64,000 nucleotides of DNA from Gordonia terrae (lineage in GTDB: Bacteria; Actinomycetota; Actinomycetes; Mycobacteriales; Mycobacteriaceae): NCBI RefSeq assembly GCF_001698225.1, contig NZ_CP016594.1, forward strand, positions 4,216,001 to 4,280,000. Direction: 5' to 3'. The notes under the pieces are model-generated. The model had not been told where the DNA came from. It was given only the letters and a program-made list of their open reading frames with translations, and did no database searches. Shown here piece after piece: positions 1-64,000 of the stretch (position 1 is its first letter; the number at the start of each line of letters is the position of its first letter). A program made the translations under genes and the position numbers.

Positions 1-522
1 GCGCAGCGAGGTGTCGTTCCCATCGAGTGCGCCGGCGACCTGGTCGAGGTTGGCATTGACCTCTCGGGTGTCGACCGTGTCGGTGGTACTCGGCACGGCC
101 TGGATCACATCGCCGATCGAGTAGGGAACGGTCACCCGGCCGGCCGGGATCGGGCCGCTGAGCTCCTCACGCCCGAGCGGGATCATCGTGATCGCGTATC
201 CGCCCACCGGCGTGAGCATCCGGACTTCCATCTTCGTCTGGTCACCGACGAACGTCTCGGCATCGATGCGCGCGGTGACCTTCACCCGATCGGGTTGGAG
301 TGCGACGTCGGACACCTTGCCGATGCTGATGCCCGCGACGCGCACGTCCTGTCCGGACTCGATCGCCGAGGCGTCGGTGACCTCGAAGGTGATCGTCTTC
401 TGGCCCGGCGGACGCAGATAGATGATCGCGAGAGTGCCGAGGAGGGCCGCCACCACGACCAGGACGATCACGCCGAGCACGCCGTCGTGGGAGGTGAATC
501 TGCGTATCCCCTTCTGGTTCAT
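1..522 (-). CDS. mceC: MceC-like MCE family protein, partial (C-terminus beyond window)
   Basis: This is the N-terminal part (about 174 residues) of an MCE-family protein, a periplasmic/cell-wall lipid-binding subunit of an Mce importer. The ATG at 522-520 overlaps the mceB stop as ATGA, which fixes the start. The product begins MNQKGIRRF, followed by one hydrophobic segment (about residues 15-38, VLGVIVLVVVAALLG). The MlaD/MCE domain starts near residue 45 with the usual pattern of a substrate-facing strand and 'G..IGKV' turn (SGQDVRVAGISIGKV). It is the third mce gene after two yrbE genes, so mceC by position. The rest of the gene and any mceD-F genes lie left of the window. Confidence 0.9.
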   Translation of the reverse strand, partial: MNQKGIRRFTSHDGVLGVIVLVVVAALLGTLAIIYLRPPGQKTITFEVTDASAIESGQDVRVAGISIGKVSDVALQPDRVKVTARIDAETFVGDQTKMEVRMLTPVGGYAITMIPLGREELSGPIPAGRVTVPYSIGDVIQAVPSTTDTVDTREVNANLDQVAGALDGNDTSLR

Positions 523-1526
523 CGATTGCACAGGACCACCTCGCTACCGGTCATCAGGATTCGCACGTCGGAGGGAATGTGCGCGCGACCTTTCGCGCAC
601 TGCTTGCTGAACGAGGCATGCGTGTCGATGCCTCGCAGACCTGCAAGCGCATTGGGCATCAGCTGGAAGGACTTCAGCGCTTCCTGCATGGACGAGAACG
701 TGGTCTTGAGGAATACGTCGACATCGAATTCCTCGTTCACACCGAGCGCCACCAGAAGCCTCTCGATCGGTTCGAAGAGTGCGGGTCCGGCGCTGGCGGT
801 GACCGCGAACTCATCCAGAACCGTCATGGCGTTGCTGATCGGCAGATCGACCGCTTCCAGAAAACCCATGACCTGTGGCGACCGACCGCCCATCGTGTCG
901 GCGATACGAGCCAGATTCGACGTCAGGGTGGAGATGAGCTGCTGCCGATTCTCGGCAAACCGCGCCAGCTTCTGGGTGCTGTCCAGCATCGGGCCGAGGC
1001 CGCTGCCGTCACCCTGGAGCAGGGCGATGGCGTTCTCGCTGAACTGATTGACCTCGTCGGCGTTCATCGTCGTCAGAACCGGTTGGAGTCCGTTGAACAG
1101 TGACGTGATGTCGAAGGACGGAACCGTCTGTGCGGTCGTCGCGTGACTCACCATGGTCCCGGGCGTCTTGCCGGGTTGCAGGTCGAGATACCGCACTCCG
1201 GTCAGATTCTGGTACTTGATCGCCAGGGTCGACGTCGACGTCAGCTTCTGGCTGTCGTCCATGGTGAACTCGACCCGCGCATAGGGGGACCCGTCGTCGT
1301 TGCGTTCGAGGTCGACCGACACGATCTTGCCGATCCGCTTCCCGCGGAATCGGACGTCGCCGTTGTCGTGGAGACCCGACGCATCGGTGAAGTCGGCGCG
1401 GTAGGTCACCACGCTGGCGTCGACCGGGTTCCGCATGGCGTTCACGACGAGCACGAACAACATGACGGTCACCGCAGCGACCACCGCGACCTTTGCCCCG
1501 GCGACAACTGTGCTGCGAGATGCCAT
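519..1526 (-). CDS. mceB: MceB-like MCE family protein
   Basis: A 335-residue MCE-family subunit. The N-terminus has one membrane anchor (about residues 9-30, ending VVNAMRN), followed by the MCE domain (about 38-120, with FRGKRIGKIVSVDL and the later TGVRYLDLQPG). A long helical C-terminal region of the type thought to build the hexameric lipid tunnel follows. It is translationally coupled to mceC (ATGA at 519-522) and starts 1-2 nt after mceA ends. Such proteins carry lipids or sterols through the envelope to the YrbE permease. The substrate of this Mce system is not visible in the sequence. A chromosomal MceG-type ATPase would be needed and is not in the window. Confidence 0.92.
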   Translation of the reverse strand: MASRSTVVAGAKVAVVAAVTVMLFVLVVNAMRNPVDASVVTYRADFTDASGLHDNGDVRFRGKRIGKIVSVDLERNDDGSPYARVEFTMDDSQKLTSTSTLAIKYQNLTGVRYLDLQPGKTPGTMVSHATTAQTVPSFDITSLFNGLQPVLTTMNADEVNQFSENAIALLQGDGSGLGPMLDSTQKLARFAENRQQLISTLTSNLARIADTMGGRSPQVMGFLEAVDLPISNAMTVLDEFAVTASAGPALFEPIERLLVALGVNEEFDVDVFLKTTFSSMQEALKSFQLMPNALAGLRGIDTHASFSKQCAKGRAHIPSDVRILMTGSEVVLCNR

Positions 1527-1527
1527 C

Positions 1528-2613
1528 TCAGTTACCTCCCGCGCGTCGACCGTCGATGGACTTCATACGTTCCAGCGGACCCGAGACGGCCGGCACGCTG
1601 TCGAGGAGGAGGCGCAGCTGCAGCGTCTTGCTTGCATCGTCGCCCGTGAAACTGTTGCGCAACTGCTCGATTGCCTTTCGTGTCTTCGCCATCGACGCAC
1701 CCCCGCCGATCATCTGCGGTACCGGGTCGATCAGATATTTGAACGAGGTGACCAGGGGCGTCAGGTCGGCCGAGTGGGAAGCCAGCAGCGTTCCCGCCGC
1801 ACCGAACAATCCGCCGGAGGCGACTTCCAGCGATCGGTTCATGAGATCGTGGTACGCCTCGTCCACTCCTCGCGAACCGTCGGGCATCTTGTTGAAGACG
1901 CTGCCGGTGATCGCGTCGAGAGCCTTCATCGCCTCACGGTTGAATCCCGGGAATGCCTCGGCAAGGTCGTTCATCTCGCGCAGCAGCGTGCTGGGCAGGT
2001 GGCGTTGGGTGCGCGCCACCTTGTCGGTGAAGATGATCGCGGTCTCGATCAACGGGGAGAGTCCGTCGGCGTAGCGCATCACCTCGTCGAGGCTCTCGAT
2101 CATGTCCCGCGTCAGGGTGCCGTCCACGACGATCGAACTCCGCTCGATCATCGTCGACATGGTGAAGTCGGGGGCCGCGGAACGCCGGAGCGTCTGTCCG
2201 TCGGACAGTTCCGACCCACCCGGCATCGCGATCAGGTTGACCGCGGTGACGCCGAAGTAGTTCTGCGGCCGGTAGTCGACCTCGAACGAATCGGTGAGAC
2301 TGTCGGCGGCCTGCGGATCGAGCACCACGTCGACGTGCACGACTTCGGGGTCGGTGGAGTCGATGGCGGTTACCTCGCCGACCTCCGCGCCGCGCAACAG
2401 GATTCGGCTCCCGGTGTCCACCCCCGGGCCGAGAGCCGGCAGCACCAGATGGAGATCGGTGCCCTTGGGCGCGGTGGCCCGCGGATAGACCACGGCGAAG
2501 ACCGTGACCACGACGGCGAGTACCGCCACCGCGATGACGCCGGCGCGGACCAGTGTCCGCGTCTGGCCGCGGGCATCCCCGCGGAGGAAGTCCTGACTGC
2601 TGTATGACGACAC
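1528..2613 (-). CDS. mceA: MceA-like MCE family protein
   Basis: A 361-residue MCE-family protein, first of the mce genes after the two yrbE genes. The GTG start at 2613-2611 lies 1 nt past the yrbEB stop, so the two genes are coupled. A membrane anchor (about residues 22-45, VRAGVIAVAVLAVVVTVFAVV) is followed by the MCE domain (about 50-130, with LLRGAEVGEVTAI and the YFGVTAVNLIAMPGG strand). A helical C-terminal part follows. MceA proteins are extracellular parts of Mce lipid importers. The catabolic genes nearby and the shared CTAA-N5-TTAG promoter element at 4481 suggest uptake of the substrate degraded by the right-hand clusters; this is inference. Confidence 0.92.
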   Translation of the reverse strand: MSSYSSQDFLRGDARGQTRTLVRAGVIAVAVLAVVVTVFAVVYPRATAPKGTDLHLVLPALGPGVDTGSRILLRGAEVGEVTAIDSTDPEVVHVDVVLDPQAADSLTDSFEVDYRPQNYFGVTAVNLIAMPGGSELSDGQTLRRSAAPDFTMSTMIERSSIVVDGTLTRDMIESLDEVMRYADGLSPLIETAIIFTDKVARTQRHLPSTLLREMNDLAEAFPGFNREAMKALDAITGSVFNKMPDGSRGVDEAYHDLMNRSLEVASGGLFGAAGTLLASHSADLTPLVTSFKYLIDPVPQMIGGGASMAKTRKAIEQLRNSFTGDDASKTLQLRLLLDSVPAVSGPLERMKSIDGRRAGGN

Positions 2614-2614
2614 G

Positions 2615-3478
2615 TCAACCCCTGAACGGAAGGACCGGATTGAGGCCCCAGATGGCCACGGTCATGAGGAAATTGAGGACAACGATGGCCACCAGGCTCG
2701 CACGGATCGCCCGCCCGGATGCGGCACCGACACCGGCCGGCCCGCCGGACGCGAAATACCCGTAGTAGCAGTGGATGATGGTGATCACCGCACAGAAGAT
2801 GAGTGCCTTCGCCACCGACGCCAGCAAGTCCGGTATCGAGACGAACTGGGCGAAATAGTGATCGTAGGTCCCCTCGGGTTGGTCGTGGAACAGCTTCACG
2901 ATCAGCCCGCCTGTCAGGAAGCTGACGACCAGGGCCATGAGGTAGCTCGGCAGGACCACGAGCATGCCGCCGATCAAGCGTGTCCCGACCACGAACGGGA
3001 TCGCGCGAAGACCCATGGTCTCGGTGGCGTCGATCTCCTCGGAGATCCGCATGGCACCGATCTCGGCGGTCATCCGGCAGCCTGCTTGAGCCGCGAATCC
3101 GATCCCGGTGATGATCGGCGCGACGACACGGATGTTGCCGAACGAGTTGATGATCCCGGTCAGCGCGCCGAAACCGAGGAGGTCGAACGCCATGAAGGCC
3201 ATGATCGCCACCACCGATCCCACGGCGATCCCGAGGAAGAACATCAGGCTCACCACACCGCCGTCGACGATGATCGAGCCGCTGCCCCAGGCCATGTCGT
3301 TCATGGTCTTCATCGTCTGCTTGCGGTAATGCCGGATTGTCGTGGGCAGCAGAACGAATGTCTTGCCCACGAACACGACGATCTGACCGAACGTTGCGAA
3401 CGCGTTGGTGAAGCTCTCGCCCACCGAACGTCCCAGCCGGCCCAGTGCGCCGGTACGAGGAGCTGCGTGTGTTGTCAT
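2615..3478 (-). CDS. yrbEB: YrbEB-like Mce permease
   Basis: A 287-residue MlaE/YrbE-family integral membrane permease, the second permease subunit of the Mce system. Several hydrophobic segments are visible, and the family's cytoplasmic coupling loop is present (CRMTAEIGAMRISEEIDA, then TMGLRAIPFVVGTRLIGG). The ATG at 3478 lies 4 nt after the yrbEA stop. YrbEA and YrbEB normally pair as the membrane core and are energised by an unlinked MceG ATPase. Length and motifs are normal for the family. Confidence 0.94.
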   Translation of the reverse strand: MTTHAAPRTGALGRLGRSVGESFTNAFATFGQIVVFVGKTFVLLPTTIRHYRKQTMKTMNDMAWGSGSIIVDGGVVSLMFFLGIAVGSVVAIMAFMAFDLLGFGALTGIINSFGNIRVVAPIITGIGFAAQAGCRMTAEIGAMRISEEIDATETMGLRAIPFVVGTRLIGGMLVVLPSYLMALVVSFLTGGLIVKLFHDQPEGTYDHYFAQFVSIPDLLASVAKALIFCAVITIIHCYYGYFASGGPAGVGAASGRAIRASLVAIVVLNFLMTVAIWGLNPVLPFRG

Positions 3479-3482
3479 GTCG

Positions 3483-4343
3483 TCACGCCAATCGGGCCGG
3501 GAAGAACATGGCCTGCAGCTGGCTGACCGCCATGTTCGTCATGAAGATGCAGAGGACGCTCAGGACCACCGACGCGTTGACCGCGTTGGCGACGCCCTTG
3601 GGCCCGCCCTTGGCCTCCAGCCCTCGCAGGCTCGCGATCACCACGACGATGAACGCGAACAGGACCGCCTTGAGGACCGAGAACATCAAGTCCGTCGGTG
3701 TCGCGAAGGTGCCGAAGGACTGCCAGAAGCTGGCCGGTACCACGTCGTTGACGTTCGCCGAGATCGCAAGTCCGGCTGCGACTCCCGAAGCGATGATCAT
3801 GACGCAGAGCGCCGGCGCGATCGCCAGCATGGCCAGGAACCGGGGCACGATGAGCCGCTGAACCGGATTCACGCCGATGACCCGCATCGCCTCGATCTCC
3901 TCGCGGATCGATCGTGCGCCGAGATCCGAGGCGATGGCCGACGCCGCGGCGCCGCTCATCAGCAGGCCGGCCGCCATCGGGGCTCCCTGGTTGACCACGC
4001 CCAGGCCGCTCGCGGCACCGGCGAGTGAGTTCGCGCCGACTTGATCCATGACACCGCCGACCTGAACCGACACCTCGGCGCCGATGGGCACCGCCATGAG
4101 AAGCGCCGGGAGCGCGGTGACCTTGAACAGCTTCCACATCTGATCGATCACCTCGGCACCGGCCAGGCGCAACGAGAGCGCGTCGGTGATCGCGAAGCGG
4201 ATCATCTCCATCGCCAGACGCGCCGAGCGGCCGATGGTCGCCAGACTGCGTGTGATCCGGTCGATCACGCCGCCACCCACCCTGCGGAGCGCGTCAACCG
4301 ACCTCACTCCTGGACTGCGCTCTCCCAGAGCACTGACGGTCAT
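3483..4343 (-). CDS. yrbEA: YrbEA-like Mce permease, first gene of the mce operon
   Basis: A 286-residue MlaE/YrbE permease. The reading frame stays open upstream to 4517, but I place the start at the ATG of 4343-4341 (MTVSALGERSPG). A GAGAGGA ribosome site lies 6-7 nt before it, and the upstream extension is Arg/His-rich and unlike the family. The coupling loop ASDLGARSIREEIEAMRVIGVNP is typical. It is the first gene of a leftward operon of at least five genes. The 138-nt leader runs to a CTAA-N5-TTAG palindrome at 4481-4493, the element also found on the catabolic promoters at 30-61 kb. Confidence 0.93.
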   Translation of the reverse strand: MTVSALGERSPGVRSVDALRRVGGGVIDRITRSLATIGRSARLAMEMIRFAITDALSLRLAGAEVIDQMWKLFKVTALPALLMAVPIGAEVSVQVGGVMDQVGANSLAGAASGLGVVNQGAPMAAGLLMSGAAASAIASDLGARSIREEIEAMRVIGVNPVQRLIVPRFLAMLAIAPALCVMIIASGVAAGLAISANVNDVVPASFWQSFGTFATPTDLMFSVLKAVLFAFIVVVIASLRGLEAKGGPKGVANAVNASVVLSVLCIFMTNMAVSQLQAMFFPARLA

Positions 4344-4480
4344 TGGTGATCCTCTCGAATTGTCGCGGAGCCATCCGCGTCGGTCGTACTTCGGGTGACG
4401 TTCCACCCCTGGCTGTCTGGGACGTTTGACCACCCGGTGGCGCACGCTTGCGGCCACTTTCCACCAGACGTGCCTGTGGC

Positions 4481-4493
4481 CTAAAACCTTTAG
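4481..4493 (-). promoter_or_regulatory. CTAA-N5-TTAG operator (type II) at the mce promoter
   Basis: The sequence CTAAAACCTTTAG is an exact CTAA-N5-TTAG palindrome in an AT-rich island upstream of yrbEA. It matches eight sites at catabolic promoters between 30.7 and 61.4 kb. It probably binds a repressor shared with those genes. Confidence 0.6.
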
Positions 4494-4657
4494 TTGAACT
4501 ACTGTGACCCCCGACACTTTGACCGCTCCTGAGCCTAGCAGTCATGAGACGTAATCTGTCAAGTGTCAGCAGCTCGGGATCGAAGGAATCAGCCACCGAA
4601 CCGGGCCAACCGGACACCGAGAGACGCCGCCGGCGACCTTTCGGACACGTCCGGCCG

Positions 4658-4683
4658 CCGGACGCGCTCCCGGCGCGGTCCGG
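4658..4683 (-). terminator. Candidate terminator hairpin after aldehyde dehydrogenase
   Basis: CCGGACGCGC pairs with GCGCGGTCCGG across a 4-5 nt loop with one bulge, about 30 nt past the aldehyde dehydrogenase stop on the minus strand. There is no T-tract, as is usual in GC-rich actinobacteria. Confidence 0.4.
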
Positions 4684-4715
4684 TCAACCGACAGCGGCGG
4701 CAGCCCCCGGGCGGC

Positions 4716-6107
4716 TCAGCCCATCAGCCGCCGCAGCACCTTCTCCATCGCACGGCTGTATGGCGGGTAGGTCGCCGCCAGGTCCGGGCGAGCAGGTTTG
4801 CTCAAGACCGCCTTGCGATGACTGAACGTGTCGAATCCGTTCCGCCCGTGGTAATTCCCCATTCCGGAAGCTCCGACGCCGCCGAACGGCAGCTCGGGGA
4901 CCAGAAGCTGGTACAGCAGATGATTCACCGTCACCGAACCCGATGACGTCCGCTCCACGACCGCATCCTCGACCGCCCGGGAACCGGTGAACAGATACAG
5001 GGCAAGCGGTTTCGGCCGGGAGTTGACGAAGTCGATCGCGGCGTCGAGGTCGGGCACCGAGATCAGCGGCAACACCGGGCCGAAGATCTCCTCCTGCATC
5101 AGCTCGGAGTCGGGATCGGGGTCGGTGACCAGCGCAGGCTTGATCGTCCGCTTGGCATCGTCGATCTCGCCGCCGTACTGTTCGCCGCCATGGGTCTGGA
5201 GAACGCGTCGCAGGCGGTCCACATGGCGCTGATTCACGATGCGGGTGGTGTCGTGCGCGGCCCGCAGCGGTAGCTCCTCGAGCAATCGTTCGACCAGCGC
5301 GGGCCGTACGGACTCCTCGACGAGGACATAGTCCGGAGCGGTACACGTCTGGCCCGCGTTCACCGACTTGGCCCACGCGATGCGTCTGGCCGCCACGTCG
5401 AGATCGGCGTCGGCAGCGACGATCACGGGACTCTTGCCCCCGAGTTCGAGTGTCACCGGGGTCAGATTCTGGGCGCTCGCGGCCATGACCGCGCGGCCGA
5501 TCGACGTCGACCCGGTGAAGAAGGTGTGGTCGAACGGCTGGGCTGCCAGTGCGGCGCTGACCTCCGCGTCCCCCAGTACGACGCGCACAGCCTCGGCGTC
5601 GAGGTAGCGCGGGAGTTGTTCGGACAGCAGCCGCGCAGTGGCGGCCGCCAGCTCCGACGGTTTCACCACGGCGGCGTTGCCGGCCGCGAGGCAACTGACC
5701 AGCGGATGCAGCGTCAAGAGGATCGGGAAGTTCCACGCGCCGAGGATGAGCGCGACCCCCTTCGGCTCGGACACGACCCATGCCTTTCCGGGCGCGGTCG
5801 CGGCGCTCATCCGCACCTTGTCCGGCTTCATCCACCGCGCCACGTTGGCGAGTGAATGCCGGATCTCGTGCCGGACAGGAGCGACGTCGGCCATGAAGGT
5901 TGCCATGGACCCGCGTCCGAGATCGGCTCCGATCGCGGCTGCGATCGCCGGCTCGCACTCATCGATGAACCGCAGCAATCCCTCGAGCTGCGCGACTCGC
6001 CACGACAGTGGTCGCGTGCGACCACTGTCGAACGCGGATCGCGCGCCGGCCAACGCCGACCCGGATTCGGTGCCGGCCGTGCTCGTCGACATCTCGGTAA
6101 CACTCAT
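4716..6107 (-). CDS. Aldehyde dehydrogenase, class 3-like
   Basis: A 463-residue NAD(P)-dependent aldehyde dehydrogenase that would oxidise a fatty or terpenoid-type aldehyde to its acid. The catalytic Glu221 (ELGGKSP) and Cys255 (GQTCTAPDY) are present. The cofactor-binding GAWNFP and FTGS segments and the class-3 C-terminal GMGNYHGRNGFDTFSHRKAV are also present. Length fits the compact class-3/coniferyl-aldehyde group rather than the roughly 500-residue class. The ATG at 6107 is preceded by a weak AGAAAG site. It is transcribed alone, leftward, and its promoter carries a 7-3-7 palindrome at 6165-6181. Its place next to two MpaB-type oxygenases suggests it oxidises an aldehyde from C=C cleavage; that is inference. 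Confidence 0.92.
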   Translation of the reverse strand: MSVTEMSTSTAGTESGSALAGARSAFDSGRTRPLSWRVAQLEGLLRFIDECEPAIAAAIGADLGRGSMATFMADVAPVRHEIRHSLANVARWMKPDKVRMSAATAPGKAWVVSEPKGVALILGAWNFPILLTLHPLVSCLAAGNAAVVKPSELAAATARLLSEQLPRYLDAEAVRVVLGDAEVSAALAAQPFDHTFFTGSTSIGRAVMAASAQNLTPVTLELGGKSPVIVAADADLDVAARRIAWAKSVNAGQTCTAPDYVLVEESVRPALVERLLEELPLRAAHDTTRIVNQRHVDRLRRVLQTHGGEQYGGEIDDAKRTIKPALVTDPDPDSELMQEEIFGPVLPLISVPDLDAAIDFVNSRPKPLALYLFTGSRAVEDAVVERTSSGSVTVNHLLYQLLVPELPFGGVGASGMGNYHGRNGFDTFSHRKAVLSKPARPDLAATYPPYSRAMEKVLRRLMG

Positions 6108-6164
6108 GGTGGCTTCGCTTTCTGCTGCGTCGAGGACTCACCCCCGGGCTGAAGTATGCGGCGA

Positions 6165-6181
6165 GCGTACACAGTGTTCAG
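6165..6181 (-). promoter_or_regulatory. 7-3-7 palindromic operator (type I), aldehyde dehydrogenase promoter
   Basis: GCGTACA-CAG-TGTTCAG. On the minus strand the downstream half carries TACGCT, a TANNNT -10-like hexamer. It is one of eight related sites confined to 6.1-29.0 kb. Confidence 0.6.
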
Positions 6182-6230
6182 ACGTGATGTCAATCACTTG
6201 CGGTGCCTTGTGGGGCGCTCGTCCCACCGA

Positions 6231-6247
6231 CCATACATCTTGTATGG
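6231..6247 (+). promoter_or_regulatory. 7-3-7 palindromic operator (type I), crotonase promoter
   Basis: CCATACA-TCT-TGTATGG is a perfect inverted repeat ending 27 bp before the crotonase ATG at 6275. With the site at 6165 it gives each arm of this divergent region its own operator. Confidence 0.65.
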
Positions 6248-6274
6248 AGGCGGCGTCTGCCCTATCGTGAGCTC

Positions 6275-7072
6275 ATGATCGACTGGACCGTCACCGCACA
6301 CACCGAGACGCTCGAAACCGCGGACGGCGACGGGGTCCGCCGCCTGATGCTGTCGCGCCCCGCCGCGCTCAACGCTTTCGACGAGGCGCTCCAGAGCGAC
6401 CTCCTGGACGCGGTCGCCGCCGCCGCGACCGACGACACCGTGCGATGCGTTCTTCTCGCCGGTCGAGGCCGGGCCTTCTGTGCCGGAGCGGATCTCGCGC
6501 TCGACGGGGTCGGCCCGGATGTGCGGCTGGCACCGCGGACCGAGCGCGAACTCACGCAGTTCTACAACCCGATCGTGCGCGGGCTGCGCGAGATGCGAAA
6601 GCCGGTCGTGGCCGCGGTGAACGGGGCTGCGGTGGGCGTCGGTTGCGCCGTCGCCCTCGCGGGCGACCACGTCGTCGGAGCGAGGTCGGCGTCGTTCGCA
6701 CTCGCGTTCTCACGAGTGGGGCTCACACTCGACGGCGGCGCCTCGCTTCTCGTCGGGGCGCGCGTGGGATTCGGTCGTGCGTCGCGGATGGCCCTGCTGG
6801 CCGAACGGGTCGATGCCGACACCGCGTTCTCCTGGGGGCTGATCGACGCGGTGGTCGACGATGCGGATCTCACCGACCACGTGGAGTCCCTCGCCGGAAA
6901 GCTCGCCGCCGGACCCACCGAGGCCTATGCCGCGACCAAACGCAGCCTGAATGCCGCACTGCTCCATCGCCTCGAGGATGCCTTCGACGTCGAGGTCGCG
7001 GGTCAGACCGCCCTCGTCGACAGCCCCGGCTTCCGAACCGCGATCACCCGCTTCAGCGGGTCGAAGGGCTGA
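6275..7072 (+). CDS. Enoyl-CoA hydratase/isomerase family protein (PaaG-like active site)
   Basis: A 265-residue crotonase-fold protein. The frame is open upstream to 6203, but that would run through the operator at 6231. The ATG at 6275 (MIDWTVTAHT) fits a transcript starting just after the operator. The oxyanion-hole segments RAFCAGADL and NGAAVGVGCAVALAGD are present. Classical crotonases have Glu in 'GLPE'; here the segment reads FSRVGLTLDGGAS, with an Asp as in PaaG-type ring/double-bond isomerases. It is therefore more likely an isomerase or lyase than a simple hydratase. It converges on the tandem-TetR gene with a 13-bp gap. Confidence 0.85.
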   Translation: MIDWTVTAHTETLETADGDGVRRLMLSRPAALNAFDEALQSDLLDAVAAAATDDTVRCVLLAGRGRAFCAGADLALDGVGPDVRLAPRTERELTQFYNPIVRGLREMRKPVVAAVNGAAVGVGCAVALAGDHVVGARSASFALAFSRVGLTLDGGASLLVGARVGFGRASRMALLAERVDADTAFSWGLIDAVVDDADLTDHVESLAGKLAAGPTEAYAATKRSLNAALLHRLEDAFDVEVAGQTALVDSPGFRTAITRFSGSKG

Positions 7073-7085
7073 AAACCGCTGCCTC

Positions 7086-8381
7086 TCACCGACTTCCGTA
7101 GATCGCGGCGTACATGAATCTCGCCACCATGTCGGTGACCGCGTCGATGTCGTCCAGGTGCGTCTCACCGGCGAGCGATCCTGCGATCGTACGCTCGATG
7201 GTCCACAGCAGCGTGGCCGTGTATTCGCTGGCCGGTGGCCCGGCCGGTGCCAGACCTCGTGCCCGATCGGCGACGATGATCGATTCCAGAGTCGTCTCCA
7301 TGGCGTTCATGGCGGCGAGGTACTCGGCTCGCAGTTCCGGCAGGCGTGGCCACTCGTGCACGGCGTTCTTGATCACGGCGCCGGCATGTCCGTCGAGATG
7401 AAGCCACTGTCCGACCTGCGCGAGCAAGACCGATGGGTCCTGCCGGTCGACGTCGGCGACCGCGGTCAGCGCGGCGACGATGTCGGCTGCCGCCTGCCGG
7501 AACAGAACGACGAAAGCGTCTTCTTTGCTCCGGAAGTAGAAGTAGAAGGACGCGCGGGACGTGTTCGACTGCTTCAGGATCTTCGCCACGGACAACTCGG
7601 CCAGCGTCTCGGTGAGCAGTAGTTCGCGCATGGCCTGGAGGATGTTCTGCGCCGTCTCCGTCTCCACCGCGGGATTGTCGATCGCGGGGAGCAACTCCCG
7701 CTTTGCGTCGGCGGCATCGCCCGACTTCTTGCGTCGGCCCTTCGGCACCGTCCGGCCGCCGTAGATGGCCGCTTCGTTGATGGCACTCAGCGACGTGGTG
7801 ACACTCGCCGCCGCGGGAAGCCGATCGTCGAGCCCCCGCGTGCTGACGTAGAAGGCCCGTTCGGAACCACCGACCAGCATCGCGGCCAGCATCTTCGCGG
7901 GAGCGCCGTCCGGAGCGCGGCCCTCGGCACGCTCGAACGTGATCTGCTCGGCGACGGCCGCGACGAACTGCTCGAACATCCGCTGCCAGGCCGCGGCGAC
8001 CGCGGGCTTGCTGTGCATGTGCTCGATGACCGCGCAGATGACCGCCCCATGTCGCGACCACATGTCGAGCGTGTGCTCGAGACTCGAGCCCATGCGCCGT
8101 GCCCGATCACGTCCCGGATCGGTGGACCACGGCGCATCAGCGGCGTAGGACTCGTCGAACACTCGTCCCAGAAGCGCCACCAGGACGTCGTACTTGTTGG
8201 CAAAGTAGTGGTAGAAGTTGGCCCGGGAAAGGCCGGCCGTCTCCAGGATCTGAGCAACGGTCAGATCCTGAAGAGATGTCGACGTGAGCAGTTCCTCGGT
8301 CGCCCGGAACACCGCGAGTTCGGCAGGGGAACTCCCGTCGTAGTCACGGGGGCGCCGCCGCACGAAAGAACTCGAAGCCAT
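7086..8381 (-). CDS. Tandem TetR-family regulator (two TetR modules in one chain), copy 1
   Basis: A 431-residue regulator, twice the usual TetR length. The first TetR DNA-binding domain is at about residues 22-72 (recognition helix TAGLSRANFYHYF, 48-60), followed by its ligand domain (ALICAVIEHMHS region). A basic linker (PKGRRKKSGD, about 213-222) leads to a second DNA-binding domain at about 243-292 (SNTSRASFYFYF, 272-283) and its ligand domain ending AAIYGSR. One chain could thus act as an intramolecular pseudo-dimer. I start it at the ATG of 8381 because an upstream ATG (8399) would put the 7-3-7 operator inside the gene. The operator lies 7 bp before this ATG with a TATGAT -10-like hexamer, suggesting a leaderless, self-regulated transcript. 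A close paralogue lies at 23810. Confidence 0.88.
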   Translation of the reverse strand: MASSSFVRRRPRDYDGSSPAELAVFRATEELLTSTSLQDLTVAQILETAGLSRANFYHYFANKYDVLVALLGRVFDESYAADAPWSTDPGRDRARRMGSSLEHTLDMWSRHGAVICAVIEHMHSKPAVAAAWQRMFEQFVAAVAEQITFERAEGRAPDGAPAKMLAAMLVGGSERAFYVSTRGLDDRLPAAASVTTSLSAINEAAIYGGRTVPKGRRKKSGDAADAKRELLPAIDNPAVETETAQNILQAMRELLLTETLAELSVAKILKQSNTSRASFYFYFRSKEDAFVVLFRQAAADIVAALTAVADVDRQDPSVLLAQVGQWLHLDGHAGAVIKNAVHEWPRLPELRAEYLAAMNAMETTLESIIVADRARGLAPAGPPASEYTATLLWTIERTIAGSLAGETHLDDIDAVTDMVARFMYAAIYGSR

Positions 8382-8388
8382 AACGGCA

Positions 8389-8405
8389 TCATACTTCATG
8401 TCCGG
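8389..8405 (-). promoter_or_regulatory. 7-3-7 operator (type I) at the tandem-TetR gene
   Basis: TCATACT-TCA-TGTCCGG, the most divergent of the eight sites. It lies immediately before the regulator's start codon, as expected for autoregulation. The minus strand reads TATGAT, then 6 nt, then ATG. The stretch TGTCCGGACA (8399-8408) adds a second short palindrome. Confidence 0.5.
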
Positions 8406-8429
8406 ACACAACGTCTGCCCGGTTCGAGG

Positions 8430-9254
8430 TCACGCACCGCGCGAGCGCGCCGCACTCACCCCGCGAAGCAGCGCCGCGTCGAAGTCGTCCGGACACTCCA
8501 GCATCGGGTAGTGGCCGACGTCGAACTCGACGAGCGTGCTGTTCAGGCGCTCGCGCACCCATCGGGCACCGCGAACCGACAGCGCCGGGTCCGCGGTACC
8601 GATGATCTGGGTCACGGGTACGGCGAGACCCTCGAGCAAGTGCGTCTGTTCGGTGCACATCAATGTGCGCAGTGCGGCGCGGCCGGCCCAACTCGGCGTC
8701 TGCAGCGAGATACGGTGCAGCCAGTCCAGAATGTGCGGGTCGGGCGCGCCACCCTTGAACGGATCACCGACGGCACGCCGTCGCAGAGATACCCGGTCCG
8801 CGTGCTCCGCGGCGAGGAGATTGTCCAGAGGCCCCTCGGGGGGCACCCCGAACGGAAAATCCTCGAACCGTGCCGCCGCAACGCCGTTGGTGGCGACCAA
8901 CACGAGAGCCCCTGCGAGATCGGGCCGTTCGCGTGCCAGGCGGAGGGCGACCATCCCGCCCAGCGACCAGCCCACGATGGCGGCCGAGCCCAGGCCACGC
9001 TGCTCGATGACCTCGAGCGCATCATGCCGCAGGGAGTCGATGTCGTAACCGTCCAGCGGCGCATCCGAGTGCCCGTGCCCTCGGAGATCCATGGCGACGA
9101 CCCGATGACCGCTCTCGGCCAACACCCGTATCTGCCGATCCCACACCTCTCCGCTGAGACTCCAGCCATGGATCAGCAAGACGCCCGGACCGTCTCCGAC
9201 GTCTCGCACCGAGAGCCGGACACCGTCCCGCGTGTGCACGAGGTGCCGCGTCAT
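8430..9254 (-). CDS. Alpha/beta-fold hydrolase
   Basis: A 274-residue alpha/beta hydrolase with the HGWSLSG oxyanion segment and the nucleophile Ser97 in GWSLGG. The Asp in IIGTADPALS and the His in VGHYPMLE complete the triad. The fold would suit ester, lactone or C-C bond hydrolysis. Its start overlaps the nitroreductase stop as ATGA (9251-9254), so the two are co-translated. It may hydrolyse the ester made by the Baeyer-Villiger monooxygenase at 15170; this is inferred only from shared regulation. The downstream gene is the tandem TetR, 48 bp away with its own operator in the gap. Confidence 0.88.
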   Translation of the reverse strand: MTRHLVHTRDGVRLSVRDVGDGPGVLLIHGWSLSGEVWDRQIRVLAESGHRVVAMDLRGHGHSDAPLDGYDIDSLRHDALEVIEQRGLGSAAIVGWSLGGMVALRLARERPDLAGALVLVATNGVAAARFEDFPFGVPPEGPLDNLLAAEHADRVSLRRRAVGDPFKGGAPDPHILDWLHRISLQTPSWAGRAALRTLMCTEQTHLLEGLAVPVTQIIGTADPALSVRGARWVRERLNSTLVEFDVGHYPMLECPDDFDAALLRGVSAARSRGA

Positions 9255-9991
9255 GAGACGGCATCCCGATGGAAGGTCGCGACCTCCGCGACCGACTGCC
9301 TGCTGGTGCGATACGCGTTGACCGGCGCGTCCCCGTCGGGGTAGCCGAACGAGATACCCACGACCACTCGCCGTTCGGACTTCAACCCGAGATACTCCCG
9401 GATCACCGGCGACTGCGTCGCCAGTGCCGCCTGCGGGACGGTCGCGATCCCGATCTCATGGGCCGCCAGGATGAAGTTGCTGATGAACAAGCCACAGTCG
9501 ACCGCTCCGTAGGGACCCAGCGCAGCCTCGGTCGTCACGATCGCCACGTGCGGCGCTCCGAAGAAGTCGAAGTTGCGCAGCATCTGTCGGCCCGAACCGG
9601 CCCGATCGGACTTCTCGATACCGAGGCTTGCATAGAGCTGCAGACCACTCTCGCGACGACGCTCCTGGTAGACGCCGTCATACGCGGCCGGGAACTCGAT
9701 GTCGGGATTCTGCGCCGGCCCGTCCGCGATCGCGGCCCGCAAGGCGTCGCGCAGACCCTCGGCGGCACCCCCACTCAGCACGTCGACGTGCCACGGCTGC
9801 GTGTTGCACCACGAGGGAGTCAACCGGGCCACATCGAGCACTCGCTCGATCTCGGCCGGCGGCACCTCACGAGGGAGGAACTCGCGGCAACTCCACCGGG
9901 ATTCCAGCAGCTCCCGCAAGGTCCGGGGCGGCAGCGATTCCGGAAGCGACGCCGCCGATGGTTTCGTCGATTCCTGGGACAGCGGTGACAT
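9251..9991 (-). CDS. Nitroreductase-family flavoprotein
   Basis: A 246-residue FMN-dependent nitroreductase-fold protein, usually a homodimeric NAD(P)H oxidoreductase acting on nitro compounds, quinones or enones. The family's RWSCREF-type N-terminal FMN motif is present (RELLESRWSCREFLPREV). So are VLDVARLTPSWCNTQPWHVDV and the C-terminal VVGISFGYPDGDAPVN. I start it at the ATG of 9991 (MSPLSQEST) with GGAG 5 nt upstream; the open extension to 10063 is Arg-rich and unlikely. It is the first gene of the leftward nitroreductase-hydrolase(-TetR) unit, driven from the operator region at 10085. Confidence 0.9.
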   Translation of the reverse strand: MSPLSQESTKPSAASLPESLPPRTLRELLESRWSCREFLPREVPPAEIERVLDVARLTPSWCNTQPWHVDVLSGGAAEGLRDALRAAIADGPAQNPDIEFPAAYDGVYQERRRESGLQLYASLGIEKSDRAGSGRQMLRNFDFFGAPHVAIVTTEAALGPYGAVDCGLFISNFILAAHEIGIATVPQAALATQSPVIREYLGLKSERRVVVGISFGYPDGDAPVNAYRTSRQSVAEVATFHRDAVS

Positions 9992-10084
9992 CGATACTCC
10001 TCGGTCATTGGGGACGGGCCGACGCGTGGAACGCGGCTGGCCGCGAGCGCCTCGCGTCGGCATACAGGCGGCCAGACAATCAGT

Positions 10085-10101
10085 GTAGACATAGTGTTCA
10101 G
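10085..10101. promoter_or_regulatory. 7-3-7 operator (type I) between nitroreductase and DUF2236 oxygenase
   Basis: GTAGACA-TAG-TGTTCAG lies in the 180-bp divergent region. One site appears to serve both directions. It lies 93 bp from the nitroreductase ATG and 70 bp from the oxygenase ATG. Confidence 0.55.
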
Positions 10102-10171
10102 TTGGGTCTACCCTGCGTTGTAACGACGATCACATGCGGTCGGCGTACCGATCACTCACCTAGGAGGCGCG

Positions 10172-11494
10172 ATGACCATCACCGAGCCACACACGCAGCC
10201 GACGAGTTTCCGCGGCGATCTCGACGTTCCGCCGGGACTCCCGCGCGGAATCGATCTGGGACGGATTGCGAACAAGGACAAAGCGATCGCGATGTACGGT
10301 CGCGACCTGGTCGAGAAGCTGACCGACCACGCCCTGCTCGCCGACGACTACGCCTACGCGGCGATGCTCGACTTCAAGGACAAATCCAACAATTCGACGT
10401 GGCGCACCTTCGACCAGGCCCTCGATCACGGAATCGACGCGATCGACGACCCCAGCCCCGGACTGATCGCGCTGTTCGACCAGCTCGACCACATCCCCGA
10501 CTGGGTCGATTTCGACCAGCTCTACCGCGGTGCGGTCGCTTTCTGGCGGGCCGGCCCGATCGTCCCGCCCGTCCTCGCCTGGGGCGCGATCGCCGGGGGC
10601 TTCTCCATGTACAGCGCGACCCGCCCGGTCCTGTTCAGCGGTCGGCTCCGCGAGCAGGACAAGGTGGGGACCCGGCTCATCGAGAGCTTCCGGTATGTGG
10701 TCGCCGCGTACACCCCCGGCGGGATGGCGCGTTTCGAGGAGGGCTTCCGTCTCACCGCGAAGGTCCGCATGATCCACGCCGCGGTTCGCCACAGCCTCGG
10801 GCGATCCGACCACTGGGACTGGGCCGGCTGGGGCATCCCCATCAACAACTTCGACAGCATGGTCACCCAGGCCGGCCAGTTCGGGGTGAAGTTCACCGAT
10901 GCGGTCCAGTCCTCGGGAATTCGTTTCAGCGACCGTGAACTCGAGGACATCTTCGCCCTGAGCCGTTACGTGGGATACGTGATCGGCGTTCCCGAGGACA
11001 TCCTGCACACGGATTACGAGGACGCTCGTCGCAAGACCGATCTGCACACGCTGGTCGAACTACCGCCGGACGAGCTCTGCCACGACGTCGTCCACTCGAT
11101 CATCGAGTACAGCGTCGAGAATCCACCCGGCGACGTCGAGGTGCTACCGGGACCGGTGGCCAAGTTCATGACTAACGAACGTCGACTCAAGCTCGCCTAT
11201 GGGTTGCTGCACTCGTGGATCCCACCGCACGTCATGGATGCTCTGGGCGTCGAGAAGACCGGATGGCGGCACATCCTGCCGACGATCAGCCCGCTCGTCA
11301 CCCTTGCCGATCGAGTCGGACGGGTGTTGCCACACGACGACGAGAAGGCCGCGTTCACCATGCTTCGCCAATTCAACGACGCGATCAAACTCCCCGACGG
11401 CGCGAACAAGGAGATGGCCGTGGCCAACCCCGACGAGGTCCACGCGGACATCGCCGCGAACAAGGGCGGCATGCCGGTGGTCGCGAAGAAGTGA
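10172..11494 (+). CDS. Oxygenase MpaB/DUF2236 family protein (latex-clearing-protein superfamily), copy 1
   Basis: A 440-residue protein of the DUF2236 superfamily. The family includes fungal MpaB, which cleaves a farnesyl double bond, and the rubber-cleaving haem protein Lcp. It opens with GLPRGIDLGRI (residues 22-32). The conserved Arg/His-rich segment is FRLTAKVRMIHAAVRH (about 192-207), where a haem-ligand His could lie. There is no signal peptide, so it is probably cytoplasmic. The ATG at 10172 has a perfect AGGAGG 4 nt upstream. It overlaps the racemase gene as GTGA (11491-11494), so the two act together. A paralogue of nearly the same length is at 21516. The reaction is inferred from the family, not shown by the sequence. 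Confidence 0.85.
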   Translation: MTITEPHTQPTSFRGDLDVPPGLPRGIDLGRIANKDKAIAMYGRDLVEKLTDHALLADDYAYAAMLDFKDKSNNSTWRTFDQALDHGIDAIDDPSPGLIALFDQLDHIPDWVDFDQLYRGAVAFWRAGPIVPPVLAWGAIAGGFSMYSATRPVLFSGRLREQDKVGTRLIESFRYVVAAYTPGGMARFEEGFRLTAKVRMIHAAVRHSLGRSDHWDWAGWGIPINNFDSMVTQAGQFGVKFTDAVQSSGIRFSDRELEDIFALSRYVGYVIGVPEDILHTDYEDARRKTDLHTLVELPPDELCHDVVHSIIEYSVENPPGDVEVLPGPVAKFMTNERRLKLAYGLLHSWIPPHVMDALGVEKTGWRHILPTISPLVTLADRVGRVLPHDDEKAAFTMLRQFNDAIKLPDGANKEMAVANPDEVHADIAANKGGMPVVAKK

Positions 11495-12651
11495 GCGTCG
11501 AGTCGACAACCCCTCCCCTGGCGGGCACCCGGATCATCGAACTCGCCGGCATCGGGCCCGGCCCCTTCGCCGCGATGATGCTGGCGGACATGGGTGCCGA
11601 GGTCATCACCGTCGACCGACCCGGGGGCAACCCCTGGGCGGTCGGCGGTCACGGCATCCTGTTCCGCAGCCGGCGGCATGTCGCCGTGAATCTCAAGTCC
11701 GAGGCTGGTGCAGCAGTGGTTCGACGTCTGTGCGCCGATGCCGACGGTTTGATCGAGACGTTTCGCCCCGGTGTGGCCGAACGCCTGGGGGTCGGGCCGG
11801 CGGACTGCCGGCACCACAACCCGAATCTCGTCTACGGCCGCATGACCGGCTGGGGCCAGACCGGTCCGATGGCGTCGCTGCCCGGCCATGACATCAACTA
11901 CATCGCACTCACCGGCGCCCTTCATCAGATCGGACGGAAGGGTGGTCCACCGGTTCCGCCCCTGAACCTCGTCGGCGACTTCGGGGGCGGCGGCACCTTT
12001 CTCGCGTTCGGGATGCTGGCGGGCATCCTGTCCGCCCGCGCCGGCCACGGCGGCCGGGTCGTCGACGCGGCGATGATCGACGGCGCCTCGGCCCTGATGG
12101 CGATGTTCCATTCGTACCGGGCCGAGGGCGACTTCGTCGAGGAACGTGGCGCCAACCTGCTCGACACCGGCGCCTTCTTCTACGACGTCTACGAGACCCG
12201 CGACGGACAGTGGGTGAGCATCGGCGCCATCGAGAATCAGTTCTGGACGGAGCTCTGCGATGTCTTGGAACTGCCCGATGCGATGCGGCACGACCATCTC
12301 GATCCGAAGCGATGGGACGAGTACCGCATCATTCTCGAGAAGCGGGTCGCCGAATACGACCGGGCCGAACTCGACGCGCTGTTCGACGGCCGAAACACTT
12401 GCTACGCACCGGTTCTGAGGATGTCGGAGGCAGTGGAGCACCCGCACAATCGAGCCCGGAACACGTTCGTGACGGTCGACGACGTGGTGCAACCGGCTCC
12501 GGCCCCTCGCTTCGACGGCCATCCGCCCACGGCTCCCCGTCCGCGCCGCGCGCCGGGCGCCGACACTGTCGAGGTGCTCGGTGAGACCGGCTTCTCCCCG
12601 ACCGAGATCGAGGCCCTGCTCGCCGATGGCGTGATCGACTCGACCCCATGA
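11491..12651 (+). CDS. Alpha-methylacyl-CoA racemase-like CaiB/BaiF family protein
   Basis: A 386-residue family III CoA-transferase-fold protein of the racemase branch. Mycobacterial MCR uses His126 and Asp156. Here His133 (PGHDINYIALTGALH) and Asp163 (NLVGDFGGGG) have the same 30-residue spacing. The typical TGAFFYDVYETRDGQWVSIGAIE follows. Such enzymes swap the configuration at C2 of 2-methyl-branched acyl-CoAs so that beta-oxidation can go on, as needed for isoprenoid chains. The GTG start at 11491 overlaps the oxygenase stop; the longer open frame upstream is the shadow of the oxygenase gene. It ends in a strong bidirectional hairpin. Confidence 0.9.
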   Translation: MSVESTTPPLAGTRIIELAGIGPGPFAAMMLADMGAEVITVDRPGGNPWAVGGHGILFRSRRHVAVNLKSEAGAAVVRRLCADADGLIETFRPGVAERLGVGPADCRHHNPNLVYGRMTGWGQTGPMASLPGHDINYIALTGALHQIGRKGGPPVPPLNLVGDFGGGGTFLAFGMLAGILSARAGHGGRVVDAAMIDGASALMAMFHSYRAEGDFVEERGANLLDTGAFFYDVYETRDGQWVSIGAIENQFWTELCDVLELPDAMRHDHLDPKRWDEYRIILEKRVAEYDRAELDALFDGRNTCYAPVLRMSEAVEHPHNRARNTFVTVDDVVQPAPAPRFDGHPPTAPRPRRAPGADTVEVLGETGFSPTEIEALLADGVIDSTP

Positions 12652-12654
12652 CCT

Positions 12655-12695
12655 CGGTGGTTGCCCGGTCGAGAGTTCTTCCCGGGCAACCACCG
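12655..12695. terminator. Bidirectional terminator hairpin
   Basis: A perfect 14-bp stem (CGGTGGTTGCCCGG with its complement at 12682-12695) and a 13-nt loop lie between the convergent racemase and acyl-CoA dehydrogenase genes, 3 bp past the racemase stop. Confidence 0.75.
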
Positions 12696-12725
12696 ATTCA
12701 CCATCACCTCAGCAAGACCCCCGGT

Positions 12726-13865
12726 TCACAGACCGAGTGAGCGGCCCACGATCTCGCGCATGATCTCGTTGGTGCCGCCATAGATCCGCTGCACCCGCGC
12801 GTCCCGCCATCTCCGCGCGACGTCGTACTCCTCCATATAGCCGTACCCGCCGTGCATCTGGAGGCAGGTGTCCAGTGCATTGAACTCCAGCTCGGTGGTC
12901 CAGAACTTCGCGCCGGCCGCCTCGGCTGCGGTGAGTTCCCCCGCGTTCTGCGCCTCGATGCACCGGTCCACGAACACCCGGGCGATTCCCACCTGCGTGG
13001 ACAACTCGGCCAGGGTGAAGCGGTTCGCCTGGAAGCTCCCGATGGGTTGACCGAAGGCCTTGCGCTCCTTGCCGTAGGCGATGGCGGTCTCGACCGCGTA
13101 CTCGGCCTGGGCGACCGCCACGACCGCCATCGACAACCGTTCCTGGGCAAGGTTGCCCATCATGTACCGAAGCCCCTTACCCGGTTCGCCGAGCACGTCG
13201 GATTCGGCGACGAGGACGTCTTCGAAGAACAACTCCGCGGTGTCCTGTGCCTTGCGCCCGATCTTCTGCAACTTGCGACCGCGCTGAAATCCGTCGTGGC
13301 CGGCGGACACGACGAACAGACCGAACCCGCCGCCGTCGTCCTCGGGGATCCGGGCCGCGACGATGATCAGGTCGGCCTGGATACCGCGAGTGATGAAGGT
13401 CTTGGAACCGTTGAGACACCAGCCACCGTCGACCCGGGTCGCAGTGGACTTGATCGCGCGCAGGTCCGAACCGGTACCCGGCTCGGACATGGCGATGGCG
13501 ATCGCGGTCTCTCCGCTGACGATGCCGGGCAGCCAGCGGCCCTGCTGTTCCGGCGTCGCGATGTCCAGAAAGTACGGGAGCACGATGTCGTTCGTCAGCG
13601 AGAAGCCGTCGCCGACCGTTCCGGTGCGGACGACTTCTTCATGGATCACCGCGTTGAAGCGGAAGTCACGAAGTCCCCCGCCGCCGTACTGTTCCGGAGC
13701 CGCGAAGCCCACCAGCCCCTGAGCGGCGGCCGCGGTCCAGAAGTCTCGACCGACCTCGCCGGCCTCCTCCCACTCAGCGGTATGTGGAACTGCCTCTTTC
13801 ATCAGAAAGGACCGGACGGTGTCTCGGAACTGGTCGTGCTCGGAGTCGAAAAGTGTTCTCTTCAT
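12726..13865 (-). CDS. Acyl-CoA dehydrogenase (LCAD-like), copy 1
   Basis: A 379-residue FAD acyl-CoA dehydrogenase forming the alpha,beta-double bond of an acyl-CoA. It has the MSEPGTGSDLRAIKS flavin loop, the TRGIQADLIIVAAR strand and a C-terminal IYGGTNEIMREI. The position of the MCAD catalytic Glu is Gly here (YGGT). The base is probably the Glu of LAQERL, as in long-chain/isovaleryl-CoA dehydrogenases. The start ATG at 13865 gives MKRTLFDSEHDQFRD; the open frame upstream runs through the preceding gene. It follows the second dehydrogenase by 23 bp and is co-transcribed with it. Confidence 0.93.
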   Translation of the reverse strand: MKRTLFDSEHDQFRDTVRSFLMKEAVPHTAEWEEAGEVGRDFWTAAAAQGLVGFAAPEQYGGGGLRDFRFNAVIHEEVVRTGTVGDGFSLTNDIVLPYFLDIATPEQQGRWLPGIVSGETAIAIAMSEPGTGSDLRAIKSTATRVDGGWCLNGSKTFITRGIQADLIIVAARIPEDDGGGFGLFVVSAGHDGFQRGRKLQKIGRKAQDTAELFFEDVLVAESDVLGEPGKGLRYMMGNLAQERLSMAVVAVAQAEYAVETAIAYGKERKAFGQPIGSFQANRFTLAELSTQVGIARVFVDRCIEAQNAGELTAAEAAGAKFWTTELEFNALDTCLQMHGGYGYMEEYDVARRWRDARVQRIYGGTNEIMREIVGRSLGL

Positions 13866-13888
13866 GGTGTTGTGTTCTCGGCAACCCC

Positions 13889-15064
13889 TCAGCGGAAGAG
13901 GGACTTGCCGATGATCTCCTTCATGATCTCGTTGGCACCGCCGTAGATTCGCTGGACGCGGGCATCGACATAGGCCCTGGCGATCGGGTATTCGGCCATG
14001 AAGCCGTAGCCACCGAACATCTGCAGGCACTGGTCCACGACGCGGCCCTGGACCTCACTGGCGGCCAACTTGGCCATCGCGGCCCGGTCGGCCGTCAGTT
14101 CGCCACTGGTGTGCTGCCGCAGACAGTCGTCGACGAAGGCGCGGACCACCTCGGTCTGCACGTGCGCGTCTGCCAGGGTGAATCGGGTATTCTGGTTCGC
14201 CGACAACGGTTTTCCGAACGCGGTTCTGGTGGTGACGTAGTCCCGCGCCAACTCGACCGCGCGGGCCGCTGCCGCCGTGCTCGCCACCGCGATTGTCAGC
14301 CGCTCTTGCGGGAGGTTGGTGACGAGTGCACGGAAACCCCCACCTCGCTCGCCCAGCAGATTCTCCTTCGGGACGTGCGCGTCCTCGAAGAACAACTCGG
14401 CAGTGTCCTGCGCGTGCATGCCGATCTTCTCCAGATTGCGCCCCCGCGTGAAGCCCGGGGTGTCCCGTTCGACGACCAGCAGCGACAGGCCTCCGTGACG
14501 GTCACCGTCGCTCTCCGTCCGCGCGGCGACGATCACCAGATCGGCATTGATCCCATTGGATATGAACGTCTTCGAGCCGTTCAGCACAAAGTGTTCGCCC
14601 TCTTCTCTTGCCGTCGTGGTGATGCCCGCGAGATCGGAGCCCGTCCCCGGCTCGGTCATCGCGATGGCCGCGATGAGCTCACCCGACGCCAAGCCCGGCA
14701 GCCAGCGCCGCTTCTGCTCGTCGTCGGCATAACGCTCGAAATACGGGACACAGATGTCGTTGTGGAGGTTGACCCCGAACGACATCACCCCCGCGTCGGC
14801 GACCTCTTCGGCGATGACCGCATTGAACCGGAAATCAGCGGTGCCACCGCCGCCGAACTCCTCGTCGACCGACATCCCGAGGAATCCGTGCGAGCCGGCC
14901 TTCCGGAAGAGTTCGCGGGGTATCCGCCCCTCCCGTTCCCAAGTCTCATACCCCGGCACGACGTCGGTGTCGAGGAAACGGCGAAAGCTCTCCCGGAAGG
15001 CCTCGTGCTCGGGTTCGTACACGCCACGCGCCTGTGCACGTGGACGATTCGCGGTGACTGTCAT
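13889..15064 (-). CDS. Acyl-CoA dehydrogenase (LCAD-like), copy 2
   Basis: A 391-residue acyl-CoA dehydrogenase, clearly related to its downstream neighbour. It has AMTEPGTGSDLAGITT, the catalytic-base candidate Glu in LPQERL, MFGGYGFMAEYPIARAY and IYGGANEIMKEI. The start is the ATG at 15064 (MTVTANRPRAQ) with an AGGA site about 9 nt upstream. The further open frame to 15283 crosses the operator and is not coding. It is first in a leftward two-gene operon, divergent from the Baeyer-Villiger monooxygenase. A pair of dehydrogenases may handle successive chain lengths or form a heteromer as in steroid FadE pairs; the sequence cannot decide. Confidence 0.93.
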   Translation of the reverse strand: MTVTANRPRAQARGVYEPEHEAFRESFRRFLDTDVVPGYETWEREGRIPRELFRKAGSHGFLGMSVDEEFGGGGTADFRFNAVIAEEVADAGVMSFGVNLHNDICVPYFERYADDEQKRRWLPGLASGELIAAIAMTEPGTGSDLAGITTTAREEGEHFVLNGSKTFISNGINADLVIVAARTESDGDRHGGLSLLVVERDTPGFTRGRNLEKIGMHAQDTAELFFEDAHVPKENLLGERGGGFRALVTNLPQERLTIAVASTAAAARAVELARDYVTTRTAFGKPLSANQNTRFTLADAHVQTEVVRAFVDDCLRQHTSGELTADRAAMAKLAASEVQGRVVDQCLQMFGGYGFMAEYPIARAYVDARVQRIYGGANEIMKEIIGKSLFR

Positions 15065-15144
15065 CTGTCTGTCCTGTCTGTCGATCGATGTGAAAGAGGA
15101 GGCCGTGCACGCAGCCGTCGGCCCGAATGTGATTGACGCCACGT

Positions 15145-15161
15145 CTGAACACATTGTATGG
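15145..15161. promoter_or_regulatory. 7-3-7 operator (type I) between acyl-CoA dehydrogenase and BVMO
   Basis: CTGAACA-CAT-TGTATGG. To the right TATGGT is followed by 7 nt and the monooxygenase ATG. To the left the minus strand reads TACAAT. Both are TANNNT -10-like hexamers inside the half-sites. Confidence 0.6.
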
Positions 15162-15169
15162 TCTCGTGT

Positions 15170-17194
15170 ATGCCAGAGTCCAGTTCCCCCCGTCTCGCCC
15201 CCGAGTGGAGCGGCGCTCCCGACGGCGCATTTCGGCCCGACGCCGACTTCACCGACGAGCAACTCGCGCTCGCACTCGAACACGCCAACCTCCCGATCCT
15301 GCTGGGCTCGTTGGCTCTACTGACCGGCGATGACCGCTGGATCGAGGAGCCGTACCTGCCCACCGCTCCTCCCGATCTCGGCGACCACGACACCGGAGGA
15401 TTCGAACCCGAACTCGCCGAACGAATTCGGCGGGAGGCCGGGGCCACGCTCCGCGCGTGGCGCGACGGCGACCTCGACGTGGCGGACGCTCCGGCCCCCG
15501 AGCGACTGTCACGGATCCTCTCGGTGATGCTGGCCGAGCCGCTTCCCGACGGCTACGGGCAGCTCCTGGGCGAGGAGATGGGCCTGTACCGTCGCCATTC
15601 GGTACCGTGGTCCGCACCGACGGATGGCTTCCGGGTCGCGATCATCGGTGCGGGGATCTCCGGACTGGCGATGGCGATCCGGCTGGAACAGGCCGGCATC
15701 GACTACGTCCTGATCGACAAGAACGACGACGTGGGCGGTACGTGGCACGAGAACGTCTATCCGGGTTGCGGTGTCGACACCCCGAGCTACCTGTACGCCC
15801 TGTCGTTCGACCCGAAACCGGACTGGTCGAGCTACTTCGCACCGCAGCATGAACTCGCCGAGTACTGGCGGACCCTGGCCGAGCGGCACGGCGTCCTCGC
15901 GAAGACCCGCTTCGCCACCGCGGTCGACCTCGCGCAATTCGACGCGCAGCGCTCGAGCTGGCAGCTCACCCTACGATCGGTACACAGCGGGCAGATCGAG
16001 AGCCTGGACGCGAGCGTCGTCATCAGCGCCGTCGGACTACTGAACCAGCCGAGCATTCCCGACCTACCGGGACTGGCCGACTTCGACGGGCCGACACTCC
16101 ATACGGCGCAGTGGGATCCCACCCTCGACCTCCGCGGCAAGCGCGTCGCCGTGATCGGCACCGGCGCCAGCGCGATGCAGTTCGTCCCGGCCGCCGCCGA
16201 GATCGCCGACGAGGTACGCGTCTTCCAGCGAACGCCGCAGTGGGCCATGCCCCATCCGCTGAAGGGTGCGGAGGTCGACGACTCAGCACATTGGCTCAAC
16301 GAGCACATACCGTTCTATCTCGCCTGGTACCGCGCGCGGTTGTTCTGGCGGATGGGTGACAAGGTCTGGCGCCTCCTTCAGGTCGATCGCGACTACCCCC
16401 ACCTCGGTCGCGCCATCAACAAGGGCAATGACCGGCTCCGGGCCATGCTCACCGCGTACATCGAGAGCGAACTGGCCGACCACCCAGAGCTTCTCGCCAA
16501 GAGCCTGCCCGACTATCCGCCGTACGGAAAGCGCCTGCTGATCGACGCGGGCTGGTTCCGCACGCTGCGTCGCGAGAACGTCGATCTGATCACCGACGGT
16601 GTCGCGAAGATCACCCCGTCCGGTGTAAGTACCACGACTGGAACAGATTTCGACGCCGACGTCCTCGTCCTGGCCACGGGATTCCGTTCGGTGGACGTCC
16701 TCGGTTCGATCGAGGTCCGCGGTCGCGACGGCAAGACGCTCCGCGAGGTGTGGGGTGAGGACGACGGCCGAGCACATCTGGGTATCACCGTGCCCGGATT
16801 CCCCAACTTCTTCTGCCTGTACGGCCCCAACACCAACACCGGCCATGGCGGAACGGTCATCGCCGGTACCGAGATGCAGATCCAGCATGTAACGGCGTTG
16901 CTGGCGACCATGATCGACGACGACCTCGACACGGTCGAGGTCCGTCCCGAGGCGTTCGAGGCCTACAACCGCGAGCTCGACGAAGCGTTGGAGGACACGG
17001 TCTGGCATTTCGGCGGTACCACCACGTACTACCGCAACGACCGAGGCCGGGTCGTCACCAACAGTCCGTGGCGATACGTCGACTACTGGCGCCGGGTCCA
17101 TCAACCCGATCCCGACGACTTCATCACCACCCGAGCGCCCGAGACGGCAGCGGAGGATTCGACACCCGCCGGCGCCGAACAGCTCACTCACTGA
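15170..17194 (+). CDS. Flavin Baeyer-Villiger monooxygenase, HAPMO-like (N-terminally extended)
   Basis: A 674-residue FAD/NADPH class B monooxygenase that inserts oxygen next to a ketone to give an ester. The FAD motif GAGISG is at 160-165. The BVMO signature FxGxxxHxxxWD is at 305-316 (FDGPTLHTAQWD) and the NADPH motif GTGASA at 330-335. The extra roughly 150 N-terminal residues match the architecture of 4-hydroxyacetophenone monooxygenase (about 640 residues). The start is the ATG at 15170. An in-frame ATG at 15158 lies inside the operator, and no Shine-Dalgarno site precedes either, so the mRNA is probably leaderless. The CoA ligase follows 47 bp downstream. The substrate could be a ketone left by double-bond cleavage (inference). 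Confidence 0.92.
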   Translation: MPESSSPRLAPEWSGAPDGAFRPDADFTDEQLALALEHANLPILLGSLALLTGDDRWIEEPYLPTAPPDLGDHDTGGFEPELAERIRREAGATLRAWRDGDLDVADAPAPERLSRILSVMLAEPLPDGYGQLLGEEMGLYRRHSVPWSAPTDGFRVAIIGAGISGLAMAIRLEQAGIDYVLIDKNDDVGGTWHENVYPGCGVDTPSYLYALSFDPKPDWSSYFAPQHELAEYWRTLAERHGVLAKTRFATAVDLAQFDAQRSSWQLTLRSVHSGQIESLDASVVISAVGLLNQPSIPDLPGLADFDGPTLHTAQWDPTLDLRGKRVAVIGTGASAMQFVPAAAEIADEVRVFQRTPQWAMPHPLKGAEVDDSAHWLNEHIPFYLAWYRARLFWRMGDKVWRLLQVDRDYPHLGRAINKGNDRLRAMLTAYIESELADHPELLAKSLPDYPPYGKRLLIDAGWFRTLRRENVDLITDGVAKITPSGVSTTTGTDFDADVLVLATGFRSVDVLGSIEVRGRDGKTLREVWGEDDGRAHLGITVPGFPNFFCLYGPNTNTGHGGTVIAGTEMQIQHVTALLATMIDDDLDTVEVRPEAFEAYNRELDEALEDTVWHFGGTTTYYRNDRGRVVTNSPWRYVDYWRRVHQPDPDDFITTRAPETAAEDSTPAGAEQLTH

Positions 17195-17241
17195 GACCTC
17201 TCGACCTCCCGTCCCTCCGCACCGCAATCGAGGCAGAAACG

Positions 17242-19086
17242 ATGACACAGGCTTCCCAGGCACCGTCCGCACCCGTTGCCGCACCCGGCATTTCGGCATC
17301 CACACTCGTCGGAGCGTTTCAGGCGACCGCCGCCGACCGACTCGACTCGAAGGCCCTGATCGCTTTCGGCGAAGACCGCTCCTACACATGGGGCGACTAC
17401 CGCGACGCGGTCGAGGAGGTCGCGGCCGGACTGGCCGATCTCGGCGTCGAGCGCGGGGACACCGTCGCGATCATGCTGGCGAACAGTCCCGAGTTCCACA
17501 TCGTCGACATGGCGGTGCTGCACCTCGGCGCCACCCCGTTCTCCATCTACCTCACCTCGGCGCCGGAGCAGATCAGCTTCCTGTTCGAGAACGCGGGCAA
17601 CGCTGTCGTCGTCGCCGAACCGGCCTTCCTCGATGTCCTGAACCGCACCGCGGCTCCGGCACTCAAGCACATCGTGGTGAACGGTCCCCTCGATGATTCG
17701 CGAACACACGGCAACGGGCCGGCGACGATCAGCACCCTCACCGAACTACGTGGGCGACGCCCGGCGGACTTCGACTTCGACAAGAGCTGGCGTTCGGTGG
17801 AGGCCTCGGACCTCGCGACGCTGATCTACACCTCGGGTACCACCGGCGACCCCAAGGGCGTCGAGTTGACCCACGCGAACCTCATGTTCGTGATGTACAC
17901 CTGCAATCTTCGTTTCCCGTTCGACGTCGACGGCGCCGCGATCAGCTACCTGCCGACGGCGCATGCCGCCGACCGGGTCTTCTCGCACTATCTCGCAACT
18001 GTCACGGGGTGGCCCATCACGACGGTCCGCGACGCAACCACGGTCTTCGGCGCGGTGGCACACGCACACCCGACCTGGTTCCTGGGCGTTCCGCGAATCT
18101 GGGAGAAACTTCGCGCCGCTCTGCTCGCCCGGTTCTCGGCACTGCCGGACGAGCAACGGGTCCCCACGCTCGCAGCGCTCGACGCGGCCACCACGAAGGT
18201 GCAGACCGAGCAGCGTCGAGAAGATGTACCGGCCGATCTCACGGCGAAGGTCGCGACCGCCGAAGAGAACATCTTCGCCGGCCTTCGGGCCCAATTGGGC
18301 CTCGATCGGGTGGCCCTGCTCATGACGGGCGCCGCGCCCATCGCCCCCGCCGTGCATGAGTTCTTCCTCGCAATCGGCACGCCGCTGCAGGAAGGCTTCG
18401 GGATGTCGGAGACCGGGGCGCTCGGTTTCACCAACATTCCCACCGACATCCGCGTGGGCAAAGTCGGTCTCGCACAACCCGGCACCGAGGCCAAGCTCGC
18501 CGACGACGGCGAACTCTTGCTGCGCGGACCCCACGTCATGAAGGGCTACCGGAAGGCGCCGGAGAAGACCGCCGAAGCAATCGACGAATTCGGCTGGCTG
18601 CACACGGGCGACATCGCTCAGATCGATGACGAGGGGTGGGTGACCATCGTCGACCGCAAGAAGGAGCTCATCATCAATGCCGCCGGCAAGAACATGTCGC
18701 CGGTCAACATCGAAGGCAAGCTGAAGAGCTCGTCACCGCTGATCGGCCAGGCGTGTGTCGTCGGCGACCGTCGTCCCTACAACGTCGCGCTGATCGTGCT
18801 CGATCCCGATGCCGCACGCACCTTCGCCGCCGAGCACGGACTCGCCGAGAGCACCCCGTCGTCGCTGATCCAGGAGACTTCGCTACAGGCCGAGATCGCT
18901 GAGGCGGTAGAACGCGCCAATTCCCAGCTGTCCCGGGTCGAGCAGATCAAACGGTATCGACTCCTGGCCGACGAATGGCTCCCGGATTCCGAAGAGCTCA
19001 CCCCGACGATGAAGCTCAAGCGGCGCGGGGTGGCCACCAAGTACGCAGAGGTCATCGAGGACATCTACTCGTCACCAGCCCGCTGA
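17242..19086 (+). CDS. Long-chain fatty-acid-type CoA ligase (FadD15-like AMP-dependent synthetase)
   Basis: A 614-residue adenylate-forming ligase that activates a carboxylic acid to its CoA thioester. The P-loop-like YTSGTTGDPKGVE, the GMSETGA core and the hinge DRKKELIINAAGKNMSP are present. The long form with an internal TTKVQTEQRREDVPADL-type insert resembles the FadD11/FadD15 group acting on long-chain acids. The ATG at 17242 (MTQASQAPSA) has GAGGCAG upstream; a longer frame starting inside the BVMO gene is rejected. It is transcribed with the BVMO, so it probably activates an acid from the same pathway. Confidence 0.92.
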   Translation: MTQASQAPSAPVAAPGISASTLVGAFQATAADRLDSKALIAFGEDRSYTWGDYRDAVEEVAAGLADLGVERGDTVAIMLANSPEFHIVDMAVLHLGATPFSIYLTSAPEQISFLFENAGNAVVVAEPAFLDVLNRTAAPALKHIVVNGPLDDSRTHGNGPATISTLTELRGRRPADFDFDKSWRSVEASDLATLIYTSGTTGDPKGVELTHANLMFVMYTCNLRFPFDVDGAAISYLPTAHAADRVFSHYLATVTGWPITTVRDATTVFGAVAHAHPTWFLGVPRIWEKLRAALLARFSALPDEQRVPTLAALDAATTKVQTEQRREDVPADLTAKVATAEENIFAGLRAQLGLDRVALLMTGAAPIAPAVHEFFLAIGTPLQEGFGMSETGALGFTNIPTDIRVGKVGLAQPGTEAKLADDGELLLRGPHVMKGYRKAPEKTAEAIDEFGWLHTGDIAQIDDEGWVTIVDRKKELIINAAGKNMSPVNIEGKLKSSSPLIGQACVVGDRRPYNVALIVLDPDAARTFAAEHGLAESTPSSLIQETSLQAEIAEAVERANSQLSRVEQIKRYRLLADEWLPDSEELTPTMKLKRRGVATKYAEVIEDIYSSPAR

Positions 19087-19114
19087 TCACAGCGGATCAA
19101 CTCCGGAGCAACCC

Positions 19115-19444
19115 ATGGAAATCCGCGTGGAAGCGCACACGGTCCGCGTCCGTGAACGATCGGATCTGCGAGACCTCGAAGTCCGCAGCGCGGTGAACGA
19201 GATCGAGACCTCCGAACGTTTGCGACAGCGGGGCATCGGCTATGTCGACGGCGATGCTGCCTACATCAACACATTGTGGTTGCAATCGTTGAACGACGAC
19301 CGACGATGGCGCGACGAAGTCCGTGAGTTGCTGGCGTTCGCAGAGTGCCATGGGTGGTTCGACGGTGTCTATCTGCGAGCCCGATTCACCGCGTCCGGTG
19401 CACCGCGGGTCCGGCCGGGATCCCCCGTCAGGGCGGCACGGTGA
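19115..19444 (+). CDS. Small hypothetical protein
   Basis: A 109-residue protein I do not recognise. The ATG at 19115 has a good GGAG site 7-10 nt upstream and follows the CoA ligase by 28 bp, so it looks translated. It is charged, with the patches RVRERSDLRDLEVRSAVNEIE and DGDAAYINTLWLQSLNDDRRW; it has no signal peptide, membrane segment or cysteine pair. The C-terminus (GAPRVRPGSPVRAAR) is low-complexity and might be a readthrough tail. It stands just before a decayed formate-dehydrogenase-like gene, so it could be the leftover of a companion gene. Confidence 0.5.
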   Translation: MEIRVEAHTVRVRERSDLRDLEVRSAVNEIETSERLRQRGIGYVDGDAAYINTLWLQSLNDDRRWRDEVRELLAFAECHGWFDGVYLRARFTASGAPRVRPGSPVRAAR

Positions 19445-19484
19445 CCGGTTCACTACCGCCGTTCGCGTCACGTCCTCGTTCGTC

Positions 19485-21226
19485 ATGAGCACCGATCGCG
19501 TTGAATCCGACATCGACGAGAAAACGTTGCTCGTCACCCCTCCGAAGTCGCATGCCGCAGGAGTGGAGGCCGTCCTGGTCTCCCTGCGGCGCGGCATCGA
19601 GCAGATGGGGCTTGCGCGCACAGCCCGTACCCTGGTGAAACTCAACCAGCGCAACGGATTCGATTGTCCCGGCTGCGCATGGCCGGAGACTCCCGGGCAC
19701 CGCAAGCATGCCGAGTTCTGCCAGAACGGGGCCAAAGCGGTCGCCGAAGGAAGCAACTCGGCGGGTCGTCGATCCCGACTTCTTCGACGCTCACCCGGCC
19801 TCCGAGCTGCGTGAGCGCACGGACTACTGGCTCGGACAGCAGGGCCGTATCACCGAACCGATGGTGCTGCTGCCCGGCGCCACCCACTACACCCCGATCA
19901 GCTGGCGGCTCACGTACTCGATCATCGCCCACGAACTCCGCGCCTTGGACACACCGGATCAGGCGGTGTTCTACACGTCCGGCCGAACCAGCAACGAAGC
20001 CGCGTTCGTCTACCAGCTCATGATCCGAGCTTTCGGCACCAACAACATGCCCGACTGCTCGAACATGTGCCACGAATCCTCCGGAACAGCACTCACCGAG
20101 ACCATCGGCATCGGCAAGGGTCGGTGTCGGTCCCCGACATCGAGAACGCCGACCTCATCCTGATCGCCGGGCAGAACCCTGGCACCAACCACCCGCGCAT
20201 GCTCTCCACTCTGGAGAAGGCAAAAGCCAACGGCGCCCGCGTGATCGCCATCAACCCGTTCCCCGAGGCCGGGCTGCTGCGGTTTCAAGGATCCCCAGAA
20301 AAATCACGGCGTCATCGGCAATGGTGTCGCCATCGCCGATGAGTTCCTGCAGATCCGCGTCGGTGGTGACCAAGCCCTCTTGAAGGGGTTGGCCAAGCTC
20401 GTCCTCCATGCCGAGGACGCCGCCCCCGACACCGTCCTCGACCACGACTTCCTCGAAAAGCACTGCACCGGTTGAAATGCCTACGCCGAACACATACGCC
20501 GCGTTGACCTCGAGGTGGTCGTCGCGGCGACCGGCCTGTCCCTCGAGCACATCCATGCCACGGCACAGGCCCTCATCGCATCACGCGCGACGATCATCCT
20601 GGGCCATGGGCTTGACCCAACAGACGCACGGGGTGGCCACCATCCAAGATGCGGTCGCGCTGCTGCTGATGCGCGGTATGATCGGCACACCCGGCGCCGG
20701 GGTCTGCCCTGTCCGTGGTCATTCCAACGTCCAGGGCGACCGCACCATGGGTATCTGGGAGAAGATGCCCGAGGGCTTTCTCGCCGCCCTCGACACCGAG
20801 TTCGGCAAAGCAACATTCGTCGTCAACGACCTGCGGTGGGTACCGGTACCCGCGGGCCGGCTGATACTGCAGACCATGCGCAATCACGACCAGTACAACA
20901 CCACCATCTACGGACTCGACGATCGCTACCGCGGCATCAAGAACGGTCGACGGGTGCTGCAGATCAACGCCGCCGACATCGGGGCTCTCGGCTACACCGA
21001 CGGCGACATCGTCGACCTCGTCTCCGAATGACCCTGTGCCGATGGAACGACCCACCAGCGCCGGGCACCGAACCTCCGACTGGTCGCCTACCCGACCCCG
21101 GTCGGAAACGTCGCCGCCTACTACCCCGAGACCAACCCCCTCATCCCCTTCGGCCATGTCGCCGACAAATCCAATGCGCCGGTGTCCAAGGCGGTCACCA
21201 TTCGCTTGGAGCCCGCCAGGTCGTAG
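19485..21226 (+). pseudogene. Decayed molybdopterin oxidoreductase (FdhF/YdeP-like formate dehydrogenase alpha) pseudogene
   Basis: A protein of the FdhF/YdeP-like family (normally about 750 residues) can be followed from MSTDRVESDIDEK (19485) to VSKAVTIRLE (near 21210), but only by changing frame four times. The shifts are at about 19749, 20120, 20283 and 20600. There are also in-frame TGA codons at 20473-20475 and 21029-21031. Recognisable blocks are FDCPGCAWPE, YTSGRTSNEAAF, NMCHESSG (the Cys-type Mo-ligand motif), AGQNPGTNHPRML, MGLTQQTHGVATI, RGHSNVQGDRTMG and HDQYNTTIYGLDDRYRG. Between ALDTEFG and KATFVVNDLRW roughly 200 residues of the usual protein are missing, an internal deletion. 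The gene cannot make a working enzyme. Confidence 0.85.
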
Positions 21227-21253
21227 ACCGGGCGGGTTCCGACCGACTGCGGG

Positions 21254-21448
21254 TCAGAGTTCCATGAGCAGAGCACGCATCGGGCATTCGTCCACTGCTT
21301 CCGCTATCGCAACCCGGTACCGCGCAAGGTCCGTCGGATCGGCAACCAGGTGCGCTTTTCCGTCGTCGCCGACTTCGAAGACCTCGGGAGCCGCAGATTC
21401 GCACGCCCCCAGCCCGTAACAGGCCGTTCGATCGATGGTGATCTTCAT
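21254..21448 (-). CDS. [3Fe-4S]-type ferredoxin, P450-partner class
   Basis: A 64-residue ferredoxin. The cluster cysteines are Cys10 and Cys16 (ACYGLGACESAAPEVFEV) and the Cys of DECPMRAL, with a non-Cys at the fourth position, the pattern of P450-linked [3Fe-4S] ferredoxins. The start is the ATG at 21448 with GGAGGA 7-10 nt upstream; the open frame to 21568 is arginine-rich and rejected. It lies 67 bp downstream of, and on the same strand as, the second DUF2236 oxygenase, so the two may be co-transcribed. No P450 is nearby; the closest (36720) has its own ferredoxin. Confidence 0.9.
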   Translation of the reverse strand: MKITIDRTACYGLGACESAAPEVFEVGDDGKAHLVADPTDLARYRVAIAEAVDECPMRALLMEL

Positions 21449-21515
21449 GATCCGTCCTCCGGTCATTCCGTGCGGCCGGGGTGCGCGGGCGGCACGGCCC
21501 GCGCATCCCGTGCCA

Positions 21516-22835
21516 CTAACTCGCCACGCGCGCAGACGCCTTCGGCACCTTGCCCTTGTTCGCGGCAATGTCCTTGGTCAGCGTGTCCGGGTTCGCGACC
21601 TCTTCGGACTTGCCACCCTCCGGCGTTGCGATCGCGGAATTGAACTGCCGCAACGTCTTGAAAGCCTTGGCCTCGTCATCGTGCGGCAGTTTACGTGCCA
21701 CGCGATCAAAGGCGCTGACCAGTGGCCGAATGGTCGGCAGCGCGAAGCGCCACGGGGTGCGTTCGACGTCGAGCATCTCGCTCACGTAGTCCGGCTGCCA
21801 GTTTCGGATCAGTGCCCACGCGAGATGGCGTCGCCGCTCGGTGGTCATGAAGGCGGCAACCGGTCCCGGAAGCAGTTCGACATCACCCGGCGGCTTCTCG
21901 GTGCTGTACTCGATGATCGTCTTGACCACATCGCGACAGAGGTCGTCGGCCGGCAATTCGATGAGCTTGTGGAAGTTGACCTTCATCCGGGCGTCGTCGG
22001 GGTTCGTGTGGAGCACCTCTTCCGGAACGCCGATCACCCAGCCCACGTACCGGCAGAGCGCGAAGATGTCCTCTTCCTCGCGGTCGCTGATGCTGATCCC
22101 CGACGCACGGACGCCGTCGACGAACTGCGTACCGAACTGTCCCGCTTGGGTGTTCATCGAATCGAGGTTGCTGATGGGCAGACCCCAGCTCGGCCAGTCC
22201 CAATGCGGGGAATGACTGAGCGTGTGTCGCACCGCGGCATGGATCATGCGGACCTTCGCAGTGAGACGGAAGCCGTCCTGATCGCGGCGCATGCCGCCGG
22301 GGGTGTGCGCCGCAACGACGTATCGGAAGCTCTCGGTGAGCCGCCCGCCCACGGCCGACTCGTCCTTGAGGCGACCACTGAACAACACCGGCCGTGTCGA
22401 GCTGTACATCGAGAAGCCCGCTCCGATGGACGAATACGTCAGCACCATGCCGGCAACCGAGCCCACTCGCCAGTATGCGACGGCACCCCGGTACAGCTGG
22501 TCGAAGTCCACCCAGTCCGGAATGTGGTCGAGCTGTTCGAACAGTCCGACGAGTCCGTCGGAGGGATCGTCGAGCGAATCGATCCCGTGATCGAGGGCCT
22601 GCTCGAACATCTTCCAGGACGCGTTCTTCGACTTGTCCTTGAAGTCCAGGAACGCTCGGTAGGCATGATCGTCGCCGAGGAGAGCGTGGTCGGTCATGCG
22701 CTCCACGTAGTCGCGTCCGTACCTCATGATTGCTTCGCGCCGATTGTTGATCCGGCCGAGATCGATACCACGAGGCAACCCCTCGGGAACGTCGAGCGAA
22801 CCTTCCCTCGTCTGCGGAATCAGTTGAGCGGTCAC
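21516..22835 (-). CDS. Oxygenase MpaB/DUF2236 family protein, copy 2
   Basis: A 439-residue paralogue of the protein at 10172. It shares GLPRGIDLGRI, QALDHGIDS, DQLDHIPDWVDFDQLYRGAVA, GFRLTAKVRMIHAAVRH, LPHDDE..AF..LRQFN and the IAANKG C-terminal stretch. I start it at the GTG of 22835 (product reading MTAQLIPQTREGS) with AAGGAG about 10 nt upstream. This matches the length of copy 1; the open frame to 22958 would run into the operator. Two copies with separate promoters suggest different substrates or positions of attack. A ferredoxin gene follows. The enzymatic role is inferred from MpaB and Lcp, both of which cleave isoprenoid C=C bonds. Confidence 0.85.
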   Translation of the reverse strand: MTAQLIPQTREGSLDVPEGLPRGIDLGRINNRREAIMRYGRDYVERMTDHALLGDDHAYRAFLDFKDKSKNASWKMFEQALDHGIDSLDDPSDGLVGLFEQLDHIPDWVDFDQLYRGAVAYWRVGSVAGMVLTYSSIGAGFSMYSSTRPVLFSGRLKDESAVGGRLTESFRYVVAAHTPGGMRRDQDGFRLTAKVRMIHAAVRHTLSHSPHWDWPSWGLPISNLDSMNTQAGQFGTQFVDGVRASGISISDREEEDIFALCRYVGWVIGVPEEVLHTNPDDARMKVNFHKLIELPADDLCRDVVKTIIEYSTEKPPGDVELLPGPVAAFMTTERRRHLAWALIRNWQPDYVSEMLDVERTPWRFALPTIRPLVSAFDRVARKLPHDDEAKAFKTLRQFNSAIATPEGGKSEEVANPDTLTKDIAANKGKVPKASARVAS

Positions 22836-22950
22836 GAGTCTTCTCCTTGTCGTCGGTGAATCGGGCTGCCGACTCCTCCGGGCTGCCGCGTCGGTTGTGA
22901 TGGTCGGCTGCCAGCGACGGTATTTGTGCTCCACAACACAGTCAACGTGT

Positions 22951-22967
22951 CCGAACATACTGTATGG
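22951..22967. promoter_or_regulatory. 7-3-7 operator (type I) between DUF2236 copy 2 and SDR
   Basis: CCGAACA-TAC-TGTATGG. It serves two divergent transcripts. The right half holds TATGGT 24 bp before the SDR ATG. The minus strand holds TATGTT. Confidence 0.6.
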
Positions 22968-22996
22968 TCGGTTGTACAGAATCGATGAGGAGTTCC

Positions 22997-23806
22997 ATGA
23001 CGCAGAATTCGCCCTACCATTTGTTCGACGTCGCCGGTGCCCGGATCTTGATCACCGGTGGGACCAGCGGGATCGGAGTGATGATCGCCGAAGGTTTCGC
23101 CGCAGCCGGTGCCGACGTCGTCGTGTCGTCACGCAAACAGGCCGGAGTCGACGCCGCGGTGGAGCGGTTGTCGACCTCCGGGCGCGTCACCGGAATCGTC
23201 GGCGATGTCTCGACCCCGGAGTCGGCACGAACCCTGGCTGCCGAGGTCCTCGCACGCGGCGAGCGACTCGACGTGGTGGTGAACAATGCCGGTGTGACGT
23301 GGGGTGCCCCCCTTGAAGAATTCCCGGATGCCGGGTGGGACAAGGTGATGCACACCAACCTCGAAGGCGTTTTCCACCTCACCGTCGCCTTGCTACCCGG
23401 ACTGCGTGCTGCCGCACGTGAGGCCGGACGCGCCTCGGTCATCAACATCGGTTCGACCGACGGCATCAACGTGCCGGAGATGGACAGTTTCAGCTATGGG
23501 GCGAGCAAGGCCGGACTCCACCATTTGACAAGGCATCTCGCGAAGAAGCTCGCATCTGAATCGATCACCGTGAACGCCATCGCGCCGGGTCCGTTCGAGA
23601 GCCGGATGATGCGGTTCGTGACAGAGAATCCCGACGCACTCGAGCGGGTCGTCGGCGGGATCCCACTGGGGCGTCTCGGAGAGCCTGACGACATTGCCGC
23701 GCTGAGCATCTTCCTCGCCAGTGCTGCCGGAAAGTACATGACCGGGAACGTGATCCCCCTCGACGGGGGCATAGTCGGTTGTGGCGGTTCGGCGAAGCTG
23801 GGCTGA
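22997..23806 (+). CDS. Short-chain dehydrogenase/reductase (SDR)
   Basis: A 269-residue classical SDR: TGGTSGIG cofactor loop (near residues 17-24), NNAGVTWG and the YGASKAG active-site Tyr/Lys. The C-terminus IPLDGGIVGCGGSAKLG is family-like. It would oxidise a secondary alcohol or reduce a ketone with NAD(P)H. The start is the ATG at 22997 with GAGGAG 4-5 nt upstream, in preference to the in-frame ATG at 22985. It is first of a rightward unit with the tandem TetR (3 bp further on) and the MDR oxidoreductase. Confidence 0.92.
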   Translation: MTQNSPYHLFDVAGARILITGGTSGIGVMIAEGFAAAGADVVVSSRKQAGVDAAVERLSTSGRVTGIVGDVSTPESARTLAAEVLARGERLDVVVNNAGVTWGAPLEEFPDAGWDKVMHTNLEGVFHLTVALLPGLRAAAREAGRASVINIGSTDGINVPEMDSFSYGASKAGLHHLTRHLAKKLASESITVNAIAPGPFESRMMRFVTENPDALERVVGGIPLGRLGEPDDIAALSIFLASAAGKYMTGNVIPLDGGIVGCGGSAKLG

Positions 23807-23809
23807 GCG

Positions 23810-25135
23810 GTGCGGGTCGCTCGCGGGTCGGCGCACCGTCGTCGAGAGCCGCGGCCCTCCGACGCCACCGTTGCCGCCTTCTTCGCTGCAACGGAGGAGC
23901 TGTTGGTGCACAAGTCGTTCGAAGAAGTCACCATCGCCGACATCATCTCGGGCACGCGGCATTCCCGATCCGCCTTCTATCATCACTTCGCCGGGAAGTT
24001 CGACGTCCTGGTCGCCCTCGCCGATGTGGTGCTGGCCGAGTCCTACGGGGGGCCGCAACTCTGGGATACGACACCGGGGCGCGACAGGTCGTACGGAATG
24101 CAGGCGAGCATCACACCAACCCTCGAGATGTGGTCGTCACACGGCGGAGTGATCGGCGCGGTCGTCGAGCACATGCACTCGAACCCCGACATCGAGGCCG
24201 TGTGGCGTCCGACATTCGACCGATTCGTCGCAGGAGTCGCCGAACAGATCCGTCACGAGCGCGACTCCGGTCGTGCTCCGGACGGCGCGCGCCCGGAGAT
24301 GATCGCGACCGTACTCGTATGCGGCATCGAACGCGTGATGTATGTCTGCACACGGGAACTCGATCCGCATCTCCCCGCCCTGGCGTCCGCGGTCGGCGCG
24401 GTGGACTGGCTCACACGGTCCGTCCTGCGGCCGGTACCGAATTCGGTACCGGCACCGTCCGCCAGAACACTGTCATCAGCGACACAAGCCCGTCCGCACG
24501 GCGACGGGCCTGGCGGCGCACACACACAGATCGAGCACTCCGGGGTCGATCCGAGATCCGATACGACGTCGACGGCCATCCTGGACTCGCTCCGCGACCT
24601 ACTACTCGATCTCCCACTGGACAAGGTGAGCGTCGCCCGAATCGTTCGGCGCGCCGGTGTGTCTCGGTCGACGTTCTACTTCTACTTCGACAACAAGAAC
24701 GCGGTGTTCGCCGAGCTCTACCGTGAGGTCGCAGCGTCGACCGTCCACCGACTCCAGTCGCTCGACACCATCGACCGGGCCGACCGGGCCGCCGTCGGCA
24801 CAGTGTTGCGGGAGTGGCTCCGGATCGACGCGCGGACCACCTCGGTGATGAGGAGCGCCCTACTCGAATGGCCCCGACGGCCCGAGCTCCGCGAAGTCTA
24901 CCGGGCCGGCATCGCTCAGATGGCGGACTACCTCGGGCGCGTCATCACCGCCGATCGGCGCTCGGGGATCGCCATCCCCGGTCCGCCGCCGGGAGAACTC
25001 TCCGCCGTGGTCCTGTGGACAATCGAGAGATCGATCGCCGGCGCGCTGGCCGGAGACGACAATCTGACCGACTTGCACGAGGTCACCCACTTCCTCACGG
25101 AGTTGTTGACCACCGCCATATACGGAAGTCCCTGA
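23810..25135 (+). CDS. Tandem TetR-family regulator (two TetR modules in one chain), copy 2
   Basis: A 441-residue paralogue of the regulator at 7086. The first DNA-binding domain is at about residues 21-72 (RHSRSAFYHHF, 50-60), with a first ligand domain containing VVEHMHSNPDIEAVW. A Pro/Ser/His-rich linker (about 205-250) leads to the second DNA-binding domain at 255-305 (RAGVSRSTFYFYF, 281-293) and the second ligand domain ending TAIYGSP. The GTG start at 23810 lies 3 bp after the SDR stop, so it is co-transcribed with that gene. It has no operator of its own, unlike copy 1. A long perfect DNA palindrome lies in its linker coding region (24431-24452). Confidence 0.88.
   Translation: MRVARGSAHRRREPRPSDATVAAFFAATEELLVHKSFEEVTIADIISGTRHSRSAFYHHFAGKFDVLVALADVVLAESYGGPQLWDTTPGRDRSYGMQASITPTLEMWSSHGGVIGAVVEHMHSNPDIEAVWRPTFDRFVAGVAEQIRHERDSGRAPDGARPEMIATVLVCGIERVMYVCTRELDPHLPALASAVGAVDWLTRSVLRPVPNSVPAPSARTLSSATQARPHGDGPGGAHTQIEHSGVDPRSDTTSTAILDSLRDLLLDLPLDKVSVARIVRRAGVSRSTFYFYFDNKNAVFAELYREVAASTVHRLQSLDTIDRADRAAVGTVLREWLRIDARTTSVMRSALLEWPRRPELREVYRAGIAQMADYLGRVITADRRSGIAIPGPPPGELSAVVLWTIERSIAGALAGDDNLTDLHEVTHFLTELLTTAIYGSP
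24431..24452. repeat. Perfect 22-bp palindrome inside the tandem-TetR gene
   Basis: The sequence reads CCGGTACCGAA and then its exact reverse complement, without a spacer. It encodes the linker residues RPVPNSVP (about 208-215), so it may only reflect codon use for Pro-Val-Pro. It could also be an intragenic protein-binding site. Confidence 0.5.
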
Positions 25136-25153
25136 AAGCCAGAAAGGCTCATC

Positions 25154-26104
25154 ATGCGCGCAGTTGTCATTCCCCGTTTCGGTACGCCGGACGTGTTGGA
25201 GGTCCGCAACGTCGAGGTACGTCCAGCCGGCGAGGGCGAGGTGCGGATCGCGGTTGCGGCCACCGCGGTCAACCCGACCGACATCGCCACGCGCAGTGGG
25301 CTCGTGGCCGCCGCCTACCGGGATTTCGACCCGCCCTACATCGCGGGCATGGACGCGGCAGGTGTGATCGAGTCGGTGGGCCCCGGCTCGGCATCGGACC
25401 GCTTCGCGGTGGGCGACGAGGTCATGTCGATCGTGATGCCTCGCCGACCCGAAGGAGGCGCGCACGCCGAGCTCATCGTCGTGCCCACTGCTGCGGTCGT
25501 ACCCAAACCGTCCACACTGTCGATCGAGCAGGCAGCGATGCTGCCCATGAACGGGTTGACCGCTCTGGAAGCCCTGAGCGTCCTGGACCTGAGACCTGGT
25601 GCCACGCTGGCGATCACCGGTGGATCGGGGTTTCTCGCCGCGTTCGTGATGACCCTCGCCCGGCGCAGGGGGATCCACGTCATCGCCGATGGTCGACCCG
25701 ACGAGTGGGACACGATCCGGAAACACGGTGCCGCGGAGGTCGTGGCGCGTGGACCGGGTGTCGAGGAACGTATCCGTTCGGCCGCGGGTGGCGGCGTCGA
25801 TGCCGTTCTCGACACCGCACTGATCGGTTCCTCGCTGTACCCCTGCATCGTCGACGGTGGAGTACTCGCCTGCGTGCGGACATTCGACGGCGTCCCACCG
25901 GAGCGCGGAATCCTCGTCCGCGAGGTATGGGTGCGCGAACGCCTGCTGGACACCGACGGTCTCACCGAGCTGGCCACCCTTGCCGATGAGGGGTTGTTCG
26001 ACTTCCTGATCGCCACAGGTAGATTCGCGCCGGAGCAGGCCGCCGACGCGCACCGGATGATCGAGGCGGGCGGAGTACGGGGGCGTCCGCTCATCCTCTT
26101 CTGA
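25154..26104 (+). CDS. Zinc-free MDR alcohol dehydrogenase/quinone oxidoreductase-like protein
   Basis: A 316-residue medium-chain dehydrogenase/reductase of the quinone-oxidoreductase type. The N-terminal GroES-like domain contains TAVNPTDIATRSG and IAGMDAAGVIESVGPG. The nucleotide fold carries ITGGSGFLAAFVM in place of the usual GGSGGVG, and no zinc-ligand cysteines are present. It probably reduces an enone or quinone with NADPH. The ATG at 25154 has AGAAAGG upstream and lies 18 bp after the tandem-TetR stop, third in the SDR-TetR-MDR unit. A hairpin overlaps its stop codon. Confidence 0.88.
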   Translation: MRAVVIPRFGTPDVLEVRNVEVRPAGEGEVRIAVAATAVNPTDIATRSGLVAAAYRDFDPPYIAGMDAAGVIESVGPGSASDRFAVGDEVMSIVMPRRPEGGAHAELIVVPTAAVVPKPSTLSIEQAAMLPMNGLTALEALSVLDLRPGATLAITGGSGFLAAFVMTLARRRGIHVIADGRPDEWDTIRKHGAAEVVARGPGVEERIRSAAGGGVDAVLDTALIGSSLYPCIVDGGVLACVRTFDGVPPERGILVREVWVRERLLDTDGLTELATLADEGLFDFLIATGRFAPEQAADAHRMIEAGGVRGRPLILF

Positions 26105-26116
26105 CGAGCGGACGCC
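26082..26116. terminator. Terminator hairpin overlapping the MDR stop codon
   Basis: GGCGTCCGCTC pairs perfectly with GAGCGGACGCC (26106-26116) around a 13-nt loop, between two convergent genes. It may act in both directions. Confidence 0.65.
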
Positions 26117-26141
26117 TCCGCGCCGATGACCGCTCCCTGTG

Positions 26142-26906
26142 CTACATCGGGGACGAGGTGAATCCTCCGTCGAGGACGTAGGTGTGACCGGTGACCCAGT
26201 CGCCCGCGTCCTCGGCCAGGTGGGTCACCGCACGGGCCACATCATCGGGCCGGCCCAGTCGACCCTGGTGCTGGGTGAAGAACTCGTGCGCATCGACGCC
26301 ACCCGACGCGGCCTGGAACGCCTCCATCAGGTTGTCCGACAGCGCTGTCTCGACAAATGCCGGTGCTACACAGTTGACCCGGATGTTCGCGGGCCGCAGT
26401 TCCACTGCCGCGGTCCGGGTGAGATTGATGACAGCCGCCTTTGTGGCGGCGTAACCGCCGATCATCGGCATCCCGTTGGTGCCTGCCGACGATGCGGTGT
26501 TGACGATGGCGCCACCGCCCCGGGCGGTCAAATGCGGTACAGCCGCCTTGATTCCGTGGAAGACGCCCTTCAGGTTGACCGCGATCATGCGATCGAAGTC
26601 GTCCGCGGACAATTCGGTCACCGGAGCCAGGATCGCGATCCCGGCGTTGTTCACCAGCACGTCCAGGCCGCCGAACTCGTCGACGGCCCTACCCACGGCC
26701 GATTCGACCTGGTCCGGGTCGGTGACGTCGACCGCGACCCCGATCGCCGACCCACCGATATCCGCCGCCACCCGATCGGCGGCTCCGCCATCGAGGTCGG
26801 CCACCACCACATGCGCGCCTTGTGCGGCGAAGCGGCGGGCAACGGCAGCCCCGATCCCGCCGCCGGCTCCGGTCACGACCACCGATTTGTTCTCGAACGT
26901 TGACAT
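26142..26906 (-). CDS. SDR family oxidoreductase
   Basis: A 254-residue classical SDR with TGAGGGIG, NNAGIAILAP, the SSAGTNGMPMIGGYAATKAA active-site stretch (Tyr/Lys) and a DGGFTSS C-terminus. It would interconvert a hydroxyl and a keto group, for example a hydroxyacyl-CoA or an alcohol from oxygenation. The start is the ATG at 26906 with AGGAGAAGG upstream; a GTG at 26912 would lie too close to that site. It is transcribed alone leftward and converges on the MDR gene. The operator is 31 bp upstream of the ATG. Confidence 0.92.
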   Translation of the reverse strand: MSTFENKSVVVTGAGGGIGAAVARRFAAQGAHVVVADLDGGAADRVAADIGGSAIGVAVDVTDPDQVESAVGRAVDEFGGLDVLVNNAGIAILAPVTELSADDFDRMIAVNLKGVFHGIKAAVPHLTARGGGAIVNTASSAGTNGMPMIGGYAATKAAVINLTRTAAVELRPANIRVNCVAPAFVETALSDNLMEAFQAASGGVDAHEFFTQHQGRLGRPDDVARAVTHLAEDAGDWVTGHTYVLDGGFTSSPM

Positions 26907-27257
26907 ATCCACCTTCTCCTAGTCCGACCATCTCGACCGTACACACTGTCCGAACGACATGTACAGGTTCTGGGCTGAAGAAGGCCACCGCCCCGTGTCG
27001 ACCGCTGGGTCTTCGAATTCGTCTGAGCGGCAGCGTCATTCGACCTCCGGGCAAACACCCGGTGACACCTGTTCGCGTCAGACCGCCTCGGTGGATCGAG
27101 CGCTTGGGGTCAGAACCCTGAACGCCGTCCACGGCCGCGGGCAGAACCCCAGGAAGTCGAACTTCGTCTTATCGCCGTGTGGTCTGGCGGGCGGATCCGC
27201 AACACTGACAGGGGCGGGGCCCCGGTCGACATGCCAGCATCCCGGACAACCGACAGA
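26907..27257. other. Intergenic region upstream of the SDR gene
   Basis: A 351-bp gap with no credible gene. It contains the SDR ribosome site, the operator at 26937-26953 and the 3' flank of the thioesterase gene. An open plus-strand frame (26959-27345) is Ser/Thr/Gly-rich, has no ribosome site and runs into the thioesterase antisense, so I do not call it. Confidence 0.6.
26937..26953 (-). promoter_or_regulatory. 7-3-7 operator (type I), SDR promoter
   Basis: CCGTACA-CAC-TGTCCGA. The minus strand reads TGTGTACGGT, placing a TANNNT hexamer (TACGGT) in the downstream half-site. Confidence 0.55.
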
Positions 27258-27896
27258 TCAGGGTTGCCCAGGGCGCAGTACGACGAACAACCCGGTGGCC
27301 TCGGCGACCACGGTTCCGTCAGCGCGGAGACTCCCGGTGACGTAGATCTTGCGGCCCTCCGCCCGGTCGACGCATGCGGTGAACTCGAGCTCCGTGTCGA
27401 CCGGCGTGATGTGGCGGTAGTCGACGTGCAAGTTCGCGGTGCGACACCGCGGGCGTTCGGCTCCGGCGAGCCGGCCGAAGATCTCGTCGAAGACGAGCGG
27501 AATCACCCCGCCGTGCGCCGCGCCGTTTCGACCGAGATGGAAGCGACCGAGGCGAAGCGTGCCCTCGACGCGATCGGTCGTCTGCTTCCGGTAGCTCAGA
27601 ACCGGCACCAAGGCCTGCGATCTGCCGGGAGAGTCCATCTGCGTACCCGCCAGCTGATGCGCCTCGTCGACGGCGAAGTCATCGAGCCGACCCGCGACGG
27701 AGCGCAGTTCGGCGGCCATCGCCAACGAGACCGCCTCCGTCGGCCGGGCAGCTGCCACCGAATTCTGCAACCGACGAACGCTGTCGATCAAGCGATCGAA
27801 GGCCTCCGCAGTGGCGGGATCCGATGTCGTCAGCGGCTCCCAGTCCCCGGCCTCCTCGCCATACCCGGGTTCAATCACCTGGCCGTCCAACGGCAT
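27258..27896 (-). CDS. PaaI-type hotdog thioesterase, copy 1
   Basis: A 212-residue protein with a C-terminal hotdog domain (about 105-205). GRNGAAHGGVIPLVFDEIFGRLAG is the catalytic-helix region of PaaI/4HBT-like acyl-CoA thioesterases, and HVDYRHITPVDTELEF follows. The roughly 100-residue N-terminal part is helical and family-specific. It would release CoA from stalled or end-product thioesters. The ATG at 27896 lies 6 bp after the kinase stop, so both are on one transcript. A paralogue of similar length and design is at 62809, paired there with a crotonase and a CaiB protein. Confidence 0.88.
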   Translation of the reverse strand: MPLDGQVIEPGYGEEAGDWEPLTTSDPATAEAFDRLIDSVRRLQNSVAAARPTEAVSLAMAAELRSVAGRLDDFAVDEAHQLAGTQMDSPGRSQALVPVLSYRKQTTDRVEGTLRLGRFHLGRNGAAHGGVIPLVFDEIFGRLAGAERPRCRTANLHVDYRHITPVDTELEFTACVDRAEGRKIYVTGSLRADGTVVAEATGLFVVLRPGQP

Positions 27897-27902
27897 CCGC
27901 GC

Positions 27903-28970
27903 TCATGCCAGCAGCATACCGATCGGGTCGTGGTCTTCGAGGGCGGCGCCGTAGCGGTGGGCCATCGCCTCGACCACCTCCGACGGCTGCATCACGGTCG
28001 GAACACACATCCACGCGAACCCGTGCAGGGTGTGCAGCCGGTATTCGTACCAGGCGTCTTCGTCGTCGAGGTGCGGACCGCCATGACCGGCGAGCGCGTC
28101 GATGTAGTGTCGCAACAACTCTCGCTCTCGGGTCCGTCGGTCTTCGATGGTCAGCGCCGACCCGAGGAAGTACGACACGTCATGAGCCCACGGCGCGAGG
28201 CATGCCGTCTGCCAGTCGAGGAAGGCCGGCGCACTTCCGGGTACCCGATACAACTGAGCGAAGTGCGCATCACCGTGATTGATCGTGTGGGTGGCGGCGT
28301 CGTCGTGTTCCCACAGCTTCGCGAAACCCGCGCGCACCCGGGCATCGTCCCGAAGCCCAGCCGACAGATCCGGAACCTCGGCACGCTCGATCAGCGGATG
28401 AAACACCTCGGGACTCAGCATCACCGTGAACGCATCACGAGCGGCCTTGGCGCCCACCGGGAGCCAGGTGCGCTCGCCCCTGCCACTCCCCCACAGCGCC
28501 GCGTGCCACTTCGCCTGGACTTCCAGCGTCGTCGCGATGTCATCGACCGACCACAGATCGGTCGCCTGGCCGAACTCGGCGCCTCGTGCCGTCAGGTCCT
28601 CCATGATGATGACGCCTTGATCGCGCTCGGTGGCCGAGTAGTAACTCGCCGGCACCTCCGCAGCGAACCCCGGTGCCAGATCACGGTAGAAGTGGCCCTC
28701 GAGCTCGTAGGCCGGCCCCAAGCCGAACGCACGACTCCGTTCGTCGAAACCTCCCTTGATGCACAGCTGGGCAGGGATGTCCCGGTCATTCACTGAATAG
28801 GTCAGCGTGGCGAATACTTTGGTCGCCGATCCCCAGATGATTCGAGTGGTGTCGACCTCTTCGACGACGACCTGTCCATCCTTGGTCGTCAATGCGGCGC
28901 CGACCCACTCCGGGGTCAACTCATCGACCGAGAACGGAAGTGTGGTCGTACGGGGTTCTGCCTGAGTCAT
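27903..28970 (-). CDS. APH-fold phosphotransferase (ecdysteroid-kinase/ACAD10-kinase-like)
   Basis: A 355-residue kinase-fold protein of the aminoglycoside-phosphotransferase superfamily. The catalytic loop is HGDAHFAQLY (the usual Asn replaced by Gln-Leu). The metal-binding segment is PAFLDWQTACLAPWAHDVSYFLG. The N-lobe includes AQLCIKGGF with a candidate ATP-binding Lys. The start is the ATG at 28970, 7 bp after the 7-3-7 operator; TATGGT, then 6 nt, then ATG implies a leaderless mRNA. Related kinases in LvaA and ACAD10/11 phosphorylate 4-hydroxyacyl-CoA, which fits a neighbourhood with three acyl-CoA dehydrogenases. The substrate here is unproven. Confidence 0.82.
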   Translation of the reverse strand: MTQAEPRTTTLPFSVDELTPEWVGAALTTKDGQVVVEEVDTTRIIWGSATKVFATLTYSVNDRDIPAQLCIKGGFDERSRAFGLGPAYELEGHFYRDLAPGFAAEVPASYYSATERDQGVIIMEDLTARGAEFGQATDLWSVDDIATTLEVQAKWHAALWGSGRGERTWLPVGAKAARDAFTVMLSPEVFHPLIERAEVPDLSAGLRDDARVRAGFAKLWEHDDAATHTINHGDAHFAQLYRVPGSAPAFLDWQTACLAPWAHDVSYFLGSALTIEDRRTRERELLRHYIDALAGHGGPHLDDEDAWYEYRLHTLHGFAWMCVPTVMQPSEVVEAMAHRYGAALEDHDPIGMLLA

Positions 28971-28977
28971 GCAGGAA

Positions 28978-28994
28978 CCATACATAGTGTATGG
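28978..28994 (-). promoter_or_regulatory. 7-3-7 operator (type I), kinase promoter
   Basis: CCATACA-TAG-TGTATGG, a perfect inverted repeat. The minus strand reads TATGGT 6 nt before the kinase ATG. It is the rightmost of the eight type I sites. Confidence 0.65.
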
Positions 28995-29034
28995 ATGTGG
29001 TGTCAATCACAGATTGCTGGGTAATCTCCACTGG

Positions 29035-29868
29035 TCACTGCGACGATACGGACACCCGATCCGGGAACTCCGGTGCACGCTTGTCGAGAAAGGCCTGCAC
29101 GCCTTCCTGCACATCCGCCGAGAGGCCGCGCCGGTAGAGGACCTCCGATTCGGCGCGGTGGGCCTCTTCGGGGCCGGATGCGCCGAGCGCTCCCCAGAGC
29201 AGCGATCGGGTGAGGGCCACCGAGACCGGCGCCGTCCCCGCGACCATCTCGTTCGCGACACTCAGCGCACGTTCCAGGACCTGTTCAGCCGGAACCACTT
29301 CGCGCACCAGGCCGCGATCGAGCGCCTCGGTCACCGGGACCATCCGCCCGCCCAGCGTCCACTCCGCGGCCGTCGAGATGCCCACCACCCGCGGGAGAAA
29401 CCAGGTCGAACACGCTTCGGGGACCAATCCGCGCCGGGTGAAGACGAACCCGAACTTCGCAGTGTCCGAGGCGATCCGGACGTCTGCGGGAAGTGTCATG
29501 GTCACACCCACGCCCGCGGCGGGTCCGTTGATCGCGGCGATGACCGGCTTCTTGGACCGGTAGATACGGAGAGCCACCTGACCGCCCGCGTCCGGCGGTG
29601 CCGAGCCATCGGCTCCCGGTTCGTCCGGGAGGAAGGTGTCTCCCCCGCTCTCGAGGTCGGCCCCCGCACAGAAGGCCCGACCGGTACCGGTCAACACGAC
29701 CGCACGGACGTCGTCCTCGGCGTCGCAGGCATCGAACGCCTCGATGATGCCCACCCGGATGTTCTCGGTGAACGCATTGAGTCGCTCCGGACGGTTCAAC
29801 CGCACGATCGCGACAGCGCCGACCCGCTCGAGTACTACCTCTTGTGACACAACAGCTCCCGCGCTCAT
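29035..29868 (-). CDS. Enoyl-CoA hydratase/isomerase family protein
   Basis: A 277-residue crotonase-fold protein: GRAFCAGADLESGG and NGPAAGVGVTMTLPADV form the oxyanion hole. FTRRGLVPEACSTW holds one acidic active-site residue. Only one of the two Glu residues of true hydratases is present (the first position is Val/Thr), so an isomerase or other crotonase reaction is possible. I start it at the ATG of 29868 because it overlaps the upstream crotonase stop as ATGA; an in-frame ATG at 29880 is the alternative. It is the second gene of a crotonase pair read leftward from 30.7 kb. Confidence 0.87.
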   Translation of the reverse strand: MSAGAVVSQEVVLERVGAVAIVRLNRPERLNAFTENIRVGIIEAFDACDAEDDVRAVVLTGTGRAFCAGADLESGGDTFLPDEPGADGSAPPDAGGQVALRIYRSKKPVIAAINGPAAGVGVTMTLPADVRIASDTAKFGFVFTRRGLVPEACSTWFLPRVVGISTAAEWTLGGRMVPVTEALDRGLVREVVPAEQVLERALSVANEMVAGTAPVSVALTRSLLWGALGASGPEEAHRAESEVLYRRGLSADVQEGVQAFLDKRAPEFPDRVSVSSQ

Positions 29869-30671
29869 CGACCCGTCCATTCCGGTGCACGCTTCTCGGC
29901 GAAAGCCCGCGGCCCTTCCTTCGCATCGTCACTGGTGAACACGGTGCGGATCGCCGAGGAGTTGATCTTCCACGACTCGTCGTCCCATCCGCGCTGCGCT
30001 TTCGCCGTCTCGTGCATGACCCGCTTGCTCTCGGACACCGCGAGCGGCGCGTTGGCGGCGATCTCGGCAGCGAGCTCCAGCGCGACGGCGAGGGCGGTTC
30101 CCGCCGGCGCCACCGTGTTCACCAGACCCAGCTCGTATGCGCGGGCGGCTGACACGGGTCGACCGGTCAGCGCGATCTCGGCGGCCACCTTCTGCGGGAC
30201 TTGCCGATGAATACGCAGAAGCCCCCCGGCGCCGGCGATGAGTCCCCGCCTGACCTCGGGTAGACCCACCGATGCCTCCTCGTCGATCACCGCGAGGTCG
30301 GCGGACAGCATGATCTCGGTCCCGCCGCCCAGCGCGAAGCCGTTCACAGCCGCGATGACCGGCTTGGGAACGTAGTGCCGCACGATCCCGGCGAAGTCCC
30401 ATTCCCGATGGGCCGGGTCATCGATCCGGCGTCCCGCCGCGATCTCCTTCAGATCGGCACCGGCACAGAAGGCGCGACCGGCCCCGGTGATCACGATGAC
30501 ACGGACCGACGGGTCCTGCGCCGCCTCCTCGAGCGCCGCGCCCGCGGCCGTCGACAGAGCGGAGTTCACGGCGTTCAGAGCGTCGGGACGGTTGAGCGTG
30601 ATGATCGCGATGTGATCGCGCACCTCGTATCGGGCGACGGACTCTGTCGCCGAGTCGCTGTCGGAAGTCAT
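29865..30671 (-). CDS. Enoyl-CoA hydratase with both catalytic glutamates
   Basis: A 268-residue crotonase. Both hydratase glutamates are visible: Glu119 (NGFALGGGTEIML) and Glu139 (VGLPEVRRGLIAGAGG). This is the best candidate in the window for a true enoyl-CoA hydratase. The start is the ATG at 30671 (MTSDSDSATE) with GGAGAACCC upstream. An open frame continuing to 31208 is the shadow of the SDR gene on the other strand. It is first of a two-gene operon, and the divergent promoter region has a CTAA-N5-TTAG-like site at 30748. Confidence 0.92.
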   Translation of the reverse strand: MTSDSDSATESVARYEVRDHIAIITLNRPDALNAVNSALSTAAGAALEEAAQDPSVRVIVITGAGRAFCAGADLKEIAAGRRIDDPAHREWDFAGIVRHYVPKPVIAAVNGFALGGGTEIMLSADLAVIDEEASVGLPEVRRGLIAGAGGLLRIHRQVPQKVAAEIALTGRPVSAARAYELGLVNTVAPAGTALAVALELAAEIAANAPLAVSESKRVMHETAKAQRGWDDESWKINSSAIRTVFTSDDAKEGPRAFAEKRAPEWTGR

Positions 30672-30747
30672 GGGTTCTCCTGTGGTCGTGATCCGGACGG
30701 GTCGAGATGGATACATCCCGGGCCTACCGCCGGCTTCCGCACTAAAT

Positions 30748-30760
30748 CTTATGTGATTAG
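30748..30760. promoter_or_regulatory. Type II operator between crotonase pair and SDR/ACAD unit
   Basis: CTTA-TGTGA-TTAG in an AT-rich island. The right side continues ATAAAAT and the minus strand reads TAAGAT, both -10-like. It is the leftmost of the type II sites at the catabolic genes. Confidence 0.5.
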
Positions 30761-30822
30761 ATAAAATCTGACAATCGCGGTGTCCCCGTTCTCGGGTTCC
30801 GCAGCGGACGAGAGGAGAAGAC

Positions 30823-31614
30823 GTGGGCGCACGCGCAGCCGACGGGGCCACCACCGGCCTTCTGGACCTGTTCCGAGTGGACGGTCGGGTCGCGATAGTG
30901 ACGGGGGCGGGATCGGGACTCGGAGCGGGATTCGCACGTGCGCTGGCCGAGTCGGGTGCGGACATCGTACTGTCCGGCCGACGTCCGGATCCGCTGCGAC
31001 GAACCGCGGACGACGTACGCGCGCTCGGTCGATGCGCACTCGAGATCCCGTCGGACGTCACCGATCCCGAACAGTGTGACGCGGTCGTCGGCGCTGCGAT
31101 CGACGAGTTCGGTCGTGTCGACATCCTGATCAACAACGCCGGGCTCACCCACACGGCCCCGGCCACCCGAGAGCTTCCGGAGGACTTTCGCGCGGTTCTC
31201 GACGTCAACCTCCTCGGGAGCTACTGGATGGCACGGTCCTGTGCACGGGTGATGCGGCCCGGTTCCAGCATCGTCAACGTGGGGAGCATGCTCGGACTCG
31301 TCAAATCCGCGCTGCCGCAAGCCGCTTATGCCTCGAGCAAGGCCGGCGTCCTCGGCCTGACACGCGACCTGTCCCACCAATGGTCGGGGCGCAAGGGAAT
31401 TCGGGTGAATGCGATCGCACCGGGCTTCGTCGAGACCGACATGATCGCGGAGATGTCCGACGAGGCCCGCACCGATTTCCTGCAGGGCTGTTCGCTCGGA
31501 CGCATGGGCACGCAACGTGAGATCGACGCCGCCGTGCTGTTTCTCGCCAGCCCGGCGGCGTCCTACATCACCGGGTCGACCCTCGCCGTCGACGGCGGGA
31601 CGTCCGGACACTGA
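30823..31614 (+). CDS. SDR family oxidoreductase
   Basis: A 263-residue classical SDR: VTGAGSGLGAG cofactor loop, NNAGLTHTAP, SMLGLVKSALPQAAYASSKAG active-site Tyr/Lys and TGSTLAVDGGTSGH at the C-terminus. The GTG start at 30823 has AGAGGAGAAG upstream. It would act as a (3-)hydroxyacyl-CoA or alcohol dehydrogenase. The acyl-CoA dehydrogenase follows 71 bp downstream on the same strand, giving a dehydrogenase-SDR unit opposite a crotonase pair, a near-complete beta-oxidation set around one operator. Confidence 0.92.
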   Translation: MGARAADGATTGLLDLFRVDGRVAIVTGAGSGLGAGFARALAESGADIVLSGRRPDPLRRTADDVRALGRCALEIPSDVTDPEQCDAVVGAAIDEFGRVDILINNAGLTHTAPATRELPEDFRAVLDVNLLGSYWMARSCARVMRPGSSIVNVGSMLGLVKSALPQAAYASSKAGVLGLTRDLSHQWSGRKGIRVNAIAPGFVETDMIAEMSDEARTDFLQGCSLGRMGTQREIDAAVLFLASPAASYITGSTLAVDGGTSGH

Positions 31615-31685
31615 CGCCCCCACATCACCACCCCGGCAACGCCGGGCACTCCCCCCTATCAGCCCCCGCACCACAGGAGAACCCA

Positions 31686-32837
31686 ATGCAGACAGATCTC
31701 TTCGACGCCGACCACGAGTTGTTCCGGGACTCGGTCCGGGCCTTCGTCAACAAACACGTCGTCCCCAAGATGGAGAAGTGGGACGCTGATCGCCTCATCG
31801 ACCGCGAGACCTGGCGTGCGGCAGGCGCACAGGGAATCCTCGGCCTGTCGGTGCCGCTGGAGTACGGCGGCCCCGGTGAGACCGACTACTGCTTCCGCGT
31901 CGCCATCCAGACCGAGATCGCGAGGGTCGGCGCCTCCGCACTGCAGTCCGGCTTCTCCACCAACGACGACATCGTGCTGAACTACCTACTCCGTCACGCC
32001 GACGACGAACAGAAGAAGCGCTGGGTGCCGGGTTTCGTCACCGGCGACACCATCGGCGCGATCGCGATGACCGAACCGGCGGCCGGCAGCGATCTCCGCG
32101 CGATCACCACCACCGCGCGGCGCGAGGGCACCGACTGGGTGATCAACGGCTCGAAGACCTTCATCACCAGCGGCATCCTCGCCGATCTCGTGATCGTCTT
32201 CGCCAAGACCGACGCGGATGCCGGATCGCGCGGCTTCAGTCTCTTCGTCGTCGAGGACGGGACCCCGGGATTCACGCGTGGCCGCAAGCTGGACAAGGTC
32301 GGGCTCCATGCACAGGACACCGCCGAGTTGTCCTTCGACGAGGTGCGGGTGCCCGCCACCAGCCTCCTCGGCGAGGAAGGCGCCGGTTTCGCCTACCTGA
32401 TGCAGAGCCTGCCCCTGGAGCGGCTCGGGATCGGCATCGCCGCGCAGGTGTCGGCGGAGGCGGTCTTCGACTGGACCCTCACCTATGTCAAGGAGCGCAA
32501 GGCATTCGGCAAACCCGTCGGCGAGTTCCAGGGACTCGGGTTCACTCTCGCCGAACTGCGTACCGCGATCGAGGTCTCCCGGGCGTACATCGACCGATGC
32601 GTCCGTGAGTACAACAAGGGGACGCTGACCGCGGTCGATGCCGCGAAGGCCAAACTGTGGGCCACCGATCTGCAGGACAAGGTCATCGATGCGGGTGTGC
32701 AGCTCCACGGCGGGTACGGCTACATGATGGAGTACCCGGTGGCCAAGGCCTTCATCGACGCGCGTATCCAGCGGATCTACGGCGGCACCAACGAGATCAT
32801 GAAGGAGATCATCCACCGCGATCTGATCCGCGACTAG
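31686..32837 (+). CDS. Acyl-CoA dehydrogenase (LCAD-like), copy 3
   Basis: A 383-residue acyl-CoA dehydrogenase: AMTEPAAGSDLRAITT flavin loop, catalytic-base candidate Glu in LPLERLGIG, LHGGYGYMMEYPVAKAF and IYGGTNEIMKEIIHRDLIRD. As in copies 1 and 2, the MCAD Glu position is Gly (YGGT), placing it in the LCAD/IVD-like group. The ATG at 31686 has an ACAGGAGAA ribosome site. It is more regular in length and ends than the pair at 12.7-15.1 kb and is under the other operator type, so the copies probably serve different pathways. Confidence 0.94.
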   Translation: MQTDLFDADHELFRDSVRAFVNKHVVPKMEKWDADRLIDRETWRAAGAQGILGLSVPLEYGGPGETDYCFRVAIQTEIARVGASALQSGFSTNDDIVLNYLLRHADDEQKKRWVPGFVTGDTIGAIAMTEPAAGSDLRAITTTARREGTDWVINGSKTFITSGILADLVIVFAKTDADAGSRGFSLFVVEDGTPGFTRGRKLDKVGLHAQDTAELSFDEVRVPATSLLGEEGAGFAYLMQSLPLERLGIGIAAQVSAEAVFDWTLTYVKERKAFGKPVGEFQGLGFTLAELRTAIEVSRAYIDRCVREYNKGTLTAVDAAKAKLWATDLQDKVIDAGVQLHGGYGYMMEYPVAKAFIDARIQRIYGGTNEIMKEIIHRDLIRD

Positions 32838-32839
32838 GC

Positions 32840-32881
32840 GCTTGTCGCCGGACCGGTCACCATCCGTGTCCGGCGACAAGC
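32840..32881. terminator. Bidirectional terminator hairpin
   Basis: A perfect 14-bp stem (GCTTGTCGCCGGAC with its complement at 32868-32881) and a 14-nt loop lie directly between the convergent acyl-CoA dehydrogenase and TetR genes. Confidence 0.75.
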
Positions 32882-32889
32882 CCACGCGT

Positions 32890-33528
32890 TCAGCGTTGTT
32901 GTTGAGCCGCCGCGGGCACGACGGTCGGCATGAACGCCGGAAGCACGAAGTTGTGCAACATCTCCCGGTGTTGCGGATCGTCGGGTCGATCGAAATCCAG
33001 CCGGCCGACCAGGATGAACTGGACCAGTGCGATCCACTCGGCGATCTTCTCCTTGTCGAGATCCCGCCGGATCTCGCCTCGGTCCATCGCGCGTTCGATG
33101 ATCGGGTCCCACATCTCCGCGGTCAACCGCGCCGCGAGACCCGAACTGCCGACCAGTGATTCGGCCAGCTGCATGTGCTCCGGACTCACCAGGATCCGGA
33201 TCAGCGGATCACGGCGACCTCGCTCGACCAGAAAGATCAACCCCTCCACGAGCTGATCGGCGAACGTCTCGTGCTCGAGAAGGTACTTCCGGGCCTTGTC
33301 GAACAGCAGGCGGGATCGCCGCTCGATCAAGGCCGACATGAGGGCGTCGCGGTCCTTGAAGTACCGGTAGACCGTCGGACGCGAGACCCCCGCTTCCTTA
33401 CCGATGTCGTCCATCGTCGTCTTCGCGACGCCGTACCGTTGGAACACGCGCTCCGCGGCGACCATGATCTGCTTGCGGGCCTCGTCCACATCCTCGCTGA
33501 GGACGTTGCCCGTCTTCCTGCGCGCCAT
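32890..33528 (-). CDS. TetR/AcrR family regulator (single module)
   Basis: A 212-residue TetR with the standard layout: DNA-binding domain at about residues 18-64 (MDDIGKEAGVSRPTVYRYFKDRDAL) and a ligand domain to the C-terminus, ending in a PAAAQQQR tail. The start is the ATG at 33528, which has a strong CAGGAGGTGGAC leader; the frame open to 33765 is rejected. It is the only regulator in the 29-64 kb part, so it is the nearest candidate for binding CTAA-N5-TTAG. Its own promoter shows a different inverted repeat (33559-33574), so the assignment is open. Confidence 0.92.
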   Translation of the reverse strand: MARRKTGNVLSEDVDEARKQIMVAAERVFQRYGVAKTTMDDIGKEAGVSRPTVYRYFKDRDALMSALIERRSRLLFDKARKYLLEHETFADQLVEGLIFLVERGRRDPLIRILVSPEHMQLAESLVGSSGLAARLTAEMWDPIIERAMDRGEIRRDLDKEKIAEWIALVQFILVGRLDFDRPDDPQHREMLHNFVLPAFMPTVVPAAAQQQR

Positions 33529-33558
33529 GTCCACCTCCTGAGGGCAATGATACAAGAT

Positions 33559-33574
33559 ACAGATCTCGTTCTGT
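33559..33574 (-). promoter_or_regulatory. Possible operator of the TetR gene
   Basis: ACAGA-N6-TCTGT inverted repeat about 30 bp upstream of the TetR ATG, in the only AT-rich part of the gap. It is short, so this is a weak call. Confidence 0.3.
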
Positions 33575-33638
33575 GTCCAGCCATCTGCAAAAGCAGGACG
33601 GACGCGAATCCTACGGACTGCGATCCGCGATGAACAGA

Positions 33639-33683
33639 CAGCAGACGAGGCCACGCCCGGGAGGGCGATGGCCTCGTCTGCTG
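33639..33683 (-). terminator. Terminator hairpin after the CoA ligase
   Basis: A perfect 15-bp stem (CAGCAGACGAGGCCA with its complement at 33669-33683) starts 9 bp past the CoA ligase stop. It separates that gene from the TetR gene on the same strand. Confidence 0.75.
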
Positions 33684-33691
33684 GAGCCTGG

Positions 33692-35212
33692 TCAGCGGAT
33701 GCGATCGAACCTGGTGTCGACGTCCTTGTACTCGTCGCGGATGACGGTCTTGGCGATCTTGCCACTGGGCAGCCGAGGCAGCGGGTCCTGGCGGATGACG
33801 ACGTAGCGCGGAACCTTGAAATCGGCCAGCACCTGCTTGCAGTGCTCGACGATGGTCGTCGCGTCCATGTCCTGCGACACGGTCACGATCGCGGCCGGCG
33901 TCTCACCGAACCTGTCGTCGTGCGCGGCGATCACCGCGACCTCCTCGACCCCGTCGATGGCACCGATCGCGATCTCCAGCTCCACCGGCGAGATGTTGAT
34001 TCCGCCGGAGATGATCAGATCCTTGAGCCGGTCCACGAACTTGACCCGGCCCTCCTCGTCGGCGACGCCCAGATCGCCGCTGTGCAACCATCCGCCACGG
34101 ATGGCCTGCGCGGTGGTCTCGGCATCGTTCCAATAGCCCGGGGTCACGCCCGGCCCGCGGACCACGAGCTCGCCCTCTTCCCCGGGCGCGGCTGGCTCGT
34201 CATCGGAATTGAAGACCTTGACCTCGGTGAAGATGGATCCGGTGCCACAGCGGTCCGGGAACTCCAAGGCCTCCTCGCGGATGGTCGCAGTGGCCACGCC
34301 GCCGGCTTCGGTCATGCCGTAGATCTGGCGCAGCAGGACACCCTTGTCCCCCCACCGCTTGAGGAGCTGCGCCGGCACGGCCGCCCCACCGACGATGGCG
34401 GTCTTCACAGACGACAGGTCGGCCTCGGCGAACTCCGGCGCCCGAGAAATGGCCTCGAAGATGAGTGGGACACCGAAAATGGCCTGGACCGAGTGCTTTT
34501 CGAGAAGCGTGACGGCATTCGAGGGATTGAGCTCGGGTTCCACCACCAAGGTCCCGCCCAGAACCGTGGTGATGAGCAGCCCGTACACCAGGCCGGGAGT
34601 GAAGGCGAGCGGCAGCACGAGCAGTGTGGTCGTCCCCGGCCGGAAGCCCTCCTCGGTGAGGGTGTTCTCCAAGACGATCGACATCAGCGTCCGGTTGGTC
34701 AGGACGACCCCCTTGGACAGACCCGTCGACCCGCTGGTGAACAGGATCGTCGTCGGCTCATCGGGTTCGAGATCCACGCGGTAGTCGTCGATTCCACCAT
34801 CCCGCAGGTCCACGAGCTCCGTGTACGAGACGATTGCGAACGTCCGCCCCACCGCTGCGGTGTCCTCGGCGAGTTGCTCGAAGCCGGGAGCGACGATGAC
34901 GACGTCGATTCCCGCTTCGTCGGCGATCTTGCGCAGTTCCGCGGGACGATAGCGACTGTTCAACGGCACCAGCACACCACCGGCCTTGAGCACCCCGAGA
35001 GCGGCCGCAGGCCACTCGAGTGAGTTGGGGCCGAGGAGCCCGACCCGGTTCCCGGGCGCGACACCCCTGGTCTCGACGAGAAGCCGGGCGATACGGCTGC
35101 TCCAGTCACGCAACGCGCGGTATGAGATCTGCGAACCGGAGAACACCACGGCGGTGGTGTCGCCCTTGGTCCGGGCCCACCAGTCGAGTGCTTTGCCGAT
35201 GGTTGCGGTCAT
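33692..35212 (-). CDS. Acyl-CoA synthetase (AMP-dependent ligase), FadD3/FadD13-like length
   Basis: A 506-residue adenylate-forming CoA ligase: LFTSGSTGLSKGVVLT nucleotide loop, QIYGMTEAGG core, GGWLHSGDLG and the hinge DRLKDLIISGGINISPVE, with the catalytic Lys in PSGKIAKTVIRDEY. It is a short form like steroid/aromatic acid ligases rather than the long FadD15 type. It closely resembles the ligase at 48562 in length and motif spacing, so the two look like paralogues. The ATG at 35212 has AGAAAG upstream. It is transcribed leftward alone. A weak type II-like element (35284-35296) lies upstream. Confidence 0.92.
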   Translation of the reverse strand: MTATIGKALDWWARTKGDTTAVVFSGSQISYRALRDWSSRIARLLVETRGVAPGNRVGLLGPNSLEWPAAALGVLKAGGVLVPLNSRYRPAELRKIADEAGIDVVIVAPGFEQLAEDTAAVGRTFAIVSYTELVDLRDGGIDDYRVDLEPDEPTTILFTSGSTGLSKGVVLTNRTLMSIVLENTLTEEGFRPGTTTLLVLPLAFTPGLVYGLLITTVLGGTLVVEPELNPSNAVTLLEKHSVQAIFGVPLIFEAISRAPEFAEADLSSVKTAIVGGAAVPAQLLKRWGDKGVLLRQIYGMTEAGGVATATIREEALEFPDRCGTGSIFTEVKVFNSDDEPAAPGEEGELVVRGPGVTPGYWNDAETTAQAIRGGWLHSGDLGVADEEGRVKFVDRLKDLIISGGINISPVELEIAIGAIDGVEEVAVIAAHDDRFGETPAAIVTVSQDMDATTIVEHCKQVLADFKVPRYVVIRQDPLPRLPSGKIAKTVIRDEYKDVDTRFDRIR

Positions 35213-35283
35213 GTTCGTACTTTCTTCTCTGTGGCAACTGACTTCGATGCGGCACGGCGGATCCCGAACCCGCCCAACACATA

Positions 35284-35296
35284 TAGGATAATTCGG
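35284..35296 (-). promoter_or_regulatory. Weak type II-like element upstream of CoA ligase
   Basis: ATAGGATAATTCG fits CTAA-N5-TTAG with three mismatches. It lies in an AT-rich stretch 72 bp before the ligase ATG. I would not call it without its neighbours. Confidence 0.25.
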
Positions 35297-35340
35297 ACAG
35301 TGGCGGCCGGGGCCGGCTTTCGCCGATCCCGACCCCCTCG

Positions 35341-36524
35341 TCAGGCGTTCAGTTCGGCACGCCCTTGCGCGACGAGCTTCTTGGTCTCCCGGCGGAAGAC
35401 CTGATTCGCGATCTCGTTGCGGCCGAGCAGCATGTCACCGGCATCGGCGCTGCCCATACCGCGCTGCGAGTCGCGCAGCAGGGGAAATCCTCCTGGTGCA
35501 ACACGGCCAGCAGGATCTCCCAGTTCTTGTTCCAGATCCGGTCCCACTTCTCCGGCGTCATGCCGCTGTCCTCGACCTTGGGCACCAGGAGACGCTGCTC
35601 CATCCGCGACTTCGTGGGGTCGGTGGGATGCGGCCGGAAGGTCAGCAGCTGGAAATGGTCCGGCTGACGCAGCAACGTGCTGTTGGGCAGCAGGAAGTGC
35701 GTCTCGGTCACGAACTTGTCGAGTGGGATGTCGCCGGGATCTTCTTCGAGGAAACGGTCGATCGATTTGCGCGGGGCGATGAACCGGCAGTGTCGGCCGA
35801 AGTCCTCGAAGGCCATCACGTTGGTGTGGATGATCTTCCCGGCGGTGTTCGGGTGTGCGTACTGGATGTGGTAGCCGTCCAGGAACGCGTCCTGCATGAT
35901 CTTCCAGTTGGTGGGTTCGTCGAATCCGCCGGCCCGAAAGCACACGAGCTTGTCCATCTCGTACTCGGCGAGCATCGGATCGATGTCGGGACCCAGCCAC
36001 GACGCCACGTCGATCTCCGCATGCGCGTTGTCCACGACCCAGATGAATCCGTGGCGCTCTTCGGTGGGGATCTCGATGAGGCCGTGCTCTTTACGGTCCA
36101 CCTCGCCGAAGGTCGAGTCGCGGGTGATCGTCCGGAGCGAACCGTCCGGATCGTATGACCACCGGTGGTAGCCACACGAGAAGATGCGGCAGCGCCCCTT
36201 CTCGCTCTGCTCCAACATCGCCCCGCGGTGACGGCACAGGTTCACGAAAGACCGGACGCTGCCGTCCTTCTGCCGCACGACGATGATGTTGTTGCGCGGC
36301 ATCTGCACCGTGACGAAGTCGTTCGGCCGCGAGATCTCACTTCCGTGCGCGACGATCGACGGCACGCGGCCGAAGATGTGGTCGCGCTCGTCCTTGGCGA
36401 GCACCGGGTCGGTGAACTCGTCGGGTTCGAACTGCACGATGTCGTCGAACTCGTCGGTCGTCTCGTTGCGCAGATGCTCGAGCGCGCGACGGATTCGATC
36501 CTGACGGGGAAGCGAAGTGGTCAT
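35341..36524 (-). pseudogene. Rieske non-haem iron oxygenase alpha subunit, frameshifted near the C-terminus
   Basis: A ring-hydroxylating-type oxygenase of about 394 residues if the frame were intact. The Rieske ligands are Cys97, His99, Cys117 and His120 (CRH and CGYH). The mononuclear iron ligands are His219 and His224 with the bridging Asp216 (LDGYHIQYAH). Near residue 346, after HQEDFP, the reading frame slips. The expected continuation LLRDSQRGMGSADAGDML to AELNA is in another frame, ending at the TGA of 35341. One base is missing in a run of four C (GGGG at 35481-35484 on the plus strand). The start ATG at 36524 has GGAGGGAATC. No reductase or beta subunit is adjacent. It is either a real null allele or a sequencing error. 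Confidence 0.8.
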
Positions 36525-36597
36525 GATTCCCTCCGTGATGGAGCGGTTGTTGCGAGTGGGACAGTGCTCGCCCGGGCCGGGGCGACACTCCTTAAAC

Positions 36598-36610
36598 CTA
36601 CAGCAATAAG
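36598..36610 (-). promoter_or_regulatory. Type II operator variant, Rieske gene promoter
   Basis: CTAC-AGCAA-TAAG with AAAC/GTTT flanks extending the dyad. The minus strand reads GTAGGTTTAAGG, giving TAGGTT as a -10-like hexamer. It lies 74 bp upstream of the Rieske ATG. Confidence 0.4.
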
Positions 36611-36648
36611 TTTTAACCGGCAATCAGCGGAGGCGATCCGATGGTGAG

Positions 36649-36688
36649 CCGGTGCGGCGGGGAGGTGAGAGGCAACCCGCCGCACCGG
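36649..36688 (-). terminator. Terminator hairpin after the P450 gene
   Basis: A perfect 13-bp stem (CCGGTGCGGCGGG with its complement at 36676-36688) and a 14-nt loop lie 32 bp past the P450 stop. Confidence 0.7.
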
Positions 36689-36719
36689 CCGATTCGGTGG
36701 CCGGCACACCACCGGCCGG

Positions 36720-37949
36720 TCAGGACTCGGGCGTGAACCGGATCGGCATCCGCACGCACCCGCGGACCTGGCTGGCATGGAACACCGGCGGATCGGACTC
36801 GACGAGTTCGTAGTCCGGGATGCGCCGATGCAGTTCTTCGAGAGCGATCGTCAGCTCGATCCGCGCCAGGTGCGAACCCAGACAGCGGTGCGCGCCTCCG
36901 CCGAAGGCCAGGTGACGGTTCGGCTTGCGGGTCAGGTCCAGCGCCTCCGGATCGTCGAACTCGTCCCCGTCACGATTGGCCGAGCACAGCATCAGGATGA
37001 GCTGTTCACCCTCGGCAATCGTCACCCCGCCCAGTTCGACGTCGCGGGTCGCGCGGCGTCCGGGAACGACGGCGGCCTCGATGCGCAGGATCTCCTCGAC
37101 AGCGGTCGGGATCATGTCCGGGTCGTCGATGATGCCCTGACGCTGATCCGGATTGTTCACCAGGTGGACGATCGCCCAGGCGAGCGAGCCCTGCACCGTG
37201 TGCAGTCCCGCGATGAGCAGGAGGAAGAACATGCGATTGAGCTCTTCGTCGGTGAGCAGACGCAGCCCGTCCTGCATCTCCACCTCGGTGTGGATGAGCT
37301 GCGAGGTGACGTCGTCACCCGGGTTGGCGCGCCGCTCGTCGACCATCTTCTGGAAGTAGCCGAGCATCTGCATGCCGGCGATGCCGCGCGCCTCGAGGGA
37401 TTCCTCCTCGGTGCCGCCGGGCTTGCCGAACAGGACGACGTCGGTCGCCTCGGTGAACAGCGGCGCGTCCTCGATGGGCCAATCCATGAGCGCCAGGAAG
37501 ATCCGGGCCGGTAGCTCGTGGGCGAACGCGGAGATGTACTCGGCCTCGCCTTTCGCGGCGAAACCGTCGAGCAGGTCGTTGACCACGCCCCGGATCTCAT
37601 CCGTCAGCTTCTTCATCCGCGCCGGACCGAACAGGGGCTGCAACGCTTTGCGATAGCCCGTGTGCTCCGGGGGATCGAGCTCGATCGGGATGAACTTCCC
37701 GAAGGCCTCGTTGGTCACGAGGTTGTTGGGGTAGCTGGAGAAGGTCTCCGCGTCACGCAAGACCTCATGGATCTCGTTGTAGCGCGTGACGATCCAGTGC
37801 CCGCCGTACAGAGGCGAGTACACGACAGGACCCTTCGCGGCGAGTTCTGCCGCACGTTCTTGGAATCGATCGATCGGGGCTGCGATGGACTGGTCGTACA
37901 CGTCGAAGTCGACGGTGACATCCTCGCGGGACCGTTCCGTAGTTGTCAT
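36720..37949 (-). CDS. Cytochrome P450 with a His in the I-helix acid position
   Basis: A 409-residue soluble bacterial P450. The haem ligand is Cys356 in FGGGAHRCLGSHLAR and ExxR is at 286-289 (EILR). The PGRRATRDVELGG stretch follows. In the I-helix the usual (A/G)Gx(D/E)T reads AGLHT (248-252 region): Thr251 is kept but the acid is His250. The start is the ATG at 37949 (MTTTERSRED), 2 bp past the ferredoxin stop; the long open frame upstream is the shadow of the ferredoxin gene. It is last in an SDR-ferredoxin-P450 operon, so it likely hydroxylates a substrate whose alcohol the SDR oxidises. Confidence 0.93.
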   Translation of the reverse strand: MTTTERSREDVTVDFDVYDQSIAAPIDRFQERAAELAAKGPVVYSPLYGGHWIVTRYNEIHEVLRDAETFSSYPNNLVTNEAFGKFIPIELDPPEHTGYRKALQPLFGPARMKKLTDEIRGVVNDLLDGFAAKGEAEYISAFAHELPARIFLALMDWPIEDAPLFTEATDVVLFGKPGGTEEESLEARGIAGMQMLGYFQKMVDERRANPGDDVTSQLIHTEVEMQDGLRLLTDEELNRMFFLLLIAGLHTVQGSLAWAIVHLVNNPDQRQGIIDDPDMIPTAVEEILRIEAAVVPGRRATRDVELGGVTIAEGEQLILMLCSANRDGDEFDDPEALDLTRKPNRHLAFGGGAHRCLGSHLARIELTIALEELHRRIPDYELVESDPPVFHASQVRGCVRMPIRFTPES

Positions 37950-37951
37950 CA

Positions 37952-38182
37952 CTAGTCCTTGGGTGTGGTGGGTTCGATGGTCTGCAGCGCCAGTGCGCGT
38001 TCTGGACACATGGCGACGGCATCTCTGGCCAGGGCTGCTTCGTCCTGCTCGAGAGGGCGGTCGGGCACCACGGGGTCGCCCTGATCGTCGGCATCGATCA
38101 GATCGGGGGCGACCCCGTAGCAGAGGCCATGCCCGGCGCACGCCACGCGATCCACGGTGAGGGTGCTGGGCTGGGGGGACAT
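37952..38182 (-). CDS. [3Fe-4S] ferredoxin, P450 electron donor
   Basis: A 76-residue ferredoxin with ACAGHGLCYGVAPDL (two cluster cysteines) and AMCPERALAL (third), and no fourth Cys, typical of actinobacterial P450 partners. The ATG at 38182 lies 2 bp after the SDR stop and the gene ends 2 bp before the P450 ATG, so it is coupled on both sides. A ferredoxin reductase is not adjacent. The FprB-like protein at 52351 or a housekeeping reductase could serve. Confidence 0.93.
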   Translation of the reverse strand: MSPQPSTLTVDRVACAGHGLCYGVAPDLIDADDQGDPVVPDRPLEQDEAALARDAVAMCPERALALQTIEPTTPKD

Positions 38183-38184
38183 GA

Positions 38185-39054
38185 CTAGGCGTTCGGGTTC
38201 TTCTGGTCGAGGTCCTCCGGGAACCACATGCCCACGCGCGAGAGCGTTCCGCCGTCGCCCGAGCCGATCACCTGACCGGACATGTAGGCCGAGTCATCCG
38301 ACGCGAGGAACAGGGCGATCTTCGCGTTGTCGACCAGTGACGGGGGACGATTGCGCTTCAGCGGGATCGGCGACACGTACGGATCCCACGGGCCGGCAAC
38401 CTCTTCGTACGATTGCCCGACGACCGGAGAGCCGGCAGGCATCAGGAAGTTCGGCGACATGCCATGAACCGGCGCGATGCCATTGACGCGAATCCCGTAG
38501 GGACCCAGATCGAGACTGAGGCCACGGACCAGACCGTTGACCCCGGCCTTGGTCGCCGAGTACAGCGCGATCTGATGGTAGGCGACGAACGAGGCCGCCG
38601 ACGAGGTGGCGATGATGGTACCGCCACCGTTGCGCTTGAGCGCGGGAACCGCAGCCTGCGCGGTGAAGATCACGCCGCTCAGGTTCACGCCGAGGACGTT
38701 GTTCCAGTCCTCCTCGGTCAGGTCTTCGAAGTCGACCTGCTCGCCGCCGGCGACGCTGGGAACACCGCCGCGGGAGACGACTCCGGCGTTCGCCCAGGCG
38801 ATGTCGAGCTTGCCGTAGTGCTCGACGGTCTGATCGACCGCGGCGGTGATCGCGGACTTGTCCGCGACGTCGGCCGTGATGGCGATGGCGTCGCCACCCT
38901 GCTGCTCGACCAGTTTCACGGTCTGCTCGGCACGATCGGCGTCGATGTCGACCACCGCGATCTTCGCACCCTCGCCGGCGAAGAGCTGCGACGACTGCCT
39001 ACCGAGTCCGGAACCCGCGCCGGTGATCAGCGCTACCTTGCCTTCAAGCTTCAT
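38185..39054 (-). CDS. SDR family oxidoreductase (mycofactocin-type insert possible)
   Basis: A 289-residue SDR: TGAGSGLGRQ loop, ANAGVVSRGG, SSAASFVAYHQIALYSATKAG active-site Tyr/Lys and the C-terminal DGGTLSRVGMWFPEDLDQ. An extra segment (VPSVAGGEQVDFEDLTEEDW) follows the NAG motif, a feature of the actinobacterial SDRs often linked to mycofactocin; I cannot confirm that link. The ATG at 39054 (MKLEGKVALITG) is preceded by AAGGAA; a TTG at 39222 is an unlikely alternative. It is first of the SDR-ferredoxin-P450 operon. Confidence 0.9.
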   Translation of the reverse strand: MKLEGKVALITGAGSGLGRQSSQLFAGEGAKIAVVDIDADRAEQTVKLVEQQGGDAIAITADVADKSAITAAVDQTVEHYGKLDIAWANAGVVSRGGVPSVAGGEQVDFEDLTEEDWNNVLGVNLSGVIFTAQAAVPALKRNGGGTIIATSSAASFVAYHQIALYSATKAGVNGLVRGLSLDLGPYGIRVNGIAPVHGMSPNFLMPAGSPVVGQSYEEVAGPWDPYVSPIPLKRNRPPSLVDNAKIALFLASDDSAYMSGQVIGSGDGGTLSRVGMWFPEDLDQKNPNA

Positions 39055-39373
39055 GAGTTTCGATTCCTTGCTCTCGTTGAACGGACCGGCATCTTCGAAA
39101 GGCATTCGCGGACAACGCGCTGCCGCCGGATCCGGGGATGAGGTGCCCGAGAAGAACATCTCGCTGATGTGACGCCCGCCACCCTCGGTCCCCACCGTAA
39201 GCCGAAAGACATGAGACGTCAAGCGATATTTGTCAGCAGCTCGGAGATTCGAGAGTTGCTTTGCGACACAGCTTTACGGAAACCGAGCACTCTCGCGAAG
39301 ACATGACAGAAAGCAGGCATGCCGAAACGGCGTGGCAGGCGCCACGCCGTTTCGGCATGCGGGAGGGTTTGCT
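39055..39373. other. Intergenic region upstream of the SDR-ferredoxin-P450 operon
   Basis: A 319-bp gap with no credible gene. It must hold the operon promoter, but I see neither operator type here. Its right end is filled by the 20-bp-stem hairpin at 39317-39360. Confidence 0.6.
39317..39360 (-). terminator. Very strong terminator hairpin after aldehyde dehydrogenase 2
   Basis: A perfect 20-bp stem starting GCATGCCGAAACGG and a 4-nt loop (AGGC) begin 13 bp past the aldehyde dehydrogenase stop. It is the strongest hairpin in the window, and no T-run follows it. Confidence 0.8.
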
Positions 39374-40870
39374 CTAGGCCTCCGGTTGCGGCGCCGGGAG
39401 ATGGACCGTCTTGAGCTCGAAGAATTCGTCGAGCCCTTCAGGGCCCCCTTCACGTCCGACGCCGGACTGCTTATAGCCGCCGAACGGCAGCGTGAAGTCG
39501 ATGACGGACGCGTTCACGTTCACCGTCCCGGTCCGGATACGTTGCGCCACTTCGAATCCATGCTCGACGTCGGAAGTGAACACCGCACCCGAGAGGCCGT
39601 ACTCGGAGTCGTTGGCGATGGCCACGGCGTCGTCCTCGTCTTCATAGGTGATGATCGAGATCACCGGACCGAAGACTTCTTCCTGCGCGATGGTCATGTC
39701 GTTGCGTACGTTGTCGACAAGGGTCGGTTGCACGAAGAAGCCCTGGTCGCCGACGCGGCCACCCCCATGGACGATCTCGGCGCCCTCCTTGCGCGCCGCC
39801 TCGATGTAACCCTCCACGCGGTCTCGCTGACGCGCCGAGGTCAACGGGCCGAGGAAATTCGTTTCTTCCCAGGGGTTTCCGATGGGGATCATGCCGAGTG
39901 CCGCTTTGTAGGCCTCGACGACCTCGTCGTGTCGCGCAGCCGAGACCAGGACGCGGGTCAGGGCGATGCAGGCCTGGCCGGACTGCAGACACCCGGCCAT
40001 CGGCAGGTTCTGCATGACCGTGTTCAGGTCGGCGTCGTCGAGGATGATGGCCGCCGACTTACCACCGAGTTCCAGGGAGACCTTCGCGACCCGGTCGCCG
40101 GCGAGGTTCATGATCCGGCGACCGGTCGCAGTGCTCCCGGTGAAGGTGATGTGATCGACCCGCGGGTCGGTGACGAGCAATTCGGAGACCTCGCGGTCGG
40201 CGACGAGGACGCTGAGTACGCCCTCGGGGATCACGCCCTCGTCGACGAGTTCACCGACCACGTCGGCGAACACCGACGGGGACAGCGGAGCTTCCGGCGA
40301 GGTCTTGAGCACGACCGAACAACCCGCCGCCAGTGCCGGGATCACCTTGAACGCAATCGTGCCGATGGGACCGTTCCACGGGATGATCGCGGCGACCACT
40401 CCGCTCGGCTCCTTGAGGATGCGCGAGATCCCGCCGTCGGCGCGCGTCCGATCCTCGCGCAGGTTCACCTTGCGGGCCTCCTCGGCGACCGCGCGGAACA
40501 ACCCCACCGTCATCTGCTGCGTCATCGCGCTCACCGGAACCGGAACGCCGACTTCGACGATGCCCAGCGTCGTCAGCTCGGCAACCCGCGCCTCCAGCCG
40601 GTCGGCGATGGTGTCGATGACCGCGGCCCGCTCGGCGATCGGCGTGCGCACCCACGTCCCCTCATCGAACGAGGTCCGCGCCGCCTCGACCGCGCGTGCC
40701 ATGTCGTCGGCGGTCGCGGCCCGTGCGCGTGCGGCGGTGCGCTCGAAGTACGAGTCGACGACCTCGATCCACTCGTCACCCGACGAGTCGACCCACCGGC
40801 CGCCGATGAACACCTGGTCGCGATCGGCCACGGTGGCGAGTGGATCGGTGGCTTGTTCTGTGATTGTCAT
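39374..40870 (-). CDS. NAD(P)-dependent aldehyde dehydrogenase, classical roughly 500-residue type
   Basis: A 498-residue aldehyde dehydrogenase with the catalytic Glu267 (SLELGGKSA) and Cys301 (QSGQACIALTR). The PWNGP and FTGSTATGRR cofactor segments and the C-terminal LPFGGYKQSGVGREGG are present. It is closer to betaine/phenylacetaldehyde-type enzymes than the class-3 protein at 4716. The ATG at 40870 (MTITEQATD) has GAGGAG about 11 nt upstream; the further open frame is not used. It stands alone between a strong terminator and the MFS gene, with a type II operator 94 bp upstream. Confidence 0.94.
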   Translation of the reverse strand: MTITEQATDPLATVADRDQVFIGGRWVDSSGDEWIEVVDSYFERTAARARAATADDMARAVEAARTSFDEGTWVRTPIAERAAVIDTIADRLEARVAELTTLGIVEVGVPVPVSAMTQQMTVGLFRAVAEEARKVNLREDRTRADGGISRILKEPSGVVAAIIPWNGPIGTIAFKVIPALAAGCSVVLKTSPEAPLSPSVFADVVGELVDEGVIPEGVLSVLVADREVSELLVTDPRVDHITFTGSTATGRRIMNLAGDRVAKVSLELGGKSAAIILDDADLNTVMQNLPMAGCLQSGQACIALTRVLVSAARHDEVVEAYKAALGMIPIGNPWEETNFLGPLTSARQRDRVEGYIEAARKEGAEIVHGGGRVGDQGFFVQPTLVDNVRNDMTIAQEEVFGPVISIITYEDEDDAVAIANDSEYGLSGAVFTSDVEHGFEVAQRIRTGTVNVNASVIDFTLPFGGYKQSGVGREGGPEGLDEFFELKTVHLPAPQPEA

Positions 40871-40963
40871 GAAAAGCAGTTCTCCTCGAGAAAATCGCGG
40901 CGGACCAGCGCGGACCACACCACTGCGCCGCCTGTGAAGCGGATCACAGCACAGCTTAATAAC

Positions 40964-40976
40964 CGAACGCCATTAG
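40964..40976 (-). promoter_or_regulatory. Type II operator, aldehyde dehydrogenase 2 promoter
   Basis: CGAA-CGCCA-TTAG, flanked by ACC and GTC. It is squeezed between the MFS stop codon and the aldehyde dehydrogenase gene. Confidence 0.45.
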
Positions 40977-40977
40977 G

Positions 40978-42429
40978 TCAACAGCTGACATATTCTGTCC
41001 GATGTATCGCAGCGGTGGCCGCGGTCTCGGCACCCTGCCGTCCGTGACGAGACATCAGACCGACGACGCCTGCGGCTCCGGCGGCGGCGCCACCGAGTGC
41101 GAAGACCAGGCCGTACGCCGTCTCCGACGGGCGGGCTCCGCCCGTGACCGTGAGGGTCGCGAAGAGCGAGGCCACCGTCGCACTCGCGATCGAGCTGCCG
41201 ACGATCCGCGCGATCGCGTTCACACCATTGGCAACCGCCGTGTCCGCCGCCGGTACCGCGTCGGTCAACAAGGACGGCAGTGCCGCGTAGGAGCCACTGA
41301 CGAAGACATTGACCACGACGGCCGCGACGATCAGCTGCCACGGCCGGTCGCGGGCGAGGACGAGGAGCACGAACGCGATCACACCGATGACGCACATCGC
41401 CGCGAGGACCCGGTCTCCGCGAAACCGGTGGATGAGTCGCCCACTCACCGCGGCGGCGACGAACCCGGCGCCGGCGCCGGGGAGCAGGAACACCACACTC
41501 GCCGCCAGCACACTCGCCCCGAAACCGTAACCGGCGACATCCGGTTCTGCCTGGACGAACTGCGCGATACCGAGGAACTGAAAGTACATCGCCGCTCCCA
41601 CGAGCGCCGCGGCGATGTGCGCGGGAGTCACCCGCCGTCCGACCATCGCCCTGGGCGGCACCAGGGGCGCACCCGCCCGGCGCTCGTGGAGACACCAGAG
41701 CCCGAGGCACGCCACGCCTCCGAGACCCACTCCGACGGCGAGCCCGGCCGATCGGCGCGGGCCTTCGGCGAGTGCCAGCAACACCGCACAGAGGCCGATC
41801 GCGAGCAGGAGCACACCGGCCACGTCGGCCCCCGGGCCCGGCACTGCCGCGCCCGGCGTCGCGGGGACCGCAACGGACACCCAGCCGAGCGAGAGGACGC
41901 TCAGCGTCAGCAACATCCAGAAGACCCGCTGGTAGGGTCCGTCGCCCGCGACCAGCACGCCGGCGGCTACCATCCCCAGCCCCGCGCCGCCCGCCATCAT
42001 CCCCGACATCAGCCCGATGGCGTGCGCGAGCCTGCGGTGGTCGGAGGTCTCGCGGAGCACCGCGACGCCGATCGGGAAGATGGCGAACGCGGAGCCCTGC
42101 AGTACACGCCCGATCACGAGCAGCGGCAGATTCGCGGCCACTACGCACAGGACGGAACCGAGGACGACCACGACGAGGATGGCGATCAGGACGCGTCGTC
42201 CCCCGCGGCGGTCCGCGAGCTTGCTGAGCACCGGCGTACAGATCGCCGCCGAGAGCAGGTTGGCGGTCAGGACCCATCCGATCTCGGCGGGTCCGACCCC
42301 CAGTTGCGTCGACATCGTCGGGATCACCGGAACGACCGCGGCTTGCAGGACGGACATCGTCGTCACGGCGAAGCAGAGGGCCGCGACCGCCCAGCGGTTC
42401 GACGCCGCGGTGCCTTCGGGACGGTTCAC
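40978..42429 (-). CDS. MFS transporter (DHA-type drug/solute:H+ antiporter-like)
   Basis: A 483-residue multi-pass membrane protein of the major facilitator superfamily, with about 12-14 hydrophobic segments. The loop motif after TM2 is present (LSKLADRRGGRRVLIA), as is VIGRVLQGSAFAIFPIGVAVL, typical of the drug:H+ antiporter branches. It may export a toxic intermediate or import substrate. The start is a GTG at 42429 (product MNRPEGTAAS), with a GG-rich but poor ribosome site. It is divergent from a hydrolase gene, and both flank a type II operator. Confidence 0.88.
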   Translation of the reverse strand: MNRPEGTAASNRWAVAALCFAVTTMSVLQAAVVPVIPTMSTQLGVGPAEIGWVLTANLLSAAICTPVLSKLADRRGGRRVLIAILVVVVLGSVLCVVAANLPLLVIGRVLQGSAFAIFPIGVAVLRETSDHRRLAHAIGLMSGMMAGGAGLGMVAAGVLVAGDGPYQRVFWMLLTLSVLSLGWVSVAVPATPGAAVPGPGADVAGVLLLAIGLCAVLLALAEGPRRSAGLAVGVGLGGVACLGLWCLHERRAGAPLVPPRAMVGRRVTPAHIAAALVGAAMYFQFLGIAQFVQAEPDVAGYGFGASVLAASVVFLLPGAGAGFVAAAVSGRLIHRFRGDRVLAAMCVIGVIAFVLLVLARDRPWQLIVAAVVVNVFVSGSYAALPSLLTDAVPAADTAVANGVNAIARIVGSSIASATVASLFATLTVTGGARPSETAYGLVFALGGAAAGAAGVVGLMSRHGRQGAETAATAAIHRTEYVSC

Positions 42430-42465
42430 CCCTGGAGCCCCTTCCGTTGTCGTTTGTCAATAAAC

Positions 42466-42478
42466 CTTATACCGTTAG
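42466..42478. promoter_or_regulatory. Type II operator between MFS and hydrolase genes
   Basis: CTTA-TACCG-TTAG. To the right TAGTTT lies in the half-site; to the left the minus strand has TAAGGT. It is 35 bp from the hydrolase ATG and 37 bp from the MFS GTG. Confidence 0.55.
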
Positions 42479-42512
42479 TTTGATGCGTGCATCATCGACG
42501 GAGGGAACGTCC

Positions 42513-43376
42513 ATGTCCGACACCACAAGCGCCATCCGCCTGCGGGGGGACGGTGTCACCCTGGCGGCTGATCGCTGGGATCCACGCGAGCTGCCTGCGG
42601 CGGGGACCGCGCTCCTCATGCACGGTGGCGGCCAGACGCGGCATTCGTGGCAGCGCACCGGACAACGGCTCGCCGAACACGGCTGGACCGCGACGACGAT
42701 CGACGCCCGGGGCCACGGGGACAGCGACTGGGCGGCGGACGGTGACTACTCGATCGCCGCGCACGCCCGCGACCTGGCAGCGGTGGTCGCGGCCATGGAG
42801 ACCCGCCCGGTCCTCATCGGCGCCTCCCTCGGGGGGATGGCCTCGCTGATCGCGCAGGGAGCCGACCCGACGCTCGCCCGCGGCCTCGTCCTGGTCGACA
42901 TCACACCCAGCGCCGAACCGGCGGGACTGGAGAAGATCTCGACCTTCATGCGGGACGGCCTGGCGGGCTTCGACTCGCTCGACGACGCCGCCGCGGCGGT
43001 GGCGGCCTACAACCCGCACCGCCGCCGGCCCCCGCGACCGGACGGGCTGCGCAAGAATCTGCGACGACGCGACGGGCGGTGGTACTGGCACTGGGACCCG
43101 CGGATGATGGCGGACCGGTCCAACAGCCCCGAGCAGGCCGGCGTTCGCGAGGAGCAGGCGCGGACAGCAGCGCGGGCGATCACCGTACCCACGCTGCTGA
43201 TCCGGGGTGCGCAGTCCGACGTGGTCAGCCCGGAGAACGCACGCGACCTCCTCCGGTTGATCCCGACCGCCCGTCAGATCGATGTCGGCGGCGCCGGACA
43301 CATGGTCAGCGGCGACGACAACGACGTCCTCAGCGAGGGACTCATCGAGTTCCTCGACCAGGATCTCCGGATGTGA
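42513..43376 (+). CDS. Alpha/beta-fold hydrolase
   Basis: A 287-residue alpha/beta hydrolase: LLMHGGGQTRHSW oxyanion loop, nucleophile Ser105 in GASLGG, acid in RGAQSDVVSPE and His in GGAGHMVSG. An internal Arg-rich stretch (YNPHRRRPPRPDG) is unusual. The ATG at 42513 has GGAGGGAACGTCC; the frame open to 42447 crosses the operator and is rejected. It could be an epoxide/ester hydrolase or C-C hydrolase. Its last 35 bp overlap the 3' end of the convergent MHS transporter gene. Confidence 0.9.
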   Translation: MSDTTSAIRLRGDGVTLAADRWDPRELPAAGTALLMHGGGQTRHSWQRTGQRLAEHGWTATTIDARGHGDSDWAADGDYSIAAHARDLAAVVAAMETRPVLIGASLGGMASLIAQGADPTLARGLVLVDITPSAEPAGLEKISTFMRDGLAGFDSLDDAAAAVAAYNPHRRRPPRPDGLRKNLRRRDGRWYWHWDPRMMADRSNSPEQAGVREEQARTAARAITVPTLLIRGAQSDVVSPENARDLLRLIPTARQIDVGGAGHMVSGDDNDVLSEGLIEFLDQDLRM

Positions 43377-44709
43377 GGGCCGCGACGGCGCCCACCTCCG
43401 GACCCACCCGCGACAACCAGGCCGCCGCCAGGCCGAGAAGGGCTATGGCGCAGAGCAACACACTGAGCCACACGGTCGTGTCGTCGAAGGCGAGCGGCAC
43501 CGCGACGAGCGGCACGATCGCGGCGCCGAGCGCGTTTCCGGCTTCCCGGCCGAGCCCCAGTCCGCTGAACACATGCCGGGACCGGAACAACTCGGTCACA
43601 TAGGCACCCATCGGCCCGAAGACCATGCCCACGCCCAGCCCGTTGCCCAGGGCGAGAACGAGCCAGAACATCGCCGAGGACCCGTATTCGGAGAGCAACC
43701 AGAATGCGGGCCAGGCGAACACCGCGCTGTAGACGAACCCGCCCATGATGATGACCCGCCGTCCCACGCGATCGGACAGTCCGCCGAACACCGGGATCAA
43801 CAGCGCGTTCGCCACCTGGGCGGCGATCAGACCGATCAGGATGTCACTACTGCCCAGCCCGAGCTGATTGGCACCGAAGGTGCCCATGAACACGAGGTAG
43901 AAGTAGCCGATACCGGTCATCCCGATGGCCATCACCATCACCACGAGCAACGCCATCGGCTGCTGGTTGATGACGTCACGGACCGGGGTCCGCGCCGGGC
44001 CGCCGGTGTCCTCGATCCGATGGAACTCCGGCGTCTCGGGCAGCGATCGGCGCAACCACAACCCGTACGCGAGGATGAAACCGCTGCACAGGAACGGAAT
44101 ACGCCAACCCCAGCTCATGAACACGTCCTCGGACATGACCGTCGAGCAGAGCAGGAGCGCACTCGTTCCCAGCACACCGCCGAGCGCCGCGCCCATACCG
44201 GGCAGCGACCCGAGCAGGCCGCGCTTGCGCTGCGGCGCGAATTCGACGGCGACAAGGGTCGCGCCGCCGTACTCGGCGCTGGCCCCGATACCTTGGACGA
44301 CCCGCAGCATCACCAGCATCAACGGAGCGAGCCAGCCGATCTGGCCGTGACTGGGCAGCACACCGACCAGCATGGTCGCCGCGCCCATCAGGACGAGTGT
44401 GAGGACCAGGATGCGCTTGCGGCCGTATCGATCTCCGAGGCTGCCCAGGATGACACCACCGACGGGGCGCACGACAAAACCGATGGCGAACGTCCCCACC
44501 GCCTGCAAGGTGCCGAGGAGCGGACTCGATCCGGAGAAGAACACACTCGCGAACACCACGGAGGCCGCGGACGCGTAGAGGCTGAAATCGTAGTACTCCA
44601 AGAGTGTCCCGACGAACGCAGCCCGGCCGGCCTTCTTCGACATCTCGGGCGTGGTGGGTGGCGCCGCCGGGGAGTTGTCCCGGCTCGCCGATGATGTGGT
44701 CTGACTCAT
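43342..44709 (-). CDS. MFS transporter, metabolite:H+ symporter (MHS/ShiA-like)
   Basis: A 455-residue MFS protein. The N-terminal region (AAFVGTLLEYYDFSLYASAASVVF), RPVGGVILGSLGDRYGRKRILV and LRVVQGIGASAEYGGA are hallmarks of the metabolite:H+ symporter family, which imports carboxylates such as shikimate, alpha-ketoglutarate or citrate. The start is the ATG at 44709 (MSQTTSSASR) with AAGGATC upstream. It is transcribed leftward alone from a type II operator. Together with the CoA ligases it suggests import of an organic acid. Confidence 0.92.
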   Translation of the reverse strand: MSQTTSSASRDNSPAAPPTTPEMSKKAGRAAFVGTLLEYYDFSLYASAASVVFASVFFSGSSPLLGTLQAVGTFAIGFVVRPVGGVILGSLGDRYGRKRILVLTLVLMGAATMLVGVLPSHGQIGWLAPLMLVMLRVVQGIGASAEYGGATLVAVEFAPQRKRGLLGSLPGMGAALGGVLGTSALLLCSTVMSEDVFMSWGWRIPFLCSGFILAYGLWLRRSLPETPEFHRIEDTGGPARTPVRDVINQQPMALLVVMVMAIGMTGIGYFYLVFMGTFGANQLGLGSSDILIGLIAAQVANALLIPVFGGLSDRVGRRVIIMGGFVYSAVFAWPAFWLLSEYGSSAMFWLVLALGNGLGVGMVFGPMGAYVTELFRSRHVFSGLGLGREAGNALGAAIVPLVAVPLAFDDTTVWLSVLLCAIALLGLAAAWLSRVGPEVGAVAALTSGDPGRGTR

Positions 44710-44774
44710 GAGATCCTTCGCCTTCGGTACCGGGCATTGCACCCGAAAAGGACAGTGACCCTGCGAACATTAAC

Positions 44775-44787
44775 CTAAAGGCATTTG
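44775..44787 (-). promoter_or_regulatory. Type II operator, MHS transporter promoter
   Basis: CTAA-AGGCA-TTTG. The minus strand reads TTTAGGTTAATG, with TAGGTT as a -10-like hexamer, 65 bp from the ATG. Confidence 0.5.
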
Positions 44788-44876
44788 TTTTGTGCCAGAC
44801 CGGGAGAATCGCGGCCGTCGTTCCCCGATCCGAAAGCAGCGACCCCACTTGTGTGGTTCAGTCGGTTCGGGAAGCA

Positions 44877-44894
44877 GTTGCATTGTGATGCAAC
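44877..44894. repeat. Short inverted repeat downstream of the LLM gene
   Basis: GTTGCAT-TGTG-ATGCAAC, a 7-bp stem with a 4-nt loop, 28 bp past the LLM oxidoreductase stop. It could be a weak terminator or a regulator site. Confidence 0.35.
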
Positions 44895-44922
44895 CGGATC
44901 AGGGGCAGCGACTGGACCGGCC

Positions 44923-45963
44923 TCAGGCCCGGACGGCCTCGAGAATCCGGTTCCTCGATTCTTCGCGCCGCGGCCAACCGCCCAGGATCAACGTCGTCAG
45001 ACACGTCGGTTTCCACCTGGTCACGATGTCCTCGCAGATCTTGTCGACCGGCCCCACCAGTGCGACGTCCTCGACCATGGCGGTGGGCACCGCCTGGGCG
45101 GCGAGATCGGAGCGGCCGGCCAGATAGAGCGATTGGATCTCGGCACACACCTCTCCCCATCCCATGCGGACGAAGACGTCGTTGTGGAAGTTCGCCCCTT
45201 TGGCGCCCATCCCGCCGGCATAGAGCGCGACCACGGGCTTCAACCGCGCGGCCGCCCGTTCGACATCGTCGTCCTCCGCGAGCCAGCACACGTTGGCGAT
45301 CTCGAAGTCGTCGGCCGTCCGGCGCGCGGTCTCGCGGGCGAACCCGTCCGCCAGCGCGGCACGGTAGAACCCGTCGGTCTTCGGCGAGAACCACAGCGGT
45401 GTCCAGCCGTCGGCGATCTCCGCGGCGAGGGCCACGTTCTTCGGTCCCTCGGCACCCATGTACACCGGGATGTCGGCGCGAAGCGGGTGCACGATCGACT
45501 TCAACGGTTTCCCCAACCCGGTGCCCCCGTCCAACGGCAGTTGAAAGTGCCTGCCGTCGAACGTGACCGGTTCATCCCGCGCCCACACCGCACGCATGAT
45601 CGACACGTACTCACGAGTGCGCTCCAGCGGGCGTGGATAGGGGGTGCCGTACCAACCTTCGACGACCTGGGGGCCCGACGCCCCGATGCCGAGGATGAGG
45701 CGACCCCCGCTGAGATGATCGATCGTCTGCGCGGCCATCGCCAGCGCGGTGGGAGTGCGTGCGGCCATCTGGCACACCGAGGTGCCGAGCGCGATGGTCG
45801 ACGTCCGCGAGCCCCACCACGCAAGTGGCGTCAAGGCGTCGGACCCATACGATTCCGCGGTCCAGAAGCTGTCCACGCCGAGCGCCTCGGCCTCGGCGAG
45901 CGTCTGCTCGATCCGCCGCGGCGGTCCCGCTCCCCAGTACCCGGCCATCACACCGACCTTCAT
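44923..45963 (-). CDS. LLM-class (luciferase-like) F420-dependent oxidoreductase
   Basis: A 346-residue TIM-barrel protein of the luciferase-like family: KVGVMAGYWGAGPP, DSFWTAESYGSDALTPLAWWGSRT and HLSGGRLILGIGASGPQVVEGWYG. The last block is typical of the actinobacterial F420-linked branch. It would perform hydride transfer or flavin-type oxidation of a pathway intermediate. The ATG at 45963 follows GAGAGGCAG. It lies 70 bp downstream of a crotonase gene on the same strand and may share its promoter at 46904. Confidence 0.9.
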   Translation of the reverse strand: MKVGVMAGYWGAGPPRRIEQTLAEAEALGVDSFWTAESYGSDALTPLAWWGSRTSTIALGTSVCQMAARTPTALAMAAQTIDHLSGGRLILGIGASGPQVVEGWYGTPYPRPLERTREYVSIMRAVWARDEPVTFDGRHFQLPLDGGTGLGKPLKSIVHPLRADIPVYMGAEGPKNVALAAEIADGWTPLWFSPKTDGFYRAALADGFARETARRTADDFEIANVCWLAEDDDVERAAARLKPVVALYAGGMGAKGANFHNDVFVRMGWGEVCAEIQSLYLAGRSDLAAQAVPTAMVEDVALVGPVDKICEDIVTRWKPTCLTTLILGGWPRREESRNRILEAVRA

Positions 45964-46033
45964 GCCACCGCTGCCTCTCTGCTACTTCTCGCCGATACCG
46001 TTGTCGCCCAGTGATTCCGGCAGGGATGACTGC

Positions 46034-46843
46034 TCAGTGATTCCGGTAGACCGCAGGCCGCTTCTCGAGAAATGACAGGACCGCCTCGCGATGGTCTCTG
46101 GTCATCGCCGCCAGGATCTGCGTCCGGTTCTCCAGGTCCATTGCCGCGCGGAGACTCGGGACCTCGAGATTCGACCACATCACTTCCTTGGTCATCCACA
46201 CCCCGAATGGACTGTTCCGCGCGACGTTCTCCGCGATGCCGATGGCTTCGTCCACGATCTGTTCGGACGGAACCGATCTCGAGACGATGCCCACACGCTC
46301 GCATTCGGCGGCGTCCACCGGTCGCCCGGTGAGCATGATCTCGGCGGCCCGGGCGAACCCGATCATCCTGGGGAGCAACCAGCTCACCCCGATGTCGCAA
46401 CTCGACTGCCCGCGGTTGATGAACGAGGCATGCATGGATGCCGTGTCGGACATGATCCGGACGTCGGCCATCAGCGCCAGGGCCATCCCTCCGCCGGCGG
46501 CGGCCCCGTTGACAGCGGCGATCACCGGTGGCCGAGCCCCACGGAACGCCTCCATCAGTGCGGCGATGTGTTGTTGCACCCGCATGCCGGCCTGCGCCCG
46601 TCCCTCGCCTTCTCGCGCGCCGGGTGGTTCGCCATAACCGCGCAGATCGATCCCGGCGCAAAAGGCCCGGCCGTTTCCGGTGAGCACGATTGCGCGCGTC
46701 TCGGAGTCGTGGCGCACCTCCGCAAGCACCTCGTGCAAGGACTCGACCAACCGAGCATTCATCGCGTTCAACGCGTCCGGCCGGTCGAGCCGAATCAGCA
46801 GAACGCCCGGGCGGGGCCTCTCGGTCACGATCGCATCCGGCAT
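46034..46843 (-). CDS. Enoyl-CoA hydratase/isomerase family protein
   Basis: A 269-residue crotonase: GRAFCAGIDLRGYG and NGAAAGGGMALALMADV make the oxyanion hole. The second acidic site reads NRGQSSCDIGVSWLLP, with Asp in place of Glu and no Glu at the first site (GGGMA). So it is not a classical hydratase; isomerase, lyase or C-C hydrolase activity is possible. The ATG at 46843 has GAGGAGAATGC upstream. It is the first gene of a leftward unit with the LLM oxidoreductase and is divergent from an SDR. Confidence 0.88.
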   Translation of the reverse strand: MPDAIVTERPRPGVLLIRLDRPDALNAMNARLVESLHEVLAEVRHDSETRAIVLTGNGRAFCAGIDLRGYGEPPGAREGEGRAQAGMRVQQHIAALMEAFRGARPPVIAAVNGAAAGGGMALALMADVRIMSDTASMHASFINRGQSSCDIGVSWLLPRMIGFARAAEIMLTGRPVDAAECERVGIVSRSVPSEQIVDEAIGIAENVARNSPFGVWMTKEVMWSNLEVPSLRAAMDLENRTQILAAMTRDHREAVLSFLEKRPAVYRNH

Positions 46844-46903
46844 GCGGCATTCTCCTCGCGTTCGCGGCGCGCCCGATTCCGTGGTGCGCGTCTCGAATTC
46901 AGG

Positions 46904-46916
46904 CTAATGTCTTTAG
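46904..46916. promoter_or_regulatory. Type II operator between crotonase and SDR
   Basis: CTAA-TGTCT-TTAG, an exact match. To the right TAGATT is -10-like; to the left the minus strand has TAGCCT. It is 54 bp from the SDR ATG. Confidence 0.6.
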
Positions 46917-46969
46917 ATTAATTCCTCAAGATCGAAGACCACGGAGCACTCGCGGAAAGGGCCAACGCC

Positions 46970-47803
46970 ATGAACGGACTCGACGGAAAGGTCGCCGTGG
47001 TGACCGGCGGCGCCAGCGGGATCGGCGCAGCCACCTGCGGCCTGCTGGCAGCCAGAGGCGTGCGAGTGGTGGTGGCCGACATCGATGACGAGCGCGCCGT
47101 GGCCGTCGCGGCCGCTCTCGGCGACCGCGCGGTCCACATCCACGCCGACGTGACCGACGAAGACGATGTCGCTGCAGCGGTTCAGGAGGCCACCACCCGC
47201 TTCGGCCGTCTGGACGCGATGGTCAACAACGCCGGCCGGGTCGGCAACTGGACCTACATCGCCGACACGTCCGCCGAGGACTGGGATTCGGCGTTCGCCG
47301 TGCTCGCACGCAGCGCGTTCTTCGGCACCAAACATGCCTCGCGTGTCATGCGCGACCAAGGATTCGGCACCATCGTGAACGTCTCGTCGGTGGCCGGGTT
47401 GCGTACGGGGTTCGGCCCCCACCCGTACGGCGCCGCGAAGGCCGCGGTTCTCGCGCTGACCCGCAGCGCGGCGCGCGAACTGGCCGAGTTCGGTATCCGC
47501 GTCAACGCGGTGACCCCGGGTGGCGTCGCCACCCGGATCGTCGGCAGCGGTGCGGGATTGGACGGTGACGACCTGGACGCCAGCATCGAGACCGTACGCC
47601 GGGGGCTCGCATCGTTCCAACCCGTCCCCCGGGCGGGTGAGGGAGACGACATCGCCGGTGCCATCGGCTATCTCGTCTCCGACGACGCCTCCTTCATCAC
47701 CGGACAGAACATGATCGTCGACGGCGGCCTCACCCTGGGCAAGGCGTGGCCGCGGAACTACCGCGCGGAAGCCGACGCCGCGGCCGCGCAGCACCGGCGG
47801 TAG
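46970..47803 (+). CDS. SDR family oxidoreductase
   Basis: A 277-residue classical SDR: TGGASGIGAAT, NNAGRVGNWTY, SSVAGLRTGFGPHPYGAAKAA and ITGQNMIVDGGLTLG. The position before Tyr is HPYG, normal for the family. The ATG at 46970 has GGAAAGGGCC upstream. It would oxidise a hydroxyl group formed by hydration or oxygenation. It is transcribed alone rightward and converges on another SDR with a 10-bp gap. Confidence 0.92.
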   Translation: MNGLDGKVAVVTGGASGIGAATCGLLAARGVRVVVADIDDERAVAVAAALGDRAVHIHADVTDEDDVAAAVQEATTRFGRLDAMVNNAGRVGNWTYIADTSAEDWDSAFAVLARSAFFGTKHASRVMRDQGFGTIVNVSSVAGLRTGFGPHPYGAAKAAVLALTRSAARELAEFGIRVNAVTPGGVATRIVGSGAGLDGDDLDASIETVRRGLASFQPVPRAGEGDDIAGAIGYLVSDDASFITGQNMIVDGGLTLGKAWPRNYRAEADAAAAQHRR

Positions 47804-47813
47804 CCGACTACGG

Positions 47814-48557
47814 TCAGACCCCCACGGGCCCGCCGAGCCAGACTCCGACCTCCTCGCCCGAGACGTGCCGGCCGTCCTCTCCGACCAGGAAGGAGATTGT
47901 CGCAGCGATGGACTCGGCGGGTACACGTGGCCAGTGCGCGGCCAGGTTCGCCGCCGCGTTCTCGCCGCCCGAGGCGATGATGTCGGTCTCGACGAACCCC
48001 GGCATGACGGCATTCACGGTGATGCCGCGGCGGGCGACCTCCTGCGCCAGCGAACGGGTCATCCCCACGAGGCCGGCCTTGGCGGCCGAGTAGGCGCTCA
48101 TCCCCGGCGACGGTCGCCGCCCGCCGGACGGACTGCTCAGGAAGACGACCCGACCCCACCCGGCGTCGTACATGGCAGGTAGAGCCGCGTGCGCACAGTA
48201 GAAGGCGCCGCTGAGATTGACGCCGATGACCCGGTCCCACTCGTGTGGAGACTGCTTGCGCGCCGACGCTGCGAGATTCATCCCCGCGTTGTTGACCAGT
48301 ACGGTCGGCGGGCCGAGCACCCGTGCCGCCTCGGCGATCAGCTTCTCCGCCTGAGCGGCATCCGAGACGTCGGCACGGATGGCGACCGCGCGTCCGCCGG
48401 CCGCGACGATCTCACCCGCCACCTCTTGGGCCGCCGCCGCGCCGGAGGCGTAGTTGACCGCAACCGCATGCCCTTCCGCAGCCAGTCGTCGCGAGATCGC
48501 GGCGCCGATGCCCCGCCCGCCCCCGGTGACGACCGCGACCCGTTCCGCGCGATCCAC
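47814..48557 (-). CDS. SDR family oxidoreductase (FabG-like)
   Basis: A 247-residue FabG-like SDR: VTGGGRGIGAAIS, NNAGMNLAAS, SSPSGGRRPSPGMSAYSAAKAG and a shortened end VGVWLGGPVGV in place of the usual VDGG. I start it at the GTG of 48557, 4 bp after the CoA ligase stop and preceded by AGGTGAGG. An in-frame ATG at 48593 would overlap the ligase by 32 bp. It is second in a leftward CoA ligase-SDR unit. The altered C-terminus is unusual for the family, whose last residues normally form the dimer interface. Confidence 0.88.
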   Translation of the reverse strand: MDRAERVAVVTGGGRGIGAAISRRLAAEGHAVAVNYASGAAAAQEVAGEIVAAGGRAVAIRADVSDAAQAEKLIAEAARVLGPPTVLVNNAGMNLAASARKQSPHEWDRVIGVNLSGAFYCAHAALPAMYDAGWGRVVFLSSPSGGRRPSPGMSAYSAAKAGLVGMTRSLAQEVARRGITVNAVMPGFVETDIIASGGENAAANLAAHWPRVPAESIAATISFLVGEDGRHVSGEEVGVWLGGPVGV

Positions 48558-48561
48558 GACC

Positions 48562-50085
48562 TCACCTGACCTTCGGATAGGTCTGCGGGACATCGGAGTA
48601 CGTATCCCGGAGCTGCCGCTTGGAGATCTTTCCGCTGGGCATTCGCGGGAGACCCTCGTCGACGAAGACCACGTACCGTGGCACCTTGTAGTCCGCGAGG
48701 TTGCGGTTGCAGAATTCGACGATGTCGACCTCGGTGAGGCCCTCGACCTTTTTGACCACCGCCGCGGGTGTCTCGCCGAACTTGTCGTCGGGAACGCTGA
48801 TCACCGCCACCTCCTCGACTCCGGGGATCCGGTTGATCACCTGTTCGATCTCCACCGGGGAGATGTTCAGACCGCCGGAGATGATCATGTCCTTCAGACG
48901 ATCCACGAAAGTCAGATAGCCGTTCTCGTCGAGTGTGCCGAGGTCGCCGGTGTGCAGCCAACCGTCGATCAGTGCCGCGCGGGTCGCGTCCTCATTACGC
49001 CAATACCCCGGCATCATGCCCGGACCCCGCAACAGGATCTGCCCGACGGAGTTCGGGGCGCAGTCGTTCCCGTCGGCGTCGACGACACGGATCTTGGTGA
49101 AGATGCCGCCGAATCCGCATTTGTCGGGATGCTCGGCCGCCTCCGCACGGGGCATCGCCGAGGCCGATCCACCGATCTCCGTCTGCCCGTATATCTGCCG
49201 CAATTGGACACCGCGGTCCAGCCAGACACCCACCAGCGCGGACGGCACACGCGCGCCGCCCACGTGCGCGGTGGTCAGGTGGGCCAGATCGGCATCGGCG
49301 AAGCCCGCCACCCGGGAGATCTGCTCGAAGAGGATCGGTGGGCCGGTGAGAGTCGTTGCCCGGCTCCCGATCAGGACCCGCAGCGCGGACTCCGGATCGA
49401 ATCCGGGTTGCAGGAGCAACGTCCCGCCGTGCAAGACGGTGCGTGAGATCCCCCAGATGATGCCCGCGGCCGTGAACAGCGGGAGGACGAGCAACGGGCG
49501 CAGGCCGTTCTGCTGGATCGGTTCCATCAGTGACCATTCGTGCATCTCCCCGGCGATCGTCGCGTGCGTGAACACGACCCCCTTCGGCTTACCCGTTGTC
49601 CCGCTGGTGAACACGATCGCCGTGGGGTCCGACAACTCGACCACCGGGCTGCGATACGCCGGGTGCGCGACGCCGCGCAGCGGTCGCACATCGGCCTCGA
49701 ACTCCGCGATGACGAACGTGTCGCGGGTGCTGCGCACCTCCTCCACACGAGAGCGCAGGTCCGCGTCGCAGAACACGACCGCGGGGTCGCAGTCGTCGAC
49801 GAGGACCGTCAGTTCCCCGGCGAGCATGCGTTGGTTGAACGGCGCCGAGATCGCACCCACCTTCATGGCGCCCAGGGCGGCGACACACCACTCCAGCGAG
49901 TTCACGCCGACATAGCTCACCCGGTCGCCTACTCCGACGCTGCGAGACCGCAGGTCGTGGGCGACCCCGTCTGCCCAGGTGTCGAGTTCGCGGTAGGTGA
50001 CCACATCGCCGGCGAAGTCGATCGCGGCCTGGTCCGGCACCGTGCGGGCCCAGTATCCGAGTGCGTCGACGACGGTTCCGCTCAT
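48562..50085 (-). CDS. Acyl-CoA synthetase (AMP-dependent ligase), paralogue of the one at 33692
   Basis: A 507-residue CoA ligase: VFTSGTTGKPKGVVFT, QIYGQTEIGG, GWLHTGDLG, DRLKDMIISGGLNISPVE and catalytic Lys in PSGKISKRQLRDTY. It matches the ligase at 33692 almost block for block, so the two are paralogues in one regulon. The ATG at 50085 has GGAGGC 5-10 nt upstream. It is first of a ligase-SDR unit, with a type II site 102 bp upstream. Confidence 0.93.
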   Translation of the reverse strand: MSGTVVDALGYWARTVPDQAAIDFAGDVVTYRELDTWADGVAHDLRSRSVGVGDRVSYVGVNSLEWCVAALGAMKVGAISAPFNQRMLAGELTVLVDDCDPAVVFCDADLRSRVEEVRSTRDTFVIAEFEADVRPLRGVAHPAYRSPVVELSDPTAIVFTSGTTGKPKGVVFTHATIAGEMHEWSLMEPIQQNGLRPLLVLPLFTAAGIIWGISRTVLHGGTLLLQPGFDPESALRVLIGSRATTLTGPPILFEQISRVAGFADADLAHLTTAHVGGARVPSALVGVWLDRGVQLRQIYGQTEIGGSASAMPRAEAAEHPDKCGFGGIFTKIRVVDADGNDCAPNSVGQILLRGPGMMPGYWRNEDATRAALIDGWLHTGDLGTLDENGYLTFVDRLKDMIISGGLNISPVEIEQVINRIPGVEEVAVISVPDDKFGETPAAVVKKVEGLTEVDIVEFCNRNLADYKVPRYVVFVDEGLPRMPSGKISKRQLRDTYSDVPQTYPKVR

Positions 50086-50186
50086 GTACAGCCTCCTGTT
50101 TGGGTGTGGACGTCGCCGACTCGGTCAGGCGCGCGGGGCGGCCCGGGCCGCACCGATCGAAGGTGTCCCGGGTCACACCGACTAAT

Positions 50187-50199
50187 CTAAAAGCATTCG
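50187..50199 (-). promoter_or_regulatory. Type II operator, CoA ligase promoter
   Basis: CTAA-AAGCA-TTCG. The minus strand reads GCTTTTAGATTAG, with TAGATT as a -10-like hexamer. It sits between the ligase and the end of the molybdoenzyme operon. Confidence 0.5.
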
Positions 50200-50224
50200 G
50201 TTATGTTGGCAACCCCGCACCGGA

Positions 50225-52354
50225 TCAGCGGCGGATCACCTCGACGTTGATCCCGGTGAGATGCGATTGGTTGCTGAGGGGGTCGTACCCCTTCGCCCCG
50301 GACGGCGCGAGTTGGTTGACGTTCACCCCCGGATGGCGTCGGGCCACGTCGAGACCGCGCGCCCGGTCCTGGCCCCAGCCATGGGTCATCGCCACCACGC
50401 CTTCGCGCAGGGTGTCGTCCCCGACGACCACGGCCGGCAGAGCGCCATGGAGATTGCGCACGGTGACGTCGTCGCCGTCCACGAGATCGCGCCGGCGCAT
50501 GTCGACGGGGTTCATCCACAGCGGATTGTCCTGATGGACACCCTGTTTCAGAACCGGGAGATTGTGCAGCCAGCTGTTCACCATGAAGTGGTTGCGCCGG
50601 GTGATCAGCTTGAGCTGGTCGTCCGGCTCCGCCACGAGACCCTCGAGGATCCGTTCGGCATCGTCGAAAGACCGACGGAACAGATCGGGACAGCAGTCGA
50701 TCAGGCCGTCGTCGTGCTGCACCGCGATGTCGAAGACATCGCTGGGCACCGCTTCCGGAAGCACCTCGGTCTGACATGGTTTGTCCTTGAGCGTCTCGAC
50801 GGACAGGTCCGCTTCCCGCAGCACGGCGTCGATCGCCGCGAGAGGGCCGGCCTCCGGGTCGTCGAGAAGGCTCGGTACACCCATCTCCTGCTGGATGCGC
50901 GAGAGAATCCACCAGTCGTCACGCCGTTGCCCCACCGGCGCGACGACAGCGGGGGTGTATTGGACGTAGGGCTCCATCGCCACCCCCATCGTGTTCAGGA
51001 AGTTGACGTCTTCGCGCTCGAGCCAGTCCGTCGCAGGCAGGATGTAGTCCCCGATCTCGCCCGTCACGGTGCGATACAGGTCCACGGTGACGATCAACTC
51101 CAGCGATTCCAGGGCACGCCGCAACCGGTCTCCACCGCCGACCGACAGGAGTGGGTTGCCCGACACCACGATCAGGGCACGGATCGGGTCGTCGGAGCGC
51201 TCGATGAAGTCCGGCAGCATGGCGGCGGGGAGATCCCCTCCGACGGTGCGGATCTCCCCGAGCGGACCGGAGAAGAACGGGTCCGCGCGCCGGCGCCGGG
51301 AGTTCTGGACGACGTCGGCGACGCCTCGCGAGTAGATGTTGCCGCCGCGGCGTCCGAGGTTCCCGGAGAACAGACTGACCATGGTGAGCATCCAGTAGGC
51401 GAGCGTGCCCAGCCTGCCCTGGTTGACGCCGGTGGCCATGTAGATGCTCGCACTCGGCGCGGCGCAGAACTCGTCGGCGACCCGGGCGATCGTCTCGGCG
51501 GGGATCCCCGTGACCCCGGCGACCCGCTCCACCGGGTAGCGTGAGACGAAGTCGAGCAGATCGTCGATCCCCCGCGCATGCTGTTCGACTGCGCCACGGT
51601 CGAATCCGATCCGGAACACGATCTCGTGCAGGAGCCCGGCCAGAAAGTAGAAGTCGGTGTCCGGGGTGATCAGCAGCACGTCGCCGGTCTCCGGCGTCGA
51701 CGACTCGATGCGGCGCGGATTGACGAACAGCACTGTCCCGCCGCGCTTGGCGATCGCGCGCAGTTTGGCCATCGGATCCGAGATGTGGATCAACGTCATG
51801 TGGGAGACCTGCGGATTGCTCCCGAGGCACAGGAAGTAGTGGGTGTGCAGCAGGTCCGGAATCGGGTGTGCCATCGACGCGCCGTAGACGGCCTCGCTCG
51901 CCGCGTACTTGGCCGATGTGTCCTGGGTCCCGGCGCTGAACCTCATCCGCGTGTCGAACCCCCGCGCGATCCGCGCCGCGTTCGCATAGTAGAGACCGTT
52001 GAACGCCGATGGGTTGCCCTGGTACACCGCCAATGCGTTGCGGCCGTATCTGTCTCGGATGGCGCCGAGCCGGTCGGCGATGTCGCGAACCGCCTCGTCC
52101 CAGGACACACGCTCGAAGTCGCCGTCCCGGCGGTCGCCGGTCCCGACTCGTCGCAGCGGGTGATCGACCCGATCCGGATCGGAATGGACATCCAGGTAGT
52201 GCGGTCCCTTGTGGCAGGAGAAGCCGCGGTGTACAGGATGATCCGGGTCCGGTTGCAATCCCACGATGCGATCGGCGTCGACCGTGGCCAGCAGCCCGCA
52301 CCCGGGCTCGCAGATGCGGCAGAAGGTGTGGACCTGCCGGGCCGGCGCGCTCAT
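50225..52354 (-). CDS. Molybdopterin oxidoreductase (DMSO-reductase superfamily), copy 1
   Basis: A 709-residue bis-MGD-type molybdenum enzyme. The [4Fe-4S] ligands are Cys12, Cys15, Cys19 and Cys47 (CRICEPGC ... GFSCHKG). LCLGSNPQVSH and the C-terminal molybdopterin-binding domain (VNSWLHNLP, MTHGWGQDRA, GVNVNQLAP) are clear. Where formate dehydrogenases have Sec or Cys as Mo ligand, this protein has FSAGTQDTSAK (139-149) with no Cys. There is no Tat signal, so it is cytoplasmic. The ATG at 52354 overlaps the reductase stop as ATGA. It is last in a run of four redox genes. The substrate is unknown. Confidence 0.9.
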   Translation of the reverse strand: MSAPARQVHTFCRICEPGCGLLATVDADRIVGLQPDPDHPVHRGFSCHKGPHYLDVHSDPDRVDHPLRRVGTGDRRDGDFERVSWDEAVRDIADRLGAIRDRYGRNALAVYQGNPSAFNGLYYANAARIARGFDTRMRFSAGTQDTSAKYAASEAVYGASMAHPIPDLLHTHYFLCLGSNPQVSHMTLIHISDPMAKLRAIAKRGGTVLFVNPRRIESSTPETGDVLLITPDTDFYFLAGLLHEIVFRIGFDRGAVEQHARGIDDLLDFVSRYPVERVAGVTGIPAETIARVADEFCAAPSASIYMATGVNQGRLGTLAYWMLTMVSLFSGNLGRRGGNIYSRGVADVVQNSRRRRADPFFSGPLGEIRTVGGDLPAAMLPDFIERSDDPIRALIVVSGNPLLSVGGGDRLRRALESLELIVTVDLYRTVTGEIGDYILPATDWLEREDVNFLNTMGVAMEPYVQYTPAVVAPVGQRRDDWWILSRIQQEMGVPSLLDDPEAGPLAAIDAVLREADLSVETLKDKPCQTEVLPEAVPSDVFDIAVQHDDGLIDCCPDLFRRSFDDAERILEGLVAEPDDQLKLITRRNHFMVNSWLHNLPVLKQGVHQDNPLWMNPVDMRRRDLVDGDDVTVRNLHGALPAVVVGDDTLREGVVAMTHGWGQDRARGLDVARRHPGVNVNQLAPSGAKGYDPLSNQSHLTGINVEVIRR

Positions 52355-53994
52355 CCCGGAACACCGGGCAGACTGGCTGTCCGGGCGATGTTCACCGCCG
52401 CCTCGGCATCGACGACTTTCACCCGTGGCCTCCCGGCCGCGCGTCCCTCCTGGCGTTCCCACCTGTCGATGGCCCGCCAGTCGGCCCCGTCCATCACCTC
52501 CGGACATCGCTCGCGCACGAGTGCGGTCAGATCGTCACCGCTGCCGACGGGTTCGAGCAGCAGTCCACCGCGGAGATCATCGAGCAAGGAACCCACGGTC
52601 TCGACCGCACACCACCGGTTGGTTCCGATCACCCCGGTCGCGCCGCGCTTGATCCAGCCCGCCACATACTGCCCCGGCGCCGGCGAACCGGTCGCCGGAT
52701 CAACCACACGACCTCCGACGTTCACGACCCTCGACGACACCGGATCGAAGGGGAGGCCGTCGATGGGGAGCCCGCGGTAGCCGACCGCGCGCAGCACCAG
52801 GCCGCAGTCGATCTCGGTGCGCTCCCCGGACGCGGTGTGGCTCGTGGCCAGACCGCGCACGCGGTCGGATCCGATGACCTCCAGCGGCGTCGCCTCGAAC
52901 CGCAGCACGATCCGCTTGTTCCCGGGCACCGGTACTCGTCGCGAATACTCCTCCAGGAGGCGCAGTTTCGCCGATGCCTCCGAACCCGCCGACACCGGCG
53001 GGTCGACGATCACGTCGACCCCGGGCAACGAACCGAGTGCCATCAATTCCGGGGTGGTGCAGGCTGCGTACTCGGGCCCGCGCCGACCGAGGACCACCAC
53101 TTCCCTGATTTCACTGCCGGCCAGAGCGGTCAGCGCGTGATCGGCGATGTCGGTGCGCCGCAGTGCCTCCATATCGGACACGAGTATCCGTGCGACGTCC
53201 AGCGCGACGTTGCCGTTGCCGACGACGACGGCACGCTCACCCGACAGGTCGAAGGATCGATCGACGTGGTCGGGATGCCCGTTGTACCAGGCGACGAACT
53301 CGCGGGCGGAGTGGCTGCCCGGGAGGTCCTCGCCGGCGATCCCCAGCCGCCGGTCCCCCGAGGCGCCCGAGGCGTGGATGACCGCGTGGTGATGGGCCGC
53401 CACCTCGTCGAGTGTCACGTCGCGGCCGACCTCGACACCCAGATGCAAGGTGAACCCGTCGCGCCTCGCGGTGCGCCCGAAGACGCGATCCACGGTTTTC
53501 GTGTGCCAGTGATCGGGCGCGACCCCGAACCGGACCAGCCCGCCGGCCACCGGAAGCCGCTCGAACATCGTGACCTCGGCGTCGATGTCCCGGCGCGCCA
53601 GCAGTTCCTCGGCGGCGTAGAACGCCGACGGACCCGACCCCACGATCGCGACCCGCACCCGCGGCGGATCCGTCACCCCGGCGGTCGCGATCGCCACCGG
53701 GACCGGTTGCACGTGCGCACCTGCCGGGGCGTCTCGTGGATTCCGCCGGAAGTAGTCGGCGTTGAGTTCGAGATAGCGATCGACATCGGGCCCCGTGGAG
53801 TCGCCGGGCACGATCGCGTCGACCGGACAGACGTCGGCACAGGCGCCGCAGTCGATGCACGTCCCCGGGTCGATGTAGAGCATCTCGGTCCGCGCGTACT
53901 CGCGTTCGGCGGGCGTCGGGTGGATGCAATCGACCGGGCAGACGGCGACACATGTCGCGTCGTTGCAGCAGTTCTGCGTGACCACATAGGGCAT
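52351..53994 (-). CDS. 7Fe ferredoxin-NADP+ reductase fusion (FprB-like)
   Basis: A 547-residue fusion. An N-terminal two-cluster ferredoxin carries Cys9, Cys15, Cys19 and Cys23 with CVAVCPVDC, then Cys46, Cys49, Cys52 and Cys56 in CIDCGACADVCP. An adrenodoxin-reductase-like FAD/NADP domain begins near residue 108 (VAIVGSGPSAFYAA), with the NADP segment VVVGNGNVALDVARI. This is the layout of mycobacterial FprB. The start is the ATG at 53994, overlapping the previous stop by one base (TGATG). Sitting between molybdoenzyme copies 1 and 2, it probably links them to the NADP(H) pool. It could also feed the P450 ferredoxins. Confidence 0.92.
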   Translation of the reverse strand: MPYVVTQNCCNDATCVAVCPVDCIHPTPAEREYARTEMLYIDPGTCIDCGACADVCPVDAIVPGDSTGPDVDRYLELNADYFRRNPRDAPAGAHVQPVPVAIATAGVTDPPRVRVAIVGSGPSAFYAAEELLARRDIDAEVTMFERLPVAGGLVRFGVAPDHWHTKTVDRVFGRTARRDGFTLHLGVEVGRDVTLDEVAAHHHAVIHASGASGDRRLGIAGEDLPGSHSAREFVAWYNGHPDHVDRSFDLSGERAVVVGNGNVALDVARILVSDMEALRRTDIADHALTALAGSEIREVVVLGRRGPEYAACTTPELMALGSLPGVDVIVDPPVSAGSEASAKLRLLEEYSRRVPVPGNKRIVLRFEATPLEVIGSDRVRGLATSHTASGERTEIDCGLVLRAVGYRGLPIDGLPFDPVSSRVVNVGGRVVDPATGSPAPGQYVAGWIKRGATGVIGTNRWCAVETVGSLLDDLRGGLLLEPVGSGDDLTALVRERCPEVMDGADWRAIDRWERQEGRAAGRPRVKVVDAEAAVNIARTASLPGVPG

Positions 53995-56237
53995 CAGCGC
54001 TTCTCCTCGCTCATCAGGGTGACCGTCACCGGTATGCCGTTGAAGACCGGCGACGAGGTGGGCACGTCGAGATGCCCGGCCTCGGTCACCAATGCGTTGT
54101 AGTTCGCGCCGGGGGCAGCCACCGCGCGCGAGGTCCGCAGGCCCGGACCGTGGTGACCCCAGCCATGAGGCATGCTCACCACGCCCGGGCGCATCGCGTC
54201 GTCGACGCGGATCTCCGCCACCACGGTGCTCGTCGACGAGGTCACCGCGACGAGGTCTCCATCGACGACCCCGAGCTCGACGGCGTCGCGCGGGCTCGTC
54301 AGCAACGCGCACTGTCCGGCGTCGTTCTGCGGGAGCGCATTGTGCAACCACGAGTTCATCCCGCGCCGCTGCCGGCGGTTGATGAGCACCAATCCCCGGG
54401 GAGCCATCGACGCCGCCCGCAGGCGCGGCAGGTCGGCGGTGATCAACTCGGGCATCAGGTCGATCCGACCATTCGGGGTACGCAGCACACCGGGGAGCCG
54501 CGGCTGCAGCGGACCGAAGTCGATCCCGTCCGGATTCGATTCCAGGAGAGCCAGACTCAGCCCTCCCTCATCGTCGTCGAACCGGTCACCGTACGGCCCG
54601 CTACGCAGGCGTAGGTCGAGGAGACGCTGGGGCCCCGTCCGTCCGGCGACCGCCGACTCGACGACGCCGGGGTCGCGTCCGGACAGTTTCGCCGCCCGGC
54701 GAACCGCCACCGCCGCGACGGCGTCGTCCGTCTCCGCCACGGTCCGGTTCGGGGCCCCCTGGGCGATGGCGGCCAGCCGGAGCATGATCTGCCACTCGGC
54801 GAGTTCGTCGTCACCGAGGGCGAGCAGCGGCGGGGTGTAGCGGGCGACGTTGCGGATCTGGAAGTGCGACAACGTCACATCGTGGTGTCCGCGGGTCATC
54901 AGCGGCGGCGGCGGCAGGATGACGTCGGCGTGGCGGGTGGTCTCGTTGAGGTAGCAGTCCACCGACACCATGAACTCCAGCGATGCGAGGGCGGCCTCGA
55001 CCGCACCGCTGTTCGGCAGCGAACGCGCGGGGTTCCCCGCGATGGTGACCAGCGCCCGTGTCCGCCCCGGCCCCGGGGTGAGGATCTCCTCGGCGAAGCA
55101 CACCGCGGGCAACTCGCCCAACGCTTCTGGGAGGCCACGGACGCGCGATCGCCACCGATCGAACATGAGCTTCGGTGGACGGGTCACCGGCCACGTGTTC
55201 GGTCCGCCCGCGGCAGGAAGCGAGAACATCGCGCCGCCCGCACGATCCAGGTTGCCGGTGACGATCGTCAGGAGTTCCACGAGCCAGTTCGCCAGTGTGC
55301 CGAACTCCTGCATGCAGGTGCCGATCCGGGAATGCGCCACGGCGGACGGGGCCGTCGCGAACCCCCGGGCCACCGCGCGGATGGTCTCGGCATCGATTCC
55401 GCAGGCGTCCGCCACCGATTCGGGTGAGAACTCCCGGGCCATGGTCAGTGCCTCGTCCACGCCGTCGACGACCTCGGGAATCCGCTCCGGTCTGGCCAAC
55501 CCCTCCTCGGCGATCACCGCCAGGACCGCCAGCAGGAAGAGTGCATCGGTGCCCGGGAGAATCGGGACGTGTATGTCGGCCATCTCGGCCGTCCGGGTAC
55601 GTACCGGGTCGACGACCACGAGGGTGCCACCCCGCTCCCGCAACGCGCGCAATCTCTCGTGCATGCCCGGCGCGGTGACCGTACTCCCGTTGGACACCAT
55701 GGGATTCGAGCCCAGGATCAACAGGTGGTCGGTACGGTCGAGGTCGGGCAGACTCAGCCCGAGGCCGGTTCCGTAGAGCAGCATGTGGGCGAGATTCTTC
55801 GGCCAGGTGTCGACGCTGGCCGGCGAGTAGACATTGCGGGTCCCGACGGCGGCGATCAGTTCGCCGAGGTAGAAGGTGGCGTCGAGGTGATGGGCCGCGG
55901 GGTTGCCGTGGTAGATCGCACAGCTGCCCGGGTCGTCGGCGACGAATTCCGGCAGCCTGCGGCCGATCTCGGCGAACGCCTCCTCCCAGCCCACTGCTCG
56001 GAAGTCCCCGGACGGCGTCCGCAGGAGCGGGGTGCGGATGCGGTCCGGGTCGTTCTCGATACGGCCCAGCCCGAGCCCCTTCGCGCAGCTGTGTCCGGCA
56101 CTGAGCGCATCGTCGGGGTTGGGCGCCACCCCCGTCACACTCCGACCGGCGAGTTCGACGACGAGCCCACAGGTCGACTCGCACAACGGGCAGATCCGTC
56201 GCCCGACGGTCACCGTCGAGTGTGCTCCGCCGGTCAT
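53994..56237 (-). CDS. Molybdopterin oxidoreductase (DMSO-reductase superfamily), copy 2
   Basis: A 747-residue molybdenum enzyme. The [4Fe-4S] ligands are Cys16, Cys19, Cys23 and Cys51 (CPLCESTC ... HSCAKG). ILGSNPMVSNGS, the ITGNLDRAGG region and a C-terminal MGD domain (MNSWLHNALP, MPHGWGHHGPGL, GANYNALV) are present. The putative Mo-ligand region reads YSPASVDTWPK (137-147), again without Cys/Sec. It is only distantly similar to copies 1 and 3, so the three are not recent duplicates. The ATG at 56237 overlaps the copy 3 stop as ATGA. It is probably NADP-linked through the following reductase. Confidence 0.9.
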   Translation of the reverse strand: MTGGAHSTVTVGRRICPLCESTCGLVVELAGRSVTGVAPNPDDALSAGHSCAKGLGLGRIENDPDRIRTPLLRTPSGDFRAVGWEEAFAEIGRRLPEFVADDPGSCAIYHGNPAAHHLDATFYLGELIAAVGTRNVYSPASVDTWPKNLAHMLLYGTGLGLSLPDLDRTDHLLILGSNPMVSNGSTVTAPGMHERLRALRERGGTLVVVDPVRTRTAEMADIHVPILPGTDALFLLAVLAVIAEEGLARPERIPEVVDGVDEALTMAREFSPESVADACGIDAETIRAVARGFATAPSAVAHSRIGTCMQEFGTLANWLVELLTIVTGNLDRAGGAMFSLPAAGGPNTWPVTRPPKLMFDRWRSRVRGLPEALGELPAVCFAEEILTPGPGRTRALVTIAGNPARSLPNSGAVEAALASLEFMVSVDCYLNETTRHADVILPPPPLMTRGHHDVTLSHFQIRNVARYTPPLLALGDDELAEWQIMLRLAAIAQGAPNRTVAETDDAVAAVAVRRAAKLSGRDPGVVESAVAGRTGPQRLLDLRLRSGPYGDRFDDDEGGLSLALLESNPDGIDFGPLQPRLPGVLRTPNGRIDLMPELITADLPRLRAASMAPRGLVLINRRQRRGMNSWLHNALPQNDAGQCALLTSPRDAVELGVVDGDLVAVTSSTSTVVAEIRVDDAMRPGVVSMPHGWGHHGPGLRTSRAVAAPGANYNALVTEAGHLDVPTSSPVFNGIPVTVTLMSEEKR

Positions 56238-58360
56238 GAACCCTCCTCCTCGGTGGCCGGGACGATCGCGACGGGAACGGCGGACAGCGTCGGCATGGCG
56301 TTGATCGTCTGCACCCCATCGAGCGTCCCGGTCAGGTTGTTGACATTGACCCCGGCAGCGTCACCGTCGACCCCGCCGAAGCAGTGGGTCATCGAGACGG
56401 CACCCCGCGCGAGGGTGTGATCGGCGCGCGCGGTGGCGCGCAGGGAACCGGAAGCCGACCGCAGGACGACCTGTGCGCCGTCGGCCACCCCCAGCCGTTC
56501 GAGGTCATCGGGATGCACACGTGCCGGATTCCCTCCGCCCGGGACGAGTCCGGGAACCCGGACTCCGGTGGAGTTGACGGCTTCCCGGATTCGCCGCACC
56601 ACCAGCCGGAAAGGGAAGTCGCCCGCGACCGGCGACGGCTGCAGCGCGTCCTCGAGCTCGGCGCGGACATCGTCGGGCATCAACTCGAGGCGCCGACCGG
56701 CCGCCTCCGGGGTCGGCGGCGAGACGACGGTGCCGCTGTCCCCGACAAGCCGACCGTGCTCGGCCGAGACCAGCTCGTCGAACGGCAGGCGCCCCCGCTC
56801 GGTCATCATCGCCAACAGCTCTGTGGGCGTGGGCGGGGACGAGGGATCCAGTATCCGTCCGGCGAACTTGAAGGGCTGCCCGGAGGCGGCCGCGAGGTCG
56901 AAGAAGAACCGCCAGTCGTCGACGACCCCGGCCGGCGGTGTGACGACCGGGGACGTGAATTGTGCGAAGCGACGCGGGAAAAAGGGCTCCATGACCGCGG
57001 TGTGATCGGCGCGTTCGTACATCGTGGTGGGGGCGATGACGTGGTGCGCGAGGCGGGCGGTGTCCGACATGAAGGGATCGATACACACGAGCAGGTCGAG
57101 GGAACGCAACGCGCGCAACGTCTTCGCACGGTCCGGTAGGGCTGCCGCGGGGTTCCCGCCCGAGACGACCAGTGCGCGAACACGATCCGGGCCCGGTTCG
57201 AGGATCTCGTCGGCGAGGATGCCGGAAGGCAACTCGCCGCGGATCGCACGCACACCGCCGACCCTGCTGCGAAAACCTCGTTCGTACGCCCTGGCCGGTG
57301 CGGCGACCTCCTCTCGAGCTGGCAGATGCCGGGTCAGCACGGCACGATCATCTGCGCGTTCTCCTTCGCGGAGGTACCGTCCGCACACCACGTTCAGGGT
57401 GGCGACGAGATGCTCGGCGACGTTCGAGTGCGGACCCATACACAGTCCGGTCCCGCTGGTGGCCATCCCCCGGCTTCCCCGTCCGAAAGCACGTGCGGCG
57501 GCGCGCACGTCCTGCGCCGGGACATCGCAGATCCGTTCCACGACAGCGGGAGTGACTCCACCGACCGCCGCTCGGAGGGCGGGCAGACCTGCGGCGTGAC
57601 GGCCGCAGAAGGCCGGATCGTGGAGGCCCTCGGCCAGGATCACGTGGAGGAGTCCGGCGAGCATCACCGCGTCCGTGCCGGGTCGGGGCGCGAGGTGGAT
57701 GTCGGCGAGGGCGGCGGTCTCCGTGCGTCGCGGATCCACGACGATGAGGGTGAGTCCGCGCTCACGTGCTCGCCGCAGGGTGGTCGCCGGGTTCTGCACG
57801 ACCGCGCCGTCCCCGTCACCACCGTTGCCGGACACGACGGGGTTGGTGCCGATCAGCAGCCACACATCGGCGTCGGCGAACCGCTGACTCCCACCGAGGT
57901 ATGTGCCCATCCGCTCGGCCACAACCCATTTGGCGGACTGGTCGATGGTCATGGTGGAGAAGAGCTTGTGCGAGCCGGTCCCGCGGAACCATGCGCGCGC
58001 CGACGGCGGGGTGAGGGCGGCGAAGTTCTGTTGCGTCCCACAGAACAGCGCGACCGCGTCGGGCCCGTGCTCGTCGACGATCCGCCGGAGGCGCGCGGCG
58101 ATGTCGGCGACCGCGAGGGGTACCGCGATCGGCTCGTGCCGCCCGTCGGCGGTGCGCCGCATCGACGTGGTCAGTCGGCCGGACCCATGGGTGAGGTCTG
58201 CCCCGCGGCGGCCTTTCGGACAGGTGTACCCACCGGAGATCGGATGCTGCGCATCGCCCAGCACGTCCCGGATGCGTCCATCCTCGATGTCGAGCAGCAC
58301 GCCGCACGACGACGCGCACAGCCGGCAGTACGACGTTCGGCGCACCGTGTCGGATCGCAC
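56234..58360 (-). CDS. Molybdopterin oxidoreductase (DMSO-reductase superfamily), copy 3
   Basis: A 708-residue molybdenum enzyme. The [4Fe-4S] ligands are Cys12, Cys15, Cys19 and Cys47 (CRLCASSC ... YTCPKG). LLIGTNPVVSG and a C-terminal MGD domain (MTHCFGGVDGDAAGVNVNNLTG) are present. The putative Mo-ligand region is FSTMTIDQSAK (134-144). I start it at the GTG of 58360; a TTG at 58366 overlapping the MFS stop as TTGA is equally possible. The long open frame upstream to 58984 is the shadow of the transporter gene. It is co-translated with copy 2 (ATGA) and belongs to the CoA ligase-MFS-molybdoenzyme operon. Confidence 0.88.
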   Translation of the reverse strand: MRSDTVRRTSYCRLCASSCGVLLDIEDGRIRDVLGDAQHPISGGYTCPKGRRGADLTHGSGRLTTSMRRTADGRHEPIAVPLAVADIAARLRRIVDEHGPDAVALFCGTQQNFAALTPPSARAWFRGTGSHKLFSTMTIDQSAKWVVAERMGTYLGGSQRFADADVWLLIGTNPVVSGNGGDGDGAVVQNPATTLRRARERGLTLIVVDPRRTETAALADIHLAPRPGTDAVMLAGLLHVILAEGLHDPAFCGRHAAGLPALRAAVGGVTPAVVERICDVPAQDVRAAARAFGRGSRGMATSGTGLCMGPHSNVAEHLVATLNVVCGRYLREGERADDRAVLTRHLPAREEVAAPARAYERGFRSRVGGVRAIRGELPSGILADEILEPGPDRVRALVVSGGNPAAALPDRAKTLRALRSLDLLVCIDPFMSDTARLAHHVIAPTTMYERADHTAVMEPFFPRRFAQFTSPVVTPPAGVVDDWRFFFDLAAASGQPFKFAGRILDPSSPPTPTELLAMMTERGRLPFDELVSAEHGRLVGDSGTVVSPPTPEAAGRRLELMPDDVRAELEDALQPSPVAGDFPFRLVVRRIREAVNSTGVRVPGLVPGGGNPARVHPDDLERLGVADGAQVVLRSASGSLRATARADHTLARGAVSMTHCFGGVDGDAAGVNVNNLTGTLDGVQTINAMPTLSAVPVAIVPATEEEGS

Positions 58361-58362
58361 GG

Positions 58363-59766
58363 TCAATGGACGTCCGCCGTTGTCGGGGCGGGTCGGGCTC
58401 CGTCCTGCGCGCGCCGCAGACGCCGACCCTCCCGTGCGTTCAACACTCCGAGGGTGACCACCGCGAGCACGGTCGGCATCGCCATGGCCAGGAAGATCGT
58501 GCGAGCGTCCAACCCGGCGGCGATGAGTGCCGCACCGACCGTCGGTCCGATGATCGATCCCACCCGGCCGACCCCCATGGCCCAGCCGATGCCCGTCGAG
58601 CGCGCGGCCACCGGATAGATCGACGCCGCGATCGCGATGATCCCGGCCGAACTGCCCGAGATCCCGAACCCGACGACGCAGATGGCGATCAGCAGCAGCG
58701 CGGCGTTCCCGAGCACCATCGCGACGACGCCGATGAACACCGCCCCCAGCGTGTAACCCGCCATGACCACGACATACGCGGCGCGTGTGCCGCCCGACCG
58801 CCAGGCCGCTGCCACCCGGTCGGTGATCCACCCGGCGGACAGCGCACCCGCCATACCGCCCAGGTTGAACAACGCGGCCGCGGTGATCGCCGTACTCGAA
58901 CTCTGGCCCGCCTCGCTGAACAGCGATGGCATCCAGCCGAACAGGAAGTAGATGACGAGGAAGTTGACGACGAACACCACCCACAGGAGCACGGTGTCGA
59001 GACCTCTACCAGCGGTGAACAGTTCGCGAACCGGTGAGCTGGTGACGACCTGGGTGTCCTGGGTGAAGCGCACCGGACCGGTCAGGTCCGTCCGCGGGTC
59101 GATCGCGGAGACGATGCGGGCGACCTCACCGTGGTCGCCCCGCGCCGCCAGGAACTTGCCGGACTCCGGTAGCCAGGCCCAGGCACCGAGGACGGCGACC
59201 AGCGGGAGGATCCCGCCCGCGACGAAGATCGATTGCCATCCGAAGGCGGGGATCAGCTGAGCGGCAGCGAGACCGCCGACGAAGCCCCCCAGGGACATCC
59301 CGGCGACGACGATCGTCACCATCGTGGCGCGAACGCGGGCCGGGCTGTACTCGCTCGTCAAGGCGATGAGGTTCGGCGTGACGCCCCCGAGCCCGATCCC
59401 GGCGAGGATGCGCAGGACGATCAGGACGCCCATCGAGGTGGCGAGGGCCGAGGCCAGGGTGAACACGGAGAAGATCACCGTGCAGACGATGATCACCCGC
59501 CGTCGGCCCCACCGGTCGGCCACGGGACCGAACACCAGGCTGCCCAGGACCATCGCGCCGCTGCTCAGTGCGAGCAGCAGTCCGAACGACGCCTTGGACA
59601 ACTCCCAGTCGTCGGAGAGCGCGGGGATCGCGAACCCGATCAGCTGGGCATCCATCCCGTCGAGCACTGCCAGGACGAGGCACATCGCGAAGGCCCGCTT
59701 CTGCAGACCGGACACCGGGGCGGTGTCGATGAGGTGGGAGATGTTGACATCACGCGGAGAACCCAT
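58363..59766 (-). CDS. MFS transporter, aromatic acid:H+ symporter (AAHS)-like
   Basis: A 467-residue MFS protein of the AAHS/PcaK type. The TM1 signature is VLAVLDGMDAQLIGFAIPAL; the acidic residues of DGMD are needed for substrate/proton transport in the family. VFGPVADRWGRRRVII and FGWMPSLFSEAGQSS (central loop and TM7) are also typical. It probably imports an aromatic or alicyclic acid. The start is the ATG at 59766 (MGSPRDVNIS) with AGAGGACACC; the frame open to 60060 is the shadow of the ligase. It is second in the ligase-MFS-molybdoenzyme operon. Confidence 0.9.
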   Translation of the reverse strand: MGSPRDVNISHLIDTAPVSGLQKRAFAMCLVLAVLDGMDAQLIGFAIPALSDDWELSKASFGLLLALSSGAMVLGSLVFGPVADRWGRRRVIIVCTVIFSVFTLASALATSMGVLIVLRILAGIGLGGVTPNLIALTSEYSPARVRATMVTIVVAGMSLGGFVGGLAAAQLIPAFGWQSIFVAGGILPLVAVLGAWAWLPESGKFLAARGDHGEVARIVSAIDPRTDLTGPVRFTQDTQVVTSSPVRELFTAGRGLDTVLLWVVFVVNFLVIYFLFGWMPSLFSEAGQSSSTAITAAALFNLGGMAGALSAGWITDRVAAAWRSGGTRAAYVVVMAGYTLGAVFIGVVAMVLGNAALLLIAICVVGFGISGSSAGIIAIAASIYPVAARSTGIGWAMGVGRVGSIIGPTVGAALIAAGLDARTIFLAMAMPTVLAVVTLGVLNAREGRRLRRAQDGARPAPTTADVH

Positions 59767-59800
59767 CACGGGTGTCCTCTCGGGAGAAGGGGTTGCCTGG

Positions 59801-61342
59801 TCAGGCGGGAGTCGCGGAGCCCTCGACGGCGAGGGCATCGGCGGGAGGCTCCGGGAAACGTGCTCGCAGCGACGGTTTCGCGAGCTTTCCGGAGAAGGTC
59901 CGCGGCAGCGGTTCATCCAGTGCGACCGCATGTTTCGGCCGCTTGAACTTCGCCAGGGCCTCGCCGGCCACATCGGCGATGTCGGCCACGATCTCGGATG
60001 CCGGTCGCTCGGAGTGGAACACCACCATCGGGACCTCGCCCCACCTGTCGTCCTTGACACCGATCACGGCCAGGTCCACCAGGCCCTCGATGCCGTGCAG
60101 GGCGTTCTCGATCTCGGCGGGATACACGTTCAGGCCGCCCGAGATCAACATGTCCTTGCTGCGGTCGACGATCCGGAGAAAGCCTGCGTCGTCCTTGATC
60201 CCGAGGTCCCCGGTGCGCAACCAGCCGTCGGTCAGGGTCGCCGCGGTCGCCTCGGGTTTGTTCCAGTACTCGCGCAGCACATGCTCACCGCGCACGAGGA
60301 TCTCCCCCACCTCACCCACCGCGGCCTCGTCGTGGGGTTCGCCGATGCGCACGGAGGTTCCGACCAGCGGCAGGCCGGCGAAACCGGGCCGCGTGACCGC
60401 GTCTCGGTACTCCAGCGTGGACACCATCCCGGACGCCTCGGTCAATCCGTAGCACTGCGTCAGCGGGATTCCGTGCGTGCGATAGAAATCGAGGAGATCG
60501 AGGCTGACCGGCGCACCGCCCGTCCCGGCGAAGGTGAATGTCGCGAGCGACCGAGAACCGAAGTCCGGCAGGGTCGTCATCCGCTCCCAGATGACCGGCA
60601 CGGTGGTGGTCGCGGTGATCTGCTCCCGTTCGAGGACGTCCAGAGCGATCTCGGGATCGTATTCCCGGAGCAGGACCATCGTCGCCCCGGGAACGACCAC
60701 CAGCTGCATGAAGATGGACAGCACCGAGCCGGTGTACACCAGCGGCGCCGAGCAGAGCACCCGGTCGCGGGCGGAGAAACCGAAGGTGATCGTCTGCGAG
60801 ATACCCGGCGTCATCGCGTTGCGATGGGTGATGAGCGCGCCCTTCTGCACTCCGGTGGTCCCGGAGGTGTAGCAGATGAACGCCGCATCGTCGGGGTCGA
60901 TGGCGACGACGGGTGCCGGGCCGGCATCCAGGAGCGTGTCGTATGCCGGGAAGGCGCCGCCCTCGATCGAATACGTCTCGAAGTCGAGTTGCCCGCGGGC
61001 GACATCGAGCAGGGGAGCGAACGCGTCCTCGACGACGATCACCCGGGGCGCCGCGTCGATGACCATCGGCGCGAGTTCTCGACCCGTGAGACGGAAGTTC
61101 AGCGGTGCACACACGGCCCCGAGCTTGAGGGTCGCGAGGATCAGGTGGGCGAGCTCGGGCCGGTTGAGCATCATGACCGACACCCGGTCGCCCTTGCCGA
61201 CGCCGCGGGCGGCGAGACCCCGGGCGAGTGCGTCGGTGATCGCGTCGACCTCAGCCCAGGTCTGCCGGGTGTCCCCGAACACGATCGCTTCCTGCTCGGG
61301 CCGCGTTCGTCCCCAGAAGCGGGTCAGGTCCGAGAGATTCAT
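59801..61342 (-). CDS. Acyl-CoA synthetase (AMP-dependent ligase), third short form
   Basis: A 513-residue CoA ligase: CYTSGTTGVQKGALITHRN, QCYGLTEASG, GWLRTGDLG, DRSKDMLISGGLNVYPAEIE and catalytic Lys in FSGKLAKPSLRARF. It is less like the 33692/48562 pair than they are like each other. The ATG at 61342 has AAGGAG 5-6 nt upstream. It is first in an operon continuing through the acid transporter and molybdoenzymes to 50.2 kb, so it probably activates the imported acid. A type II operator lies 77 bp upstream. Confidence 0.93.
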   Translation of the reverse strand: MNLSDLTRFWGRTRPEQEAIVFGDTRQTWAEVDAITDALARGLAARGVGKGDRVSVMMLNRPELAHLILATLKLGAVCAPLNFRLTGRELAPMVIDAAPRVIVVEDAFAPLLDVARGQLDFETYSIEGGAFPAYDTLLDAGPAPVVAIDPDDAAFICYTSGTTGVQKGALITHRNAMTPGISQTITFGFSARDRVLCSAPLVYTGSVLSIFMQLVVVPGATMVLLREYDPEIALDVLEREQITATTTVPVIWERMTTLPDFGSRSLATFTFAGTGGAPVSLDLLDFYRTHGIPLTQCYGLTEASGMVSTLEYRDAVTRPGFAGLPLVGTSVRIGEPHDEAAVGEVGEILVRGEHVLREYWNKPEATAATLTDGWLRTGDLGIKDDAGFLRIVDRSKDMLISGGLNVYPAEIENALHGIEGLVDLAVIGVKDDRWGEVPMVVFHSERPASEIVADIADVAGEALAKFKRPKHAVALDEPLPRTFSGKLAKPSLRARFPEPPADALAVEGSATPA

Positions 61343-61397
61343 TCATACTCCTTCGTCGACGTCGATCCCCCGACCGGCACAGGGGGGTGTGATCCCC

Positions 61398-61412
61398 CTC
61401 ACTCAAAGTGAG
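61398..61412. promoter_or_regulatory. Second palindrome beside the type II site
   Basis: CTCACT-CAA-AGTGAG, a perfect 6-3-6 dyad starting 55 bp upstream of the ligase ATG and ending 6 bp from the type II site. It could be the operator of a different regulator. Confidence 0.35.
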
Positions 61413-61418
61413 ATTAAA

Positions 61419-61431
61419 CTAACACCTTTAG
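61419..61431 (-). promoter_or_regulatory. Type II operator, ligase-transporter-molybdoenzyme operon
   Basis: CTAA-CACCT-TTAG, an exact match. The minus strand reads TTAGTTTAATC, giving TAGTTT as a -10-like hexamer. It is the rightmost type II site. Confidence 0.6.
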
Positions 61432-61544
61432 ATGCTTCGCGCAATGCGGTGCGCCGATCGGCGCAGGCATCTCGGCTCGGTGTCACGGACACGACAATTA
61501 CACCCGCACAACGGTTTTCGTACGGGTGTCAAAGGCGATACGAG

Positions 61545-62798
61545 TCAGCCGGAGTGCACCCGTACACCGGCCGCGGGGACGCGCGGATCCGCCGCGACGG
61601 CGATCTGGGCGTCGTCGTATCCGGCCACCGTCCGCAACACCTCAGGGGTGTCGGCGCCGACGTCCGGCGGAAGTGGCGGAGCGAACTCCTCCCCCGCGAC
61701 ACGCACCGGACTGACGACGAATTCCAGGTCGCCGACCCCGTCGTGATCCACCCGGTAGGTGTTCTTCCTGGCGCGGAAGTGCGGGTCCGCCAACATGTCC
61801 CCGACACTGTTGACCGGTCCGCCGGCGATCTCGTGCTCGAGGAACAACTCGATCCACTCGGCCCGCGTCCGCTGCGCGAAGATCTCGGTCAGTGCCCGCC
61901 AGACCATGTCGGCGCGCGCAGGAGCGCCGTCGTCGGCGGAGGACAGGTCGACGTCGATCAGATCGTCACGGCCGACGGCGCGCAGGAAGTTGCGCCAGAA
62001 CTTCTCGACATGGGACCCGAACAGGACGGCCTCGCCGTCCCTGGTGCGGTATGCCTCGAGCCGCGGCCAGTCGGGCAGTCGCCCATCGGGCAGCCAGGTC
62101 GGCCGCGCGATCGACCGGTCCTTGTTCAGCTCGGCATCGGCAAGGTCCGGCATCCACGCAGCCGCCACATCGATGCCGGCCACCTCCACGTGGCAGCCGA
62201 CGCCGGCGGCGCGAGCCTTCAGCAACGCGGCGAGCAGGCCCATCGCACCGTAGGCACCGAGGGCGTACATCGCGATGGGCGGCGCCGTCGAACCGGCCAT
62301 GCCGGACACCGGCGGTTCGGTCGGGGTTCGCACCTCCCGCAGCCCGGCGTACGCGTCGAAGACGGGACCCCCGGTGCCGAGTGTCCGGTAGGGGCCGTCG
62401 CCGCCCATCCCGGAGACCGTGCACAGCACGATCGCCGGATTCACCTCTCGCAGCGAGTCGTAGCCGACCCCCAGCCAGTCGAGATAACCGCCGCGCATCC
62501 CCTCGACGACCGCGTCGCACTCGCGCGCGAGGTCCAGGAAGGCCTGTCTCCCCTCAGGGCTGCGCAAGTCGAGCGCCACGGACTTCTTGCCACGGTTCCA
62601 GCGCAGATGCATGAAGGCGGGCCCGTCCGGGGACCCGACCGCCCGGGCGCCGCCGACGCGCACCGGATCGCCGAGCGGACCGGCCTCGACCTTGATCACC
62701 TCGGCACCCAGGTCGGCGAGATGGCCACCCACCGACGAAGGCGCCAGCTGGGCCACCTCGATTACCCGAATCCCATCGAGAAGGGAGTACCCACTCAT
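61545..62798 (-). CDS. CaiB/BaiF family III CoA-transferase-like protein lacking the usual Asp
   Basis: A 417-residue CaiB/BaiF-fold protein: LDGIRVIEVAQLAPSSVGGHLADLGAEVIKVEAG at the N-terminus and WNRGKKSVALDL are typical. In family members the aspartyl-CoA Asp sits in the middle before the ..LLAAL.. helix. Here the stretch 165-200 (including STAPPIAMYALGAYGAMG) has no Asp or Glu. It may therefore be a non-canonical or non-transferase member. The start is the ATG at 62798 (MSGYSLLDG) with GAGAGG upstream. It is last in a crotonase-thioesterase-CaiB operon. Confidence 0.87.
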   Translation of the reverse strand: MSGYSLLDGIRVIEVAQLAPSSVGGHLADLGAEVIKVEAGPLGDPVRVGGARAVGSPDGPAFMHLRWNRGKKSVALDLRSPEGRQAFLDLARECDAVVEGMRGGYLDWLGVGYDSLREVNPAIVLCTVSGMGGDGPYRTLGTGGPVFDAYAGLREVRTPTEPPVSGMAGSTAPPIAMYALGAYGAMGLLAALLKARAAGVGCHVEVAGIDVAAAWMPDLADAELNKDRSIARPTWLPDGRLPDWPRLEAYRTRDGEAVLFGSHVEKFWRNFLRAVGRDDLIDVDLSSADDGAPARADMVWRALTEIFAQRTRAEWIELFLEHEIAGGPVNSVGDMLADPHFRARKNTYRVDHDGVGDLEFVVSPVRVAGEEFAPPLPPDVGADTPEVLRTVAGYDDAQIAVAADPRVPAAGVRVHSG

Positions 62799-62808
62799 CG
62801 TCAGCCTC

Positions 62809-63465
62809 TCATGTCTGTGAAGTATCCAGTGTCTGTTCAGGTTTGAGTTCGACCCACAGCCCGTGCACCTCGGCCAGCAGAGTCTCACCCGCAAACATCG
62901 CGCCGCGCATGGTGCGTTTGCGCCCGCACTGTTCCACCAGCTCGGCGGTGAGCGTCAGTTCCGTGTGCAGCGGTGCAGGTGATCGGTAGTCGACGTGGAG
63001 GTACGCCGTCCGGCCCCACGGCCGGCCCGCGCTGTTGGCCAAGCGTGCCAGCAGTTCGTCGAAGATCAGTGGGGTGACGCCGCCGTTCATCGCATATCGT
63101 CCGGAATGGAATCTGCCGATGGTGACCCGTGCGACAGCGGTGGTCTCGGTGACATGGTCGATGTGCAGTGCCGGCGCCAGTGCGTGCCCTTTTCCCGGGG
63201 TCGACCAACGCTTACCCGCGATCTGCTCGTCCTCGTCCACCTCGTGTGGCGACATGAGACGTGCGACCGCGCGGAGTGCCGCAGTGGCTTCGGCGGCCGC
63301 TGTCGGCGTGGGGCGACTACGGGTCACCGCCTCCTGAACCTCCCGAAGCGCCTGCACCATCGACTCGTACTCGTCGTCCCCGCTCGTCGTCGGCCGGAAC
63401 GGATCCGACCAATCCGGTCGCCACGGGTCGGCGTCCGACATCGCTTCGGAGATGGCGTCGGTCAT
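62809..63465 (-). CDS. PaaI-type hotdog thioesterase, copy 2
   Basis: A 218-residue paralogue of the protein at 27258. A helical N-terminal half (ending SPHEVDEDEQIAGKRW) precedes a hotdog domain with GRYAMNGGVTPLIFDELLARLAN and LHVDYRSPAPLHTELTLT. It would hydrolyse an acyl-CoA. The ATG at 63465 follows the crotonase stop by 13 bp and the gene ends 10 bp before the CaiB start, so the three are one operon. The GGV...FDE core matches copy 1. Confidence 0.88.
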   Translation of the reverse strand: MTDAISEAMSDADPWRPDWSDPFRPTTSGDDEYESMVQALREVQEAVTRSRPTPTAAAEATAALRAVARLMSPHEVDEDEQIAGKRWSTPGKGHALAPALHIDHVTETTAVARVTIGRFHSGRYAMNGGVTPLIFDELLARLANSAGRPWGRTAYLHVDYRSPAPLHTELTLTAELVEQCGRKRTMRGAMFAGETLLAEVHGLWVELKPEQTLDTSQT

Positions 63466-63478
63466 GCCGTGTCTCCGC

Positions 63479-64000
63479 TCATTGCTCGGCCGCCGTCCGC
63501 CGAAGCCGGGCGTCGCGGTCGGCGAGACCGGCGAGGCCGGCGACCAGTCCGGCGATCTGGTCCGGGTGCGAGTGCGTTCGCGCAGCAGCGATCTCGCGGT
63601 CGTAGCGCGTCCGCAGATCCAGTCCCGGGCCGTGCTGGAGCAGCGACTTGATCTCCCGAATGCCCTCCGGCGGGAGTTCGGCCAGGCCGGCCGCCGTGTC
63701 GACAGCAGCCGACGACACGCCGCCCTCCTCGACGAACCGGCTCAGGAGTCCGATCCGGTACGCCTCCGCCCCGTCGACGGCCCGCGACGTCATCAACAGG
63801 TCTCGGGCGTGTCCGGCACCGACGACGGAGTCGAGCAACCAGGTGAGGTTGGCGCCGCCGTACCGCGCGGCCGTCACGGCGAACCGGGTGCGCGGGTCTC
63901 CGACGCGGATGTCCGCACACACCGCGAGGATGGTTCCCGCGCCGTGTGCCGTTCCGTCCACGGCGGCGACCACCGGCTTCGGGAACGACCAGAACCGCCA
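63479..64000 (-). CDS. Enoyl-CoA hydratase/isomerase family protein, partial
   Basis: The C-terminal 173 residues of a crotonase-fold protein; the N-terminus lies right of the window. KPVVAAVDGTAHGAGTILAVCADIRVGD is the oxyanion-hole helix. The active-site segment AARYGGANLTWLLDSVVG is atypical and has no Glu at the hydratase positions, so a non-hydratase role is likely. It is the first visible gene of the leftward crotonase-thioesterase-CaiB operon. Confidence 0.88.
   Translation of the reverse strand, partial: WRFWSFPKPVVAAVDGTAHGAGTILAVCADIRVGDPRTRFAVTAARYGGANLTWLLDSVVGAGHARDLLMTSRAVDGAEAYRIGLLSRFVEEGGVSSAAVDTAAGLAELPPEGIREIKSLLQHGPGLDLRTRYDREIAAARTHSHPDQIAGLVAGLAGLADRDARLRRTAAEQ

Follow-up and report, generated by a model that had tools for sequence, protein, structure and literature searches.

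Eight Conserved Promoter Sites in Gordonia terrae as Probable Operators of a Double-TetR Repressor

Eight short palindromic sites in a 64,000-nt stretch of the genome of the soil actinobacterium Gordonia terrae (GCF_001698225.1, contig NZ_CP016594.1, 4,216,001 to 4,280,000; hereafter, the window) were confirmed; they greatly exceed chance expectation and are conserved. In all likelihood, they are the operators of the double-TetR repressor dTetR1, which would switch one set of lipid-breakdown genes. We computed the sites and their conservation, the promoter geometry, the co-occurrence of regulator and sites, and the predicted fold of the regulator.

Sites and Genes in the Window

The original prediction had placed 17-mers at positions 6165, 6231, 8389, 10085, 15145, 22951, 26937, and 28978, and all eight were recovered there. 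TGT is indeed invariant (8/8), and two sites, 6231 and 28978, are perfect 7-3-7 dyads; ACA occurs in seven of the eight sites, with ACT at 8389 as the exception. The proposed consensus CCrwACA-N3-TGTwyGG describes a shared pattern but is looser than claimed. Exact matches to CCRWACANNNTGTWYGG are limited to three of the eight sites (6231, 22951, and 28978), and the others carry one mismatch (15145), two (6165 and 26937), three (8389), or four (10085, counted by eye). A 32-bp matrix built from the eight sites found nothing else in the window at 8 bits or more, in agreement with the claim that there are no further sites. All eight lie in gaps, as predicted, given gene starts set by homology and leaderless geometry (ATG 8381 for dTetR1, 15170 for BVMO, 6275 for ECHa, and 28970 for EcKL); the ORFs of MPABb and ACADb extend into sites 22951 and 15145, respectively, and later starts were assumed for both genes. 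The genes are as follows:

519..6107, minus strand: ALDH, YrbEa, YrbEb, MCEb, and MCEa; probable operon from operator 1, lipid importer
6275..7072, plus strand: ECHa, enoyl-CoA hydratase/isomerase family
7086..8381, minus strand: dTetR1, fused double TetR with two TetR_N and two EthR_C, predicted regulator
8430..10063, minus strand: alpha/beta hydrolase and nitroreductase-family genes
10172..12651, plus strand: MPABa (rubber-oxygenase/MpaB-like, PF09995) and CoA-transferase III
12726..15283 (ORF bounds), minus strand: acyl-CoA dehydrogenases ACADa and ACADb; true start of ACADb probably near 15.06 kb
15170..19086, plus strand: BVMO (Baeyer–Villiger-type monooxygenase) and FadD11-like acyl-CoA ligase
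21516..28970: variable second block with MPABb, SDRa, dTetR2, ADHz, SDRb, thioesterase, and EcKL
23810..25135, plus strand: dTetR2, second double TetR, 43–44% identical to dTetR1

The second block (21516..28970) was not seen as a block in the first ten neighbourhoods compared. No pathway name emerged from the enzyme matches, which are generic, and ten of the window proteins had no listed match at the NCBIfam cut-off.

Promoter Geometry and Operator Architecture

After alignment of the flanks in both orientations, a purely symmetric 17-bp operator was dropped in favour of an operator with four half-sites. The 17-bp dyad is part of a longer element of about 30 bp, ACA-N3-TGT-N4-ACr-N3-yGT, which consists of two overlapping dyads 13 bp apart, the second being conserved as well. 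The extended motif reads on the minus strand at 10085, 15145, and 22951. In class I operators, the fourth half-site lies within a -35 element TTGAC, which class II operators lack. The operators are located as follows:

6164..6195: operator 1 (class I, 32 bp), ALDH promoter on the minus strand; -35 TTGACA 6188-6193, N18, -10 TACGCT 6164-6169
6230..6261: operator 2 (class II), perfect dyad at 6231-6247, over the putative -35 TTGTAT of ECHa; -10 TATCGT 6263-6268, ATG 6275, apparently leaderless
8388..8419: operator 3 (class II), over the dTetR1 -10 TATGAT; ATG 8381 six nt downstream
10071..10102: operator 4 (class II), between NitroR (minus) and MPABa (plus), over the putative MPABa -35 TAGACA 10086-10091, followed by N17 and -10 TACCCT 10109-10114
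15131..15162: operator 5 (class I), BVMO promoter on the plus strand; GATTGACG, N18, -10 TATGGT 15157-15162, N7, ATG 15170, apparently leaderless
22937..22968: operator 6, between MPABb (minus) and SDRa-dTetR2-ADHz (plus); -10 TATGGT 22963-22968, downstream start ATG 22997 leadered, with GAGGAG
26936..26967: operator 7, upstream of SDRb (minus); -10 TACGGT 26936-26941
28977..29008: operator 8 (class I), perfect dyad at 28978-28994, EcKL promoter on the minus strand; TTGACA, N18, -10 TATGGT, N6, ATG 28970, apparently leaderless

The claim that a TANNNT -10 hexamer lies inside most of the sites holds, while at 6231 and 10085 the operator covers a putative -35. At BVMO, EcKL, and dTetR1, the operator overlaps the predicted -10, with the ATG 6–8 nt further on, which suggests leaderless transcripts, and this predicted -10/leaderless geometry is conserved among relatives to within two bases. 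With a site over its own putative -10, the dTetR1 gene would be autoregulated.

The architecture was assessed on 172 sites (141 unique) of at least 13 bits. Among the unique sites, 37 belong to class I, where the coincidence of the fourth half-site with TTGAC makes its conservation uninformative with regard to the protein, and 104 belong to class II. This coincidence in 37/141 sites fits an operator consisting of the central 17-bp dyad only, the second dyad then being a by-product of spacing and of a promoter element, the -35; so do the Mce3R sites of about 25 bp per chain described in PMC11667970, and the matrix used for picking sites included the second dyad, so that conservation there looks greater than it is. 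However, the 104 class II sites keep the AC of the second dyad in 77% and the GT in 86% of cases without that -35, and their complementarity is 0.51 about centre 22, compared to 0.57 at centre 9, 0.47 at 15.5, and ≤ 0.38 at the other centres tried. Furthermore, the NitroR|MPABa site retains the second dyad although no TANNNT is present at the matching -10 place. We thus consider the by-product explanation rather unlikely and retain the operator with four half-sites.

Occurrence in the Whole Genome

As predicted, matches are concentrated in the window, both in the pattern scan of the 5.70-Mb genome and in matrix scoring of about 440 kb. The exact pattern occurs three times in the whole genome, each time in the window; with up to one mismatch, it occurs at nine places, four of them in the window, and the pattern read backward as a control gave four matches per strand. 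The four-half-site pattern with up to one mismatch was found at 16 places, namely the eight window sites and eight scattered ones (backward control: ten matches). With a matrix of 75 unique Gordonia sites, which includes those of the window, the window sites score 25.1–42.6 bits, and 12 regions of about 3 kb around pattern matches outside the window reach at most 9.6 bits. A matrix from other genera gives the window sites 25.1–41.0 bits versus a best score of 13.0 in about 440 kb of own-genome background, though it is not wholly independent, as its sites were found via a Gordonia matrix including the window sites. When each site was scored against a matrix of the other seven, 26937 (12.1 bits) fell below the best score in 434 kb of background (13.5 bits), and 10085 (14.0 bits) barely exceeded it. 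Pattern scans and background scoring rule out a chance or coding origin of the sites.

Conservation at Orthologous Promoters

Sites recur at the orthologous promoters of other Gordonia genomes and of Williamsia, Nocardia, Mycolicibacterium, and Pseudonocardia, which bears out the expected conservation. The Gordonia counts are sensitive to the start of the tblastn match; those for other genera refer to 18 loci, with G084 left out (same contig as locus L112, Nocardia carnea) and two Williamsia genomes contributing two loci each. ALDH carries a site in 16/16 Gordonia rows, followed by yrbE/mce in the same direction in 12 of the 16, and ECHa, which shares the gap of operator 1, has one within the counted distance in 15/15 rows. 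For MPABa, a site was found in all 16 Gordonia and all nine other-genus rows, and for EcKL in 7/7 and 5/5, respectively. BVMO follows with 15/17 Gordonia rows, both misses being two pieces of G019, and 12/13 rows from other genera. At the dTetR1 gene, 14/16 Gordonia rows show a site, the exceptions being G019 and G021, and only 10/15 rows from other genera have a counted one. ACADb, which has no site of its own in this window, has one in 11/16 Gordonia and 8/11 other rows; the misses in G030, G066, and G080b are probably due to the start of the tblastn match, since sites are seen at those leaderless starts. Operator 6 has counterparts in G073 (37.8 bits) and at Williamsia locus L106 (16.8 bits), and operator 7 at the SDRb gene of L106 (26.0 bits). 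In G019, no site was recognised at the dTetR1 gene, BVMO, or the separate yrbE operon, and BVMO directly follows MPABa.

As far as tested, the description as one catabolic block is accurate for this genome, but relatives have the members of the regulon dispersed. In G021, EcKL lies 2.6 Mb from the regulator gene, still with a site, and in G066 it is on another contig; the separate yrbE/mce operons of G026, G080, and G032 each have a class I site of their own.

The Double-TetR Proteins dTetR1 and dTetR2

Both proteins combine two TetR_N and two EthR_C domains in one polypeptide, with two EthR_C (PF21313) stretches in each (5.9e-27 and 1.4e-25), and all 18 aligned dTetR sequences cover both units. 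Of 59 Gordonia genomes, 16 have the dTetR, and these same 16, which are not phylogenetically independent, have the operator pattern. Both also occur in the same two of 298 genomes of the order, a survey that scored five candidates per genome, so that regulators could have been missed, and whose second positive (G084) is the same contig as L112. Genomes without dTetR retain mce-operon orthologues (60–89% identity) with a site at 0/6. Within 10 kb of the Nocardioides double TetR (40% identity), no site was seen. Linkage as the cause of co-occurrence is rejected by the EcKL and mce orthologues in other genomes. The case for the tandem TetR as the reader is strengthened by this co-occurrence and by the genomes that keep the targets without the regulator.

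Since actinobacterial steroid catabolism is under KstR/KstR2 control (PMC8228715), the sites might instead be read by an unlinked regulator, KstR-type or another TetR, with dTetR1 merely a neighbour. This is very unlikely in view of the shared 16/59 and 2/298 genomes, the siteless mce orthologues where dTetR is absent, the site in dTetR1's own promoter, and the KstR and KstR2 motifs quoted in PMC8228715 (TNNAACGTGTTNNA and AAGCAAGNNCTTGCTT), which are unlike ACA-N3-TGT. KstR-type control is thus disfavoured, as the motif differs.

The paralogue dTetR2 probably recognises sites identical or similar to those of dTetR1. Alternatively, it could be a separate regulator of the 21.5–29 kb block, in which case the operators of two regulons would resemble each other. 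In favour of this, the dTetR2 block is flanked by sites 22951 and 26937, the class I -35 is absent from 22951, and the two proteins are 43–44% identical. However, the recognition helices of both have SRxxFYxxF in common, and the class I site of EcKL (28978) is also present in the dTetR1-only genomes G026, G032, G066, G068, G021, and G030. We regard separate regulons as rather unlikely. Among the 59 Gordonia genomes, a closer dTetR2 orthologue (79%) was found in G073 only; the match at Williamsia L106 is 51% identical.

Discussion

We infer binding and repression by dTetR1, two chains per operator, a ligand, and a pathway. One polypeptide with two EthR-like TetR units would fold on itself as a pseudo-dimer, and the two related recognition helices of a single chain would read one ACA-N3-TGT dyad. 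Another chain would occupy the overlapping dyad 13 bp off, bringing four helix-turn-helix units to four half-sites. The bound complex would cover the -10 (the -35 at ECHa and MPABa) and block RNA polymerase at promoters whose mRNAs may often start at the start codon. A pathway metabolite, perhaps an acyl-CoA, might cause release, which would jointly turn on the MCE importer, oxygenases, BVMO, ligase, and beta-oxidation genes, autoregulation included. An activator or dual-role protein would also be compatible with the sequence, but it is highly improbable: a protein bound at these operators, which cover the -10 or the stretch from -35 to -10, should obstruct the polymerase, Mce3R represses (PMC11667970, PMC2277422), and so do most studied TetR-family proteins (PMC3511530).

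The predicted repressor dTetR1 is best compared to Mce3R (Rv1963c) of M. tuberculosis, the double TetR repressor of the mce3 regulon, whose structure (9b7y) is termed the first of a double TFR (PMC11667970). The predicted fold of dTetR1 has Mce3R as its best match over the whole chain, with 15–16% identity between dTetR and Mce3R in structural alignments; no match named Mce3R was found among 60 of 78 matches listed or among a set of 80 proteins, most without a name. Both have two TetR units per polypeptide. Mce3R-type control of mce genes has a candidate counterpart here in the site upstream of ALDH-yrbE/mce, and Mce3R-type autoregulation has one in the site over the putative dTetR1 -10. In contrast to Mce3R, the window proteins have EthR-like halves, each protein with two EthR_C stretches. 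The Mce3R sites are 25-bp, asymmetric, and nonpalindromic, two of them separated by 53 bp (PMC11667970), whereas the Gordonia operator is near-palindromic with two overlapping dyads.

At the protein level, the EthR_C domain likens dTetR to EthR, but dTetR is a fused double protein. EthR of M. tuberculosis, the repressor of ethA, is a single-unit protein that acts as a homodimer or higher oligomer, and KstR and KstR2 are likewise single-unit regulators. As TetR-family proteins, KstR and KstR2 repress steroid catabolism and have short motifs at numerous promoters (PMC8228715). The present regulon resembles theirs in its short motif at many promoters and its predicted TetR-family repressor; the operator itself differs from both quoted motifs when compared by eye.

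Tentatively, and with more doubt than confidence, these elements may be joined into one reading. A multi-genus actinobacterial double-TetR clade would have turned the TetR dimer into a single two-unit chain while keeping the palindromic target, with two chains on overlapping dyads 13 bp apart and a half-site serving as the -10 of leaderless promoters. The resulting promoter–operator module of about 35 bp, near-unchanged at unlinked genes and across genera, would switch a so far undescribed regulon for isoprenoid or branched lipids (MCE import, rubber-oxygenase-like cleavage, BVMO, CoA-transferase, and beta-oxidation).

A literature search by title and abstract opening, with many subscription papers outside its reach, returned no description of the operator or regulon. 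In the searched literature, double TetR repressors receive little attention: of four papers using a phrase for them, one, on Mce3R, concerns a natural double repressor. A second double-TetR group with a readable, conserved operator would lend itself to testing how half-sites are counted by a fused repressor. The motif may be used to find pathway members in Gordonia, Williamsia, Nocardia, Mycolicibacterium, and Pseudonocardia, and the regulator could become an inducible tool in Gordonia or Rhodococcus. For the organism itself, about 20 genes, including an MCE importer, would fall to one switch.

The predicted operator is larger than the original palindrome

All eight 17-bp palindromes of the original prediction were confirmed at window positions 6165, 6231, 8389, 10085, 15145, 22951, 26937, and 28978. 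The proposed consensus fits three of them exactly, while the other five deviate from its written form; a pattern scan of the 5.70-Mb genome (one contig; window at 4216001–4280000) returned three exact occurrences, all inside the window. Alignment of the flanks in both orientations revealed that conservation extends past each site into one of its flanks. The extended predicted operator reads ACA-N3-TGT-N4-ACr-N3-yGT, i.e., two overlapping dyads with centres 13 bp apart. With at most one mismatch, this four-half-site pattern occurs at 16 places in the genome (backward control: 10 matches), eight of which are the eight sites; regions of ~3 kb around the remaining places reached at most 9.6 bits with a 75-site weight matrix. 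Leave-one-out scoring gave 12.1–36.1 for the eight sites; the highest background value in 434 kb was 13.5, and site 26937 alone was not separated from background in this way. The matrix scan suggested as a check covered ~440 kb of own-genome background: with a matrix of 63 unique sites from other genera, all eight sites scored 25.1–41.0 bits, compared to a best background value of 13.0. Every window match of at least 9 bits fell on one of the eight operators, which agrees with the claim that there are none elsewhere in the window.

Gene content of the block

The block encodes an MCE/YrbE importer (including YrbEa), an aldehyde dehydrogenase (ALDH), enoyl-CoA hydratases (including ECHa), an alpha/beta hydrolase (ABH), a nitroreductase family protein (NitroR), two rubber-oxygenase/MpaB-like proteins (PF09995; MPABa and MPABb), a CoA-transferase III (CoAT3), two acyl-CoA dehydrogenases (ACADa and ACADb), a Baeyer-Villiger-type monooxygenase (BVMO), a FadD11-like ligase (FadD), dehydrogenases (SDRa, SDRb, and ADHz), and an ecdysteroid-kinase-like protein (EcKL). 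The match of MPABa to a solved rubber oxygenase is weak (6.3e-7). Further features are:

7086–8381, minus strand: dTetR1, fused double TetR, predicted regulator
23810–25135, plus strand: dTetR2, second double TetR
19097–21435, between FadD and MPABb: stretch of short ORFs
20408–21031, plus strand: ORF matching two parts of FdhF/YdeP-type molybdopterin oxidoreductases (profiles of >700 positions), apparently what is left of a decayed gene
29035–35212, adjoining EcKL: ECHb, ECHc, SDRc, ACADc, and FadDb, without operator
44923–45963: LLM-class F420-dependent oxidoreductase, Rv3520c subfamily, exceeding its NCBIfam cut-off

Both double TetR proteins comprise two TetR_N and two EthR_C stretches; their ORFs span 441 residues (431 for dTetR1 from the ATG at 8381). 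The closest named genomes are Gordonia, with 97% for dTetR1 in G. lacunae and 96% for a G. terrae protein. As a genome without dTetR (G012) keeps ECHb, ECHc, ACADc, and FadDb orthologues beside its MCE operon, the 29035–35212 genes look like a separate unit, which may mark the right border of the regulon.

Sites are conserved at orthologous gene starts

Of 59 Gordonia genomes, 16 contain an orthologue of dTetR1, counting the genome studied here. Apart from insertions and losses, ten mapped neighbourhoods share the order ALDH, ECHa, dTetR1, ABH, NitroR, MPABa-CoAT3, ACADa-ACADb, BVMO-FadD. Phylogenetic footprinting, also proposed originally, showed the sites to be kept in Gordonia and in other genera.

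Genes with a site/genes found. Gordonia: at least 13 bits near the gene start, fetched stretches of 16 genomes. Other genera: 18 loci from Williamsia, Tsukamurella, Nocardia, Mycolicibacterium, Pseudonocardia, and Nocardioides.
Gene, Gordonia, other genera
ALDH, 16/16, 4/5
ECHa, 15/15, 2/2
dTetR1, 14/16, 10/15
NitroR, 15/15, 11/11
MPABa, 16/16, 9/9
ACADb, 11/16, 8/11
BVMO, 15/17, 12/13
EcKL, 7/7, 5/5
YrbEa, 3/16, 3/5
MPABb, 2/2
SDRa, 2/3
SDRb, 2/2

Twelve of the 13 YrbEa rows without a site lie in the same direction behind ALDH, itself site-bearing. In G019, the repressor promoter, BVMO, and a separate yrbE operon lack a site (at least 13 bits near the start) and ALDH and MPABa keep theirs, perhaps a partial regulon loss. 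Relatives such as G030, G007, and G066 carry a second, nearly symmetric operator at a leaderless ACADb start, ~45 bp from the BVMO operator; none was found in this window.

Williamsia soli carries another double TetR, its second (52% to dTetR1), in the company of MPABb, SDRa, dTetR2, ADHz, SDRb, EcKL, and mce homologues and of sites, so that the 21.5–29 kb block has a counterpart in this species. A double TetR of Nocardioides alkalitolerans (40% identical) has no recognisable operator within 10 kb, which may reflect either a different specificity or a different role.

Promoter geometry

Operators with a -35 TTGAC in the fourth half-site (class I) form the module GATTGAC[AG]-N18-TATGGT/TATGCT (also TACGCT), in which the -10 consists of the operator half-site plus one base. 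The distance from -10 to ATG is 7 nt in 15/15 site-bearing Gordonia promoters of BVMO, 6–8 nt in 14/14 of dTetR1, and 6–7 nt in 7/7 of EcKL. Judged by this spacing, these starts fit leaderless mRNAs, a type reported for nearly a quarter of mycobacterial transcripts (PMC4633059); ALDH and SDRa look leadered. The proposal that the site covers the -10 of leaderless promoters holds for the geometry of BVMO, dTetR1, and EcKL, whereas at ECHa and MPABa a putative -35 is covered.

The operator co-occurs with the double TetR

The class I pattern (at most three mismatches) was present in 16/59 Gordonia genomes (backward control: 0/59), exactly the 16 with the double TetR. In a sample of the order, with five candidates scored per genome, pattern and double TetR occurred in the same two of 298 genomes. 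Since most sites adjoin the regulator gene, we looked for unlinked cases. EcKL occurs in seven of 59 Gordonia genomes, all with dTetR1; in G021, 2.6 Mb separate it from the regulator gene, yet a 39.8-bit site covers its start. Among yrbE/mce orthologues of five genomes without dTetR (G012, G067 (twice), G027, G013, and G001; YrbEa identity 60–89%), 0/6 had a site. In these cases, presence of the predicted site tracks the regulator and not the gene.

Predicted pathway

The gene set would fit a pathway that degrades an isoprenoid or another methyl-branched lipid oxidatively: it comprises MCE import, an Lcp/MpaB-like oxygenase, ALDH, BVMO, an esterase, a ligase, CoA-transferase III, acyl-CoA dehydrogenases, and hydratases. 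Alpha-methylacyl-CoA racemase belongs to the CoA-transferase III family. Overall, the original finding was confirmed and its interpretation remains supported; the predicted operator has grown, a candidate regulator can be named, and the phylogenetic range has widened. Double-TetR repressor regulons are already known as a kind, and this predicted regulon is a variant rather than a new kind.
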